Positions 1 through 64,000 of a stretch of 64,000 nucleotides of DNA are shown piece after piece. How positions within the stretch are numbered: the stretch's first letter is position 1; each line of letters opens with the position of its first letter. Position numbers and translations under genes: made by a program. Source of the DNA: Xanthostigma xanthostigma (Eukaryota; Arthropoda; Insecta; Raphidioptera; Raphidiidae); contig OY754465.1 of assembly GCA_963575645.1 (NCBI GenBank), forward strand, positions 6,944,001 through 7,008,000. Direction: 5' to 3'. Below the pieces are notes generated by a model, which worked only from the letters and a program-made list of their open reading frames with translations, was not told the origin of the DNA and made no database searches.

Positions 1-638
1 GTTGCCCAATTGGCTGAAATTTTTTTTTGTTATGTGAATAGACCGTTACAAATATGCTTTAAATATGATAAAAATTGACTGTTTGGATATGTCACTGTTG
101 ATAACTCATTCCGCCGCGATAGTAGAAAGATTCGAGTTTGCCTCCCGACGGTGTTTAAAAGTAAATTATTATAATTGAAACAATGCGTGTCTACTGTAGC
201 AAACTGTAGCTATCCTAGTGTTAAAAATTTAATTATTTTTAAAGTAAAATTAGAAAAAGAAACAGTGCGCTCCTGAGAAAAGGAAGTATATTTCATTATG
301 AAATAAATGTACATAAACAAAGCGTGGATTTAATTTGAAAGTTAAAATGAATGAGTAATTTGATTCAACTTTGAAATTAGAAACTTTTTTATTTGCAAGG
401 TGTTATATGAGTAGCTTTTGTATTTTTTCATTTATTTTTGTCACCAATATCAACTACAATCATCCATCACATCATCAATAGCCTAGCACCGTTTCCTCTT
501 AGGGTATAGAGAGTTGATACAAACTTGTTTTTTTTTTATTTTCTTTATTTTTTTTTTTTGAGTAACACTTAACGACCGCGCTCACTAGTGTAGCATAAAC
601 TGCAATCAAAATGCAGTTCTGAAGAAGAAGAAAACTTA
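1..638. other. Intergenic, edge of a dispersed repeat
   Basis: The first ~28 bases (GTTGCCCAATTGGCTG...) match the end of the repeat at 13690-14147 and the MITE insertion point near 55850, so the window opens on the edge of another copy. The rest is AT-rich with T-runs at about 525-560. I see no gene. Confidence 0.5.
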
Positions 639-1380
639 TCTATACTAATATATAAAGCTGAAGAGTTTGTTTGTTTGTTTGGTTGAACGCGCTAATCTCA
701 GAAACTACTGGTTCGAATAGAATTTTTTTTTGTTGTTGGATAGCCCATTTATCGAGGAAGGCTATAGGCTATATAATATCACGTTACGACCAATTGGAGC
801 GGAACATCAATGAAAAATGTTGCAAGATGTATCTCAAAATTAGTCCGTCCGACAAATATTATCAGGTGAAATGCCTTAACTAAATATTGCAATATTAGCG
901 CGTGACGATCACAAGCCCGGAAGGCTCACTCGGTAGAGCGTAAGACTCTTAATGCCAGGGTCTTGGGCTCAAGCCCTACGTCGGCGAATATATTTTTATT
1001 TTTTTTATTTTCTACATTGCTTTCTTTTAAGGCTTACATTTCAATTTTTTAAAATTTTATTACAACTAATTAAAATTAAATAAATCTAATTAATAGCTCA
1101 TTTGAAAACTGTTACAACTATAGGTAGGTACCTACCTATATAAAAATAATTTTTCTACAGTGTTTTCAATTAAATATTTATTACATTACAAGAAATTTAT
1201 TACTTAAAAAAAGTATAAATACTGCTTTATAACGACAAAAACTGTTGAACGGTAACTCCGATCATCATAAAGTTTGGACACAACATTCATCTCGGTAAAC
1301 TAAGATGAATGGGCCTACTCATGTCCCTTCTTTCCCTATTCGTTTTTTTGCACCCGGATGAAACCGGGCGGGACCGCTAG
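639..1380 (+). mobile_element. Non-autonomous Helitron with tRNA-Lys module (copy 1)
   Basis: The element begins TCTATACTAATATATAAAGC and ends with a CCCGG-ATGAAA-CCGGG hairpin followed by GCGGGACCGCTAG. It sits between A (638) and T (1381), the Helitron target. (TTTG)n follows the 5' end, and a tRNA-Lys-like module lies at 915-986. It has no Rep/helicase coding capacity, so it must move in trans. It belongs to the longer subfamily of about 700-740 bp, shared with 3210, 39254 and 58546. Confidence 0.85.
915..986 (+). ncRNA. tRNA-Lys-like pol III module in Helitron copy 1
   Basis: These 72 bases follow a tRNA-Lys body: GCCCGG start, D-arm CTCACTCGGTAGAGC, anticodon loop CTCTTAA (anticodon CTT) and T-arm with a B-box-like GGGCTCAAGCCC. 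The anticodon stem is mostly mismatched, so a functional tRNA is unlikely. A TTTTT run follows at 993, as in a pol III terminator. A tRNA-derived promoter module is more likely than a gene. Confidence 0.7.
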
Positions 1381-1478
1381 TAGATTATTATAAACGCCGA
1401 AGTCATAAGCGTCTGTAAGTTCCAGCTTTGATTTTAATGATTAAAAAACACTTTTTTTCTTGTTTTTAAGAAATTTTT

Positions 1479-1771
1479 CTTCATACCTCGGTCGGCACCA
1501 ATTTTAATTCAAAAAGTCTGACATTTATGCATTGGTGGGATTCCACGCACTGATGCCGGAAGTACGTACTTTCGACCGGCTATAAAAAAAATAGTTATCG
1601 TGTACACCGCTCCATGAGACTGTCGCTACTGCCGCCAGCCAATCGTCGCGAGCAGCTGTCATTCGTGTTTTTACGTATAACCTCAAAGCTGCTTGCTTGG
1701 AACTTATCTATGTTTTATATTATTAATTAATTAGTCTATTTAATAAGCGTACTTTAGACCGCGATATGAAG
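1479..1771 (+). mobile_element. MITE with CTTCATACCTCGGTCG termini
   Basis: The left end CTTCATACCTCGGTCGG is mirrored by CGCGATATGAAG at the right end. Related copies lie at 9622-9952, 10743-11031, 42184-42656 and 42675-43000. All carry the internal motif GTACGTACTTTC and the segment 'cgtataacctcaaagctgc' or a close variant. It is non-coding; the superfamily is not assigned. Confidence 0.6.
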
Positions 1772-1776
1772 AAATG

Positions 1777-1870
1777 TGGTAGGTATACACCACACGGCCA
1801 GAAGGTTTGAGAGCCTTCAACTGCGCAGTGCAAGAATCTCAAACTTCCTGCCCTTGTGGTGTAACATATT
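1777..1870. mobile_element. Short palindromic MITE (ACCACA...TGTGGT)
   Basis: The arms TATACACCACACGGCC and GCCCTTGTGGTGTAACATA form a hairpin directly abutting the previous MITE. The same pairing recurs at 9483-9618 and 43005-43141, so the two elements may form one composite unit. Confidence 0.5.
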
Positions 1871-1989
1871 ATTTTTAAATAAATTCACAATGTCATTACT
1901 AAAGATGTTATGAATCCGTTCATAAAAAAATAAATAAAAACTTTAGTGGGGAACAAGAAGTATCAACAAAATATCGTAATACCATACAA

Positions 1990-2407
1990 ATCTTTGATTA
2001 AAATCTTTGATTAACGTCTGAATAGAACTCTTCAAGTAAATAAAATTGTCGACCAATTTTTCTCAGACCATACGATATATTGACAAAAATGATAAAAATA
2101 CAAATCAATATAACACAAGATGACGTTTCGATCCGGATTTGGATCTTCTTCAGAAATATCTAAAAAATATAAAAATTAATTAATTAATTAAATTTTTTTT
2201 TTTTTTTTTTGAATCATTCAAAGTTTTAATCCTGCGTGAAATCTATTACTTAATACTAATTAATTTTTATATTTTTTAGATATTTCTGAAGAAGATCCAA
2301 ATCCGGATCGAAACGTCATCTTGTGTTATATTGATTTGTATTTTTATCATTTTTGTCAATATATCGTATGGTCTGAGAAAAATTGGTCGACAATTTTATT
2401 TACTTGA
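1990..2407. repeat. Perfect inverted repeat, Penelope-like end
   Basis: The arms 2032-2180 and 2259-2407 are reverse complements over about 149 bp with no difference I can see, and a spacer of about 78 bp holds a T-run. Left-flank sequence (CTTTGATTAACGTCTGAATAG) recurs at 25314 and 52910. Each arm contains CTGAAGA...GAAACGTC, a hammerhead-like core known from Penelope-like retroelements. I infer a head-to-head pair of such element ends; no reverse transcriptase is present. Confidence 0.55.
2286..2317 (+). ncRNA. Hammerhead-ribozyme-like core
   Basis: In order the sequence reads CTGAAGA (fits the conserved CUGANGA), A, GATCC, loop AAATCC, GGATC, then GAAA and CGTC. GATCC/GGATC pair as stem II and GAAA is the second conserved strand. 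The extra A before stem II and the very short stem III resemble hammerheads described in Penelope-like elements. The mirror copy is at 2122-2153 on the minus strand, and a decayed version is at 25410-25441. Cleavage activity is not shown. Confidence 0.45.
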
Positions 2408-2530
2408 ATCGTAATACCATGTTAAAATGATATTTCTCAAACAGCATGGGACACACTGTATATGAAATGGCAATGTTACTATGACGATGATTTATAATCC
2501 AAATAATCTTTCAGTATTTACAGAATTTCA

Positions 2531-3014
2531 TATACAGATTGTATCAAATCAAAACGGTCCATAGGACATTGCGTGTGTAAGACAGAGACGATATATAAAG
2601 ATCTAAAGCAGTAAGTAAGAATGAGATAAATGATCGCTAATATAGTTACTGTGGTTACGTAAATAAATAATTACGTACACTGTAAATCTTTTTACCAACT
2701 TATCAATTAAAACAACTACAAATAAATTTATTATGTTGGCGAATTACCACCATAAAACCATTTAATTATTTGGATTTTTTCCCGAACAGTATAAATAATA
2801 AATCAATAATTTTACTAGTGAATACTGACATTTGATTAAATTGTGATTTTTACTGTAGAAAACAAAGACGATACTATCAGATTGTATAACCACAGTAACT
2901 ATTAGCGATCATTTATCTCATTCTTACTTACTGCTTTAGTGCTTTATATAATATCGTCTCTGTCTTACACACAGAATGTTCTATGGACCGTTTTGATTTG
3001 ATACAATCTGTATA
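2531..3014. mobile_element. TA-flanked MITE with ~127-bp terminal inverted repeats
   Basis: The arms 2531-2657 and 2886-3014 are near-perfect inverted repeats starting TATACAGATTGTATC. The interior is unique AT-rich sequence. The ends fit a TA target duplication, suggesting a Tc1/mariner-type MITE, but there is no coding remnant. Confidence 0.6.
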
Positions 3015-3209
3015 TATTACTCGACTGAAGAATGTCGTCACCTTTCAACCCTATCTTTTCAGCTCATTCGATTAGAGTTATACTGCATTTATCTTCGTTC
3101 TAATATCCCACATTCCTGACTCATGTATTGGTGAATGTTCCGAACTCGTTCTTAAATAGGTCACCTCGATCGTTATGAAATTCGTTTAGTATATTAAAGA
3201 ACAAATCTA

Positions 3210-3771
3210 TCTATATACTAATATATAAAGCTGAAGAGTTTGTTTGTTTGTTTGTTTGAACGCGCTAATCTCAGAAACTACTGATTCGAATTGAAAATTT
3301 TTTTTTGTTGGATAGCCCATTTATCGAGGAAGGCTATAGGCTATATAGTATCACGCTACGACAAATTGGAGCGGAACATAAATGAAAAATGTTGCAAGAT
3401 GTAGCTCAAAATTAGTCCGTCCGACAAATATTATCAAGTGAAATGCCTTAACTAAATATTGCAATATTAGCGCGTCACGTTCACAAGCCCGGATAACTCA
3501 GTCGGTGGAGCGTAAGACTTTTAATGCCAGGGTCTTGGGTTCAAGTCCCACGTCGGCGAATATATTTTTATTTTATTTATTTTCTACATTTTTTCTTCTA
3601 AGCCTTACATTTCAATTTTTTTAAATTTTATTACGACTAATTAAAAATACATATTTATTATATTAAGAGAAATTTATTACTAAAAAAAGTATAAATACTG
3701 ATTTTTAACGACAAAAATTTTTGAACGGTAGGTAACTCCGATCATTATGAAGTTTGGACACAACATTCATC
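3210..3771 (+). mobile_element. Helitron with tRNA-Lys module, 3' truncated (copy 2)
   Basis: The TCTATATACTAATATATAAAG start and internal sequence match copy 1. The element breaks off at 'cacaacattcatct' and runs straight into the minisatellite at 3772, so the CCCGG hairpin and CTAG end are missing. The tRNA-like module is at 3487-3558. Confidence 0.75.
3487..3558 (+). ncRNA. tRNA-Lys-like module (anticodon loop CTTTTAA)
   Basis: The GCCCGGATAACTCAGTCGG start, GGTTCAAGTCCC B box and a T-rich tail at about 3566 are kept. The anticodon would read TTT (Lys) rather than CTT, and its stem is mismatched. It is part of the Helitron at 3210. Confidence 0.65.
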
Positions 3772-4020
3772 TGTGAAAAGGGGAGAGCGTTTGGGGGGAG
3801 TTTTTTAAAAAACAATTACGGGGTCGTGTCGATGGGATGACTTTTTTTTGCGCAGTAAAAGGGGGAGCGTTTGGGGGGAATTCTTTAAAAAACAATTACG
3901 GGGGCGTCTCGATGCGATGACTTTTTTTGTGCAGTAAAAGGGGGAGGCGTTTGAGGGAAGTTCTTTAAAAAACAATTACGGGGTCGTATCGATGTGATGG
4001 CGTTTTTTTTGCGCAGTGAA
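3772..4020. repeat. Minisatellite, ~80-bp unit, three copies
   Basis: Three units each contain GCGTTTGGGGGGAGTT-type sequence, TTTAAAAAACAATTACGGGG and CGATG(T/C/G)GATG, ending in GCGCAGT. The same unit occurs at 61914-62120 and, inverted and diverged, at 15848-16068. It directly follows the broken Helitron, so it probably belongs to a second element inserted there. Confidence 0.7.
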
Positions 4021-4724
4021 ATAATATTTAGTAGGTATATACTTATAACACCGTATGGTTTTACACTACACACTACAGAAATGAAACTTATACGCAAAAT
4101 CTATGTGCGTCTGGCAGACAATGACTAGTTAGTGATCTGGAACGTAATAAAAGTACAATATGAACGTCGTCCGACAAACAGCTGATACACTCAAAAATAT
4201 ATAATTTCTGTTTCGCATAATTTTAAGAAAATTTTCTAAGAACACGTTAGTACCTACAAACAGTTACAAAAATATGTTAATAGTAAAAATAAATTTTTAG
4301 AATTACTCAGAAAACGAATATTCAATTTGAAACATTATTTTGCTGAAAAATTTACGAGAAGCTTAACTTGATCAAATCAATTAAGTTCAAAATCGAATAT
4401 TTACGAATAGAAAAATTAAACACAAACTGACACATAAGAGTGATGTGAAAAGTACTCTTTTTTCCGAATAATATAAAAAATGTAATTTGTTTTGGTTTTT
4501 ATGTTACGTTGTAACGTTATAGTTCCGCATTTTGCAGAATAATAAATGAAAACTCATTTATATTATTTTTTTAGCTTTAGAACACGGCAACTGAATCTAA
4601 AACGTAGCTACATTTTATAGTATTTCATTTCCTGTCTGAATGTTTCTCTTTTTGATATGCGTTTATTTATAATTAAAATGTACAATTTAATATAAATGTC
4701 ATCGTATTCGTTTGAAATAATTTA
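4021..4724. other. AT-rich intergenic, nothing recognised
   Basis: There is no repeat shared with the rest of the window, no inverted termini and no coding signal that I can see. Confidence 0.4.
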
Positions 4725-5322
4725 TCTATACTAATATATAAAGCTGAAGAGTTTGTTTGTTTGTTTGTTTGAACGCGCTAATCTCAGGAACTACTGGTTC
4801 AAATTGAAAATATTTTTTTTATTGGATAGCCCATTTATCGAGGAAGGCTATCGGCTATATAAAATCAGGCTACGACCATTAGGAGCGGAGCATTAATGAA
4901 AAATGTTGCAAAATGTATCTCAAAAATAAGCTTCTATTCAGGTGAAATGCACTAACTAAATATACTCATATTAGCGTTGTCAGATTACAACGCCGGCTAG
5001 CTCAATCGGTAGAGTACACGACTGCCAATACCAAGGTCGCGGGTTCGAGCCCTACGTTGGGCGAATATATTTTTATTTTTTTTTTTATTTTCTACGTTGC
5101 TTTCTTCTAAGGCTTACATTAATTTAATTAATTTAAAAAAAAATATTAGTTAAAAAAAGTATAAATACTGCTTTTATCGACAAAAAATTTTGAACGGTGA
5201 CTCCGATCATCATGAAATTTGGACACAATATTCATCTCGGTAAACTAAGATGAATGTGTGTACTCATGTTCCTCCCTTCCCCATGCGTTCTTTTACACCC
5301 GGGTGAAACCGGACGGGACTAG
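4725..5322 (+). mobile_element. Helitron with tRNA-like module, short subfamily (copy 3)
   Basis: TCTATACTAATATATAAAGC start, CCCGG/CCGG hairpin, CTAG end, A before and T after. It lacks the ~140 bp that copies 1 and 4 have downstream of the tRNA module, placing it with 41185 and 53261. The tRNA-like module is at 4991-5063. Confidence 0.85.
4991..5063 (+). ncRNA. tRNA-Lys-like module, altered anticodon loop
   Basis: The body GCCGGCTAGCTCAATCGG...GGGTTCGAGCCC...GTTGGGCG is strongly tRNA-Lys-like. The anticodon loop reads CTGCCAA (formally GCC), and neither anticodon stem nor the top of the acceptor stem pairs fully. A and B boxes and a downstream T-run remain. Confidence 0.65.
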
Positions 5323-5340
5323 TTATTTTATATTGCAAAA

Positions 5341-5949
5341 AATTGGTTGTCTGTAAAGTCGGTTTACGGACGATAGTTTTTCGTGATAACGTATTCCGTA
5401 ATACATAACCTAAATTTATATAATAATTATAATAATTCGAATCTATGATATTGCATCTTTCGCTTCAAATTTAGGTTAATTTTATTTATTTAAATTACTC
5501 ACCATATAATATAATTGTTTTTTTTAACTTTCTTTCTTTCGTATTTATTTTAAGTCTCAAAGATTAGCTGTCATAATATTTATAAAACAATTGTTTCACT
5601 GTTTATATAAAATTCCAAAACCTACTTACAATATTTAAGTATTTTCATACGTCAAAAAATTGATTTTTATAATGATAAAAAATGTAAGAAAACGATTTTT
5701 TCGAGTGATGAGACCTAGCTAAAACGATTTTTTGCCCCCCAAAATCCCTTTTCAGTAAATTTCATCCAAATCGTTAGGGCCGTTTTCGAGAAAAGCACGC
5801 ACAGGGTCAGGCGGAACGTTAGGAACGCTACGAACGATACGACCGTTACGACCGTTAGGAACGTTACACTTTTTCGTACATGCAGCCGGTGTTTTATCAA
5901 TTTATAAGATTGGTGATTCATCAATTTATAAGACGTTATCACGTCAAAA
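5341..5949 (+). mobile_element. ~600-bp dispersed repeat with GTGATAACG ends
   Basis: Near-duplicate of 37041-37634; fragments at 7599-7672 and 8133-8308. The right end ACGTTATCACGTCAAAA is roughly the inverse of TTTTTCGTGATAACGT near the left end, so it may be a MITE with short inverted repeats. A variable AACGTTAGGAACG-type microsatellite lies near the right end. Open frames across it are not conserved as protein. Confidence 0.6.
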
Positions 5950-6669
5950 GAACAAGAAATATTTATACTCTCGTATAACAAAATTCGACAAAAGTGAATC
6001 GTCGATATTCTTACGAAATGCCCATATTTAGATTTAAATACGATGACAGCTATACATAACCTCAAAAAAAATGATAATTGACCAAGACAACCCAATATAG
6101 CTGACATCTATATGAATACAATCTGCTATTTCGTATAATATACAGTATGTTTAACATTTGGATGGACCACTTTGATTTTTTTCAAAGCGTACATTTAAAT
6201 TTGCGGTCACTTGTACAATTTCATCAAAGCAAAACAAAATACTAGATTCCGTACGTATTTTGTTTTTGCGTTTGCGAATATAATCCATAAAGACGCTAGT
6301 GTCGTAAAGCATTATATTCCGACGAGGTGTGACATTATGTTTATAACGAGATCCAGCGAGTAATGTATACTAAAAATAAGGTTATTTTATTATTTATACA
6401 AAATCCGGCCGATAGGGCCGGACTTACAAATTTCAAGAATACACTAATTTGTGGATATGACATAATTAATTTTCTGATTGAAGTATTATAATAGTATTAT
6501 AAATATTGCAATTACAAAAAAACGTATTATTTTAAGGGTTGCATTAAGAGGTTAATTTTTTTTATATTTTGACCAAATAGTTTAATTCACACTATTTTGG
6601 ATCTGGTTTTCTATTAACTCGATTCGTACCTAATATGGTTATAAATAGTAAAGATTGTAAAAAAAAGCC
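5950..6669. other. Intergenic, one small hairpin
   Basis: CCGGCC-GATAG-GGCCGG at 6405-6421 is the only structured item. Otherwise AT-rich, without recognised genes. Confidence 0.4.
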
Positions 6670-7120
6670 ACACTGTCTGTAATAGCAAATACACTATATT
6701 GTCGGCAGGGTTTGGCACTGCGACCCGAGTTTTCGAAGTAAAACTTCTTTACGCACGTTTGACTTGGGGAGTAAGCTGGTGAATGCGTGACGAGAGCGTT
6801 ACGAAAAGTGTGACAGGGAGCGTTACGAAAAGTGTGATCAGGCGAGGCAGTTACGTTTCGTATATCTAAGACACAGTGCAGGCCCATTGTCTGTATCACA
6901 CTGTAGGAGCAAGAGAGAGCAGTGCGCGCGCATATTTTCTTTATCTCTTCCTCTCATAGCCAGTGCATGAAATATATATATATCTCAGTCAGTAGTTCGT
7001 TTGCCAGTTTGCTAGCGTTACGCGAACGGTGATTTCTTACATGTATATATTATACATATGTAAACATATATATAGATGAAACTAAAGAAGTTTTACTTCA
7101 GTCGTGTGGTCTAAAGCACA
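6670..7120. repeat. Repeat with GAAGTAAAACTTC inverted ends
   Basis: GAAGTAAAACTTCTTTA (6735-6751) and TAAAGAAGTTTTACTTC (7083-7099) are inverted repeats. The segment before the left one (GACAATATAGTG side, 6682-6722) recurs inverted at 58413-58500 and 62925-62995, and the right end recurs at 48397-48450. The interior has AT microsatellite and CG-rich (GCGCGC) patches. Family unassigned. Confidence 0.5.
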
Positions 7121-7598
7121 CTCGTTTTTTTTAATCTTATTAATAGTTTGAAACAATAGAGTCTTGTCTGCTTTATTAAATCCGAAATTAAACAAACCCA
7201 CAGCTTGTCATATTTTAAATGTAACAACTTTTAGTATGAGTTTAACACTTAATTTAATAATATCACAGGTGATTTATAAGCCAGGTAATGTTTATAAATT
7301 TTAATTGCAAATAAAATATGATTATATAGTAAAACAGTTCCCAACGCGTTCAGGTCACCATTAATTTTTCCTCTTTCCCTACGCAATATACGTCGGAGCT
7401 AGGCGAAACAGTGAAAGTTTAGACATTAAATGAACAGATATGTATACAGGCTGTACTGGAAATAACAACGAATATAAACTATAACACTATGAAAGTCCGA
7501 ATTGAAAAGTCCTGATCTTCGAGACTGTCAAATAATTAATTACTAAAGTATAAATATTAAGAGCACTCTGGTTGAAACAAAAATACAAAAAAAAAAAA
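7121..7598. other. AT-rich intergenic, nothing recognised
   Basis: No shared repeat, hairpin or coding signal was found here. Confidence 0.35.
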
Positions 7599-7672
7599 AT
7601 TGGTTGTCTGTAAAGTCGGTTTACGGACGATAGTTTTACGTGATAACGTATTCCGTAATACATAACCTAAAC
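7599..7672 (+). repeat. Fragment of the 5341 repeat (left end)
   Basis: TTGGTTGTCTGTAAAGTCGG through CATAACCTAAA match 5341-5412 almost base for base, then the similarity stops abruptly. Confidence 0.65.
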
Positions 7673-8132
7673 CTCCCAAAATTTGGTTTCAATCCGCTTA
7701 TCCTTGGTGTCGGAATGATAAGAAATGTCAAAAGTGACGTTTGCAACTTGCAAAGTATTATGTTCTAATAATAATTAGTTATTCCAATAGTTAACTTAGA
7801 AGGCTTTGCATTTCACAAAATACTAATGTCAAAAAATAAACATTAGAAATGCAGCCGTTTTCATGTTAAGACAAGACATACGTTATTTTCTAATTTCCAT
7901 GTACGGCAAACAAAGACGACCGACCGCGTCGCGCGCGCGCCATGCAATAGACAACAATGCATTTATACAGCTATTTTTCTATATAAATTTGTATAAAATA
8001 TTTTTCTATATAAATTTGTATAAAAAAACTGTTTAGGCAAATTCTGTTATACGAAATCTATGTAAAATGTTCTCCTCTTTCGTTTAAGACTGGTTTCAAA
8101 CCGATCTGATTTAAATTGAGCGAGAAATTAGC
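7673..8132. other. Intergenic with a GC-rich dinucleotide patch
   Basis: Contains CGCGTCGCGCGCGCGCC at about 7926 and a short direct duplication of TATTTTTCTATATAAATTTG near 7970-8020. No gene is seen. Confidence 0.35.
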
Positions 8133-8308
8133 AAAAAGCACGCACAGGGTCAGGCGGAACGTTACGCGTTATGCGTTATGCGTTACGCGTTACGAACGTT
8201 AGGAACGTTAGGAACGTTACGTTACACTTTTTCGTACATGCAGCCGGTGTTTTATCAATTTATAATATTGGTGATTCATCAATTTATAAGACGTTATCAC
8301 GTCAAAAA
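8133..8308 (+). repeat. Fragment of the 5341 repeat (right end)
   Basis: AGCACGCACAGGGTCAGGCG to ACGTTATCACGTCAAAA match 5790-5949. The microsatellite inside is expanded to several GCGTTA(C/T) units, differing from both full copies. Confidence 0.65.
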
Positions 8309-8343
8309 AAACAGTTGTGTGGTTTTAAGAACCCACGACGCAA

Positions 8344-8666
8344 GTGAAACTTTTATTGGATTGTAGGCGTTCGATTGTAGACACTTATCCATCACGATTA
8401 ATTATAAACAACAATATTCACATGACTACACGAATAAAAACATGTAAACACTGTACAGCACTTGCCCGCATGACAGACTGACTATGTGTTATACATACTA
8501 CACGGTCAGCTGATACTAACCATGGGCGCCGCCATATTGGCCTTGGCTGCCCTACCGAGCGCCTACTCCGAACGTCTTTCACTTTACCCCTACTCCGCGG
8601 CCACCTGTAATGCGACATGCAACAGACGGCCAGAAAAATTCGGGGTGATAGAATAAAAGTTTCACT
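8344..8666. mobile_element. MITE with AAGTGAAACTTTTATT ends and GC-rich core
   Basis: Left AAGTGAAACTTTTATT and right AATAAAAGTTTCACTTT are inverted repeats enclosing about 290 bp. The core (about 8500-8640) is unusually GC-rich for this window and includes GCCGCCATATTGG, which fits the YY1/Pho consensus. No paralogue with both ends is in the window, so the element call rests on the termini alone. Confidence 0.4.
8522..8656 (+). CDS. Candidate 44-codon ORF, not recognised
   Basis: An ATG in good context (ACCATGG) opens a 44-residue frame ending TAA. The N-terminus MGAAILALAALPSAYS is hydrophobic with small residues at the end, like a signal peptide and cleavage site; the rest is polar with two cysteines. 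It lies wholly inside the presumed MITE at 8344-8666, and GC-rich DNA readily gives Ala/Leu-rich frames, so it may well be chance. No homologue comes to mind. Confidence 0.15.
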   Translation: MGAAILALAALPSAYSERLSLYPYSAATCNATCNRRPEKFGVIE

Positions 8667-8673
8667 TTAATAA

Positions 8674-8722
8674 AGAATAGTTACTTCTTTCCACAACAGT
8701 TGTGGTAAGAAGTAAGTATTCT
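8674..8722. repeat. Hairpin of TTACTTCTTTCCACAAC
   Basis: GAATAGTTACTTCTTTCCAC and its reverse complement face each other across CAACAG. One arm (GTTGTGGTAAGAAGTAA) recurs at 43800-43817, just before the repeat at 43834. Confidence 0.6.
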
Positions 8723-9482
8723 GTATTTTTTTTATAATTACTAAAGATTATAAAAAGCATACCTACTTGTGTACCTACTACCTAAATATTTCGTTGCATA
8801 ATGTCAGATTTTGAAATCCTACTATTTCCGAGAAAAGATATTATTTCAGCATTAAATTAAATTTGAACGAAAATATTTGCATTTTTGTCTTTCTATTTTG
8901 AAGTAATCGCGAAAACGTTTGTGACGTCACGCCTCAGTGACAGTTGACAATAGATGTTGTATTTATGGGTGTAGAGCTATCGTGCAGAGGTATTTCGCAG
9001 AGAGGTATGTAAATTTACTTAATGATATTTATATTAAGTATTTTCTTGAAAGTAGTAAAAATAGTACGGTTTTCTTTAGTTGCAAGGTAATGATTCTCAA
9101 AAATAACCTATGACATAAGTATTATAAAATATCAGAAAAAAAAGAATAAACAATAATAAATATAAAGAATGCAAAAGTTTACCTGGAACTATTTTTTTTT
9201 CAAAAACAATCGTTTGGTAGTTACGTCTTGGGACACGAAAACGGCAAAACATTTTTTAGGTTTGGAATTTTAGACAAAATATAGTCAGCAAACATTATTT
9301 CTAGGACACTCTGTATGTAAAGCTGCTCGAAACGCATTTACCAGCAGGATGCGTAGACATTGACTTGATATGCACGTACTTTTTACACTGCCTGAGTAAA
9401 ATCTTACGAACTACAGTTTACGTTATAAATAAACAGTTCACGCATCAATGTAAAGGTAAACTTTCAAAGCAAGGATTGCATA
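8723..9482. other. Intergenic with a palindromic TGACGTCA
   Basis: TGACGTCA at 8922-8929 matches the CRE/ATF consensus. The motif GGACACTCTGTATGTA near 9303 resembles the TACAGGGTGTCCC end at 46242. No gene is recognised. Confidence 0.35.
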
Positions 9483-9618
9483 AATAGTATATTACACCAC
9501 AAGGGCCGAAAGTTTTATATCCTTGCAGTACGCGCCGTGATGCCCTCGGCTCACCTCGGGCATCATGACGCGCAGTGCAAGGTATCAAAATTTCGGCTAG
9601 TGTGGTGTATATACTATT
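9483..9618. mobile_element. Short palindromic MITE (second copy)
   Basis: AATAGTATATTACACCACAA...GCCGAAAG pairs with CGGCTAGTGTGGTGTATA at the other end. An inner hairpin GATGCCCTCGGC/CCTCGGGCATCATG lies at about 9540-9569. It shares both with 43005-43141. Confidence 0.65.
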
Positions 9619-9621
9619 TTT

Positions 9622-9952
9622 TTACATACCTCGGTCGTAAGTACGTTTATTAAATACATTAATTAATTAATTATTTATGAATTACGTAAAAACACAGATA
9701 AATTTCGGGCAAGTATCTTTGAGGTTATACGTAAAAACACGAATGACAGCTGTTCGCGACTATTAGCTAGAATGTAATAGGGTTGCTACGGAAACGATAT
9801 CTAAAGAACAGTTGATTGGTTGTTTTCGCTTTACTACAGCCCGAAGTACGTACTTCCCGCATCAGTGCGTGTAATCCCACCAATGCGCAAAAGTTAGACT
9901 TTCTGTCTTACAATTGATGCCGAAAGTATGTACTTTCGATCGAGGTATGAAG
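9622..9952 (-). mobile_element. MITE, CATACCTCGGTCG family
   Basis: CATACCTCGGTCGTAAGTACG at the left and TCGATCGAGGTATGAAG at the right define it. It matches 42184-42656 except that the latter carries a nested insert. Non-coding. Confidence 0.65.
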
Positions 9953-10742
9953 AAAAAATGTTACTATGGGCTGTATGAGAATCGAAGCTATGTGGATAAT
10001 ATACCTCAATTTGGTTCGTGTAAATATTGCTACGAGAAATTTGCATGGATCACTCAAGGGCGTAGATATGTGGGGGTACAGGATTCCTCAGGAACGCAGG
10101 CACGCAGCCACAACAAACGAAAAAAGACCTTTTTATTGCAAAAATAAAAGGTCTTTGTGTTTTTTTTTGCTCTCCAAATGTGCACAAAGCAAAATTTTTC
10201 AAGTTAGGTTGCTAAAGAAAAGGTCATTCGTATTAATAAAACTTAAAAAATATTGAGTTTTTTGCTTTACCCTCCTCAGAAAAAAAATCTACGCCTTTGG
10301 GAGCACTGCCGTACAATAACATAATTCTGATATTTTTGTCAAATTGTCAGTCGTTGCCGAAACAAAGTCATTTGTTACAACATAATATATATTATATTAT
10401 ATATATTTAGTTATAATCCCGTTGCTGCTTATGTTTTTCACGTATACGTTTTATATCTGTGTAATATTTTGAGCAATGTATCATCAATCAACGTCGATAT
10501 CCAATTTGGTGGTCTGACCGGTACCAAATTTCCGTGACCGATCATCCTTCGGTAAGGTATTATAGAGTGATCATAAAGTACTGTTATGTAGGCGTTCAAA
10601 AAGTCAATCAGATTTTGTAACTAACGTTCCGAAACATCGACAATTTAAATCGATAGTAGGTTTTTTTTTGTATTAGATTCTTAAAATAAATCGATTTAAA
10701 AAATTATCCGTTTTGTAAAATTTGTTTTCAAAATTATTTTTT
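9953..10742. other. Intergenic, one stem-loop
   Basis: AAAAGACCTTT (about 10122) pairs with AAAGGTCTTT (about 10147) around an A/T loop. Two overlapping open frames at 9914-10256 have no recognisable domain and start inside the preceding MITE. Confidence 0.35.
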
Positions 10743-11031
10743 CTTCATACCTGGGTCGAAAGTACGTACTTCCGGTATCAATTTTAAGGCAGAAAGTCTA
10801 GCATTTATGCATTGGTAGGATTACACGCACTGATACCGGAAGTATGTACTTTCGCCCGGCAATAAAAAAAAGTAGTTATCATGTACACCGCTCCATGAGG
10901 CTGTCACTATTGCCGCCAGTCAATATTGTCGAACAACTGTCATTCGTGTTTTTGCGTATAACCTCAAAGCTGCTTGTAATTCATAATTAATTATTGTAAT
11001 TAATAAGCATACTTTCGACTGAGGTATGAAG
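10743..11031 (+). mobile_element. MITE, CATACCTCGGTCG family (third copy)
   Basis: CTTCATACCTGGGTCGAAAG start and CGACTGAGGTATGAAG end; about 290 bp and colinear with 1479-1771. Confidence 0.65.
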
Positions 11032-11484
11032 CAAAATAGTATACCATTAATATAAGAAAATTCACAGGAATTTGTCAGATATACTACAATATTTAAACAA
11101 AATGGTTACAGATACAGAACATATACACAAAACTACAAATTTTTCCAAAACCAGAGCCAATTTCCACCAAAATCAAGACTAGAGCAACAGAAACAATAAA
11201 GGCGTTTGTATACTTTTGAATTTGCATTTATTCATTATTTTTTATAAAAATTGGTTCAGTAAATGTTGTTCCCGAAAGAAGTTAGAGTCAGAATAATTTG
11301 ATAAAATCTTATGCAGTTTGTTCCACAAATGAATAAATTATAAATTATAATGAAACATTAAAACCAATACGTTTTTAAAAACCCTTTTGTGAATCAAGGA
11401 ACATTCTAGAGACACACACACAATAAGCGCCGTCGAAAAAGCTACAATTAAATCACAATCTAAACTTCGAAACTGTGACAATTT
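11032..11484. other. AT-rich intergenic, nothing recognised
   Basis: No shared repeat or coding signal is visible. Confidence 0.35.
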
Positions 11485-11953
11485 AAGTCAAATTTCTGTC
11501 AAATAATGCCCATACTCATCGAGCATTATTACTAATCTTGGAACAAACTTATTCGTTAGAATAAAATTTACTTTCAATTCACCAAGCAAATTATCAGGTA
11601 GAAAAGTTATTAAAGAATAAATATACACTGCACTATATTCCTTGCTCTTTTTGTTGAATATTTTGACGTTCACTCAAAAATCCGACCGATGACGTTAGTG
11701 TAAACGTCAAAAAAAAGTTTCACAAAATAATAATGTTTTATCATAACCCAGTTGCAGACAAAACTTCCAGTAACATTAATATTTTACAACTTTACACATC
11801 ACGAAAGGTTAATAAACAACACATAAATTAATTCAGAAGAGCAAACTGTAGATATAATACTCCACGTTTATAGGTTAGGTATTATGATCTATGTGGCGGC
11901 CACTATTATTTTATCAGGCGAATAAATATTGATACCCTGGAAGTAAGACAGAA

Positions 11954-12172
11954 TATGAACATAATTAATTATACAGGACTCAAAATGTTTCACTCACTAC
12001 CGCAAGAAATAAAATGTCTCAAAGGCAATCAGTTTAAAAAAAAGTTAAAAGCACATCTTGTAGGAACTGTGCCTTATAATATCTCAGATATATTTTGATT
12101 TTTCATCTAATTATTTTGACGACTGTATCCATACTTGGCTCTACAAATAAAGAACTATTCTATGCTATTCTA
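11954..12172 (+). mobile_element. 5'-truncated non-LTR retrotransposon (LINE) 3' end
   Basis: This segment is present here and absent in the paralogous block at 21095-21668. It holds the final codons of a reverse-transcriptase ORF (11955-12098), a short 3' UTR and a tail of CTATTCTATG-like repeats. A 5'-truncated insertion with a repetitive tail is typical of target-primed reverse transcription. Confidence 0.6.
11955..12098 (+). pseudogene. C-terminal fragment of LINE reverse-transcriptase ORF
   Basis: The 47 residues before TGA include GLKMFHSLPQEIKCL and FKKKLKAHL. This pattern (G.K.y..LP..ik.l....FKk.Lk..L) is the usual C-terminus of CR1/Jockey-type ORF2 proteins after the RT domain. Endonuclease and RT domains are absent because the insertion is 5' truncated, so it cannot be active. 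The stated start is simply the first in-frame ATG of the fragment. Family level (CR1 or Jockey) is inference. Confidence 0.6.
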
Positions 12173-12262
12173 TGGTTGGTGAATTGAATTATCGCTACAT
12201 ATTTAGAGGAATAGTTACCTGAAGAACAATTGAACCGAATAAATAACTACTTGCGTTCGGTG

Positions 12263-12991
12263 AATATGGCCCTAAGTGAGTTAAAGTGGATTAAAACAGA
12301 GCGCTGAAGTTCAGTTTCTTAATTAGAATAATACCGCAAATGCCAGGAGAATAGCAAGTCTCTTCCGAGAATTGTTTCTTCCGGCACCCATGTGTTTATC
12401 AACTACACGGTATATAAAATGGAAAACCAGATATTAAATTGCATTTGTTGTTTGATGGAAAGCGTTTGAGGAAATAAGATTCAGAACAGGTGCATTCTCC
12501 TACACTGAACTATATTATATTAAAAAGAAAGATCTGTGTATATTATATTAGATAAATATAAATAGAATTGCCACTTGAAAATTGACAACGGTATATAAAA
12601 CGTTTTCTATAAATTTCGTAACAAAGAAAGAATTTTCAACAGGCACTGAACACAGATTCTACATTGAAATGACTTTTAAGATATGACTTGTCATGATATT
12701 CTGACATTTTGAATCCCCCCCGTGAACATTTATTTATTTTTCTATAAAAGTCTTTTTGATCGCTAGTCACTACATTTTTCATACTTCACGGATTTTTTGC
12801 TGTTGTATTTTTATTAAAATGCCTCGGGTAACATTTTCTTCATAGAGTTGTTATATTTGCTGGCAATATATCATCAATATCAGCTTATAGAACATATATA
12901 TATTTTATCATATTTGCTCATATGATTTTTTTGTAATAAAGAATGAGTTTATCTATGTGTCACTAAAGTATATTTTAGTTTCAAACCGTAA
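12263..12991. other. AT-rich intergenic, nothing recognised
   Basis: A C-run (CCCCCCC) lies near 12714. No repeats shared with the window or genes are seen. Confidence 0.35.
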
Positions 12992-13640
12992 TAGTCCAGT
13001 CAAAATAAACATTTTACTATAATTCACATAGAGCTTAAAATTGGTACAGATCTTAAGTACACTATTAAAAATAAAATATCAAATGTCTCCACCGATACTA
13101 TATCTGCTTCAAAATTTATCCAGGTTCAAAGGTCAAAAGTATCGGTTTTTTGCACTTTTTTCGTAAACTGTATATTTTATCAAAAATAGGTCAGACAAAA
13201 GTTGTAGATCATGCGATTGTCTACAGAAACTGTTCTTACATTTTTTCCTACAAATCACTATTCCTGAAAAATATCTATGTAAGTACTGAACGTATTTATC
13301 AAAAATAACGTTAAATATTAATATTTTCGATGTATGAAATCACCATTTCAAAAAAATGGTGATTCGTAGGAAAAAAAGTATAAAGACAATTTTTCTAGAC
13401 AATTGCATGCTCTACAACTTTTGTCTGGCCTATTTTTAGATAACATTTACCGTTTACGAGAAAAGTGCAAGAAATCGATACTTTTAACCTTTGACCTTGA
13501 ATCAATTTTTTAACAGATCTAGGATCGGTGGAGACTTTGGATATTTCATTTGTAATACTGTACCTAAGCCCTGTACCAATTTTCAGCTCTATGCGAATTA
13601 TTGTAAACCTACCACTATTTTGTCTATTTTGACCGGACTA
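12992..13640. mobile_element. TA-flanked foldback element (~650 bp)
   Basis: TAGTCCAGTCAAAATA at the left and TATTTTGACCGGACTA at the right continue into long imperfect inverted arms (for example AAAAGTTGTAGATCATGCGA near 13200 against the matching TGCATGCTCTACAACTTTT near 13410). The arms meet at a centre near 13315. A flanking TA on each side fits a TA target. There is no ORF. Confidence 0.6.
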
Positions 13641-13689
13641 TAAGCGTCAGGGTGTGAGCACAATACAGGTCAAACGGATGAACGGATTA

Positions 13690-14147
13690 AAACCAAATTT
13701 TGGGAGGATGTTTGATACGTAAATATGAAGAGCCCTACTGTTTTTGGGGAAAATCGGCGTATGCCCAAAAAATATATATGCTATAACGTTGTTTTTTTTA
13801 CATAATAATGGTATACTTTTCATAACGGTTTATTATTTTGTTTATTTTTTCAAGAAAGTTTTGTAAAGAAATTTTTTTTAAACTTTGTAGTTTTGGAAAT
13901 ATTTTGAAAATAAAAAAAATAAGCTGTTCTGTTTTTGTAGATCTGTCAGAAATAAACTAGTTAAGCATGCTTTGATTAATTTTTACATGACGTAGAACAT
14001 ATTATGTAGGAGACCATGGCAACAAATAGGAAATATCATACTGAATATTAGTCATTGCCCGCGTCACCTCACGCGATATCAGAAATATTGTTTTCTTTAT
14101 CAACTATTTTTGAAGTTGGAATGGCCCCGTCGCCCAATTGGCTGGAA
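13690..14147 (+). repeat. Dispersed repeat, empty-site copy
   Basis: Parallel to 55428-55851. It ends GTCGCCCAATTGGCTGG uninterrupted, whereas the 55 kb copy carries a MITE between CCCAAT and TTGGC. Interior features such as TTTTTCAAGAAAGTTTTGT and CGCGTCACCTCACGCGATAT are shared. Function unknown. Confidence 0.65.
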
Positions 14148-14514
14148 TGTTTTTCTTAGAATGATTTGAGGAGTCACTCCCTGAAATCTTTTGCAATTTA
14201 CATAGAACATTCTGTATAAAATATCTGTTAAAAATATTTCTGTATCTAAATATGGAACTTTTGTTAAGTATCTCTTCAGAAACGAAAATATTATACTTTT
14301 GTACCAAAAATTGAATTTATGTACAAACATCATGTGTCACTTTTTCTATTTGTAACATCTTTAACATAATATATTGGATGATGATTTGAATATCGTATTG
14401 TTCGATTTATGATTTCATAAATTTTCAGAAAATGTGCAACAAAATTTAGAAAAAAATTTGTGTCATATTATTAATTATATATCTGTAATCAAAAAATTGT
14501 TGATGTCATTATTA
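14148..14514. other. AT-rich intergenic
   Basis: Small overlapping minus-strand frames at 14100-14333 are not recognisable. The last ~50 bases resemble 35300-35340, the left border of a shared repeat. Confidence 0.35.
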
Positions 14515-14829
14515 TAATAAGTGAATTTTTATATTCACTAATATAATAAGTGAATTTTTATATTCACTTATATAATTAGTGAATTTTTATATTTATTTAT
14601 ATAATTAGTGAATTTTTATATTCACTTATATAATTAGTGAATTTTTATATTCACTTATATAATTAGTGAATTTTTATATTCACTTATATAATCAGTGAAT
14701 TTTTATATTTAATTATATAATTAGTGAATTTTTATATTCACTTATTTAATTAGTGAATTTTTATATTCACTTATATAATTAGTGAATTTTTATATTCACT
14801 TATATAATCAGTGAATTTTTATATTCGCT
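14515..14829. repeat. 29-bp minisatellite, ~11 units
   Basis: The unit ATAATTAGTGAATTTTTATA-TTCACTTAT is tandemly repeated. Each unit is self-complementary (AGTGAAT...ATTCACT), so either strand can fold into a hairpin series. The paralogous locus at 35350-35385 has essentially one unit. Confidence 0.85.
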
Positions 14830-14940
14830 AATTCCTATTGTGAGTATTCACTAATTCTGCGTGGTACGATTCTAGCGTTGACAAATGGCGAATATACACT
14901 TGTAATTAGTGGAAAATCACTGATTCATGTTTACAGAGCA
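14830..14940 (+). repeat. Right flank of minisatellite repeat, empty site
   Basis: GAGTATTCACTAATTCTGCG through GTAATTAGTGGAAAATCACT parallels 35395-35410 plus 35865-35950, where a 454-bp MITE interrupts it. Here it is continuous. Confidence 0.65.
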
Positions 14941-15539
14941 GCTTCCAAAAGAATATAGGCTGTAGCTTTTTTTAATCATAATGTCACATCTCGCCGTAAT
15001 AATTATGACACTATAGATATAAAATCTACTATTTATGTAAACTCCAATTTAAATTTGTTTGAAAACATTTTTTTTTACAAAATTCTGTTCTGTTACACTT
15101 TTACATATTCAGCTTCTAAAAACCTTAAAATAAAATGAGAATTTTAAAATATATTATGCATTTTTCCGATTTCAAATTTTTGTTTACAAAAATTTAAAGC
15201 AAGTTTTTAATTATCTCGGTGTCTTCTTTTTAAACACCGCAGCGTGTTACCGCTCTCATGAATATTCAGTTTTTACATTTCGTTATACAACAGATCGTAT
15301 GTAAAAGACCTATGGCATTTACTGTATAGGTGACCGAAAATTATACAGTATAATTATAATTTTTTGCTAGTATATTTTTTGGTGCTGAAAAGTTGTATTT
15401 TAAACACAAATTTATACACTTTTCCAGCAGGTTTAGTTTTTGTAAACTGATCTTTTAAAAAGCTGCGACGTTACTACGCTTCAATTGGCACTCTAACAAA
15501 GTGAATATCATTTTTTATTTGTATGGTATTTCGTGTAAA
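14941..15539. other. AT-rich intergenic, nothing recognised
   Basis: No inverted ends, shared repeats or coding signal are seen. Confidence 0.35.
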
Positions 15540-16082
15540 ATCCAGTTGCAAATTTTTGGGTCCAGTACGATAACACTATGCACCCAAATTTTGAAAATTT
15601 TTTTTTTAAGTCATAGAAAACGCTAAATTTTGACGTTCAAAAAAAAAAACTTTGCGGATTATTCACAAATTTCCTCAAAAATACGTGAAAAAAATGGAAC
15701 TACTTTTCGTCTTTCACTGTCATTTTTTGAATCTAACCAATCAAAAATCACAAATACACGTCATAGCAACTGGTGTAGAATTATTGTATAACTATCTCAC
15801 TTTGAATGCAGCTTTCGATTGTGTTATGGAAGCAGGGTCGCATTTAGATTCGCATACCCGTTTATCGTTCACCCCGGAATTGTTTTTTTTAAAACTCAAC
15901 ATTTGCCCCTTCCCGTTTCACTGCGAGACAATTCGCATACCCCTTTATCGTTCACCCCAGAATTACAATTCGCATACCCGTTTATCGTTCACCCCGGAAT
16001 TGTTTTTTTAAAAACTCCACATTTGCCCCTTCCCGTTTCACTGCGAGACAATTCGCATACCCCTTTATCAAAAAAAGCGGTG
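15540..16082 (+). repeat. Repeat with internal ~121-bp duplication
   Basis: GGGTCCAGTACGAT...ACTGTCATTTTTTGAATC is parallel to the reverse complement of about 62200-62350. The part starting TTCGCATACCCGTTTATCG is tandemly duplicated (15848 and 15969) and is a diverged form of the minisatellites at 3772 and 61914. A short conserved frame (FHCHFLNLTNQKS) is shared with the 62 kb copy, but synonymous and non-synonymous changes are about equally common. Confidence 0.6.
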
Positions 16083-16462
16083 GTTTTCAATCATCATGAA
16101 AATGTGAGTTTTAAATTTAAAATTCGTTTTATAAATTAAAATTTCCAAATACGACTTTGCCCTGAACGTTCAATTGTATTTCATTCCAACCAATTGATAT
16201 TTCTATCTTTGTTTATCATAGGTACAGGTATATATAACTTTTTCTTTTCTTATCACTATATAAGACAAGATAGCGATCGCTATAGTAAATAATAATATAC
16301 TTACTATACCATATTTAATTTTTTTAAATTAATTTATAAAAATTAATTTTCCGCACTTATAACGACCAATAACGCTGTTATATGTTATATAAAACAATAA
16401 TTGTGAATTTCCAGTGGATATTTTGCATAGCAAGTTATCGTACTCTTACCCAAATTTTTTGT
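16083..16462. other. AT-rich intergenic
   Basis: Contains CGATCGCTATAG near 16274 and otherwise no recognisable feature. Confidence 0.35.
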
Positions 16463-17046
16463 TTAAGGTAGTTTGGTAGCCAAATGACTTAAACTTGACC
16501 CTACATTTTTTATATTTATTCAAAAGATTATAATTAAAGACACCTACAGAAAAAGAATCAGATTTTTTTATCACACCGTTTAAGAGATACAATTAATTAA
16601 AGTTATGCAAAAATACACGAGCCGTTATGAGTGTCCTTGTTCAATAACTCCGGAAATTGAGGGTTTGTAAAAAATTGACAAACTTGACCCCACAAAAAAA
16701 ACTTTTAAATGGATAGAACGATGTCTGAAATACACACTGCAAAAATTTCAGAATAATTTACCACGTACTTTTGATTTTATTATTTTTTTAATACTGACAT
16801 GTGACCTGTATCTCTGTTGTTTATCTCTGTTGTTGTAGTGACAGTGGCTAGTGACAGCTGAGTAATAATCAATTAATATTTTATTAATTACATTACTATA
16901 ATTATTTAATTATAATTCGCATTAAATTAAATCAAAAACATTTTTATGTGAATTTATATTAATTATTATAGCATGATTTGGGTAATTATTTGAGGAAAAA
17001 AAAGTCATTTATTTGACTTGGGATTGCGGCTCCCAAACTACCTTAA
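16463..17046. mobile_element. TTAA-flanked MITE (~576 bp)
   Basis: TTAAGGTAGTTTGG at the left and CCAAACTACCTTAA at the right are perfect inverted ends with TTAA on both sides. TTAA is the piggyBac target duplication, although the terminal GGTAG differs from the usual CCC start. No transposase remnant. Confidence 0.65.
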
Positions 17047-17733
17047 ATAAAAAAAAACGAGTTTTGACTCAAAAAATGTTAAAAATTCTCAGAATTGTTT
17101 CAAATTTGAAGTTGCTAAAAAATAATAATACAAGCAAAAAGTTGATTGTGACGTATTATAAAAAAGCTTTAAAAACAATATCAAACTGACAGTAATTGTG
17201 TAAGATTCCGTATATAAATTTCTTTAATGTTATTTTAAAATTCTAAATCTAAATAAAATGAGTTCTAAAGCTGGATATGATCTTTCAAGCATTTATTTAA
17301 AACTTAGTCTATACTAAAACCTCAATTTCAATATTTATTTTATGTATACTAAGTATTACAAGGGTTTCATGTACTACATTATTATCTTGTGCCCGTTACG
17401 TTGCTTATAAACGAGTATTTACAGAAAATATAAAGCTAATTTTATATAACAAATTATATGAGCAGCTGGGTAACCTGTAAAGAGTCAACATTTATTTCTC
17501 GTCTTTTCATACACTTTGAGAAGCTTTGAAAATGTAGTTGCATCTGAATCCTATATATTATTAAATAAGCTAATTTTGTATTACAGACACTGATGTCCTC
17601 GCCCGTTGAGCGTCTATAATTTACAATCTACCTCTACTTTTGTATGTAAATTTATTATATAGTGAATTTGACATTTTAAATGCAATATATTATGCTAGTT
17701 TTATTTATTTGGTAGTTAGGGAAATGATTAATA
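17047..17733. other. AT-rich intergenic, nothing recognised
   Basis: No shared repeat or coding signal is visible up to the hAT target site at 17734. Confidence 0.35.
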
Positions 17734-17741
17734 CAATAGAT

Positions 17742-18399
17742 CAGGGGTCGGCAACCCGCGGCCCGAAGCCCTATACCTTGCGGCCCGTGACTGTTTTATA
17801 AATAAAAGTCTTATATACCTACCTACATAAATAAATAATTAAAATAATTTTCACAAACCCGTTTTCTTGTGATATTGAGGATGTACCCAGTCATTTACAA
17901 ATGAACGTGATTGAGGTCCAATCTAATGATAGTCTCAAAAACTCTTCCTTTGAAATCAAAGATCTTGTTAAATTTTATGGCTGTTTGCTATCTAATTTTG
18001 ACGAATTGAAAAGGTTTGCTCTGCAATTAATTACAATTTTTGGTAGTACTTACATATGCGAACAAACCTTTTCGATTCTCAATTACAGAAAAAATAAATA
18101 TTCTTCTCGTCTCACAGATTAGCATTTGAGAGCCATTCTACGAATTGCAGCTACAAACCTGGAAGCTAATATACAACAAATAGCCACTCAAATACAACCT
18201 CAAACGTCACACTAATTTTTGTAAAAGAATAGTATTATTTTGAAGTTCTTAGTTAAATTTTTAATAAAATTCAAATAAAATGTTTTCGAATTTTTAACAT
18301 CACAAATACCTATTATTAAAATTATGAACAAGTGCGGCCCGCCTTTATTTCAATTTGCCACTATGTGGCCCTTGCTTCCCAAACGGTTGCCGACCGCTG
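17742..18399 (+). mobile_element. Internally deleted hAT transposon with 8-bp TSD
   Basis: The ends CAGGGGTCGGCAACC and GGTTGCCGACCGCTG are inverted repeats of hAT type. CAATAGAT flanks both sides (17734-17741 and 18400-18407), a perfect 8-bp target duplication. The 658 bp retain GCGGCCC-rich subterminal sequence and only the C-terminal part of the transposase. A complete hAT would be several kb, so this is a deletion derivative. Confidence 0.88.
17835..18215 (+). pseudogene. hAT transposase C-terminal fragment
   Basis: The frame reads FTNPFSCDIEDVPSHLQ, then FGSTYICEQTFSILN, K-N-K-Y-S-S-R-L-T-D, a TAG stop (18120-18122) and, in the same frame, HLRAILRIAATNLEANI. FGSTY.CEQ.FS followed by K...R..LTD.HL is the hAT C-terminal dimerisation region as in GTF2IRD2/SCAND3/ZBED-type proteins. 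The DDE core, BED finger and upstream ORF are missing, and the stop interrupts the LTD-HL motif. A TAA upstream at 17832 limits the frame. Confidence 0.85.
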
Positions 18400-18425
18400 C
18401 AATAGATGATCCCGAAGAGCAGCAT

Positions 18426-19570
18426 TAGTCTAGTTCACATGTCCCTTTTTGTTGAATTCCAGAAACCCTTCGCAAATTATTATCATGGTGACACTCGTTT
18501 CGAAACGACATTTAGAAACTTTTTAAAAAAATTGAAGGGGGGGACGAAAAAATTGCAAAAGTTATAAACATTTTAGTAAAAAAAAGAAGGGTTTGGTCTT
18601 TTGCCAATATCTCAAAAACTATGGCAGATATCTGAAATCACAAAAAAGATTCTGAAAGAGTAGGAATTTTCCTACAAAAAAGTCTCTTCTCCCGAAACTC
18701 TACCACAAATATTTCTAATTTTAATTTAGAGGTGAAAATAGGACTAAAAATGTTTTGTCAAAAATTATACAGACTGACTTTTAAGTTGATGCTTTTTTTA
18801 CAGCGTGTAAAAATCAAATAGACGAGCAAATATTTCAAATAGTTTTTTATCAAAACTCAAAAATAAGAGAGAAACAGCCTTTCGAAGTTTAAATAAATTT
18901 TATTAAATTTTCTTTAATTTTGTGGTCGGTCCTGCGGTTATATTATGTCACTATGGAAATATGTTATTATTATCAAGTATTCACAGAAATTGTTCGAAGT
19001 TGTCCCCGTTTTGTTGGACACAAAGATGCGTGCGCCGTAGCCATGATTCTGTAATGCTTGATAATAACAACTTATTTCCATAGTGACATAATATAACCCC
19101 AGGACCGACCTCAAAATTAAAGAAAATTTATTTAAACTTCGAAAGGCTGTTTCTCTCTTATTTTTGAGTTTTGATAAAAAAAACTATTTGAAATATTTGC
19201 TCGTCTATTTGATTTTTACACGCTGTAAAAAAAGCATCAACTTAAATTAGAAAAAAAATGCTTGTGCCTATTTTCACTTTTAAATTAAAATTAGATATAT
19301 TGGTGGTAGAGTTTCGGGAGATGGAACTTGTTTGTAGGAAATTTCCTGCTCTTTCAGAATCTTTTTTATGATTTCAGATATCTGCAATAGTCTTTGAGAT
19401 ATTCGCAAAAAATCAAACCCCTCTTTTTTTAACTAAAATGTTTATAACTTTTGCAATTTTTCTAAAAAAAAAGTTTCTAAAAGTCATTCCGAATCGAATG
19501 ACACCACGATCATAATTTTTGGTGAAGGAGGACTTGAATTCATCAAAAAGGGGGCATGTGAACTAGACTA
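18426..19570. mobile_element. TA-flanked foldback element (~1.15 kb)
   Basis: The ends TAGTCTAGTTCACATG and CATGTGAACTAGACTA lead into almost full-length inverted arms, including GCGTGTAAAAATCAAATAGA and GGTCGGTCCTG on each side, with a centre near 19000-19060. A solitary arm fragment lies at 43705-43795. No transposase; superfamily unassigned. Confidence 0.7.
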
Positions 19571-19686
19571 CACTTCTGTACCGCAGGTCTGTATCAAAAT
19601 ACATCAATTTTAATTTGTTTACGAATCAGGAATAACGTGCCGTGTCCAAAATTGTCAAATTCTAACATCGGTTCAATGAAACATGT

Positions 19687-20113
19687 TTAAGAGTATTCGT
19701 CCCTGCAAACAACCCTTGCACCCTTCATCTCAAATCTTTTCCCCTCGCCTAAAAACGGTTCGCGCTCTCCCGACGCTATTTTTAAAGCTAGAGGGTTCTG
19801 GCAAACGCCAAATGAAAGACAAAGAATCAGACTACAGATCCTTCAGGCGAATTTTTTGAAAAACAATTTCGCCTACGTGTGAAATATTACGTAACTTATT
19901 ATTTTTTGCAAAAGGTTGTAAGTTTTTTCAGGATTTTTTTTCAAAAAATTCGCCTGAAGGATCTGTAGTCTGATTCTTTGTCTTTCATTTGGCGTTTACC
20001 AGAACCCTCTAGCTTTAAAAATAGCGTCGGGAGAGCACGAACCGTTTTTAGGCAAGGGGAAAAGATTTGAGATGAAGGGTGCAGGGGGTATTTGCAGGGA
20101 CGAATACTCTTAA
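19687..20113. mobile_element. TTAA-flanked foldback MITE (copy 1)
   Basis: TTAAGAGTATTCGTCCCTGC and its reverse complement bound about 160-bp arms with a loop of about 110 bp. TTAA borders both ends, suggesting piggyBac-type integration. Copy 2 is at 30881-31305. An open frame through one arm of copy 2 (30868-31053) reflects the repeat rather than a gene. Confidence 0.7.
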
Positions 20114-20426
20114 CTAGTCAAATATTTTAAGGGGAAATGATTGAAAATGTTGTTTCTTCGTGGTACAATTCAATTACGACCTTTCGGTCAAGGATTTCTA
20201 AAATAACCTACTATTCTCGTCTGTATAGAATTGTGCATATGTCTCTATGTAAGTCAGCTTGTGGTACTGTAACATGTGGTAGTCACGGAGAAAGGTTTTG
20301 AACTTTGAAGTTGTATAGAAAGTTGGTATGATAGACCTGTATTTACATAACGTATTAACCTACTGGAAAATCGCTAATGTTAGAGCTTCCGAGAATTTCT
20401 GAAGCGACAAAATATAGTTTCTCACT
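20114..20426. other. Intergenic, nothing recognised
   Basis: No repeats shared with the window or coding signal. Confidence 0.3.
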
Positions 20427-21008
20427 AGTATGACCAGTGCACTAAATAAGTATAATAATTATCACTCTACAAAATTATTTTTTAAATATGATTGCAGGTA
20501 TTCAATTCGTTTCTAATTTTGCACACTGCTTATAACGTTCTTCTTTTTGTTGTATTACAATACGAAGCTCAGATGACAGATCGAAGAAATATTTTACTAA
20601 AATTGTCATATAGAGGCGAAAGTAGCAAAAGCGTTGAGCTAAGCCGTCAGATGGCATCATGCAGCATTGCTGTGACGTTGTTCAGCGTTGCTCGCTGTTT
20701 CAAAATTAAAACCGTCAGATGGCAATATGCAGTATTGTGTCTGTTGTATATACACTATGAAGGTCAGATGACAGATCGAAGTGTTGACGTTGTTTCAAAA
20801 TTAAAGCCGTCAGATGGCAGACGTTGTTCAGCGTTGCTGTATTTTAATTAATTTACAAAAACAAAAGCAATAATAAATTTTTTAGTTGTCGATGTCAGTA
20901 GAGCAAGCAATTATCTGTAAAATGATATATAATTTATGTGGAGAAATTGTGAGGTTTTTTCTAAAAAGGGAAGCAAACATCTTTAACCTTAGCGTATTAA
21001 TATATATG
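20427..21008 (+). repeat. Dispersed repeat with CCGTCAGATGGCA units (copy 1)
   Basis: Near-identical to the reverse complement of 36053-36655. Several GCCGTCAGATGGCA/GTTCAGCGTTGCT units are tandemly arranged, with one extra in this copy. Both copies keep an open frame starting MQVFNSFLILHTAYN, but over the shared ~85 codons I count four synonymous and three replacement differences, so coding constraint is not evident. Confidence 0.65.
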
Positions 21009-21094
21009 ATGTTCAAAAAATATTCCATTTTTGTACCCCATCAGCAATTTTTGGGCACTTCGATTAAACAAAAATAAATAATTTGAATTCAATT

Positions 21095-21668
21095 CGCAAC
21101 TAATGGCTATATTCACCGAACGTAAGTAGTTATTTATTCGGTTGCTATTCAGGTAGCTATTCCTCTGAGTAAATAGCGATAAATCAATTCACCAACCATA
21201 ATTACGTTAACTGCAGGTATAAATATATTCTGTCTTAGTTCCAGGGTATAAATATTTATTCGCATGATAGCATAATAATGGCCCAATACCTAACCTATAA
21301 ACGCGGAGTATTATATCTACAATTTGCTCTTGTGAATTTATTTACGTGTCGTTTATTAACCTTTTGTGAATTGTATAGTCATAAAACATTAAAGTTAGCG
21401 GAAGTGTTGTGTGCAATTGGGTTGGGATAAAACATTATTTTGTGAAACTTTTTTTTTGACGTTTACACTAACGCCATCGGTCGGATTTTTGGGTGAACGT
21501 CAAAATATTCAGCAAAAAGAGCAAGGAATGCAGTGCAGTGTATATTTATTCTTTAACTAATTTTTCTACCTAATATTTTGGTTGGTGAATTGGACGTAAA
21601 TTTTGTTCTAACGAATAAATTTGTTCCAAGATTAGTAACTTCTGTCTTTAATAGTATTTGGTGAATAT
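21095..21668 (+). repeat. Dispersed repeat, uninterrupted copy of 11485-12262
   Basis: From GGCTATATTCACCGAACG to GGTGAATATG it mirrors the 11.5 kb block and lacks the LINE tail there. It abuts the 20427 repeat, so the two may once have formed one element. Confidence 0.6.
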
Positions 21669-22155
21669 GTGCATAAAAGCAAATAATATGTAAAATCTTG
21701 CTTAAGTGAATTCATTATTTATTCTTCTTTATATCTTGTTTTATTTTCTTTTATTTCTTCTTATATTTAATACAAAAACTATTTGGAAAACTTTCAACTA
21801 TTTTACATATTTTAAATCTTGGAATTCCAGTGATTTTCTGGCATTGTAGTCAGATGTCTAGCGTTAGATTTATATACAAACACTTTTCGGACAGTGTACG
21901 TAAGTAATATTCATTTGTTTCAAATAACAAAACACTTCACACAACATTAGCTTTCCATTGTTGCCAAAAACTTTTTATTCACAAAACTGCAATAAATAAC
22001 ACCGCACGATATAAAAAAACTCCTCATCGCTAATAATAATACGCCAAAAATAAAAACGTGGCTATACATTTTACGACGTATCGAAAATTCCCACCAAACC
22101 GTAGTGAAGTGAGTAATAATTATTATTGTTGCGTGCCCCTTGTTGGGACGACTAT
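21669..22155. other. Intergenic upstream of heat-shock promoter
   Basis: AT-rich; ATTATTATTGTTGCG near 22113. An unrecognised minus-strand frame (21947-22249) crosses the promoter and is probably spurious. Confidence 0.35.
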
Positions 22156-22421
22156 GAATTCTGTAGAATCTACTAGAAACGACAACAATAACAATCGAAG
22201 GCAGGTAAAGACCCGACCTTTCTTGCAATAGCTGGAGAAACCAATACATGTAAAGGAAGGAATCTCGAAACTATGAGAACATTCTAGAAGCGTGGGACAA
22301 AGCTATAAAATGCGAGTGGATCGCTGGCGTAGTCAGTCAGTTAGTTATTCGTGTTGTTCATGTGTTGACAAGTGCTCTGGCATTACGACATAAATTATAC
22401 TGTGAAAATAAATAAACTTTA
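22156..22421 (+). promoter_or_regulatory. Heat-shock-type promoter with putative first exon
   Basis: AGAAC-ATTCT-AGAAG (22276-22290) is a perfect three-unit heat shock element. A gapped upstream element has GAA at 22156, 22166 and 22176. TATAAAA lies at 22304-22310 and an arthropod initiator TCAGT at 22333-22337, with its A about 31 bp from the TATA start. HSF binding and stress-induced pol II initiation are therefore expected. Downstream, TTTA|GTGAGT (donor at 22422) could end a non-coding first exon. No Hsp ORF follows within the window. A solo LTR with such a promoter or a non-coding stress RNA are alternatives. Confidence 0.6.
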
Positions 22422-23098
22422 GTGAGTGCAATTATATATAAATCTGGTTTTACATAAATTACTTATATTTAATAGACAAGTGTGCTGATAAACTTTGTGT
22501 TGTGTTCCTGTGTTGTAAATATTTTGTGTACATAATTTAGTGACTCTTTATTGTCTGTTACTTAGTCCTTTATTTTATTATTTAGAATCAACCCACAAAG
22601 CAAGCTTCAATACACGCATCGTGTGAAGCGAATACGTCATAAAAGCCATTACCCAGCGCCACAGCACGCCTGAAACCTAGCAGCTAAATCTAGCAAGGAA
22701 TCTAACGTTCGTATGCTTGCCATAAGTGAAAGTGTCCTCAGTTAAGAGAGAGAGAACGCTGCAGCGGGTCTAGAAAACCAAATATGTGTTTACACAAAAC
22801 AGCATTGTTTTTTATCATTAGTTACCACAAAGATAAGGAACTTTTCTCTCTCTGAATTGCAGACACTTGCACGGCTCACTCGCGTATACTCTAATATAAT
22901 ATCTCTATGATAGCAGCTTTAAGGCTTAACCCAAATGGACGAGTCGTAATAATGGAGGCGTGCTTAGCAACTTGCGTAAACAACACAAAACTCAGTTACT
23001 GTAAACAAACATTCACATGATAATTAACTCGTGGGGTGTTTATACACCGGTTTTATAAGAAAAGTAGTCCTACAGCATGCCTGCATTCTCGTTAAAAC
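22422..23098 (+). other. Possible untranslated intron/exon region after promoter
   Basis: AT-rich for 200 bp, then a more balanced segment (about 22590-22800) with AACCCACAAAGCAAGC and a GAGAGAGAGAA purine run. There are no open frames of note. If the promoter is real, its transcript would cover this region. Confidence 0.3.
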
Positions 23099-23100
23099 AG

Positions 23101-23556
23101 TTATAGCTAAAGGCCGCGCACACGAGGCAGAATTTGCCGCTAGATTTCATGCTAGTATTGACTACTAGTTTTCTAGCACCGGTATCCATATTGCTTTTAT
23201 GTGCTCGCTTCACACGAGACGTATTTTCAAGAGCTTGTTTTGTGGATAGATCTGGTGCGCTCGCAGTGACAGTTCAAATATAAACACAGAACAAAACCTG
23301 TCTTTCGTCTGCCTCTGAGCAGAAAGATGCCATGTTGGTTTGTGGGCGTTTGTTCATATCGCCCACGTGACAAGATACTGTTTCCTGATTGGTTCTTGAT
23401 CAGAGCAAGAAAAATAGTTCTTGTTCTAATTTTAAAATCTATCTTGTGAGCTAGCAGGTGAGCCCGCAGTGACGTCATTTCCAGCTTAGTACCCAGCCTG
23501 CCCACCAGCAGAAGTCCAAGCAGTGTTTCTAGACTCGTGTGCAGCTGCCTTAACAC
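23101..23556 (-). mobile_element. MITE with GGCCGC...GCACACGAGGC ends (copy 1)
   Basis: AAAGGCCGCGCACACGAGGC at the left and GTGTGCAGCTGCCTT at the right are imperfect inverted ends flanked by TAA-like sequence. The interior parallels the reverse complement of 63093-63425 (AGCAGTGTTTCTAG, TTGTGGGCGTTTGTTC). TAA flanks and GGCC-type ends suggest PIF/Harbinger, tentatively. An open frame on the minus strand is partly shared with the other copy but is unrecognised. Confidence 0.55.
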
Positions 23557-23821
23557 GGTTATCTTCACGAACAGACTTTTTTGTCTGCAGGTCGTGCAGG
23601 TTTATGTTTGTTAAGAGCACGTGATCTTTAAAGCGGCCTACACATCTTGATACAAGCTGCGATTCAAGGCATCGACTCTATGTTTCATGAAACTTGCATC
23701 AGTTGCATAAACGCCTACTTAAATCGAAATCTATTGCGATGCCTGAATCGACTCCATGTTCATGTAACACAAGAACAGTAGGTTAAGTTATTTACTAGGT
23801 ACCTAGTGCTTGACGAATAAA

Positions 23822-24064
23822 ATGAGGTACGTTTTGCGAACACCAGTTTTATTAGCAGTAGTTGAGGCACTATTTATACTCCATAAAAGGAAATCAAAAA
23901 GGAAATGGTCTAAAAGATGGTTTATATAAAGAAAACGTTATTCAAATTGGAAGAAACGCAATATCGGTGAAATGTGTTTTATTAGAAAAAACAATTATAT
24001 TAATTACAGAACAGATACTCAAAATTTAAGTAGTCAGTATAACTATGTAATGAAATTGAACTAA
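23822..24064 (+). pseudogene. Possible Harbinger transposase N-terminal remnant
   Basis: The frame starts MRYVLRTPVLLAVVEALF, runs through KRKSKRKWSKRWFI, hits TAA at 23927, and continues in the same frame with RKRYSNW...RKNNYINY. A basic R/K..W..R.W.. stretch followed by N-x-Y near the start is reminiscent of Harbinger transposases. The DDE core is absent. The match is short and by eye, and it could be coincidence in AT-rich sequence. Confidence 0.3.
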
Positions 24065-24229
24065 CTTTCGTATTTTTATTTATTTTATTTATTTTTATTG
24101 TTTAAAATGTATAAATAAACTTGTTGCCATGTTTTTGTCTTATGTACCTTAACTTTTGTTAATTGCTATGGTTAGTAATTAATGTTTATTTTCATAGTTA
24201 TTGTTTTAAATTTTCACATTAATTGTACT

Positions 24230-24300
24230 TGAAAAAGTCTCAATTTATAGACGAAACGTCGTACACTGAATAAAGAACTTTTTGTCCACAATCCTGCGAT
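24230..24300 (+). repeat. Penelope-like terminal fragment with GACGAAACGTCG
   Basis: AGTCTC...ATAGACGAAACGTCG followed by TTTTTGTCCACAATCC matches each arm of the palindrome at 47302-47405. The GAAACGTC strand and an AGTC/GAC stem recall a hammerhead, but CTGANGA is corrupted here. Confidence 0.5.
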
Positions 24301-24743
24301 TCTTATTAATAATTGTCTCGATGGACACGATTTCTAATATATATTATTCAAATGCTTTATTGGAAAAGCTAAAAGTACATTTGTATTCTAAAGACACGTA
24401 TGCAGATGATAAATGTTTATGAACTCTTCCCAAAATACACGATCACTTTCCATCATGAAATTTACAGACACACAACAAACTAACCTCTAAAATGGCGCGG
24501 GAAAATAAATTAATATCGTCTTGGCATCGACGCAATTCTACACACGCTGAAACTTGCATCAGCATCACCGACTCGGCGTCGTGGTTCGCCGACCAAAATG
24601 GGATTCCAGACTCTGCATCGCTGCAAGCCGCAACTGATGCCAAATACGTGATTCAGTACTACTACACACACTGCTTCTTGCATCATGAAACATAAGAGTC
24701 GATGCTTGCATCGCAGCTTGTCTCAAGGTGAGTAGGCCGCTAA

Positions 24744-25309
24744 TTAGATATAGTTTGAAAGTTTCCATTAATTAAAGGTCAAAAAAACATGCAAATTATC
24801 TACTGTATACATAAATCTCAAAGTTGCAGCATCGCTGGTTATTAAATATGCAGTCGCAAGTTATGCTTATGCCAGACGTTGGAATCAGTTGATGCGTTAA
24901 AGTCCACTTGGGCGAAAGCGAGGTTACATTTACAGAAATAACAACTTGGAGCAAACATCCCTTCTAATAAATAGAACCAGAAACAGCAATGTGCCTCATG
25001 TCTTCGTCTTTAGAACTAAACTTGTCTCATTACAGTTGATCTCGGAATATTCATTAATTAATTGAACCAAGGCTACGAATATTTTAGAGAAGTTCAAAAA
25101 CTAAAACTCGACTACGGAAATGATGCTCTAAAATTTAAAAAGTATCCACCTACCCTAAGAAAACAATACATTTTAACAGTAGTAAGCGATCATAAGCTTT
25201 AGGACAAAGTGCACCACGCTAACATCTATAGGGCGCCATAAATGTAGAATTAGAATTTATTGATCCAAAGACATATAAATTGTATATTGGATGCGTCAAG
25301 AGATAATCG
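24744..25309 (+). other. Intergenic with possible decayed coding segment
   Basis: Frames around 24858-25204 look protein-like but are broken: TLESVDALKSTWAKARLHLQ (minus stops about 24850-24935), then about 25070-25204 with YGNDALKFKKYPPTLRKQYI before TAG. I cannot name the family. It could be a dead gene or TE ORF, or chance. Confidence 0.25.
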
Positions 25310-25570
25310 TCAAATCTTTGATTAACGTCTGATTAGAATTCTTCAACAAATAAAATTATCGACCAATTTTTCAGACAAATATATTAACAAAAATTATAAT
25401 TAATACATTGACGTTTCGGTCCGAATTTGGATTTTCTTCAGATTTGATCTAAAAAATATAAAAATAATTATTAATAATTAGTTTCTAATTCGTATTTGAA
25501 AAAATTCGCTTCAATTTTTTCAAATACGAATTAGAAACCTTTATTAATTATTTTTATATTTTTTTACATA
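25310..25570 (-). repeat. Penelope-like end, diverged, with perfect hairpin
   Basis: CAAATCTTTGATTAACGTCTG and the GACGTTTCGGTCCGAATTTGG segment match 1990-2160. The hammerhead-like core (25410-25441, minus) is degenerate in stem II. A separate hairpin (25480-25506 with 25513-25538) pairs TTTCTAATTCGTATTTGAAA with its complement. Confidence 0.55.
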
Positions 25571-26905
25571 TATACTAAAGTACTTCTGTTCTAACGTAAC
25601 AGACACAAAACAACAAATTCTAACTAATAAAATAAAAGAATAAGTAATAAAGAATACAAGTCACTATCTTTGTTCACAAAATATTTACTACACAGGAACA
25701 CACCAACATTTATTTAGCACACTTATTTAGTAACTATATACAAAACAATATATATATATTTTTGAAATGTGTGAATTAAGGACTTTAAATTGATACCCAA
25801 CACGGAATCATTAAAAAAATATGTTTTCGTTTGTGACTCTTTGTCCTCTAGACGCGCCATATTTAATTTAATGTGACGTCACATAGCCAAGAACCAGCGA
25901 ACGAACAAAACGCTTCCAAAAATACCTCATTTGTCAAATTATGATACGTAGTTTAGAAGTTAAGAGGGAACAGATGAACATACATACATACATACCCACA
26001 TGTATACAGACAATACCAGTCAAACTCATAACCCTCCTTTTGCTTCGCCATAATCGAGTAAAAACTCATTTTGGCTAGGCTTGTAAAAATTCTAACGGAC
26101 GACTTGCTTTTGTATTTCATTATATTTTTTATTAGGTACTAATATTTGGTGACTTTATATGTTTTTTTTTTCTTGAGCTCCCTTAGCTCTTTGTAGTGTA
26201 TCTGTGACCAAAAAGTAAAATCGCTTATGTACAATCTGTGATATTTTCTTCTGTATCTTCAGATAGCTGTATCAACTCTGTTTTGTATAGTATGCAAATT
26301 CGTTTCATCTTTACATAAATTATAAATTTAAATTGCATTTCAAAATTGATGTTTAACCGTTCAGTGGGTGTGTAAGTCATTCAGTTCTCCATTTTTGTTG
26401 CAATGCAAAGAGACAGCTCTGCCGATTACTTGCATCTAATTATTTAAAGCCCCCGCTGAGTCTTACATATTTATTGTCAAAATTCAAAAATAACGCTCGC
26501 AGCGAAAAATTTGTAACTCCGCCTTCTTGCACATACCTATTCATAGTAAGATTCTGAAAAAATTGGAGTTTAATTATTTATTCGTTGATCCGGAACAAAC
26601 AGCACACTAAACACACAAATATTATGGAAACGGCTATCTCGGTCTGAATACTTATCCAATAAACCATTCTATTCATTTTATTGATCAATTACTTTTGGAA
26701 TTTGATCAGATATGTTAATAATTTCATAATGCAAGCAGGACAGTGTCCTAAATTAATTTATAATAATAATCATTTTTAACATTGTGTAATGAAACGTATT
26801 AATACGCAAAACTAATTTTGCGTTATTTAATTATTGACGTAATATTTCGATCGCGTAACTATAAAACTGCGTATCTCATTTTTTTTTCCTGAATTGAGTA
26901 TTGCC
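25571..26905. other. Long AT-rich intergenic region
   Basis: Contains an ATAC microsatellite at 25979-25997, TGACGTCA at 25874-25881, and T-runs near 26162. No gene, inverted-end element or repeat shared with the window is seen. Confidence 0.35.
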
Positions 26906-27420
26906 GGCACTTCACATGGCTATTTGTATTTGTGTATTTGGCATATTTGGCAAACAATTACCCAGTGTGGACAGTCTATTTGACAAAGTGTTGGCCTTAA
27001 TTGCCTATATTTGACAAATAAGGCCGATACCAAATACGCGTTACCGTGCGCTTGTCGGTTTTTAGAGGCACATCAAAGGAGTCAAATAAGCAAATACGCA
27101 AATAAACCGTCCACACAATGGCCATATTCAGAAGCGCACGCACCGTGAACCTGTACGGACGTGCAGTATTTTTGTGTCTGTGCTGTGAGCGAGAACTGGA
27201 ACAATTACTATTGAAAATGAATTGGGACAATGAAACAGTGCTAAAATTCTTGGACTTTTGAACCTTGCGTTCTGCTGCCAAATGTTTGTGTGTTTGCTAT
27301 TTGATTGCCATGTGTAGATGGTCGTATTTGCCTCTATTTGCATGCTTGTCTTGAACGTCATATATTTTGCCAAATACAACAAACACCCAATAGCGAACAC
27401 AAATAGCCATGTGAAGTGCC
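26906..27420 (+). mobile_element. MITE with GGCACTTCACATGGC ends (copy 1)
   Basis: GGCACTTCACATGGCTATTT and GCCATGTGAAGTGCC are inverted termini. Parallel to 48529-48962, which lacks about 80 internal bases. TGCC precedes and AC(C/T)TTT follows in both. A short coding relic lies at 27217-27261. Confidence 0.7.
27217..27261 (+). pseudogene. Possible MADF-domain start inside MITE
   Basis: ATG opens MNWDNETVLKFLDF followed by TGA; after a one-base shift the DNA reads EPCVLLPNVCVF. MADF/Myb-SANT-like proteins of Harbinger elements commonly start with W-x-N/D-E-x-V-x-x-F-L/I-x-x-Y. The second copy (48759-48803) reads MNWGNETVLKFLEF. This fits a relic first exon, but 14 residues are thin evidence. 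Confidence 0.3.
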
Positions 27421-27539
27421 ACCTTTAGACATTTGTGCTACACCGTAGCTCTAGAACGGGCACTGTATCATTTTTAAATTGAAAGAAAATAGATCTTATA
27501 TTAAAAAATTTGAAAAGAAGTTTGATCCTGCAGGCCATC

Positions 27540-28565
27540 CCTGTAACTTCCCGCTATTTTCGAGTTCAAAACGCTCAAAAATATATAAAATATAGCAAGA
27601 AGTTTATTTTTTAGCTCTTTGAGCCTTAAAAAAAAACACTTTGTTACGAAATTTTCGTTCACGATATCTCATGAACAAATGAACCGATTTTGATCTGATT
27701 TGCGGCAACGACGCAATTTTTTAACCTAAAAAGGTAGTTTATTACAGAAAAATTGATCTCATAGGAATTTTACGAGTAATTTGAAAAAAACACTTTTTTA
27801 CAAATTTTTCGTTCACAATATCTAGTGAACAAATGAGCCGATTTTGATAAGGTTTACGACGATCGACGCAGTTTTTTTAACCTAAGAAAGTAAATTATTA
27901 CAAAAAAATCGATTTGATAAGAATTTTACGAGTAATTTTAAAAAATTAATTTTTTCCTAATTTTTCGTTCACGTTATCTCATGAACAAATGAACCAATTT
28001 TTATCTGGTTTGCGGCGATCGACGCAGATTTTTTAGCCTAAGAAAGTAATTTATTACAAAAAAATCGATCTGATAACAATTTTAAGTCATTTTAAAAAAA
28101 CACTTTTTTACGATTTTTTCGTTCACGGTATCTCGTGAACAAATGAACCGATTTTGATGCGGTTTGCGGAAATCGACGCAGTTTGTTAAGGAGAAGAGCT
28201 GATTAGATTTTGGAATTAATCGGTTTAGTAGTTTAGAAAATATTTTACAAAAACAAATTTTTAAAAATTTTTGAAACTTGTTTTTTAAGATTTCTCAAAA
28301 TTTTTTGAGCCGAATCATTTCAAATTTTCAGGAAGTCTAAGTTCACCAAGATCACGTCAGATGCCGCAAACCGCGTTTCAGTCGGACACTCCGTTCAAAA
28401 GATATAAAAGGTTTACATACTACATACACACACACACACAAAGAGCCCTACGAACATCATCGCCAAAATAGTTTCAATAGCTTCCTAGGACCTCAAAACG
28501 TCGAGATCTGGCGAAAACTCGATTTTCGAAAATCGGGGTGAAACCAATAACTTCCCGATTTTTGA
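27540..28565. repeat. ~155-bp tandem array (4 units) in larger repeat
   Basis: TTCGTTCAC starts units at 27654, 27808, 27964 and 28118. Each contains ATGAACAAATGA, CGATTTTGAT and CGACGCAG. The array is bracketed by CTGTAACTTCCCGC (about 27541) and CCAATAACTTCCCG (about 28543), and contains a (CA)n microsatellite at 28427-28440. Non-coding. Confidence 0.75.
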
Positions 28566-28570
28566 AAAAA

Positions 28571-29399
28571 AAAATTTTTTTTATTTTTTAAATTAATAAA
28601 TTAGTATTCATCTCTAGTTGTCTATTCAATAGCATGATCAGCAAAATAAGTTCATTGTCTCTATAGTGCAAAACAATAAACAGTAAACACTCTATAATTT
28701 TCATATTACAGAGTAGTCAACAATTAATATAATTTTATCTTGTTGAAACTTCAATTGACATGCAAATTATGAAATGAAGTCTCCTTAGTTGCAGTTAGAC
28801 TGCAGTTCTGAATAGAGTTGAGTCATTGAGTTTATCAATATAGTGTGGTTCAAAATGACTAAATATAAGAAACAACTTTATACTTATGTTATTTTTAATT
28901 TCGCTTCTGAAAACAGGCCCAATTGCACATACGGCTAAACTAGCGGTATGTGCTTTATTATCGCTTTGTGCATCAGAGCTGACTTTCGTTCAAATAAGTA
29001 GTTATATCTAAGTTAATTTCACGCGAAATCCATTCAACTTGAAGCTTTTTAAAAAGAGGAGATTCTGATCTATAAAAAAGAACCATTTTTAAATCAATTC
29101 GAGTTCATAAATACTATTAATAATGTAATTGAAAATCACAAACAGCAGTTGTCGGTTGGTCTGTACGTATGTACGTCACGACTCTACAGATCGCAATTTT
29201 GGTCGGATTGCCTTGGGTTATATATTATTCACTTTGTTTACTATCAGACCAGAACCCTATTTAAATTCACTAAAATGTGTTCAGTAGTTTAATTTTTATT
29301 ACAGTTTTATTTTATTATTTTTGACAGCTAATAGTTAAAAAAAACAAAATAAATATTATTGTGATATAACTGTTACACTTCTATATCACAATAACAACG
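28571..29399. other. AT-rich intergenic
   Basis: TTGTACGTATGTACGTCACG-like pattern near 29165 (ACGTATGTACGT) and TATATCACAATAACAACG near 29380. No gene recognised. Confidence 0.3.
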
Positions 29400-29407
29400 A
29401 TCTAGTA

Positions 29408-29481
29408 CGGCATCGGTATGGCCGAGCGGTTAAAGCGTAAGTCCAGTAATGGCAAGGTCCCGGGTTCGATTCGCGCCGACA
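29408..29481 (+). ncRNA. tRNA-Ser/Leu-like pol III module
   Basis: TATGGCCGAGCGGTTAAAGC fits the type-II tRNA A box and D-arm, and GGGTTCGATTC fits a B box. TCGG/CCGA can pair as a partial acceptor stem. The long variable arm expected of Ser/Leu tRNAs is missing, and a T9 run follows at 29490. This is better read as a SINE-like or decayed tRNA sequence than an active tRNA gene. Confidence 0.55.
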
Positions 29482-29485
29482 AGTA

Positions 29486-30100
29486 ATAGTTTTTTTTTCT
29501 ATTTTTTTTATTTTTGTTTTTTTTTTAATTTTTAATTTTTTTTCTATTTTTTTAATTGTTGTTTTTTAATCTTTTTTCTCAATTTTTTCATTATAATATG
29601 TACAGTGGAAAACTTGCGGTATGCATGTGCACTTTTGGTTTAGCCTACTATTTTTTTTTGTTAACATTAATGCGAGTCGGCTGTATTTAGTGCCAAATAT
29701 ATGAGTAGAAATATTAAACAAAAACCTTTAAAAAATTGAATGTCCTTTAAAAAGCCACTAAGACGTCTTTGGTTCAACTATATTGAAATCTTGCCTCACG
29801 GGGCCCTGCCCGGCAACAACAACAGTATTTCCGGACAACTTTTCAAATTTTTCTTTCCCTAAAAACCTTATTAGGACTATCATGAACATTTCAAAAAAAA
29901 GTTAACCAATTCGATCCAGGTGATGCGCTTAGCAACGAACAGCATTTTTATTTATATATCTAGATATAAAATTATCATTTTGGATTTTTTCGGTTGTTCA
30001 GCTGTTCTTATGCGTTTTTCCTATTTTTTTTCCTAAACCATCCCAGTATTGAGGCGAACAAAACAAAAAATAAAAATTATTCAAATCGAGTTTTTGGGAG
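29486..30100. other. T-rich tract and intergenic sequence
   Basis: 29490-29585 is an almost pure T/A tract after the tRNA-like module. The rest (to 30100) shows nothing recognisable. Confidence 0.4.
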
Positions 30101-30485
30101 ACTCCGACCTGGTTTCACCCGGGTGCGACAGATATAATTCTGCAAAATGTATTTCGTTTGCGGCCCGGTGTTTGAACTAATAACTTTGAACAAATTCTAC
30201 CAGATTTGCTTCTGAACTAATAGGTTTAAGCGAATTCTAGAAGATGTCGCTATTTGGTACTAAAACAGTTTTTTTTTGTTAGATTCTGAACTAACAGCTT
30301 TGAGTAAATTCTATCAGATGTCGTTAGAGTTTTTTTGAGAAAAACCGTAATTTTGTACAATATAATATTTAATGAAAACTATACTATAGCGTAAGTTGCA
30401 CCAAGTAAGACACATTTACAAAATTTCAGTGGTTTCGGAGATTAGTGCGACCAAAATTGTGACACGATAATTTTATATATATAGA
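30101..30485 (-). mobile_element. Degenerate Helitron, no tRNA module
   Basis: Read on the minus strand it starts TCTATATATATAAAATTATCG at 30485, continues with ACTAATCTCCGAAACCACTG, and ends in the CACCCGGGTGAAACCAGG hairpin. The CTAG end is decayed (GTCTCC). An internal unit GAACTAATAG...TTTGAAC-AAATTCTA...GATG is repeated about three times. Confidence 0.6.
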
Positions 30486-30880
30486 TAGATTATGTAACCA
30501 AAATGTGATTTGACTTATAACTCAGTGCCGTTTTGGATTTGTAGAAGCAAACATACAGGAAGATTTATGTTAAACATTACTAAGTTAAACCATCAATTTA
30601 AATATTAAAAATTAATTAAAACTACTTACGAGATGTTTGAACCGGCATGTATCCTCAATAAAACCTTCTAATCAATTTGAATCTGAAATCAACAAAAAAC
30701 GTAAGTTAATACCTATATTCATGTTTGTATATTCAGCACTACCAATTTAACTATTTACGAGAAAATGCTGAACTGCATTTTGTAAATAGAGTTACGTAAT
30801 TCCGCAACTTTTACGTAGAATCGTTAAAGACCAAACATTGTTGTTTGTTTTCTAAAGCAAACACAACGTGAGCAATGCAC
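30486..30880. other. AT-rich intergenic, nothing recognised
   Basis: No feature supported. Confidence 0.3.
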
Positions 30881-31305
30881 TTAAGAGTATTCGTCCCTGC
30901 AAACACCCCCTGCACCCTTCATCTCAAATCTTTTCCTCTCGCCTAAAAGCGGTTCGCGCTCTCCCGACGCTATTTTTAAAGCTAGAGGGTTCTAGTAAAC
31001 GCCAAATGAAAGACAAAGAATCAGACTACAGACCCTTCAGGCGAATTTTTTGAAAAAAAATATTTGAAAAAACTTACCTTTTGAAAAAAATAATAAGTTA
31101 CGTAATATTTCACACGTAGGTGAAACTGTTTTTCAAAAAATTCGCCTGAAGGATCTGTAGTCTGATTCTTTGTCTTTCATTTGGCGTTTACCAGAACCCT
31201 CTAGCTTTAAAAATAGCGACGGGAGAGCGCGAACCGTTTTTAGGCGAGGGGAAAAGATTTGAGATGAAGGGTGCAGGGGGTGTTTGCAGGGACGAATACT
31301 CTTAA
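30881..31305. mobile_element. TTAA-flanked foldback MITE (copy 2)
   Basis: Same ends as copy 1 (TTAAGAGTATTCGTCCCTGC) and TTAA on both sides. The loop sequence is the reverse complement of the copy 1 loop; since the arms are symmetric, insertion in opposite orientation explains this. Confidence 0.7.
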
Positions 31306-32193
31306 AAAGACTATAAACAGACGGCGTAATCTAAAAGACTCGGAAGTTAGATGCGAATGCGGGCTTGCGCTTGTACAGTCTGTTAAAAAACTACAAACTC
31401 GTAACTCAACAAAACTAAAGTAGGTAACAATAACAACTTGATAATAGCGTACTCGACTGTACTTTAAAGCAGGAAAGCGACAAGTGACAAAGGCAACGAG
31501 CGACGAGCGCACGTTCCGTACAGGTAGCTGGGAGGTGGTGGGAGTATCAACGGCTCTAAAATGTGCCTTTGCAACGCTGTTTGTGACTAACTCTCCAACC
31601 TTTTAGATCCGTGGCGCGTATTATACAGTAGGTCAAGCGAAATCAATTTGATGGCATAAATCAGGAGCTCGACACAATACGAAACAAATGTTACAAAATT
31701 GTGTTCCAATTCGAGCCTGCGTTCACATTTATATTATGGGCATAAATGGGTTAATAAAGCAGCAAAAATAAACGTTTAACTGTGTAATTAATTATAAGCC
31801 TAGCGGACTTTATAAGAGGGGCGGAGCTGTTCTCTTAGCTGTTGTAATATGTTTTTACAGGGATTATTCAAAAGAAAATTTAATTTCTTTTCACACTAAT
31901 GATGAAGAAAAGCCGCGTAATTAAATAAACTTTAATTAACAAACTTTATCACTTATTTACTCATTTATTTTTGGCTACTCGAGGCACTCAGCCGGCAAGT
32001 ATGAATATCTATAACGCAGTACAACTGGGATGAACAGGGATCAATTTTTAAAACTGAAAATTAAACAATAACAAATACTGCTTTTACTTTATAAAACTAG
32101 CCGTTTCGCTCGTGTTTCGACAGAAGTAGTATATCTTATACCAATTGAAGAGATAACATCTAACTGTTAGCTTTTTAAGCAAAGTATACAGTA
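31306..32193. other. Intergenic, locally GC-richer
   Basis: 31330-31640 has noticeably more G+C than its surroundings. TTTATAAGAGGGGCGGAGC at about 31809 looks like a TATA-type sequence next to a G-rich motif, but no initiator or ORF supports a promoter call. Confidence 0.3.
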
Positions 32194-32753
32194 TGTAAAC
32201 ACGTAAGGTGCACATAGGGAAATTAACATTGGAAAAAATGGCTGGATCAGAGTGAGCCTTGGAATATTTTTTGTCAATTTGACAGATAATATTTTTTTGC
32301 AAAATGAATGTGTATACTACCGAAGAAAATATTCAAATGATTACAACATAATCGGACTTTTTTATTAATGGGACATTAAATTCCCAAAAATACTTAAATA
32401 TGGTGCGAGATCAAATATCTTCGCCTATTCGTGTTGAACCTAAAGACATTGGGTCACTGATTTACCAACGCGCATACGTCATACCAGTCAGACAATTTTT
32501 GAATGAATGTTTCCAAACAGATGGAGTTGTTTTTTTGTTTTATTTTCGTACAAAAAATTTAAAATAATGATTTATAAGAGCTTTTTATTATTAAAAAAGC
32601 CAAGTAAAATAAAAATAAATCAAAATAAAACAGAAATCCTCAAGATTACCACAATCATTCAATAGAAAAAACAATTAATGTAGTCATGGCTAACTCTGAT
32701 CCAAGTATTTTTTCCCAATGCTAATTTCCCTATGTGCACCTTACGCGTTTACA
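32194..32753 (+). mobile_element. Mariner-type deletion derivative (copy 1)
   Basis: TGTAAACACGTAAGGTGCAC and the inverse GTGCACC...GTTTACA are terminal inverted repeats of at least 33 bp, flanked by TA on both sides. The 560 bp keep the transposase start and a piece of its catalytic region. Copy 2 is at 37946-38487. Confidence 0.75.
32304..32567 (+). pseudogene. Mariner/IS630-type transposase, internally deleted
   Basis: The frame starts MNVYTTEENIQMI, typical of the N-terminus of this insect transposase group, then TAA (32349). It continues in frame with FFINGTLNSQKYLNM, VRDQI and VRQFLNECF. These match the 'NGtLN...YL..L...I' and 'VR.FLNe.Fp' motifs around the second catalytic Asp. Helix-turn-helix, first Asp and C-terminus are lost, so it is non-functional. 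The single stop and otherwise open frame suggest a fairly recent deletion derivative. Confidence 0.65.
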
Positions 32754-34080
32754 TAAATGCCTAAGCGTTTAAGTATTATTATCAATGTAGTAAGTAGAAG
32801 AATAGTGCAGTCAAATGGGGCGAAAAAAGGACCAACCGTGCATTTTGTGTAGACAGCGATTTTTTGTTTGGGATTCATAGTGGGGTCGGTGATGAGTTCA
32901 ATAGTTTTCGAGATGATCCTCCATCCCGAAAATCATTGAACTCAGCACAAGCAAATAAAAAAATCCGAAAATCAACTGATTTTATAAAGGTATAGAATTA
33001 TTACATGACAAATTTAATTTGTATGAAATAATGGTACGGAACACTCAGGGCGCGAGTTCTACTCTCACTTATCCGTCTCTTTTTAGTTTTATTGACTGTT
33101 CTCTCTTTTATGATATAAAAAATAAGTTTACAGAAATAAACACATGGGTTTTTAAAAATCATGCATGGGACAGTGTCTGAATCGATTTTAATGCGGTTTT
33201 CTGTATTAGAAATGATAAAAAAGTGCTGTTACTTATAGTCTTACTATGGTCACATAGTTTCGTTTATGATTAATAAATTAAAAATTTTAATAAGATTTTT
33301 ATTATTAACGCTATATTAAAAATTTATTATTAAAAGTTGTAGATAATATTATTATCTAAAAAATTGTTTTCGACAAAATTTTTATAAGATCCATAGATAC
33401 GGAGATAAATAAAAAAAAACAATAAGTACATTATTTTTTTCAAAGTGGCGGCCAAATGTATCCGAATTATTGATGCGATATAATTATAGGAAAATAAATG
33501 TATGTTCAGGACATTTGTGAATTAAAAAATAATTTATTGCTTTATAAACGAATTTATCAATTTAGATGTAGACACAGTATATACAAATTTTATTGATTTT
33601 TCAGTTGCTAAGAAAATAGATTTCGATGGTACGATCAATGATGAAAGAGAATCGGAAAATCGGGACTTGACTGTATTTAGACAATAAATAAATATTTATA
33701 ATTTGAATGTATTTTATTGTCATTTATTTTTATGTATTAAAATGAAATTATTCGCATTTTAACCAATTATAATTACTTTTTGTTTTGCTGAAAAACAGTT
33801 TTATTCCATAATAATTTAATATAGTATGTAAAACAAGCTTTAACGCTCGGGGTTAATAATCATCCATCTGTAATTTAACATTTTGCAGTACCAATAGTAA
33901 GATATATGTAAATATCGTTCCTATTATTTTCCGTCAGAGCGTAAAATTGAATTCTAAATCTCAAATAATGGAATTAGAGATTAAATTATTTCAATCTGTG
34001 CTCATCAGTTTTACAGCATGCGCAAAGATTGTAGATAATATCTGTCCTTAATGACAAAACTGCTTATGTCGAACTTTCCA
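32754..34080. other. Long AT-rich intergenic region
   Basis: Some T- and A-runs; no inverted-end element, shared repeat or convincing ORF. Confidence 0.35.
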
Positions 34081-34088
34081 TCGGTAAC

Positions 34089-34653
34089 TAGAGATGAGTG
34101 ATATTTCACTACCTGTTACTTAGTCGCTAATATTTGGATTTCACGGTTCACTGCAGTGATTTCAGAGTAGCTACCTGTTACCAACCAGCGGCTAAGCAAA
34201 AAAATAATAGTCACATGCGCTATTTCACTACCGGTTTTTTTAACTAAATGTATTACCCATTTTAATAAAGAAATGTGATCACTAATGTAAAATATGTAGG
34301 TACTTTATATGTATACTTATAACTTAGTCGTACCTTTCAATAATGCATCATTCCATGCATTTTTTAGGTGTAATGTTATACTAATACATAAAAATATTGT
34401 GCATGGGCTGTTTTAGCACCGAACGATATTTTACCTGTGATCACTGTTCGCTGAAATCAATATATTAACATCTCTGCTCTGCACGTGCACAGTCATTCAT
34501 GTGATCGGCGAACGCTGGTCGCTTATATATTATCTGCACTGCATGCGCATAAGTTACCAGCGATCACGGGTCGCAGTTAAAAATCACAGGTATTTGGAAG
34601 TCGCAGTCGCCAAAGTACCTGTTACTTGAAAGTAGCTAATAATCTCATCCCTA
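34089..34653. mobile_element. hAT-type MITE with 8-bp TSD TCGGTAAC
   Basis: TAGAGATGAG and CTCATCCCTA are inverted ends. TCGGTAAC flanks both sides (34081-34088 and 34654-34661) exactly. The interior has many short GTGATCACTGTTCGC / GCGATCACGGGTCGC-type motifs. No ORF. Confidence 0.82.
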
Positions 34654-34661
34654 TCGGTAAC

Positions 34662-35279
34662 CCAATTATCTAACTTCTAAATAAATGAAAAGTGTGTTCT
34701 TTTATTTTAACTAACGCAGTGCTTCCCAAAAATAGACAACAATCGCTTCTCTCTAAACATGAACTAGTTAAATTTTCACTAATTGTGTAAGTGAATCTGT
34801 ATTAACTAATTGAAAATCAGTGATTTTCACAACAAATTAGTGAATTTTTACCAATTAATTTACTCTCTAAAACTGAAATAGTGGAAATGTCACTATTTGA
34901 AATAGTTACTCCCGGAATAGTGAATTCAAGTAAAATTCACTGGCAGAATAGTGATACCTGTGATTTTATACGTGTCGCTAGAAGCGCCCCCATACAGTTA
35001 CTATAGATACTTATTATTCATGTAGAATTTAGATCGTTCTATAGAAATTTCGGTAAACAAACAAGTAATATAATTTAATTATTTTAAATATATTTTCATA
35101 GATTTAGAGTAAAGCATTGCGTGTGTACTATAGTTTTTTACCGATTTTAAATTATAGTCAATGACATAGGATCATAACTTACAATGAATTAGGGTCATGT
35201 TTTTTGACGCGAATTCTCTAATTTTTTATTTTTTAATCAAACGACTTGTAAAAATATAAAAGTTAATTATACTAGTGAA
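34662..35279. repeat. Diverged AGTGAATTTT-rich repeat and flank
   Basis: 34770-34970 is dense in AATTAGTGAATTTTTACC, GAATAGTGAATTCA and CACTATTTGAAATAGT units, resembling a diverged form of the 14515 minisatellite. 34980-35280 is ordinary AT-rich sequence. Confidence 0.45.
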
Positions 35280-35410
35280 AGTAACGAATGAATAAAGATT
35301 TAAAAAAATCTGTAATAAAAAAATGTTGATGTCAGTTGAAATTTAATGGTCACTTATATAATTAGTGAATTTTTATATTTACTAATTCATATTATGAGTA
35401 ATCACTAATT
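35280..35410 (+). repeat. Minisatellite locus with a single unit
   Basis: Parallel to 14465-14865 but with one ATAATTAGTGAATTTTTATA unit (35358-35377) instead of about eleven. It is cut at CACTAATT by the MITE at 35411 and resumes at 35865. Confidence 0.65.
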
Positions 35411-35864
35411 GGGCTTTTGAATGAAATTTTTTTTGTCATAAATGGAAAGATCGTATATAAGTTTTATAACAAAACTATTTTTCTTTTTTTTATTTTCGTT
35501 ATAATTCAAAAGTTATATCAAATTAAAAATAAATTTTTGTACCCAGTTCCGAGAACGCGCCGACATTTCCCGAACATAATGTGACGTCATAATGGTAATT
35601 TATATTATTATAATAATACATGTAGAAGCCATTGATAGTATACTGCGTATATACATTTTAACATTATGACGTCACAACTGTCAAAAACAATTTTAGTGCG
35701 TTTGCAGTCACGTGATTTTTTTTAATATTTTATCAATTTTAAATTGCTTATAAATAATTTAAACAAAGTTTATTGAAAGTTTTTCGCATCGATTATCAAT
35801 ATTATTTATAATAAAGTTTTAAAATACAATAAAAAAATCGATAATTATTTTTTTTTCAAAAGCC
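35411..35864. mobile_element. MITE with GGCTTTTGAA ends, filled site
   Basis: GGGCTTTTGAA and TTCAAAAGCC are the inverted ends. TAATT (35406-35410 and 35865-35869) is duplicated, and 14846-14860 shows the empty site CACTAATTCTG. Contains a facing pair TGACGTCA at 35582 and 35667. Confidence 0.75.
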
Positions 35865-35965
35865 TAATTCTGGATGGTACGATTTTAGCATTGACAAATA
35901 GTAAATATGCACTTGTAATTAGTGAAAAATCAGTAATTCATGTTTAGAGACGCAGTTTCCAAAAT
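35865..35965 (+). repeat. Right half of interrupted repeat
   Basis: TAATTCTGGATGGTACGATT... continues the 14860-14950 sequence, confirming the insertion at 35411-35864. Confidence 0.65.
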
Positions 35966-36052
35966 GTTCAGTAGCTCTTTCATTACTATACTTAGGTACA
36001 CTAAATATTTTCACAATTGAAAATTACGCAACAGTCGCGTTCTGTATACTCA

Positions 36053-36655
36053 ATCATATATATTAATACGCTAAGGTTAAAGATGTTTGCCTCCCTTTTT
36101 AGAAAAAAACCTCACAATTTCTCCACATAAATTATATATTATCATTTTACAGATAGTTGCTTGCTCTACTGACATCGACAACTAAAAAATTTTTTATTGC
36201 TTTTGTTTTTGTAAATTAATTAAAATACAGCAACGCTGAACGACGTCTGCTCATCTGCGACGGCTTTAATTTTGAAACAACGTCAACACTTCGATCTGTC
36301 ATCTGACCTTGTAATACAACAGACACAATACAGCATACTGCCATCTGACGGCTTTAATTTTGAAACAGCGAGCAACGCTGAACAACGTCACGGCAATGCT
36401 GCATGATGCCATCTGACGGCTTAGCTCAACGCTTTTTCTACTTGCGCCTCTATATGACAATTTTAGTAAAATATTTCTTCGATCTGTCATCTGAGCTTCA
36501 TATTGTAATACAACAAAAAGAAGAACGTTATAAGCAGTGTGCAAAATTAGAAACGAATTGAATACCTGCAACCATATTTAAAAAATAATTTTGTAAAGTG
36601 ATAATTATTATACTTATTTAGTGCGAATAATTCGCACAGGTCACACTAGTACTTA
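36053..36655 (-). repeat. Dispersed CCGTCAGATGGCA repeat (copy 2, inverted)
   Basis: Reverse complement of 20427-21008, with one fewer internal unit. The minus-strand frame MQVFNSF... (36299-36571) is retained but shows no coding bias relative to copy 1. Confidence 0.65.
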
Positions 36656-37040
36656 AATAAAAGAATATCTTTATTTAATTTAAAAAAACCCACGTAGTAG
36701 CTTTCTTGCAGTACAACTATAAGGTAAAAAACATAAATTACAATCAGCAATAATACTAGATGTAAATAGGTACTGCGGTAAACACAGATGCCTTCATGTA
36801 ATATAATTATAATTTGTGTTGCTTATTTAGGAAGAATTAATGGCCCAACCCGACTGCGTTGTGGACAATGGACTAACACGAAATATTTTTACCATTGTAT
36901 CCACAGCCAGATTTTATAAAATTTACTACTGATTAAAAATTTACTTCATTTGTGTATTCTTTTATATTAAGGATTTTGTTTTTCAATTTTCTTTATTTAT
37001 ACCTATTGTGAGCAATAGTGGTTGATCAGACATTAAAAAA
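36656..37040. other. AT-rich intergenic, nothing recognised
   Basis: No feature supported. Confidence 0.3.
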
Positions 37041-37634
37041 ATTGGTTGTCTGTAAAGTCGGTTTACGGACGATAGTTTTACGTGATAACGTATTCCGTAA
37101 TACGTAATTTATGTTCTATTTCTCCTATCTTCTACATATAATAATTATAATAATTCGAATCTATGATATTGCATCTTTCGCTTCAAATTTAGGTTAATTT
37201 TATTTATTAAAATTACTCACCACCTATAATAATAATTGTTTTTTTTAACTTTCTTTCTTTCGTATTTATTTTAAATCTCAAAGATTAACTGTCATAATAT
37301 TTTGAAAACAATTGTTTTATTGTTTATATAAAATTCCAAAACCTACTTACAATATTTAAGTATTTTCATACGTCAAAAAATTGATTTTTATAATGATAAA
37401 ATTTGTATGAAAACGATTTTTTCGAGAGATGAGACCTAGCTAAAACGATTTTTTGCCCCCCAAAATCCCTTTTCAGTAAATTTCATCCAAATCGTTAGGG
37501 CCGTTTTCGAGAAAAACACGCACAGGGTCAGGCGGAACGTTAGGAACGTTACACTTTTTCGTGCATGCAGCCGGTGTTTCATCAATTTATAAGATTGGTG
37601 ATTCATCAATTTATAAGACGTTATCACGTCAAAA
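37041..37634 (+). mobile_element. ~600-bp GTGATAACG repeat (copy 2)
   Basis: Colinear with 5341-5949. The AACGTTAGGAACG microsatellite is shorter here. Ends ACGTTATCACGTCAAAA. Confidence 0.65.
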
Positions 37635-37652
37635 TAAAATAAATTGATGTTT

Positions 37653-37760
37653 TCATAAAATTTTTAAGTTCGGTCCTGGCGGGCCGATTTTAATGAAATT
37701 TTGGCAGCACATTTTCATCTTTAATAGTAGGTTAAATTTCAATTTTGAAACGATTCTAAA
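37653..37760 (+). repeat. Dispersed repeat TTTTTAAGTTCGGTCCTG
   Basis: About 105 bp, including GCAGCACATTTT and TTTGAAACGATTC, match 59396-59505. Sequence beyond differs. Confidence 0.55.
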
Positions 37761-37945
37761 ATATTTTTCGGTATTTTTGGGCCCAAAAATATTTTTCAAC
37801 TCCTTAAAACCACTCTTATAATGGCCCGATTAGGCCCATTTTAAATAGGCTTTGTGCGGTGGTGGATTTTAACATGTGGACCAAATTTCGTTTAAATCGA
37901 TTAAGTCTGTCGAGAGTTAACGTGCTAACACTTTTATATACAGTA

Positions 37946-38487
37946 TGTACACACGTAAGGTGCACATAGAGAAATTAATATTGGGAAAAAATGACTGGAT
38001 CAGAGTGAGCCTTGAAATCTTGTTTCTCAATTTGACACATAATATTTTTTTGCAAAATGAATGTGTACTATACTACCGAAGAAAATATTCAAATGATTAC
38101 AACATAATCGGACTTTTTTTATTAATGGGATATTAAATTCCCAAAAATACTTAAATATGGTGCGAGATCAAATATCTCCGCCTATTCGTGTTGAACCTAA
38201 AGACATTGGGTCACTGATTTACCAGTCAGACACTTTTTGAATGAATAGTTTCCAAACAGATGAGTGGTTTTTTTGTTTTATTTTTGTACAAAAAAATAAT
38301 GATTTATAAGAGCTTTTTATTATTAAAAAAGTCAAGTAAAATAAAAATAAATCAAAATAAAATAGAATTCGTCAAGATTACCACGATAATTCAATAGAAA
38401 TAACAATTAATGCAGTCATGGCTAACTAGCTGATCCAAGTCTTTTTTTCCAATGCTAATTTCCCTATGTACACCTTACGCGTTTATA
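37946..38487 (+). mobile_element. Mariner-type deletion derivative (copy 2)
   Basis: Same TGTA(A/C)ACACGTAAGGTGCAC ends and TA flanks as 32194-32753. Shorter by about 18 bp, mainly through loss of the segment encoding RAYVIPVR. Confidence 0.72.
38057..38240 (+). pseudogene. Mariner-type transposase remnant (copy 2)
   Basis: MNVYYTTEENIQMI, then the same TAA stop as copy 1. An extra T in the following T-run shifts the frame, after which INGILNSQKYLNMVRDQI is legible before TGA. The shared stop shows both copies descend from an already dead derivative mobilised in trans. Confidence 0.6.
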
Positions 38488-39253
38488 TAAACATTTCCAA
38501 AAATGGTGCCAAACGTCTTAGGAGGTTGTAAAACGTCGAGAAAATTTGGTCCGACCCCTTTGTCCCGCCATGCGACCGACGCCAATAGTGTAAGTGCCTT
38601 ATGACAAAAACACTAAAAAACATTTCCCCTGTTCACAAGAAAGTTGCATACTATTAAAAACACCACATCTGATAGCTCCATAAATTAAGTTGAAAGAAAA
38701 TATTTAAACAGATATTAAAAACAGATTAGTTGAGAACGTGAATAATTTTCTTTCTTCTTTATTTCGTTTTGAAGCTGTGTGTAGAACGTAGATAAAACAC
38801 GTTGGGAACAGAAATTCTGGAAATAAGTTTTGATAGATAAAATCTGAACCACGAAGCTTAAAACTGGATAGCACTTTTTCTTTTCGGATATATACGTGCA
38901 ACATTACAAAATTAGATAGGATTTTTAAAAGGAACAATAGTTTGATTATTTTCGAATGAGTCGATGTGGAAATTCTTAATTAATTTCAGTAAAGCAAGCT
39001 GACGAACCCTTTACAAAGGATTCTGAGGAACCTCGTCGGTTATCCACCGTTTCAATTGTTTTGTACATAGGCATAACCTGATACTTAATTGTACACGTTC
39101 AGTTCTGTTTGAAATAATTGACACATAATCTTTGATTCAAACCTCTTTGAATGGATCGTATTTGATTTCAAATAAGTGTTTCAACATTACGTTAAAACAC
39201 ACAGTAGTATTGCTTACAGGGTAGCTATTCAAAGATATAATTTCTATATAATA
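38488..39253. other. AT-rich intergenic, nothing recognised
   Basis: A minus-strand frame (38704-38937) has no recognisable domain. No repeats shared with the window. Confidence 0.3.
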
Positions 39254-39959
39254 CTAGCAGTCCCGCCCGGCTTCACCCGGGTGCAAAAGAACGAATGAGG
39301 AAGGAAGGGACATGAGTTTACCGAGATGAATGTTGTGTCCAAACTTCATATAATGATCGGAGTTACCGTTCAAAAGTTTTTGTCGTTAAAATGCAGTATT
39401 TATACTTTTTTTTAGTAATAAATTTCTTTTAATATAATATATATTAAATTGAAAATGATGTAGAAACATTGTTTTTATATAGGTACCTATAGTTGTAACA
39501 GTTTTCAAATGAGCTATTAATTAGATTTATTTAATTTTTATTAGTCGTAATAAAATTTTAAAAAATAGAAATGTAAGCCTTAGAAGAAAGCAATGCTAGA
39601 AAATAAAAAAAAATAGAAACGTATTCGCCGACGTGGGGCTTAAACCCAATACCCCGGCATTAAGAGTCTTACGCTCTACCGACTGAGCTATCCGGGCTTG
39701 TGAACTTGACGCGCTTCTATTGCAATATTTAGTTAAGGCATTTCACTTGATAATATTTGTCGGACGAACAAATTTTAAGATACATTTTGTAACATGTTCC
39801 GCTCCAATTGGTCGTAGCGTGATATTATATAGCCTATAGCCTTCCTCGATAAATGGACTATCCAACAAAAAATGTTTTTTCAATTTGAACCAGTAAGTTT
39901 CTGAGATTAGCGCGTTCAACCAACCAAACAAACTCTTCAGTTTTATATACTAGTATAGA
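39254..39959 (-). mobile_element. Helitron with tRNA-Lys module (copy 4)
   Basis: On the minus strand, TCTATACTAGTATATAAAACTG start (39959) and CTAG end (39254) with CACCCGGGTGAAGCCGGGCG hairpin; flanked by A and T as required. Long subfamily. tRNA module at 39626-39697. Confidence 0.85.
39626..39697 (-). ncRNA. tRNA-Lys-like module (anticodon CTT)
   Basis: Read on the minus strand: GCCCGGATAGCTCAGTCGG, loop CTCTTAA, and GGGTTTAAGCCCCACG. The A box is intact; the B box has one change (GGTTTAAGCC). The anticodon stem is mismatched in the same way as copy 1, so the decay predates their divergence. Confidence 0.68.
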
Positions 39960-40371
39960 TTAACCCGTATTTTTCTATGAGAATAACTCTAATAAGTTTA
40001 AATTCTTTGCATATCCGTATTTAAAGGTCTTTCTCACTTCTCATATCATTTAATCACAACAAGCATTAACAGAATAATATTATATTATGTGTAATAATTC
40101 TCAGTTAACATGCGTCGCGGCGTTCGGCGTTGCCAGGACGAAGGCCACCATAAATCAGACATTATTAAGACCGTTCTTGTACTGTATAATTTAATATCGA
40201 GCCCAATGTTAGTGTGAGAATTTTCAGCTTATCCTACTTCAGCACGTACCGCGCGCAAATGTGCCAAAAAGTTACATAAAAAATGAGATTAAGTTTTACA
40301 AAGCCGACAACCTTCTATATGTACTCCATTTTTAGAGGTTTGTTATAAGTTTTAGTACTGCGAGAAAAATT
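39960..40371. other. Intergenic, nothing recognised
   Basis: CATGCGTCGCGGCGTTCGGCG near 40110 is a small GC-rich patch. No gene seen. Confidence 0.3.
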
Positions 40372-40572
40372 CGGTTTGCAAATTTCGGTTGCTTTGTTAT
40401 AAAATCCTTTTTCTGATTTATTTATTTTAAATGGTAACAAAATACTTAAAAACATTAATAATTAACATATTAAATTAATATGTTGATTAACTTTTTATGT
40501 ATTTTGTTATGATTTAAAATAAATAAATCAGAAAAAGGATTTTATAACAAAGCAACCGAATTTTGCAAACCG
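40372..40572. repeat. Foldback hairpin, ~80-bp arms
   Basis: GGTTGCTTTGTTATAAAATC and its complement GATTTTATAACAAAGCAACC frame a short AT-rich centre. Termini CGGTTTGCAAA / TTTGCAAACCG. Confidence 0.7.
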
Positions 40573-40583
40573 TAAAAAAATGT

Positions 40584-40630
40584 AACTAAATACTCAAATA
40601 GACAAATTTTGTCTATTTGAGTATTTAGTT
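40584..40630. repeat. 47-bp near-perfect palindrome
   Basis: AACTAAATACTCAAATAGAC and its complement meet at AAATTTT with no spacer. It lies 11 bp from the previous foldback. Confidence 0.75.
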
Positions 40631-41184
40631 AAATTTTTGCGGTGTAAGAAGTGTTAAAATATTCGATATAAATATACTGATGACATGAAAATTTATTAAA
40701 ACTGTAGAATGTTGGTACGTTTTATAAAAATAGTAACATATTAAAAATGAAATAGAAAATAGAGTAACTTTTTATATTTGTCTGTATTTTTATTAAAAAT
40801 ATGCACTAATTGCATAGTTTTTTATTAATGCTTACAATGTTATGTAATGATTTTAATTTACATTTTCTATTTTGCTGGAATTTTTAAAAAATTATTTTCA
40901 TTTATATTAATTTTTAAAAGAAGTACTTTATCGAATAAAATGAAAATCTTTTTGTATTAAATACGTCAAAAATAGTAATTTTCTCAAAATTAGTAATTTC
41001 AAATAATTATAGAAACGTCAAGACTAAGATTACAGGGGGGATACAATATCAGAATCTAAAACGTTCAAAATTACGATAATTGCAAATTTCTTTTTGTGTT
41101 ATTTGTAGAATTTTTAAAATTATACTTAAAAAATAAATTATAAAAGACTTTCTAGACTTCAAAAAATTATAAATATATATCTAA
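40631..41184. other. AT-rich intergenic, nothing recognised
   Basis: No feature supported apart from G-run GGGGGG near 41036. Confidence 0.3.
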
Positions 41185-41745
41185 CTAGCGGTCACGCCCG
41201 GTTTCACCCGGATGCAAAAGAACGAATGGGGAGAGGGGGAGATGCATGAGTACGCACATTCATTCAAAGTTTCTGTCGATAAAAAGCAGTATTTATACTT
41301 TTTTTAATTAATATTTTTTTTTATTAATTAGATAGAATTAAAATAAATTTCAATGCAAGCCTTAGAAGCAAGCAATGTAGAAAATAAAAAAAAATCAAAA
41401 TATATTCGCCCAACGTTGGGCTCGAACCCACGACCTTGATATTGACAGTTGCATGGTCTACCGATTGAGCCAGCCGGGGTTGTATACTCACAACGCTAAT
41501 ATGAGTAAGTATATTTAGTTAGTGCATTTCACCTAAATAGAAGCTTATTTTTGAGATACATTTTGCAACATTTTTCATTAATGCTCCGCTCCTAATGGTC
41601 GTAGCGTGATATTATATAGCCTATAGCCTTCCTCGATTAATGGCCTATCCAACAAATTTTTTTTTTTCAATTTGAACCAGTAGTTCTTGAGATTAGCGCG
41701 TTCAAACAAACAAACAAACTCTTCAGCTTTATATATTAGTATAGA
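41185..41745 (-). mobile_element. Helitron with tRNA-like module (copy 5, short)
   Basis: Minus strand: TCTATACTAATATATAAAGC start at 41745, CCGGATGAAACCGG hairpin and CTAG at 41188-41185; A/T flanks correct. About 561 bp, short subfamily. Confidence 0.85.
41407..41479 (-). ncRNA. tRNA-Lys-like module, loop CTGTCAA
   Basis: Minus strand: CCCCGGCTGGCTCAATCGG, loop CTGTCAA (formally GTC), GGGTTCGAGCCCAACGTTGG. Good B box; anticodon stem largely unpaired. Confidence 0.65.
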
Positions 41746-42123
41746 TTATTAGTAACTTATGCACTAATATGAAAAATGCCTATTCGACAAAAAACCTGCA
41801 CACACAAAGAAGCTTAAAAAACAATAAATTTTATACACAACTGTGTTTAACAAAACAGTTGTGCTGCGATGTACAATTGTAACAATTTCAGTGATAATAT
41901 AAATTACATTCCTCTATCCCCCATAATACACCTGCACTTCCACATTATGCAAATTACTGCTTTCGTACGAATATTTTTATTATATAACAAAGCACTGCTT
42001 AATTAGTATTATTTAATCTAATTAATTATAATGCATTATTCACAGTTTCATCTAAGTATAACTTTATTAGAATTATTTTTTTGTTACTATGATTATATTG
42101 TAGGCAACTTTATTAACGACCGC
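41746..42123. other. AT-rich intergenic
   Basis: CAACTGTGTTTAAC-AAAACAGTTGTG near 41850 is a small hairpin. Nothing else recognised. Confidence 0.3.
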
Positions 42124-42656
42124 GATGACGTGCAGTGCAAGGGTATCAAACTTTCGGCCAGTGAGGTGTATACTATTTTTTTTCATACGTCGGTCGTAAG
42201 TACGCTTATTAAATACATTAAATATTTACATAAAAACACAGTAAATTCCAAGCAAGCAGCTTTGAGGTTAAGGCCCAGTTTATATGAGAGGCGTTCAACG
42301 CGCGTTGGGCTGACGCGCGTTTACAATTTCTGTACAATTGTATATAACTGTTTACATGATAACGCGCGTTATCATGTAAACAGTTATATACAAATGTATA
42401 GAAATTGTAAACGCGCGTTGAACGCTCTTCATGTGTGCTAGGCCTAAGACACGAAAGACAGCTGTTCGCGACTATTTGCTAAAATGTAACAGAGTTGCTA
42501 TGGAACCGACATCTAAACAACAGTTTATAGGCCATTTTTTTACTGCCGCCCGAACGTACGTACTTCCCGCATCAGCGCGTGTAATCCCACCAACGCATAA
42601 ATGTGAGACTATCTGCTTTACAATTAATGCCGAAAGCATGTACTTTGAATCGAGGT
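42124..42656 (-). mobile_element. CATACCTCGGTCG MITE with nested insertion
   Basis: A partial hairpin (TTTCGGCCAGTGAGGTGTAT) and the MITE body from CATACGTCGGTCG to TCGAGGTATAAAG match 9570-9952. At TTTGAGGTTA the match is broken by the insert at 42271-42445 and resumes at ACACGAAAGACAGCTGTTCG. Open frames across here are composites of the two elements. Confidence 0.65.
42271..42445. mobile_element. Nested MITE with AGGCC ends and central palindrome
   Basis: AGGCCCAGTTTATATGAGAG and a right end CTAGGCCT are inverted; inside, GTTTACATGATAACGCG meets its complement as a perfect palindrome, and AACGCGCGTTG occurs on both arms. TTA precedes and TAA follows, which would fit PIF/Harbinger loosely. 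The empty-site equivalent is near 9721. Confidence 0.65.
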
Positions 42657-42674
42657 ATAAAGAAAAAATATTTT

Positions 42675-43000
42675 CTTTATACCTCGATCGAAAGTGCCTA
42701 CTTTCGGCACCAATTGTAAGGCAGAAAGTCTATACATTTACGCATTGGTGGGACTCACGCACTGATGCAGGAAGTACGTGCGTTCGGGCGGCAGTAAAAA
42801 AATAGCCTATCAACTGTTGTTTAGATATCGTTTCCATAGCAACCCTGTTACATTTTAGCTAATAATCGTGAACATCTGTCATTTGTGTATTTACGTATAA
42901 ATTCAAAGCTTGCTTAGAATTTACCTGTGTTTTTATGTAATTAATACGTAATTAATTAATTAGTGTATTTAATAAGCGTGGTTACGACCGAGGTATGAAG
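42675..43000 (+). mobile_element. CATACCTCGGTCG MITE, head-to-head partner
   Basis: TATACCTCGATCGAAAGTGC start, CGACCGAGGTATGAAG end; oriented opposite to the preceding copy and separated by about 18 bp. Confidence 0.65.
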
Positions 43001-43004
43001 AAAA

Positions 43005-43141
43005 ATAGTATACACCACACCGGCCGAAGATGTGATAACCTTGCCCTGCGCTTCATAATGCCCTCGGCTTCGCCTCAGGCATCATGGTGTGCAGGGCAAG
43101 ACTATCACACTTTCGGCCCTTGTGGTGTAATATACTATTAC
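43005..43141. mobile_element. Short palindromic MITE (third copy)
   Basis: AATAGTATACACCACACCGGC pairs with GGCCCTTGTGGTGTAATATA; inner hairpin ATGCCCTCGGCTT / CCTCAGGCATCAT. Confidence 0.65.
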
Positions 43142-43704
43142 CCAATATTCATTCACTGGCCAGTTCATTGAAAGGAAGAAAACTTTGATTCAATGAAAAC
43201 CAATTTCATTAAGAACATACATAAACTCGCCGAACATATTATTATGACAGACCATGTGCAGTAATTCTCGCAAACTACTAAGTACGAATATATGTACCAG
43301 ACACGATGTTGGATACATCCTTTATCTAATGTCAACACGATTTGTCCTGGATACAGACGCCTGGCGTCGGGATAAATGTGCATTTGCCGGTGCAACGTTC
43401 TCCATCTAGTGCACAATATGCGGCTTTAAGCTCATCTTTTTATGGAGACGGCATGTTACCAGAAATTAATTGATTTTAGAATAGGTCAACTTTTTGCAGG
43501 TCTGCTTACGCCATTATTTGAATAATGCAAGACTTGATTCAGCCTTTGCCAATACGGAATAATCGCCATTATCACAGTAAAATAATGAAAAAAATATTCT
43601 TAGCATCGCTTTTACAAAATGCTGAAGATGAATATTTTTTTTCGAAAGTATGCAAAATTATTGAATATTTTTCTGTGATACAGGATACTTTTTAAGTTAA
43701 CTCT
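43142..43704. other. Intergenic with candidate cysteine-rich ORF
   Basis: Apart from the small minus-strand frame at 43332-43439 described separately, no repeat shared with the window is seen. The segment 43230-43450 is less AT-rich than its neighbours. Confidence 0.3.
43332..43439 (-). CDS. Candidate Cys-rich 35-codon segment, not recognised
   Basis: Minus-strand frame KDELKAAYCALDGER, CTGKCTFIPTPG, VCIQDKSC, then TGA. Five cysteines are spaced C-x6-C-x3-C-x8-C-x5-C, a density seen in secreted disulphide peptides. There is no ATG in frame after the upstream TAA (43440-43442), so it could only be a terminal exon; a weak AG (TAAAAAG) lies close by. It may equally be chance. I do not recognise a family. 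Confidence 0.18.
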   Translation of the reverse strand, partial: KDELKAAYCALDGERCTGKCTFIPTPGVCIQDKSC

Positions 43705-43795
43705 TTTTTAACAGCGTGTAAAAATCAAATAGACGAACAAATGTTTCAAGTAACTTTTTTCTTTAAACTCAAAAATGACAGAGAAACAGTCTTTC
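43705..43795 (+). repeat. Solo arm fragment of the 18426 foldback
   Basis: AGCGTGTAAAAATCAAATAG and GACAGAGAAACAGTCTTTC match one arm of 18426-19570, at about 18795-18885. Confidence 0.6.
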
Positions 43796-43833
43796 AAAGT
43801 TGTGGTAAGAAGTAACTATTCTATATTTTTTAT

Positions 43834-44325
43834 TTTTAACCGACTTCAACAAAAAGGAGGAGGTTCTATGTTCGTCTGTATATTTTTTTTTTTATTATGT
43901 ATCTCCACCAATTTCTCCGTCAATTGTGGACCGATTTTCATTTTTTTTTTTTATTCGAAAGAGTGTACCTCAGAGGTGGTCCCATCGGAACCAAGTCAGG
44001 ATCTGATGGTGGAATCCGGAGAAATCGAGGGAAACTCGCAAATTTCAAAGGCACGCATAATGTTTTTTATGTATGTTCACCGATTATTAGTGTTAGATTA
44101 ACACTAAAAAGAGAAAAATAAAATATTTTTAACAGAAAAATTGAACCGACTTCACACTAAAAAGTAAAAAATAATTGCGTATTAAAGTGTTTTGAAGTCG
44201 GTGTAGTTCTCGGAATAGATTTCATTTTGGCTGACACCGACTCCAAAACATTTCAATACGCAATTATTTTTTACTTTTTAGTGTGAAGTCGGTTCAATTT
44301 TTTTGTTAAAAATATTTTTTGTTTC
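43834..44325 (+). mobile_element. AACCGACTTC foldback repeat (copy 1)
   Basis: AACCGACTTCAACAAAAAGG...GGAGGAGGTTCTATGTTCG opens the element; a conserved block (CGGAACCAAGTCAGGATCTG, GGAGAAATCGAGGGAAACTC) follows; then a hairpin with GTCGGTG arms carrying CTAAAAAGTAAAAAATAATT. Copies at 51833 and 56855. Open frames are not supported as protein. Loop orientation here matches copy 3. Confidence 0.7.
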
Positions 44326-44344
44326 AACTACAGTGCTCTTAATA

Positions 44345-44718
44345 TTTGTATAATTTTTATTGTTACAATGTTATATCTTTGTCAAAGCCGTCAATGTGAA
44401 TGGTTTAAGTCACTGCGAGCTTAGTACCTGTAATAGGTCTCTTGAGGAATAAAGTATCTATCTATCTATCTACTATTGCACTTACAGTGTGTCATTCAAC
44501 ATTAAATGACTCAGCAAAGATGACTCCGTACGTGCAAAATTCACTAGTGCCTCTGTAGCCTGTGCTGTGTGCGCGCTGTAAATGTGCGAATGCAACAGTA
44601 CAGAACAGCACAGAGCAATGGCGCTCGGAGTGAGTCATTCACAAAAAAAAGAGCGACTGGTTCTGCTCCGAGAAAGGAGTCGTTCATTATGAACGACTCG
44701 CTCAGGAGCAACACATCA
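44345..44718 (-). mobile_element. Partial copy of the 50349 hAT MITE
   Basis: Reverse complement of 50349-50635: right end CACATCACTA, with GAGTCGTTCATTATGAACGA and GGCGCTCGGAGTGAGTCATT. Contains a small LINE-tail insert (44428-44472). Confidence 0.65.
44428..44472 (+). mobile_element. 45-bp LINE tail insertion with (TATC)n
   Basis: CTGTAATAGGTCTCTTGAGG-AATAAAG followed by four TATC units interrupts AGCTTAGTAC/TATT, which is continuous at 50558-50572 on the other strand. An extremely 5'-truncated LINE insertion fits. Confidence 0.55.
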
Positions 44719-45132
44719 CTACAGTAAATAAATTATTCAGATTCAATCATTAAAAAAACGTATGCATCTTGCTTTCTACTTTATTTAAAAAAAAAAGAAA
44801 CTCGCTCCACCCAACAGGTTAAAGTTTTATATTTAAAATACCCCAAAGAGAGATTTACCTGGCGTGTGAAATTCTCAAATAAAGGAGTGTGGCTTAAAGA
44901 GTGAATTCCAGAGAAGTATGGTATATATATGCATTCATCCCAGGAGATCATAAATATTTAGGTGAAGAAGGAGAAGATATCTTGACGTATAGCGATTTTC
45001 ATGTCTGAAGTAATTTGTGCTTTGATACATACGATTTACTGTGCACGACTTTAGACATTTCTACAAAAAAATCGTAATCTCTTTACCTTGTATTTCAAGT
45101 CAAATTTTATTTACTTCAAAATAATTAATTTT
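44719..45132. other. Intergenic, nothing recognised
   Basis: ACTCGCTCCACCCAACAGG near 44800 and otherwise AT-rich. No gene recognised. Confidence 0.3.
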
Positions 45133-45472
45133 CCAGTTTCACCCGGGTGCAAAAGAACGAAAGGGGGGAGGAGGGACATGAGTACGCACATTCATCTTAG
45201 TTTACCGATATGAATGTTGTGTCCAAATTTCATGATGATTGGAATTACCGTTCAAAAGTTTTTGTCGGACGGACAAATTTTGAGACACATTTTGTAACAT
45301 TTTTCATTGCTCCGCTCCTATTGGTCGTAGCGTGATATCATATAGCCTATAGCCTTCCTCGATAAATGGGCTATCCAACATAAAACATTTTTTTTAATTC
45401 GAACCAGTAGTTCCTGAAATTAGGGCGTTCAACCAAACAAACAAACTCGTCAGTTTTATATATTAGTATAGA
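45133..45472 (-). mobile_element. Helitron lacking the tRNA module (copy 6)
   Basis: Minus strand start TCTATACTAATATATAAAAC at 45472; the CACCCGGGTGAAAC hairpin half remains but the CTAG end is lost. About 360 bp including the tRNA module are deleted between two TTTGTCG direct repeats. Confidence 0.75.
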
Positions 45473-46102
45473 TATATATCTATAGTTGTTTGTTGGGTCA
45501 GGTTTTTACCTCCGACTGTCATGGCGCGTGGATAAATGTAATAATAAACTTCTTGTATGAATAAAACTTAGCTCTGACGCAAAAAACAATAGACCACACC
45601 ACCGCTAGGGATGTAGCGGTGTGTGCAATAGTTGTAAAAAATCAAAGAAGTGTATTTCCAAGTTAATCGCTTGTTTTATATAATAAAGTGAGCAGTTAAC
45701 GTATGGGTAACTATCCCATACAGAAACCGACCATAATATAATGATACTTTTGTCGGTTTTAGTGGTGTCATCTATAATAAACTTTTTAGGCTGAATTTTA
45801 CGGCTCGTCGGCAGTTAAGTCCTCGAAGACATAGTGTAAAACTTAAGTAGGACATAGTTTGTTCTATCTGTACACTTATACCATTTAAGAAAAGGTAATT
45901 TATTTCCTCAAAGTTTTTATGTTTTTGCATCTAATTTAACTGCACCAAATGCAACTGTATAGCAACTCTCAAAGTAAAATAAGATTATGAGCCGTGCATT
46001 AGTCTTAAAAAATGTTAATTAAATGTAAAATTATATACTAGTATAATTTTTAACTCCCTTTTAAAACTTGTAACTCTAATTTGCACGACAAAATTTTAAT
46101 TA
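45473..46102. other. AT-rich intergenic with one hairpin
   Basis: ACCACACCACCGCTA-GGGA-TGTAGCGGTGTGTG at about 45590-45625 forms a stem-loop. No gene seen. Confidence 0.35.
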
Positions 46103-46238
46103 CTAGCAAACCGGTCCGGCTTCGTCTGGATTTTAGATTGCTTATCAAAGATAAACAGACTTTCTTATAGAATATTTTAGATTTTTTGAGGATGTTGTTT
46201 TTAAACCAGCTATACAAATGTAGTTCTAGTTATTACTC
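46103..46238 (-). mobile_element. Helitron 3' end fragment
   Basis: Minus strand reads GAAGCCGGACCGGTTTGCTAG then T, a Helitron-type end with the CCGG/CCGG stem. It is cut at 46240 by the foldback element. Confidence 0.45.
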
Positions 46239-46241
46239 TAT

Positions 46242-47012
46242 ACAGGGTGTCCCATTAAGAATGGGACATAGAACAATCGCAGATTCTCCAATTCAAAATA
46301 AAACGATTAAGCGAATATGCTTAGATAAAATGTTACTCGCTCTACCAGTGGCGTACGGCAGGAGTAAGTAATGCTTGTACCCCTTCTAAATGTTACGCCG
46401 CTATCTAAATTTTAATTTTGACTATAATTTTAATTTTTTTGATATTTTCTAAGTCAATAATGTACACTTGTTAGTTTGTTGTAAAGTCATTGGTTTTCGA
46501 GATATTCGCAGTTAAAGATAGATAGACATGTACTTTTTATTTGTATTATTATTAATAATATTCATTTTTACAATTTTGTCTTAAAAAAACTGCGAATATC
46601 TCGAAAACCAATGACTTTACAACAAACTAACAAGTGTACATTATTGACTTAGAAAATATCAAAAAAATTAAAATTATAGTCAAAATTAAAATTTAGACAG
46701 CGGCGTAACATTTAGAAGGGGTACAAGCATTACTTACTCCTGCCGTACGCCACTGGTAGAGCGTACTGAACTAATTTTTTTATTGTTAGGTGCATTTTAT
46801 GATATTTAACAAGTGTGCCGATTTGAGTAAAATTATACCTAAGGTGTATTAAAAAAATTATGGACATTAATAATTTTTCAGTTTTCAACTTCAACACCCC
46901 GTATTTCGGAAACGAGTAACATTTTATCTAAGCATATTTCGCTTAATCGTTTTATTTTGAATTGGAGAATCTGGGGTTGTTCTATGTCCCATTCTTAATG
47001 GGACACCCTGTA
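46242..47012. mobile_element. Foldback element with TACAGGGTGTCCC ends, nested
   Basis: TACAGGGTGTCCCATTAAGA and its reverse complement bound arms that include CGATTAAGCGAATATGCTTA. Within it a second inverted repeat (about 46335-46771) starts CAGTGGCGTACGGCAGGAG and has about 200-bp near-perfect arms around an AT-rich centre. This looks like one foldback inserted into another. Confidence 0.65.
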
Positions 47013-47472
47013 TATAAAACAAAGTCCCCCCGCCGCGTCTGTCTGCCTGAACGCGATAAACTCAAAAACTACCGAACGGATTTTCATACGGTCTTTACTA
47101 ATAGAAAAAGCGATAAACGAGGAAGGTTTTTGTATATAATTTTGTACAAAATGTCTCAACTATGACGGTGTTTTTACAAAAAAAGAAAACTGTTTTTGTA
47201 CGCTTGGCTACATCAAAACAATAGGTACTTTGATAGTTTTGCTGTAGATTGGAAGGTTAATATAATATATATTAGATAATAATTAATAAGAAAAAATTCG
47301 CAGGTTTGTGGACAAAAGTTATATTTATAAATGTACGACGTTTCGTCTATAAATTTATAGACGAAACGTCGTACATTTATAAATATAACTTTTGTCCACA
47401 AACCTTCTTATTGGTTAATATAATATTTCCAGAACAGTTTTGCGCCCGGGTGAAACCGGGACAGGACGCTAG
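47013..47472 (+). mobile_element. Helitron relic of another family, palindrome-bearing
   Basis: The left part (CCGCCGCGTCTGTCTGCCTG, AACGCGATAAACTC, ACCGAACGGATTTTCA) is a well-known insect repeat start. The right end has CGCCCGGGTGAAACCGGG and CTAG then T. The 5' TC is lost at the foldback junction, and the palindrome 47302-47405 is inserted. Confidence 0.6.
47302..47405. repeat. 104-bp perfect palindrome, Penelope-like ends
   Basis: AGGTTTGTGGACAAAAGTTA... on the left is exactly mirrored to ...ACAAACCT on the right, centred at 47353/47354 without a spacer. Each arm ends inward with TACGACGTTTCGTCTATAAA, so both strands carry GACGAAACGTCG as at 24250. This fits two Penelope-like element ends joined head to head. 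Confidence 0.75.
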
Positions 47473-48528
47473 TGTTTTATAAAATCAATATTTAGATTTT
47501 TTGAAGAGAATTTTTAAAAATTATTATTGTTTAGAATCGTCTATAAACAATTGTCAAAAATGTTTAAGAGAAAACAAACATCAACAAAATAATATAACTC
47601 CATGTTAAATTCCTGTGTATACATTTTGTATATTATATAATCAAATTTTGTAAAAGTTTAACAACATTAAATAATAAATTATTTTGTTATTTCAATAAAC
47701 ATATTTAACAGATAAAAAAGCGAAATTTAACTAAGAAATTAAAGAAATAGAAATGAGGATAAAAGAATAAGAATAAAAAAATAATAATGTCTATTTAATG
47801 CAGGTAAAATAAATCATCTTAAATTTGAAATTACGACTTCAGATGACAAATCACATTTTTTTACTTACAAATAAAAAAAAATCATCACATTTTTAATAAT
47901 AGAATATGATAAACTGTTTTGTTCAACATGTAAATAAAGTATAATATTTTTATTGCTGCTTTTAAAAAAACATGAGAAGAAAAAAGTTTCAGATGTGATT
48001 TATGAGAAATTTGGACCGCTAGAGAAGATTCTGTTAACGCTATGATGTATCCTTCATATTTTCACAAGACTGAACTAAAAAACATTCAATAGAACAGAAA
48101 ATTCGATTTAAGATATTCAGGTTTACATGTTTGCTTTTCCATCTTATCTCTCTTTTATTTTACGTAACCAATTTTTATTTATCAGTGTTTTTTGCCAGCT
48201 GTTGCACACAATACTTGCGCATGCTTCTAGCATATGTTCCTCGACCCAATACAAATTTCAAAATATAGGTATATCCATAGAAAGCTTTCCAATTGAAATT
48301 TATTTTAAAGCTTGAATATATTTGTTTCCTACTCACAAACCCAGCTCTAACAGAAACTAACAAAATTAAATTTTACTAGCAGCCCGTAAGGCACAAAAAA
48401 AAGACAAGTGTGCTTTAGACCACACAACTGAAGTAAAACTTCTTCCTGTCATAATTTGCTATTATTCACCCGAAAATTCACAAAATATGAACTTTAAAAT
48501 GAATTTACAATTTTATTCACTTTATGCC
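47473..48528. other. AT-rich intergenic with a repeat fragment
   Basis: 48397-48450 (GCTTTAGACCACACAACTGA, AGTAAAACTTCTT) is the right end of the 6670 repeat, inverted. The remainder shows nothing recognised; small frames around 48127-48363 overlap on both strands. Confidence 0.4.
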
Positions 48529-48962
48529 GGCACTTCACATGGCTATTTGTATTTGTGTATTTGGCATATTTGGCAAACAATTACCAAGTGTGGACAGTCT
48601 ATTTGAAAAAGTGTTGGCCTTATTTGCCTATTTGACAAATAAGGCCATTACCAAATACAATGGCCATATTCAGAAGCGCACGCGCCGTGAACCTGTACGG
48701 ACGTGCAGTATTTTTGTGTCTGTGCTGTGAGCGAGAACTGGAACAATTACTATTGAAAATGAATTGGGGCAATGAAACAGTGCTAAAATTCCTGGAATTT
48801 TGAACCTTGCGTTCTGCTGCCAAATGTTTGTGTGTTTGCTATTTGACTGTTATGTGTGGATGGTCATATTTGCCTCTATTTACATGTTTGCTTTGAACGT
48901 CATATATTTTGCCAAATACAACAAACACCCAATAGCGAACACAAATAGCCACGTGAAGTGCC
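48529..48962 (+). mobile_element. GGCACTTCACATGGC MITE (copy 2)
   Basis: Same ends as 26906-27420 and about 95% similar by eye outside an internal gap. MADF-like start at 48759-48803 (MNWGNETVLKFLEF then TGA). Confidence 0.7.
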
Positions 48963-49041
48963 ACTTTTAAACGTAGAATATTGCAATAAAGATAATGAAA
49001 ACAAAAGTAATACGTTGCAACGTTGTCACTGGCAAGTAAAG

Positions 49042-49150
49042 AGTACTGCTTATATTTTCGGCCACCTGATGGCGCCAAGTATGTGTCATTCTATTGTTAG
49101 TACTGCTTATATTTTCGGCCACCTGATGGAGCCAAGTATGTGTCATTCAA
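49042..49150 (+). repeat. 57-bp tandem duplication
   Basis: AGTACTGCTTATATTTTCGG...CCAAGTATGTGTCATTC occurs twice at a 57-bp period with one C/A change (GGCGCC to GGAGCC). Followed by a CT-rich microsatellite. Confidence 0.8.
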
Positions 49151-49344
49151 CTCTCTCTCTCTTTCTGTCTTCACTAACTTATATCTCCCTCTCAACTTCC
49201 GTTCGCCTCGAACGATCATGCACCGTTCGCCTCGTCCGATTCAAAAAATCAAAATTGAACGAATTTTCCGCCTATTGTCAGAATTAATTTAATTGCTCTC
49301 TCATTATTACTGATTCAAAATATCAAACAAAATAAATATAGTTT

Positions 49345-49583
49345 TAAAAAAAACTAAAAAACACGCTTTATATCGAACTAAAAAGTAAAAAATATTTTTT
49401 TTAAAATAAGCTTAAAACAATAATGAATAAACAATACTACGATGTACGAAAATGTGGAACAAAGCGCCCCACGCTTTTTCACAATAATACTAGTATTTTT
49501 TATTCATTATTGTTCTAAACTTATTTAAAAAAAAATATTTTTTACTTTTTAGTTCCATATAAAGCGTGTTTTTTAGTTTTTTT
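49345..49583. repeat. Foldback with CTAAAAAGTAAAAAATA arms
   Basis: ACTAAAAAACACGCTTTATA and its complement enclose ~95-bp arms. The motif CTAAAAAGTAAAAAATA is shared with the hairpins at 44157, 52165 and 57165. Confidence 0.65.
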
Positions 49584-49660
49584 ATACTATATCTATTTTT
49601 CACTTTTTAATTCGATTTATTGTTAAAAATTTGCCGAAAAAAAAATAATTTCTTTTTTCG

Positions 49661-49747
49661 GCGTGGACGGGATTAGAACCCACGACCCGTGATTCCGAGA
49701 GTTGACGTCAGCGAAGACCCGTGCCTTAGACCGCACGGCTAACCACT
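49661..49747 (-). ncRNA. tRNA-Leu-like pol III module
   Basis: Minus strand: TAGCCGTGCGGTCTAAGGC resembles the tRNA-Leu A box/D-arm and GGGTTCTAATCCCGTCC a B box with T-arm. A long variable-arm-like segment lies between. A hairpin plus T-run (TTTTTTTTTCGGC) follows. No complete acceptor stem, so SINE-like rather than a tRNA gene. Confidence 0.5.
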
Positions 49748-50340
49748 GTAGTTACAGTGTTGGCATATTATACTACAGTAATAAACCACTTGCTGTAGTC
49801 CAAACGAAGGTTACAAACAAACATACATACAAACTTACAAGTGAAGTTAATATAAAGCGTGTAAAAATGTCAAAGGCACCGTAGATTTTTTGTGAATTCG
49901 TTTTTACTATTGACAAATGAAATCATTGTATCAAATTACCAAAAAGAAAACAGTTATACTTTTTGTACTGTATAATTACTGCACCTATACTATGTATAAT
50001 AAATTATTTTAATGGTTCTGAAATGTTCTCGTCAGACCTCATTTTCACACAGTCCATATTTTACCCATTACTATTTGAATTCATTTTTTAAATTCTCAGC
50101 TTTCCGTACGAACATATCATGAATTTATGACGGCTTTGTGTTAAAATTTATGACGACTTTAAGCATGAAAAAGGCGTAAAACACAGCCTCTTGTACTGTC
50201 TATTTTTCATCGGAGAACTTGACATTACAGTGAACGGCAGATTATATAAATTTAAAACTGCTTTTTTAAAGCTTTTAAACTTTTATATGTGATAAACTAT
50301 TGGTACAATACGATATTTTATTTGCTCAAGAACCGATCGT
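49748..50340. other. AT-rich intergenic, nothing recognised
   Basis: A minor repeat of AATTTATGACGGCTTTG / AATTTATGACGACTTTA near 50120. No gene. Confidence 0.3.
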
Positions 50341-50348
50341 TTCTTTTC

Positions 50349-50913
50349 TAGTGATGTCTCGCTCCTCATAATGAACGAATCCTTTCTCGGAGCGAAGGGA
50401 GTCGCTCTTTTTTTGGTGAATGACTCACTCCGAGCGCCATTGCTCTATGCTGAGCTCATTCGCACATTTACAGAGCGCACACAGCACAGGCCACAGAGGC
50501 ACGTACAGAGTTATCTTTGCTGAGTCATTTAATGTTGAATGACACACTGTATGTGTAATAGTACTAAGCTTAACAGTGACTTAAACCATTCACATTGACG
50601 TCGTTGATATTGTAACAATAAAAATTATTATTGTTAACCTTTTATTATATACTTTATAGTTTATCCGAAATGCGAATAATATAAGATCAGAATCATATGA
50701 AAATGAGGTCAGAGCTGAGTGTGTGTATTGTGCTGTGCAATGCTTCGTGACTCCTGAGTATGCATGATGACAGTTCACACCTATGCAGTCTGCATTGTGT
50801 AGTGCGTACTGTCTAGTGTCGCTCCTTTGAACGACTCCATCCGAGCGACTCCTTTTAGTGAGCGGAGCGCACGGAGCCAACTCCCAATAAAGAGTCATAT
50901 GGACACATCACTA
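50349..50913. mobile_element. hAT-type MITE with 8-bp TSD TTCTTTTC
   Basis: TAGTGATGTC and ACACATCACTA are inverted ends. TTCTTTTC flanks both sides (50341-50348 and 50914-50921). The interior is rich in GCGACTCC/GGAGTCG(C) motifs. A truncated inverted relative is at 44345-44718. No ORF of note. Confidence 0.82.
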
Positions 50914-50921
50914 TTCTTTTC

Positions 50922-51832
50922 ATAGAAAAGCCACTAAAAAAAAGAAATTATTTTTAAAACTTTTATACCATAACAATAGAATACTGTTTATTAAGAAAGC
51001 TTCTTGTGGTAACAAATTTTTTTTTTAAATATGCGTCTAATTAGTGATCAGTCAATACAGACTATAAACTAAGATGATGATAGACTTGGCAAGAGAGAGA
51101 TGTCGCCCAATGGCGGCACTCAACGTATTTCATAATTTATTATTATTCTATGTCCGGTAAGTCGAGTGCATGGTGTCTTTTTAGTCTGTATGTTGTTGTA
51201 CTATTGTCTAATAAATTAGCCGTATTATGCTATTTGAGTTCTAATCACTGTGCTTAGGTAACCACAGTAATGAAAAAAATACATATAAAAATGATTACAC
51301 AAAGTGTTTATTTTGATTAACACTTGGTAATCACGGTGGTTAACATTAGCGGAATAGCCCTGAATATTTCTTATGCTGAGTTAATTCTTAAATATACACC
51401 GTATGCAAGAGACAAGGACACAAAAAGTGTGTGTGTGTGCCAGCTCCGACGCACGACTAGAGTTTACTCCTTAGATACGCTGTGTAATGTATTCCATTTC
51501 ATTCTTTCGCACGTTAAATCCTACAGATATATATGTTTGTCTCTTTTGAAGCGGACGAGCGTAACGCAACACTTGAAGCGGTGAAGCGTAACGCCTCACC
51601 AATTGATTTTAATACTCATAAATTTTCCGTATACAGGGCCTTATATCTCAAAATCGTTTCCTAATTTATAAATTCCAAAAAGAATGTTGTGCGTAGTCTA
51701 TAACACAAAACTGAAAAAATAATAAAAAGAGTCGAAAAGATTTTAGTGGTATGTATAAAACTGTGGATTGGCTAAAGCATTTCGGGGGGGGGAACCCTAC
51801 CTCCCCCTGCCTACGGCCTTGAGTGTCTGTGA
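50922..51832. other. Intergenic with one unrecognised ORF
   Basis: An 86-codon frame at 51324-51584 has no recognisable domain and no neighbouring signals. Direct repeats AAGCGGACGAGCGTAACGC / AAGCGGTGAAGCGTAACGC lie near 51551-51592; GGGGGGGGG-type run at about 51785. Confidence 0.3.
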
Positions 51833-52382
51833 TTTTTAACCGACTTCAAAAAAGGAGGAGGTTATATGTTCGTCTGTATATATATGTTTATTTTTTTATG
51901 TATGTTCACCGATTTCTCCGTCAATTATGGACCGATTTTCAAATTTATTTTTTTATTCGAAAGAGTGCACTTCCGAGATGGTTCCATCGGAACCAAGTCA
52001 GGATCTGATGATGGAATCCGGAGAAATCGAGGGAAACTCTCAAATTTCAAAGGCACGCATAATGTTTTTTTTTATGTTTCACCGATTTCTCCGTCAAATA
52101 TCTAACACTAAAAAGAGAAAAATAAAATATTTTTAACAAAAAAATTGAACCGACTTCAAAATATGCACTAAAAAGTAAAAAATAATTGCCTATTGAAATG
52201 TTTTGGAGTCGGTGTCAGCCAAAATGAAATCTATTCCGAGAACTAGAGACATGTAAGATTTAAATTGCTACTTTCGAATTCCGATGTGACACCGACTCCA
52301 AAACATTTTAATACGCAATTATTTTTTACTTTTTAGTGCATATTTTGAAGTCGGTTCAATTTTTTTGTTAAAAATATTTTAT
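51833..52382 (+). mobile_element. AACCGACTTC foldback repeat (copy 2, loop inverted)
   Basis: Colinear with copies 1 and 3 in its left part and arms. The hairpin loop (52216-52287) is the reverse complement of the loop at 57215-57286 while the outer sequences keep the same orientation. Confidence 0.72.
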
Positions 52383-53260
52383 TACTGTAACTTTACGTAC
52401 ATGAACAATCAACAAGTTCTGCAAAGTATCCTATTGATGATATAAAATAAATTTAAAAGGTTAACGATCATTTTCTCTGACGTTATTATTACAACAATGC
52501 ACTCATTTACTGACTTTTCTTTGTTTGACAATTTTCAAACGCAGTGAAAGAAGCCACTTTTCAAGTTCTATTAATACTGAAATGAAATTCGTGCCGAAAT
52601 TGTTTTAAATTCAAAGAAACAGTAGGCTGTGGTTCCTTTATCATTTCCACTTCGAAATTTTAATTATTCTATTTTGCATTTCAAATATATGAAGATAACT
52701 GAGATAGAGTACGAAAGGGATTATTTCAAAGATTCTGACGAAATATTGTTTAACTGTAAGGGCACTTGTTAACGACCGTTTTAGTCAACGGGTAACGGGC
52801 CGACGCGAAACGGTTACCTTTGTACACGATCCGCTAATATACGTGAGCGCGTCCGTTGTTATCGATATCAGTTCTATACTTGAAGGGCGAAGAAGTGCAA
52901 GTATGTTATTCAAATCTTTGATTAACGTCTGAATAGAACTATTCAAATAAATATTATTTATTTGAAAAAGTACGTTATGCCTTGCTTGTTTATTTTTGTA
53001 ATTTTCTAAAGTCTTGTCCCAACACTGTCTGTAATCGAATCTTACAAGTTAAATTTAACCCACTTCCAGTTATCCGATTGAGCTGAAATTTTGCATACGT
53101 ATGTAGCTTCGAGAACAATACAATATTATAATAACTAACTTACGATTCCGGCTTTCGTCCGGTTGAAAATCGCACTTTTAACGACTTCGCGTTGCCGATT
53201 GAGTTAAAATTTGGCATACGATTTCTATCATAAATTTTCTGGACAGAAAATTATTTAGTA
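52383..53260. other. Intergenic with Penelope-like fragment
   Basis: 52908-52965 (CAAATCTTTGATTAACGTCT, GAATAGAACTATTCAAATAA) matches the left edge of 1990-2407. Two CGATTGAG(C/T)(T)-AAAATTT(T)GCATACG segments (about 53075 and 53190) look like an old duplicated repeat. Confidence 0.4.
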
Positions 53261-53822
53261 CTAGCGGTCCCGTCCGGTTTCACCCGGGTGTAAAAGAACG
53301 AATGGGGAAGGGAGGAACATGAGTACACACATTCATCTTAGTTTAGCGAGATGACTGTTGTGTCCAAATTTCATTATGATCGGAGTTACCGTTCAAATTT
53401 TTTGTCGATAAAAAGCAGTATTTATACTTTTTTTAACTAATAAGTTTTTTAAATGTAAGCCTTAGAAGAAAGCAATGTAGAAAAAAAAAAAATATATTCG
53501 CTTAACGTGGGGTACGAACCCACGACCCTGATATTGACAGTCGCATGCTCTACCGACTGAGCCAGCCGGCGTTGTGTACTCACAACGCTAATATGAGTAT
53601 ATTTAGTTGGTGCATTTCACACGAATAGAAGCGTTTTTTTGAGATACATTTTGCACATTTTTCATTAATGCTCCGCTCGTATTGGCCGTAGTGTGACATT
53701 ATATAGCCTATAGCCTTTCTCGATAAATGGGCTATCCAACAAAAATTTTTTTTCAATTTGAACCAGTAGTTCAACCAAACAAACTAACAAACTCTTCAGC
53801 TTTAAGTATATATTAGTATAGA
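53261..53822 (-). mobile_element. Helitron with tRNA-like module (copy 7, short)
   Basis: Minus strand: start TCTATACTAATATATACTTA at 53822, hairpin CACCCGGGTGAAACCGG, CTAG at 53264-53261; A/T flanks. 562 bp. Confidence 0.85.
53499..53571 (-). ncRNA. tRNA-Lys-like module, loop CTGTCAA
   Basis: Minus strand: CGCCGGCTGGCTCAGTCGG, TAGAGCATGCGA, loop CTGTCAA, GTGGGTTCGTACCCCACG. T-arm pairs perfectly (CGTGGG-TTCGTA-CCCACG). The loop matches 41407 rather than copy 1, defining a second lineage. Confidence 0.67.
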
Positions 53823-54231
53823 TTAGTATTATTCAGTTGATTTTCAAGGTCGTCTGATATCACAAACAAAATAAGTAATTGTAATTTTTTTATATTTCCT
53901 TGTTTCTGCCATTCAGTAAAGAAACAAATCAATTATTCTTTTTCCATATTATGTATTCGTAATAGGGCCATGTTAAATTTCGATAAAGGGACAAATCCGG
54001 GAATTTTGAGGCAATAAAGGTTCACTTATATACTAAAAATCGGAACTGTATCTGCGGTTTTAATTCCGAATATATATTCCACATAACGAGTCGGCTGTGA
54101 CAAATGCGTGCGGTTAGTACACATGCGAAAATGTTCCTTTGCGCAGCATTTAATTGTCATTCTCTACATTTCATTTATAGAGATACTAAATATACAAGGT
54201 ACAATGACAACCACGTTACTGTTGTCTATTA
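53823..54231. other. AT-rich intergenic
   Basis: ACGAGTCGGCTGTGACAAAT (about 54087) relates to segments at 56489 and 58117. Nothing else recognised. Confidence 0.35.
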
Positions 54232-54786
54232 TTTATAAAATAAATATATATCCAATTTAAAATTGCACCAGCAGTACGTACAAAGCCGTAAACTAAATAT
54301 ATTTCCGAGATTTTAGAAAAAAAAGGCAATTATGTTTTACTCTCGAGATCACTATGTAGTGCTGTTTTATTTATAAAATAAATATATATCCAATTTAAAA
54401 TTGCACCAGCAATACGTACAAAGCCGTAAACTAAATTTATTTCCGAGATTTTAGAAAAAAAGGCAATTATGTTTTACTCTCGAGATCACTATGTAGTGCT
54501 GTTTTATTTATAAAATAAATATATATCCAATTTAAAATTGCACCAGCAGTACGTACAAAGCCGTAAACTAAATTTATTTCCGAGATTTTAGAAAAAAAAG
54601 GCAATTATGTTTTACTCTCGAGATCACTATGTAGTGCTGTTTTATTTATAAAATAAATATATATCCAATTTAAAATTGCACCAGCAGTACGTACAAGACC
54701 GTAAACTAAATTAATTTCCGAGATATTAGAAAAAAAAACGGCAATTATATCTCATGTTATACTCTCGAGATCACTATGTAGAGCTG
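54232..54786. repeat. 138-bp tandem array, four units
   Basis: TTTATAAAATAAATATATAT starts at 54232, 54370, 54507 and 54645. Units share GCACCAGCAGTACGTACAA and CTCTCGAGATCACTATGTAG, and differ at only a few positions; the fourth is the most diverged. Satellite-like. Confidence 0.9.
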
Positions 54787-54789
54787 AGG

Positions 54790-55140
54790 TCAAAGGTTCC
54801 CAAATTTATTTGGCCATGAAACCCTAATTGATCATACTTTTTTGGCGGTACCTTAGCTGGCTATTTTGAAAACTAAAGTGTTTACCTTATAGTTTGAATA
54901 TTTTCATGTTAGACTCGAAAAAAGAACAATTTATAAATGAAAAATAATTACCTATTAATTATTATTATAAGTATTGCAAAACATTTATTGTAACAAAGAA
55001 ACACAATGTAACTATTTAACGTGAAGAACGAATTTTTTTCACATTTTATTTAACTCTCGGACAGACCGCGGAACCCATGTGACCCTTCCAAGGAACCCCA
55101 AGGTTTCGCGGTCCACCTTTTAGGAATCGTTCACTAGGTA
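54790..55140. mobile_element. hAT relic (AAAGGTTCCCAAA ... GGAACCCC)
   Basis: AAAGGTTCCCAAATTTATTT at the left and GGAACCCCAAGGTTTCGCGG toward the right resemble the subterminal GGTTCCCAAAC/GGAACCC sequences of hAT MITEs. Exact ends and target duplication are not clear. Non-coding. Confidence 0.4.
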
Positions 55141-55427
55141 ACACCACAATTCAGATAATAAACTAAGAGAACTGATAACTTTGGGGCCGTCTCACGTCAC
55201 ATTATGTCATAATGTTCCTTGTGCGCTCACAGTTCAGACGCCTTTTTTGTTTCAACGTTTTTTACACAAATAAAGAGTTATTTAGTTTTTGATGATATTT
55301 ATCAAACATTGTTTTTTCCACATAGGTATGTGTTTTAGATCAGCTCTAAATATCTCGAGAGCGAAACATTTAATATAAATGATCGAGCGAAGCTTAACCA
55401 CAATTATATCTATAGTTTTGCACGAAG
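55141..55427. other. Intergenic, nothing recognised
   Basis: No feature supported. Confidence 0.3.
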
Positions 55428-56330
55428 AAACCAAACTTTGGGAGGATATTTGATACGCAAATATAAAGAGCCCTATTGTATTTGGGGAAAATGCTATAAC
55501 GGTGTTTATATATAATAATGGCATATTTTTCATAACGACTTATTTATTCTATTTATTTTTTCAAGAAAGTTTTGTTAAATTTTTTTTTTCTAAACCTTAT
55601 AGTTTCGGAAATATTTTGAAAATAAAAAAAAATCAGCCGCTCTTTTGTTTTATGGATCTGACAGAAATAAACAAGTTCGGCATGCTTTGATTAATTTTTA
55701 CATGATGTAGGTAACCATGGCAACGAGTAGCAAATATTATATTGAATACTAGCCATCATCCGCGTCACCTCACGCGATATCAAAAATTTTATTTTCTTTA
55801 TTATAATCAAATGTCGACATTTTTTAAGTTGGAATGATCCCGTCGCCCAATAGGTCATATGCATGAGATTCCAAATTGGTTTAAATTTTTATTTTGAAAT
55901 ATATTTTAGTACCTGATCATATCGTAATGGTTATTTTATTAATCTAATCACTGAAAAAAAATACAAATAATAAACAAGAAATGTAGAAAATACGCGCTAT
56001 TTTCGAGTTATCAAAACGCAACGTGACGTCAGAGTATATATCAACAACAATTTCCATGACGACTGAAAGAAAACAACAAATAAACTTCATTTAGAACATT
56101 GACAATTTGACATCAAGGTTGACATGCATCGTATATCATGACGTCACAAGCCCGCCAACATGGCCGATTGTTTAAACTGTCTATTTTTGAATGTGAAATT
56201 TAATATGTTTTTTCTTATGATAATATTACATTTTTAAATAATTATTAATTTTTTTCCGTATTATGGTTGACTAAATAATCAATTAAAATTATAAAAAAAA
56301 TACATGCATATGACCTATTGGCTGTAATTT
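55428..56330 (+). repeat. Dispersed repeat, filled-site copy
   Basis: Parallel to 13690-14147 up to GTCGCCCAAT (55851), interrupted by the MITE 55852-56316, and resuming with TTGGCTG before similarity ends. Confidence 0.65.
55852..56316. mobile_element. MITE with AGGTCATATGCATG ends, precise insertion
   Basis: AGGTCATATGCATG and CATGCATATGACCT are perfect 14-bp inverted ends. Comparison with the uninterrupted CCCAATTGGC at 14134 implies a 2-bp AT duplication. Contains a facing pair of TGACGTCA sites (56024, 56139), as in the unrelated-ended MITE at 35411. Confidence 0.78.
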
Positions 56331-56854
56331 TTTCCTTGCTGAAGTATATACCATCCAGGGAAAGCTTTCGCAATTCACAATATTTCTGACTATTTAATTT
56401 AAAAAGAATAATGAAATCATTGAGTATTTAAGTCAAACAGATTTCATTGTTCTCCGAGTTGTGACATTATAACGCATTGCCAGGATGACGAGTCGACTCT
56501 GACAATTGTATGTGATTGGTAGACCAGTGAAATGGTACCCACAAAGTGAATTTAATTACCATGCTGCGAGTTTCGCTACAAACGCATTCTTGCGGCTTGT
56601 GGGGCATATATTGTGTGATTTACCATCAGAATGTAGTCATCTTTTTAGGAATACACCAGCTGTGTAATTTCAGAGCACACGTTCATATACGACCTTCTTT
56701 ATGTCTTAATTGTATACAATGTGTTTGATTTCAACGAACATAGTGCAGTTACGTGTTAAATATCTTTATTTGATTTACATTATTGCAAATTACTTTAAAT
56801 AAATATATTCAGCCCAAAAAATTGTGACAACGTTAATTTTGACAGTAAATCATA
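56331..56854. other. Intergenic, paralogous to 57960-58230
   Basis: ACGAGTCGACTCTGACAATT and TTTAATTACCATGCTGCGAG recur with changes at 58117-58205, suggesting an old duplicated repeat. No gene recognised. Confidence 0.4.
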
Positions 56855-57384
56855 TTTTTAACCGACTTCATAAAAGGAGGAGGTTCTATGTTCGACTGTA
56901 TATTTTGTTTTTATGTATGTTCATCGATTTCTCCGTCAATTATGAACCGATTTTTAAAATTCTTTTTTTATTCGAAAGAGTGCACTTCCGAGGTAGTCCC
57001 ATCGGAACCAAGTCAGGATCTGATGGTGGAATCCGGAGAAATCGAGGGAAATTCTCAAATTTCAAAGGCACGCATACTTGGCCTACCCATTGCAATACTT
57101 TATCTAACACTAAAAAGAGAAAAATAAAATATTTTTAACAAAAAATTGAACCGACTTCAAAATATGCACTAAAAAGTAAAAAATAATAATTATTGTTATT
57201 TTTGGAGTCGGTGTCACATCGGAATTCGAAAGTAGCAATTTAAATCTTACATGTCTCTAGTTCTCGGAATAGATTTCATTTTGACTGACACCGACTCCAA
57301 AAATAACAATAATAAAATTATTATTTTTTACTTTTTAGTGCATATTTTGAAGTCGGTTCAATTTTTTTGTTAAAAATATTTTTT
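56855..57384 (+). mobile_element. AACCGACTTC foldback repeat (copy 3)
   Basis: Same left block as copies 1 and 2. The hairpin arms differ near the loop (ATAATAATTATTGTTATTTT instead of AATTGC...), and the loop 57215-57286 is in the copy 1 orientation. Confidence 0.7.
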
Positions 57385-57502
57385 AAAACATGTTTTTTAA
57401 TATAACGACTTTCAAAGTTAGCCTAGGATTTTATTCTTTAATACAACGCCAAACAAATAAAAATATTTAGCATGTAAAGTCAAATTAAATGCACCAAAAA
57501 AT

Positions 57503-57677
57503 AATTTTTAAATATAATGGTTTCGTTCAACAGCGACAGGATGTCCCCAAACCCGATGTAATTTAATATTTTGAGTGAGCTTAGAAGGCGAATTGTTTAT
57601 TAAAAAAAATAAATTATATCGAGGTGGGGGGACATCATATGCTGTTGAACAAAATCGTTATATTTAAAAATTATCTT
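57503..57677. repeat. Foldback with CAACAG / CTGTTG arms
   Basis: TTAAATATAATGGTTTCGTTCAACAG pairs (split here: TTTCGTTCAACAGC with GCTGTTGAACAAAA), including GGATGTCCCC / GGGGGACATC. Short centre. Confidence 0.65.
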
Positions 57678-57699
57678 TTCACTTTTTAGTGCAAATTGC

Positions 57700-58545
57700 T
57701 ATAAAAGCGTGTTTTTTAGTTTTTTTAAATTGTCTCATTAAAAACTATGCCCACGGGTAGGCAACGCAACGTATAGCGGCTCGTTATCTTGCTTACAGTG
57801 ATTTTTGAAGTTAAGTAATCAATTTAAATAAATTATATATTTGAAAATATTTATATATTTCTATAAATTATTGTATTGTCATCAATTGTTAATACGTGTG
57901 CAAAATTTCAAATTATTTAGACGTCTAAAACTGGATGAAAATTGATTTGAAAGATTTCATTACATACAATGATTCTTTAAATTAAAGCTTCAGTATGTGT
58001 TTTTAGAAACGTATTCGTCATGCTGCTCTTGGGTGTCAGAGATTGTAAACGTTCAATAACTAAGGTCATTAGTATCTGTCACATTCTATGATTTAACGTT
58101 ACAAAGTAATGCCAACCTAACGAGTCGACACTGACAATTCGATGCGGTTGGCAAACCTGTGAACGTGTGCCTCTACACAGAGAGTTTAATTACCGTGCTG
58201 TGGGATTCATTACAGTAGCTTCTTTTGTGTCGCACTGCGTGTGCTAACAGAAAATTTTCAGAAAAATGTATTCCAGTTGGGAAAATCATATCGTTTAGAT
58301 ACAACATGTTTAATACATTTACGTTTTCCAAGTGTAATTTACCTATACATAGTATGTAGACAAATATACTATTAAACAGCGAAAAAATGAATGGAAAAAT
58401 TGAAGAGTTAACATTTTAGTACAAAAAAAAAAACTCGAGTCGCAGTGCGAAACCCTGCCGACAATATAGTGTATTTGCTAACACAGGGAGTGTGACTTTG
58501 TTTAGTGAACTTAACACTTGTTTTTGGACAAAATAAAAAATGTAA
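57700..58545. other. Intergenic with repeat fragments
   Basis: AAAGCGTGTTTTTTAGTTTT (57703) is shared with 49562. 58117-58205 parallels 56489-56570. 58413-58500 is an inverted fragment of the 6670 repeat (CTGCCGACAATATAGTG). No gene recognised. Confidence 0.4.
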
Positions 58546-59284
58546 TCTATACTAATATATAAAGCTGAAGAGTTTGTTTGTTTGTTTTTTTGGTTGGTTG
58601 AACGCGCTAATCTCAGACACTACTGGTTCGAAATGAAAAAATTTTTTTTTGTTGGATAGCCCATTTATCAAGGAAGGCTATAGGCTATATAATATCACGC
58701 TACGACCAATTGGAGCGGAACATTAATGAAAAATGTTGCATGATATATCTCAAAATTAGTCCGTCCGACAAATATTATCAGGTGAAATGCCTAAATATTG
58801 CAATATTAGCGCGTTGGGTTTACAAGACCGGATAGCTCAGTCGGTAAAGTGTACGACTCTTAATGCCAGGATCTTGGGTTCAAGTCCCACGTCAGCGAAA
58901 ATATTTTTATTTTTTTTTATTTTCTACATTGCTTTCTTCTAAGGCTTACATTTTAATTTTTTAAAATTTTATTACGACTAATTAAAATTAAATAAATCTA
59001 ATTAATAACTCATTTGAAAACTGTTACAACTATAGGTACCTATATAAAAATAATTTTCCTACAGTGTTTTCAATTAAATATTTATTATATTAAAAGAAAT
59101 TTATTACTTAAAAAAAGTTTAAATACTGCTTTTTAACGACAAAAACTTTTGAACGGTAACGCCGATCATTATGAAGTTTGGACACAACATTCATCTCGGT
59201 AAACTAAGATGAATGTGCGTACTCATCTCCCTTCCTTCCCCATTCGTTTTTTTGCACCCGGGGGAAACCGGGCGGGACCGCTAG
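58546..59284 (+). mobile_element. Helitron with tRNA-Lys module (copy 8)
   Basis: TCTATACTAATATATAAAGC start, CACCCGGGGGAAACCGGG hairpin, CTAG end, A/T flanks. 739 bp, long subfamily, very close to copy 1. Confidence 0.87.
58826..58897 (+). ncRNA. tRNA-Lys-like module (anticodon CTT)
   Basis: GACCGGATAGCTCAGTCGG, loop CTCTTAA, GGTTCAAGTCCC. A and B boxes match pol III consensus, with T-run at about 58903. The acceptor stem has an A in place of C at position 2. Confidence 0.68.
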
Positions 59285-59395
59285 TCCCTTAATGCATCCC
59301 TTAAAATAATATTTTTTTTTAATTTAAATATTACTATCAGTTTACCAAATTAAATTCACGCTTCACTAAGTAAAACCATAATATCTGATTTTTCC

Positions 59396-59577
59396 ACGTT
59401 TTTATAAAATTTTTAAGTCCGGTCCTGTCGGGCTGATTTTATTAAAATTTTAGCAGCACATTTTAATAATTAATAAAGGGTTAAATTTGAAATTTGAAAC
59501 GATTCCGAGAATTGGCAACTTAGTTGACCAACTTTATTTTGGTACGGTAGGTACCATAATAAAGTTGGTCAACTAAC
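59396..59577. repeat. Dispersed repeat plus perfect hairpin
   Basis: 59396-59505 matches 37653-37760. It is followed by TTAGTTGACCAACTTTATT and its complement AATAAAGTTGGTCAACTAA around GGTAC/GTACC (59519-59575). Confidence 0.6.
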
Positions 59578-59930
59578 TTGCAGGGGCGTAGCTACCGCCG
59601 TATCAACAGTATCAATTATACGAGGCCCCCGGGGGCTCACAACGTGCGTAAGCAAAAAAATAAAAACTTCCCAAATTTTTGTCACTATTGTCCATAGAGG
59701 CAGAAACTTTAGAAAAACTAGTCGTCATCAGCTATAAACGATTTAATAAATCAGTTGCCGAAAAAGAGGCAAGGAGTGTGTATATTTAATTTGAATTGTT
59801 TGTAGAAATTTTGGAAAAAGTGACAGATAGATAATTATGATGAATAAATATTTCTTTTAATTTTATGCAAACATTTTTTTTTCTTTTGTGAGAAATCTTT
59901 ACCCTTCCTAACAAATTTTTATACGGGACA
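59578..59930. other. Intergenic with a TE-like left end
   Basis: CAGGGGCGTAGCTACCGCCG at about 59581 resembles an hAT-type terminus, but no matching right end is visible. Confidence 0.3.
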
Positions 59931-60706
59931 CAGGGCTGCCAGATTTCTCTCCTCAGAAATCCGTCGGTAAGGGGAAAAGTGGTGGGGAAGTGGTCTGAAA
60001 AATCCGTTTCCATCCGTTCGCCCGGTTCACCCATTAATGCAATGAGTGTGAGAGAGATAGAGAGTAAAGTGAAGTACCATAAACGACACATCGACGTGTT
60101 TCCACCTTCATTATGGCTTTATTATTAACATTATTAAATGAATTTCGTATAAGACGTTGAATTTACTTTTACTTACAAACAGACTTTAAATTGAATAGAA
60201 ATGATTCATTTTTTCACATCCAATGAATCGATTATTACGTAGATTTTTCACATTTTTTTATTCGCTACAACATAAAAAAACAGGTTTCCATGCTGTCAAA
60301 AATGAAATACAATTTTTGCAAGTGTACTGGATTTTTTATTACAAAAACTGCGATTTGGCTTACATAAATATTCATCGATATAGCTGGTGTGTGTTTCGCG
60401 AACACATTGTTTCATACACTCTCTTATCTTTTTCTACCCAAATAGAGAGAGGAGTAGGACAGAGGTAGTGAAAGAAACGTGCTCAGATATGCTTGAATGT
60501 GCTAAAAATACCCGAATGTCCCCAAATTATCGATTATCGAGTGAAGTTTGAATTTATATGTAGTAAAAAAGGTAAAAAATTCGGAAAAGTTAGAAAATCC
60601 GTTGAAATCCGTTCAGATCATGAAATCCGTTCCATTATCCCTTCAAATTTATTTCTACTCGAAAAATCCGTTTGGAACGGAAGAATCCGTTCATCTGGCA
60701 GCCCTG
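59931..60706. mobile_element. hAT-type element, 776 bp, TSD ACGGGAC
   Basis: CAGGGCTGCCAGAT and ATCTGGCAGCCCTG are perfect 14-bp inverted ends. ACGGGACA precedes and ACGGGACC follows: 7 of 8 target-duplication bases agree. GAAATCCGTT-type motifs recur near both ends. The open frames here span these motifs and are not convincing proteins. Confidence 0.8.
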
Positions 60707-61289
60707 ACGGGACCCCGCTAAGGCACGCTACGCTTCTGCAGTAACTTGACAGCTTTTTTGTCGGTTATGGGTTTAGCATTACGGCTAGTCGTTTTTGATC
60801 TTCAAATTACGCACATTTGAATGTAAATTGTATGAACGTTTTTTCATTTGATGCTTTAATATGTTTTGTATATTATTTGCTACACATTCGTTTGGAAACA
60901 CGAAAAATGAGATTTAATATTTACTTTCCTGTAAGCTTGTAAAGCACACATTAAAATCTACAATATCATATTTTTTTGAGTTTTTGCTCTTTACACAAAT
61001 CCATAAAATCAACAAACATTTCTTCATTACTTTTTTTATCTGTTCAATATTTTGTTTCTATTTTAACATTTTAAAGTCGGTTATAAAATATATTCACAAT
61101 ATTTTTGACGTTCATCTTGAATGAATCATTCGATCATCAAAATATTCATCTTTCGATTTTTAAAATCAAAGATTATTCCCAACTCGGTTAGAGTACGATA
61201 ACTCGATGTGCAAAATATCCATTGGAAATACACAATTATTATTTTATATAACATATAACAGTGTTATTAACCGTTGTAAGTACGGAAAA
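60707..61289. other. AT-rich intergenic
   Basis: ACCCCGCTAAGGCACGCTAC (60714) continues the target sequence of the hAT insertion. Beyond that nothing recognised. Confidence 0.3.
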
Positions 61290-61888
61290 TCTTTATATAT
61301 AAAAATTACGTGTCACGTTGTTTGTCCGCGTTTGTCCTCGATGAACTCCTAAACTAATGAACCGATTTTAAATTTGATTTGCACACCGTGTGCAATTCGA
61401 CCCAACTTGAAAGATAGGATAGTTTACATTTCAATTTATAGTCGCAATATTATTTTATTGCAAATTATTTGTCTATTCCTTGACAGTCATAATTATCTGT
61501 TGACTGGATTGAGTAAATATTCAATAGATGGCGCAACGTTTCATATAAGCTACAATTCAATAGCATAACCACCACGTGTTGCTGAGGTTAAGGTATCGAG
61601 CACGACGGCGCAGCCGGAGTGCTCAGCTCCAAAGGATTCTAACAGATGGCGATACCTGTTGACTGGATTGAGTGAATATTCAATAGATGGCGCAACGTTT
61701 CATATAAGCTACAATTCAATAGCATAACCACCACGTGTTGCTGAGGTTAAGGTATCGAGCACGACGGCGCAGCCGGAGTGCTCGAATATATATATATTAT
61801 CGCGTTAAAATAAAAACGCTTTTCGTGGAGACCAACTTTGCAACGGTGGAAATCTACAAATTCGAGCGAAGCCGAACCGGGCCGCTAT
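61290..61888 (+). mobile_element. Third-family Helitron, with internal duplication
   Basis: Starts TCTTTATATATAAAAATTAC and continues TGTTTGTCCGCG...GATGAACTCCTAAACTAATG, as in common insect Helitrons. The right end GAAGCCGAACCGGGCCGCTAT fits, except CTAT for CTAG. A 159-bp segment is duplicated (61497-61655 and 61656-61783). Confidence 0.6.
61497..61783 (+). repeat. 159-bp tandem duplication
   Basis: CTGTTGACTGGATTGAGT and GTATCGAGCACGACGGCGCA occur in both units; the second unit is incomplete at its right end. One A/G difference in GAGT(A/G)AATATT. Confidence 0.85.
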
Positions 61889-61913
61889 TGATTTATATAA
61901 ATTAATTTTTTTT

Positions 61914-62350
61914 ACGCAGTGAAAAGGGGAAGGCTTTTGGAGGGTTTTCTTTAAAAAACAATTACGAGGTCGTGTCGATGTGATAACGTTTTGCGCAATG
62001 AAAAGGGGAGGGCGATTGGGGAGAGTTCTTTAAAAAACAATTACGGGGTCGTGTCAATGCGATGGCTTTTCTTTCTGCGCAATGAAAAGGAGAGGGCGTT
62101 TTACAAAACAATGATTGGGTCGTGTATACAAAGTGAGATAGTAATACAGTAACTCTACACCAGTTGCTATGTCGTGTATATATGATTTCTGATTGGTGAG
62201 ATTCAAAAAATGACAGTGAAAGACGAAGAGTAGTAGTTTTTTACGTATTTTTGAGGTTTGTGAATAACCCGCAAAATTTTTTTTGTAGAACATCAAAATT
62301 TAGCGTATTCTATGACCTAAAAAAAAGTTAAAATTTGGGCACATCGTACT
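61914..62350 (-). repeat. Minisatellite-bearing repeat (third locus)
   Basis: Two to three units with AAAAAACAATTACG(A/G)GGTCGTGT, then a unique part matching 15540-15800 in reverse complement. Shares the unit with 3772-4020. Confidence 0.68.
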
Positions 62351-62919
62351 GGACCCCCCAACTGTACTTATACAATGGCAATTGGTTATCATCGCAATGA
62401 GATTTTCTTCCCCTCTTTTTTTCAGATATAATAAATATTCATTATTTTTGTTGAGGTTCTAATTAGTTTTTATTGAGAAGTCTATAGTTTTTGTAACGTT
62501 AGCTAACTTTTCGCTTCTAAAATAAGGCAAATAAATCAGGATCATTAAAACAACTGCATAAAGTTTTAAACGTACAGTCTAACAAGGAATCTAAAGTGAA
62601 ATGAAGGTAGAAACGAGTGGAACGAGACTAATTAGGATTATTTACATACCTGTTGAAACATTAAGTAACGGAATTTGGCAGGGCAAACATCGGATCGCTG
62701 TCTGCCGATGTAACCAGTGCCTATCTACTACACTGTATCCAAAAAAGATAGAATTATCAACATTTATGCCATAGCGGACCAGACAAATATTATTACGATG
62801 TAACAATGTTTTTAAGATTCGGGGTACCTACCTCAAAACGAAAAAATATTGTAAAATTTTGAAAAGTGAATTTTGACGTAATTGGTAATACCATTCTCCA
62901 CTAGTGGGTTGAAATGGTA
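62351..62919. other. Intergenic, nothing recognised
   Basis: Hairpin-like CATCGGATCGCTGTCTGCCGATG near 62689-62711. No gene. Confidence 0.3.
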
Positions 62920-62995
62920 AAACGGGTCGCAGTGCCAAAGTCTGCGGACAATATAGTATATTTGCGAAGGCTTACAGATTTGCGAAGGATTGCAC
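62920..62995 (-). repeat. Fragment of the 6670 repeat
   Basis: GGGTCGCAGTGCC...GGACAATATAGT matches 6682-6730 inverted. Confidence 0.45.
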
Positions 62996-63092
62996 ATTTT
63001 ACGCTATTATGGCATGCTAAACATCCATCCAAAATTTTATTTCAATCTGTTCAGTCGTTTGATTTCTATCGTGCTCAGAGATAAACAAACTA

Positions 63093-63425
63093 AAGGCCGC
63101 TGCACACGAGGCTAGAAACACTGCTTGGAGTTCTGCTGGCCGGTGGGCTGGGTACGAAGCTGGAAATGGCGTCACTTCGGGATCGCCTGCTAGCTCACAA
63201 GATAGGTTTCAAAATTAGAGCAGGGACAATTTTCCTTGCTATGCTAAGTATGAGCAGTATCTTGTCACGTGAGCGACTTGAACAAACGCCCACAAACCAA
63301 CATGGCGTCATTATGCTCAGTCAGACAACAAACACGTTTTGCTCTGTGCTTATATTTGAACAGTCACTGCAAATTTAGCAATGAATCTAGCAGTGTTTCT
63401 AACCTCGCGTGCAGTGGCTTTAACA
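63093..63425 (+). mobile_element. GGCCGC...GCACACGAGGC MITE (copy 2)
   Basis: AAAGGCCGCTGCACACGAGG and CTCGCGTGCAGTGGCTTT are inverted ends, extended by CTAGAAACACTGCT / AGCAGTGTTTCTAA. Interior inverted relative to 23101-23556. An open frame (63166-63378) is partly shared in sequence with the minus frame of copy 1 but unrecognised. Confidence 0.6.
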
Positions 63426-64000
63426 GAGTAGCAAACTTCCTAAAATATGATTTTTAGACTCAAGGGTCCTCGAAACAAAAAAATATTGTATCATTTTGAA
63501 AAGTGAAATTTTAACATGGTACCATTATCTACTCGTTGGAATGATAAGAAATAAAAATCATCGAGGGTTACGGGGATTGTGAAAAATTCGAAATGAGCTG
63601 TAAATACATATTTTAAAAAATTTTGAACAGACTGTATATACACACACAAATCGCTTTTGTTCATTTGAACACGTAATAAATCCCAGGATGGAACGTTTCA
63701 GCACGAACTATTGGTATTACTTAACAAGCAGGTATGCATCTAGTTAATCCAAATACCTTTTCTGACATTAACATCTTCTGGGCGTTACCTATCTTGTATT
63801 GCATGCAGCAATAACTCATTGCCTCGAAACAAACCCATATATAATTATTTTTAGTGATAAAAAATTAAGCTAAAATTATGCATAACAAAGTTTCGTAATA
63901 ACTGAGAAAACACACTAACGATTCAGGGTACCCTACAAAGTTTTATCATTAGTGGTTGTGTCGTTCAAAATAATATACACATATTAAATTGTCTACATGT
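63426..64000. other. AT-rich intergenic, nothing recognised
   Basis: A short resemblance to 62870-62900 (GAAAAGTGAA...TTTTGA, TGGTACCATT) suggests another diffuse repeat. No gene. Confidence 0.3.

Follow-up and report, generated by a model that had tools for sequence, protein, structure and literature searches.

Related Helitron copies in the window

The window, by which we mean the whole 64,000-nucleotide stretch of DNA that was analysed, contains eight related non-autonomous Helitrons. In all eight, 5'-TC directly follows a host A, and one copy (A2, at 3210) has two additional bases at its start (TCTATATACT). Six of the eight end in CTAG followed by a host T, with the element ends written TCTATACTAATATATAAAGC...CTAG, and A-T is present at both borders of each of these complete copies, which measure 561 to 742 nt. 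Six copies with intact TC and CTAG ends in A-T targets had been reported in a preliminary description of this DNA, and that count is confirmed here. The copies at 3210 and 45132 lack the CTAG end, their 3' ends having been lost. In the following list, hyphens mark the element borders, and A and B denote the two subfamilies discussed below.

639 to 1380, forward strand: Helitron copy A1, with module; A-TC...CTAG-T
3210 to 3775, forward strand: Helitron copy A2; A-TC start, CTAG missing with the lost 3' end, approximate right border
4725 to 5322, forward strand: Helitron copy B1; A-TC...CTAG-T
39254 to 39959, reverse strand: Helitron copy A3; A-TC...CTAG-T
41185 to 41745, reverse strand: Helitron copy B2; A-TC...CTAG-T
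45132 to 45472, reverse strand: Helitron copy N, without module; A-TC start, 3' end cut in the terminal hairpin region
53261 to 53822, reverse strand: Helitron copy B3; A-TC...CTAG-T
58546 to 59284, forward strand: Helitron copy A4; A-TC...CTAG-T

Inspection by eye of the 10-base flanks revealed no shared target-site duplication, and the 300-bp flanks of the eight copies have no mutual similarity at an E value of 1e-3. Because these flanks are unrelated, the copies look like separate insertions, and segmental duplication of a single locus is ruled out. An 18-base 5' motif, allowing at most three mismatches, has 11 matches in the window against 0.53 expected; eight are element starts and the other three, with three mismatches each, are not elements. 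A core 19-mer matches eight times, once per copy, against 0.00 expected. The 5' sequence of the elements is one that we take to resemble Lep1 (134-bp consensus).

The criterion applied for a Helitron hairpin was 16-20 bp near the 3' end. In none of the six complete copies do the 3'-terminal 51 bases fold better than shuffled sequences (z -0.63 to 1.05); the best fold is a CCCGG/CCGGG-type stem of 4-5 pairs in three of them (639, 39254, and 41185) and takes other forms in the remaining three. The unremarkable folding weighs against the reading favored below. No open reading frame of at least 75 amino acids overlaps any copy, and a Pfam scan of 10 of the 56 window open reading frames of at least this length detected no RepHel. 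Exact-pattern scans of viral contigs for outside relatives of the family gave no matches. A scan of genome contigs yielded one 20-bp match, in a contig of Kordia, which was taken as chance, the rest of the elements being unmatched within the 8000 bases compared. A phage search returned two short matches, one of them annotated as tRNA-Asn.

The tRNA-Lys-derived module

A tRNA-Lys-like module occupies the identical internal place, in the same orientation and between the same flanks (TCAGGTGAAATGC... and AATATATTTTTATTT...), in seven of the eight copies, beginning 251 to 280 nt inside the Helitron-terminated elements. This bears out the preliminary report of such a sequence at one internal position. 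The reference for comparison was the tRNA-Lys(CTT) sequence printed in PMC8216282, taken as human, to which the modules are 81-87% identical (local identities 57/70, 58/70, 59/70, 53/65, 58/71, 62/72, and 62/71) with z values of 26.7 to 35.9 against 1000 shuffles. Specificity was judged against three other tRNAs: initiator Met and Asp score near chance (z -1.5 to 2.9), and elongator Met scores as a related tRNA would (z 8.2 to 12.2). When the whole window was scanned in tiles with tRNA-Lys, the seven modules score 82 to 106 and the next best place 33, with no further module outside the Helitron copies. A chance resemblance is ruled out by these scores and by z values of 27 to 36, and the module descends from tRNA-Lys. 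The modules are listed here with their Rfam RF00005 scores.

915 to 986, forward strand: module of A1; 12.7 bits, A box with two mismatches, B box with one
987 to 1011, forward strand: T-rich trailer behind the A1 module (T5, T8, T4), with a T-run at a like place in all seven module-bearing copies
3487 to 3558, forward strand: module of A2; 14.7 bits, A box with one mismatch, B box intact
4991 to 5063, forward strand: module of B1; 16.8 bits, both boxes intact
39626 to 39697, reverse strand: module of A3; 21.2 bits, A box intact, B box with one mismatch
41407 to 41479, reverse strand: module of B2; 25.0 bits, both boxes intact
53499 to 53571, reverse strand: module of B3; 28.0 bits, A box intact, B box with one mismatch
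58826 to 58897, forward strand: module of A4; 18.1 bits, both boxes intact

All seven scores lie below the RF00005 gathering score of 29, and the scan of the 64-kb window with this model gave only two matches with an E value of 1 or less (0.11 and 0.77), both of which are modules. ARAGORN found no tRNA genes, and a relaxed ARAGORN run returned inconsistent anticodons. The acceptor stem is broken, and in every module the anticodon stem keeps only one to three of its five pairs; the D arm holds three to four of four pairs and the T arm four to five of five. The modules are degenerate tRNAs in which the full cloverleaf is not found.

When compared with consensus patterns for the pol III promoter, five of the seven modules have a strict A box, four a strict B box, and three (in the copies at 4725, 41185, and 58546) both; the spacing between the boxes is 32 nt throughout. 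A run of at least four T residues follows each module, the T-runs there beginning 7-25 nt downstream. Such a run is weak evidence for a terminator by itself because the DNA is 68% A+T, although a T-run starting 7-13 nt behind the tRNA in all seven copies is as expected for a pol III gene captured with its terminator. The preliminary description had credited the family with an A box, a B box, and a T-run, and with the spread of a captured tRNA with intact promoters. The T-runs and the spread within the element stand, as do the Helitron family and the tRNA-Lys origin; the boxes are found in the family, though not in every copy, and intact promoters are not general.

Judging from these patterns, the three copies with both boxes may still have a textbook pol III promoter and give rise to short transcripts ending in the trailing T-runs. 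A putative transcript, initiated close to the module, would cover roughly 80-95 nt of a complete element of 561-742 nt. Because it would end at internal T-runs, it would be unable to template the whole element as a SINE RNA does. The suggestion that the family is a SINE-like transcription unit is therefore not supported, and the SINE arrangement of a 5' tRNA head, body, tail, and target-site duplication is absent from the module-bearing elements.

Change within the module and at its edges

The modules fall into subfamily A (four copies) and subfamily B (three copies). At 73 sites, the ancestral A and B modules share no change away from tRNA-Lys(CTT), and 18 changes are private to one or the other ancestor. 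Their common ancestor was therefore close to an intact tRNA-Lys gene, and the lack of any change common to A and B agrees with a single capture of a gene that was still nearly intact.

The module evolves faster, not slower, than the remainder of the element, in part through base composition. The subfamilies differ at 16 of 72 module columns vs 42 of 484 elsewhere (p 0.0014), and terminal changes occupy 36/504 module cells vs 135/3231 in the rest (p 0.006). At G/C sites only, the excess is smaller (p 0.015 for A/B differences and 0.052 for terminal changes), and it is not significant at non-CpG G/C sites (p 0.14 and 0.11, respectively) or at A/T sites (p 0.61 and 0.28). This contribution of base composition counts against reading the module as a passenger. 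Across the seven copies, neither A/B nor terminal change rates suggest that the module is constrained overall.

Both subfamily ancestors keep every base that defines the boxes, which hints at promoter maintenance without proving it and speaks against a module carried purely as a passenger. None of the 18 internal changes breaks a box base (P about 0.009 if changes are spread uniformly), compared with 6 of the 37 terminal changes (Fisher p 0.08), in a comparison of only seven copies whose test was picked after the data had been seen. A plain count of changes in and out of the boxes (internal: 3 in, 15 out; terminal: 12 in, 25 out) does not differ significantly (p 0.18).

The contrast between internal and terminal changes at box bases supports an alternative in which the A and B boxes of master Helitrons recruit TFIIIC and pol III and only dead copies lose them, the proposed benefit being chromatin opening, a block to silencing, or the exposure of single strands for the Rep protein. 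The constant box spacing and T-run in all seven modules point the same way, as does the decay of the anticodon and acceptor stems while the D and T arms mostly hold. Against this stand the post hoc comparison of seven copies with its p of 0.08, the faster change of the whole module, and copy N, whose lack of a module would, if original, argue that none is needed. We consider such a maintained promoter unlikely, and likewise the specific proposal that selection keeps the captured tRNA-Lys promoter in active members, with pol III or TFIIIC aiding movement or escape from silencing.

Copy N also bears on the edges of the acquired stretch, which is about 250-376 bp long in present copies. At columns where A and B differ, copy N shares 11/22 with A and 10/22 with B (14/23 and 8/23 under a looser filter), and 21 of 315 columns are private to it. 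Its branch point lies close to the separation of A from B, and its module may either never have been present or have been lost over a 7-bp repeat. This direct repeat, CGACAAA, flanks the acquired stretch in all four A copies, and copy N has it only once; the chance of a 7-bp repeat at a random junction is 0.002. In the B copies the left repeat is missing, and copy A2 has one further CGACAAA elsewhere, which makes the motif weak evidence for a duplication.

The repeat is nevertheless what would be expected if a SINE headed by tRNA-Lys had inserted into the Helitron and was then carried along, an origin that we find very improbable. SINEs begin at the tRNA head, but here the tRNA starts 53-58 nt downstream of the left repeat, and T-runs directly follow the module where a SINE body and tail would be expected. 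In addition, no such module is present in the window outside the Helitron copies, and at none of the 73 sites does the module ancestor depart from tRNA-Lys, private changes aside, compared with only 64% identity of the SINE PxSE1 to its own tRNA, as given in PMC8010984. Finally, the idea that the Helitron spreads working tRNA genes is almost certainly wrong, for although three of the four A copies keep a CTT anticodon and the remaining one has TTT, the B anticodon loop is altered, two stems are broken, ARAGORN reports no gene, and all seven RF00005 scores fall short of the gathering score.

Probable origin of the module and known systems

The reading that we favor, and consider probable, is that the module is a decaying passenger tRNA-Lys gene in a Lep1-like non-autonomous Helitron that captured it once and spread it by rolling-circle transposition. 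A Lep1-like Helitron would have acquired host DNA comprising a near-intact tRNA-Lys(CTT) gene, its upstream flank, and a T-rich terminator. Rolling-circle transposition would then have carried the composite element to new A-T sites, presumably with the RepHel protein of an autonomous relative acting in trans. After the element had divided into subfamilies A and B, the tRNA would have decayed in each as passenger cargo, its cloverleaf breaking and box mutations accumulating after insertion, and any short transcripts from some copies would be dispensable for transposition.

A tRNA gene as Helitron cargo has rarely been described. According to a 2023 paper (PMC10701932), most Helitron studies report only protein-coding cargo, and the capture of a non-coding RNA would be without precedent. 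No report of a Helitron with a tRNA-Lys module was found in the open-access literature examined. A family that is dispersed, has intact ends, and holds a tRNA-Lys gene internally offers a clean case of non-coding RNA cargo, and tRNA-bearing Helitrons could account for some tRNA pseudogenes in such genomes. With this family it also becomes possible to test whether a DNA transposon retains or loses a pol III promoter that it has captured; if selection on the promoter were real, the element would be a DNA transposon equipped with a pol III module of its own.

Among known systems, the non-autonomous Lep1 Helitrons of Lepidoptera, which Guo et al. (PMC4038834, published in 2014) describe as having acquired 3' sequence joined to a common part, are matched here in their 5'-TC, the CTRR ending the acquired sequence, A-T targets, short length, and two-part composition. 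The Lep1 elements compared from that report measure 190-445 bp; the complete elements in the window measure 561-742 bp and hold a tRNA-Lys gene within their acquired sequence. In PMC3789558, elements of families named Lep1 reach about 10 kb, so the greater length of the complete copies in the window is no firm difference. An Arabidopsis tRNA-Cys gene cluster is annotated as a Helitron, and its authors raise the capture of non-coding RNA by a Helitron (PMC10701932). The two cases share tRNA genes within Helitron-annotated DNA, but the Arabidopsis copies are tandem and, in that account, none of three Helitron finders made a reliable prediction across the tRNAs, whereas the window copies are dispersed and six of the eight have intact ends.

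Helenus (PMC10886601) is likewise a mobile element other than a SINE with a tRNA-derived module, which in hymenopteran families aligns with tRNA-Lys-CTT. However, it is an LTR retrotransposon with the module in its LTRs, and Helitrons go unmentioned in the main text of that report. Lepidopteran tRNA SINEs such as PxSE1 (PMC8010984) resemble the present family in having tRNA-derived A and B boxes within a repeat family. As described in that source, they consist of a 5' tRNA part, a body, and a tail and depend on LINE reverse transcriptase, whereas the window elements have Helitron ends and carry the module internally.

Helitron copies and their termini

Eight related elements are present in the window. 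By sequence they are putative Lep1 Helitrons, and this putative likeness suggests a lepidopteran host. Seven belong to subfamilies A and B and carry a tRNA-Lys-derived module.

Helitron copies in the window
639–1380, + strand: copy A1, subfamily A
3210 to about 3775, + strand: copy A2, subfamily A, 3′ end lost
39254–39959, − strand: copy A3, subfamily A
58546–59284, + strand: copy A4, subfamily A
4725–5322, + strand: copy B1, subfamily B
41185–41745, − strand: copy B2, subfamily B
53261–53822, − strand: copy B3, subfamily B
45132–45472, − strand: copy N, without the module, cut near the 3′ hairpin

All eight elements start with TC directly behind a host A, and six end with CTAG directly before a host T, as the preliminary description had claimed for six intact copies. 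Complete elements are 561–742 nt long. Identities are 91.0–93.1% within A, 90.1–90.4% within B, and 81.5–85.6% between A and B. The 300-bp flanks share no similarity when compared with one another. None of the window ORFs of at least 75 aa overlaps any element, and a Pfam scan of 10 of these 56 ORFs revealed no Helitron-like protein.

By eye, the end of A2 is lost where a G-rich tandem repeat starts (about 3774–4030, units with GGGGAGCGTTTGGGGGG). Other features of the window include what are probably the remains of a hAT transposase C-terminal domain at 17835–18119, whose Pfam match (E 0.0021) misses the curated threshold, and long inverted repeats, either MITE-like or plain hairpins, at about 2055–2410 (by eye), 19816–19984, 30962–31222, and 47294–47412, whose microRNA-family matches are far below Rfam gathering scores. 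A common reading frame with the nearly identical peptide SKECTSE.VPSEPSQDLM.ESGEIEGNSQISKARI marks a dispersed repeat at 43754–44098, 51840–52133, and 56849–57124.

Identity and probable capture of the tRNA-Lys module

The module (72–73 nt) aligns almost end to end with the tRNA-Lys(CTT) sequence printed in PMC8216282, which is taken to be human, with identities of 57/70, 58/70, 59/70, 53/65, 58/71, 62/72, and 62/71. The corresponding z values are 26.7–35.9; the description of tRNA-Lys-like sequence in seven of eight copies is right, and its origin is firm. As controls, initiator Met and Asp tRNAs score no better than roughly chance, at z −1.5 to 2.9, whereas elongator Met yields z 8.2–12.2. 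When the window was scanned in tiles on both strands, scores above 33 occurred only at the seven modules (82–106). Because all seven fall below the Rfam RF00005 gathering score of 29 (12.7–28.0 bits) and ARAGORN at default finds no tRNA genes in the window, the modules are tRNA pseudogenes. Stem pairs are retained at 3–6 of 7 (acceptor), 3–4 of 4 (D), 1–3 of 5 (anticodon), and 4–5 of 5 (T). The anticodon loop reads CTCTTAA in three A copies and CTTTTAA in the fourth, and CTGTCAA in two B copies and CTGCCAA in the third. Directly upstream of the B3 module, overlapping its first bases, lies a perfect 8-bp stem, GCGTTGTG-AGTA-CACAACGC (53569–53588, − strand); visual inspection shows a weaker version of this stem in the other two B copies and none in A copies.

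Across 73 tRNA sites, the reconstructed A and B ancestors have no common changes from tRNA-Lys(CTT) and 18 private ones, with ties assigned to the tRNA state, slightly favoring zero common changes. Since the copies also have flanks in common on either side of the module, these reconstructions point to one capture of a near-intact tRNA gene before the A/B split. Two CGACAAA repeats bound the acquired stretch in all four A copies (364–376 nt in three and 280 nt in A2, from coordinates); the left repeat is absent from B copies, and copy N, which branches near the A/B split, has a single CGACAAA at its junction. A match of at least seven bases at a random junction in A1 has P 0.002. The repeat pair may be a duplication from capture or a trace of later module loss in N; N itself may represent either the element before it was filled or a copy that suffered a deletion.

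Promoter parts and sequence change

Type 2 pol III promoters carry an A box (TRGCNNARYNGG) and a B box (GGTTCRANNCC). By strict match to these patterns, the A box is intact in 5/7 modules and the B box in 4/7, so that both boxes, previously described for the family, hold for it as a whole but not for every copy: only those at 4725, 41185, and 58546 retain both. The spacing between boxes is 32 nt throughout, and the reported terminator-type T-run was recovered in all seven modules (at least four T, starting 7–13 nt behind the tRNA). A putative transcript from the tRNA 5′ end to a trailing T-run would be roughly 80–95 nt. Such a transcript would span just a small internal portion of the element, and therefore the proposed SINE-like unit fails as a mode of spread.

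The preliminary description was right in recognizing a Helitron family with a tRNA-Lys module, and a captured tRNA gene carried as decaying cargo is the most likely reading. A and B differ at 16/72 module columns versus 42/484 elsewhere in the element (p 0.0014), and terminal changes, on single-copy branches, number 36/504 versus 135/3231 (p 0.006); among 72-column windows outside the module, 13/342 reach its A/B count and 0/342 its terminal count. When stratified by base, the excess shrinks (A/B and terminal p values of 0.015 and 0.052 at G/C sites, 0.14 and 0.11 at non-CpG G/C sites, and 0.61 and 0.28 at A/T sites), so base composition may lie behind much of it. It is a known proposal that tRNA genes mutate faster when transcribed, and such an effect could contribute to the excess.

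A live but tentative alternative to decaying cargo is that the pol III promoter was kept in the active Helitron lineage. Going against plain decay, 0/18 internal changes (on A or B ancestor branches) break a box base versus 6/37 terminal changes (Fisher p 0.08; P 0.009 for 0/18 if changes are uniform), and the plain count of changes inside versus outside boxes gives p 0.18, all in tests framed after the data were seen and on seven module copies.

Comparison with known Helitrons and tRNA-bearing elements

Among the literature matches listed, with Repbase and subscription journals outside the scope of the search, there was no Helitron with such a tRNA-Lys module. In a silkworm Helitron paper, captured gene fragments were detected by BLASTX, and the word tRNA is absent from its main text (PMC3789558). 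Lep1 Helitrons of Lepidoptera start with TC, carry acquired sequence ending in CTRR, and target sites between A and T (PMC4038834). PMC10701932 states that capture of a non-coding RNA by a Helitron would be unprecedented, and that its own Helitrons over tRNAs were unconfirmed by three finders. In Helenus, tRNA-derived modules lie within LTR elements (PMC10886601).
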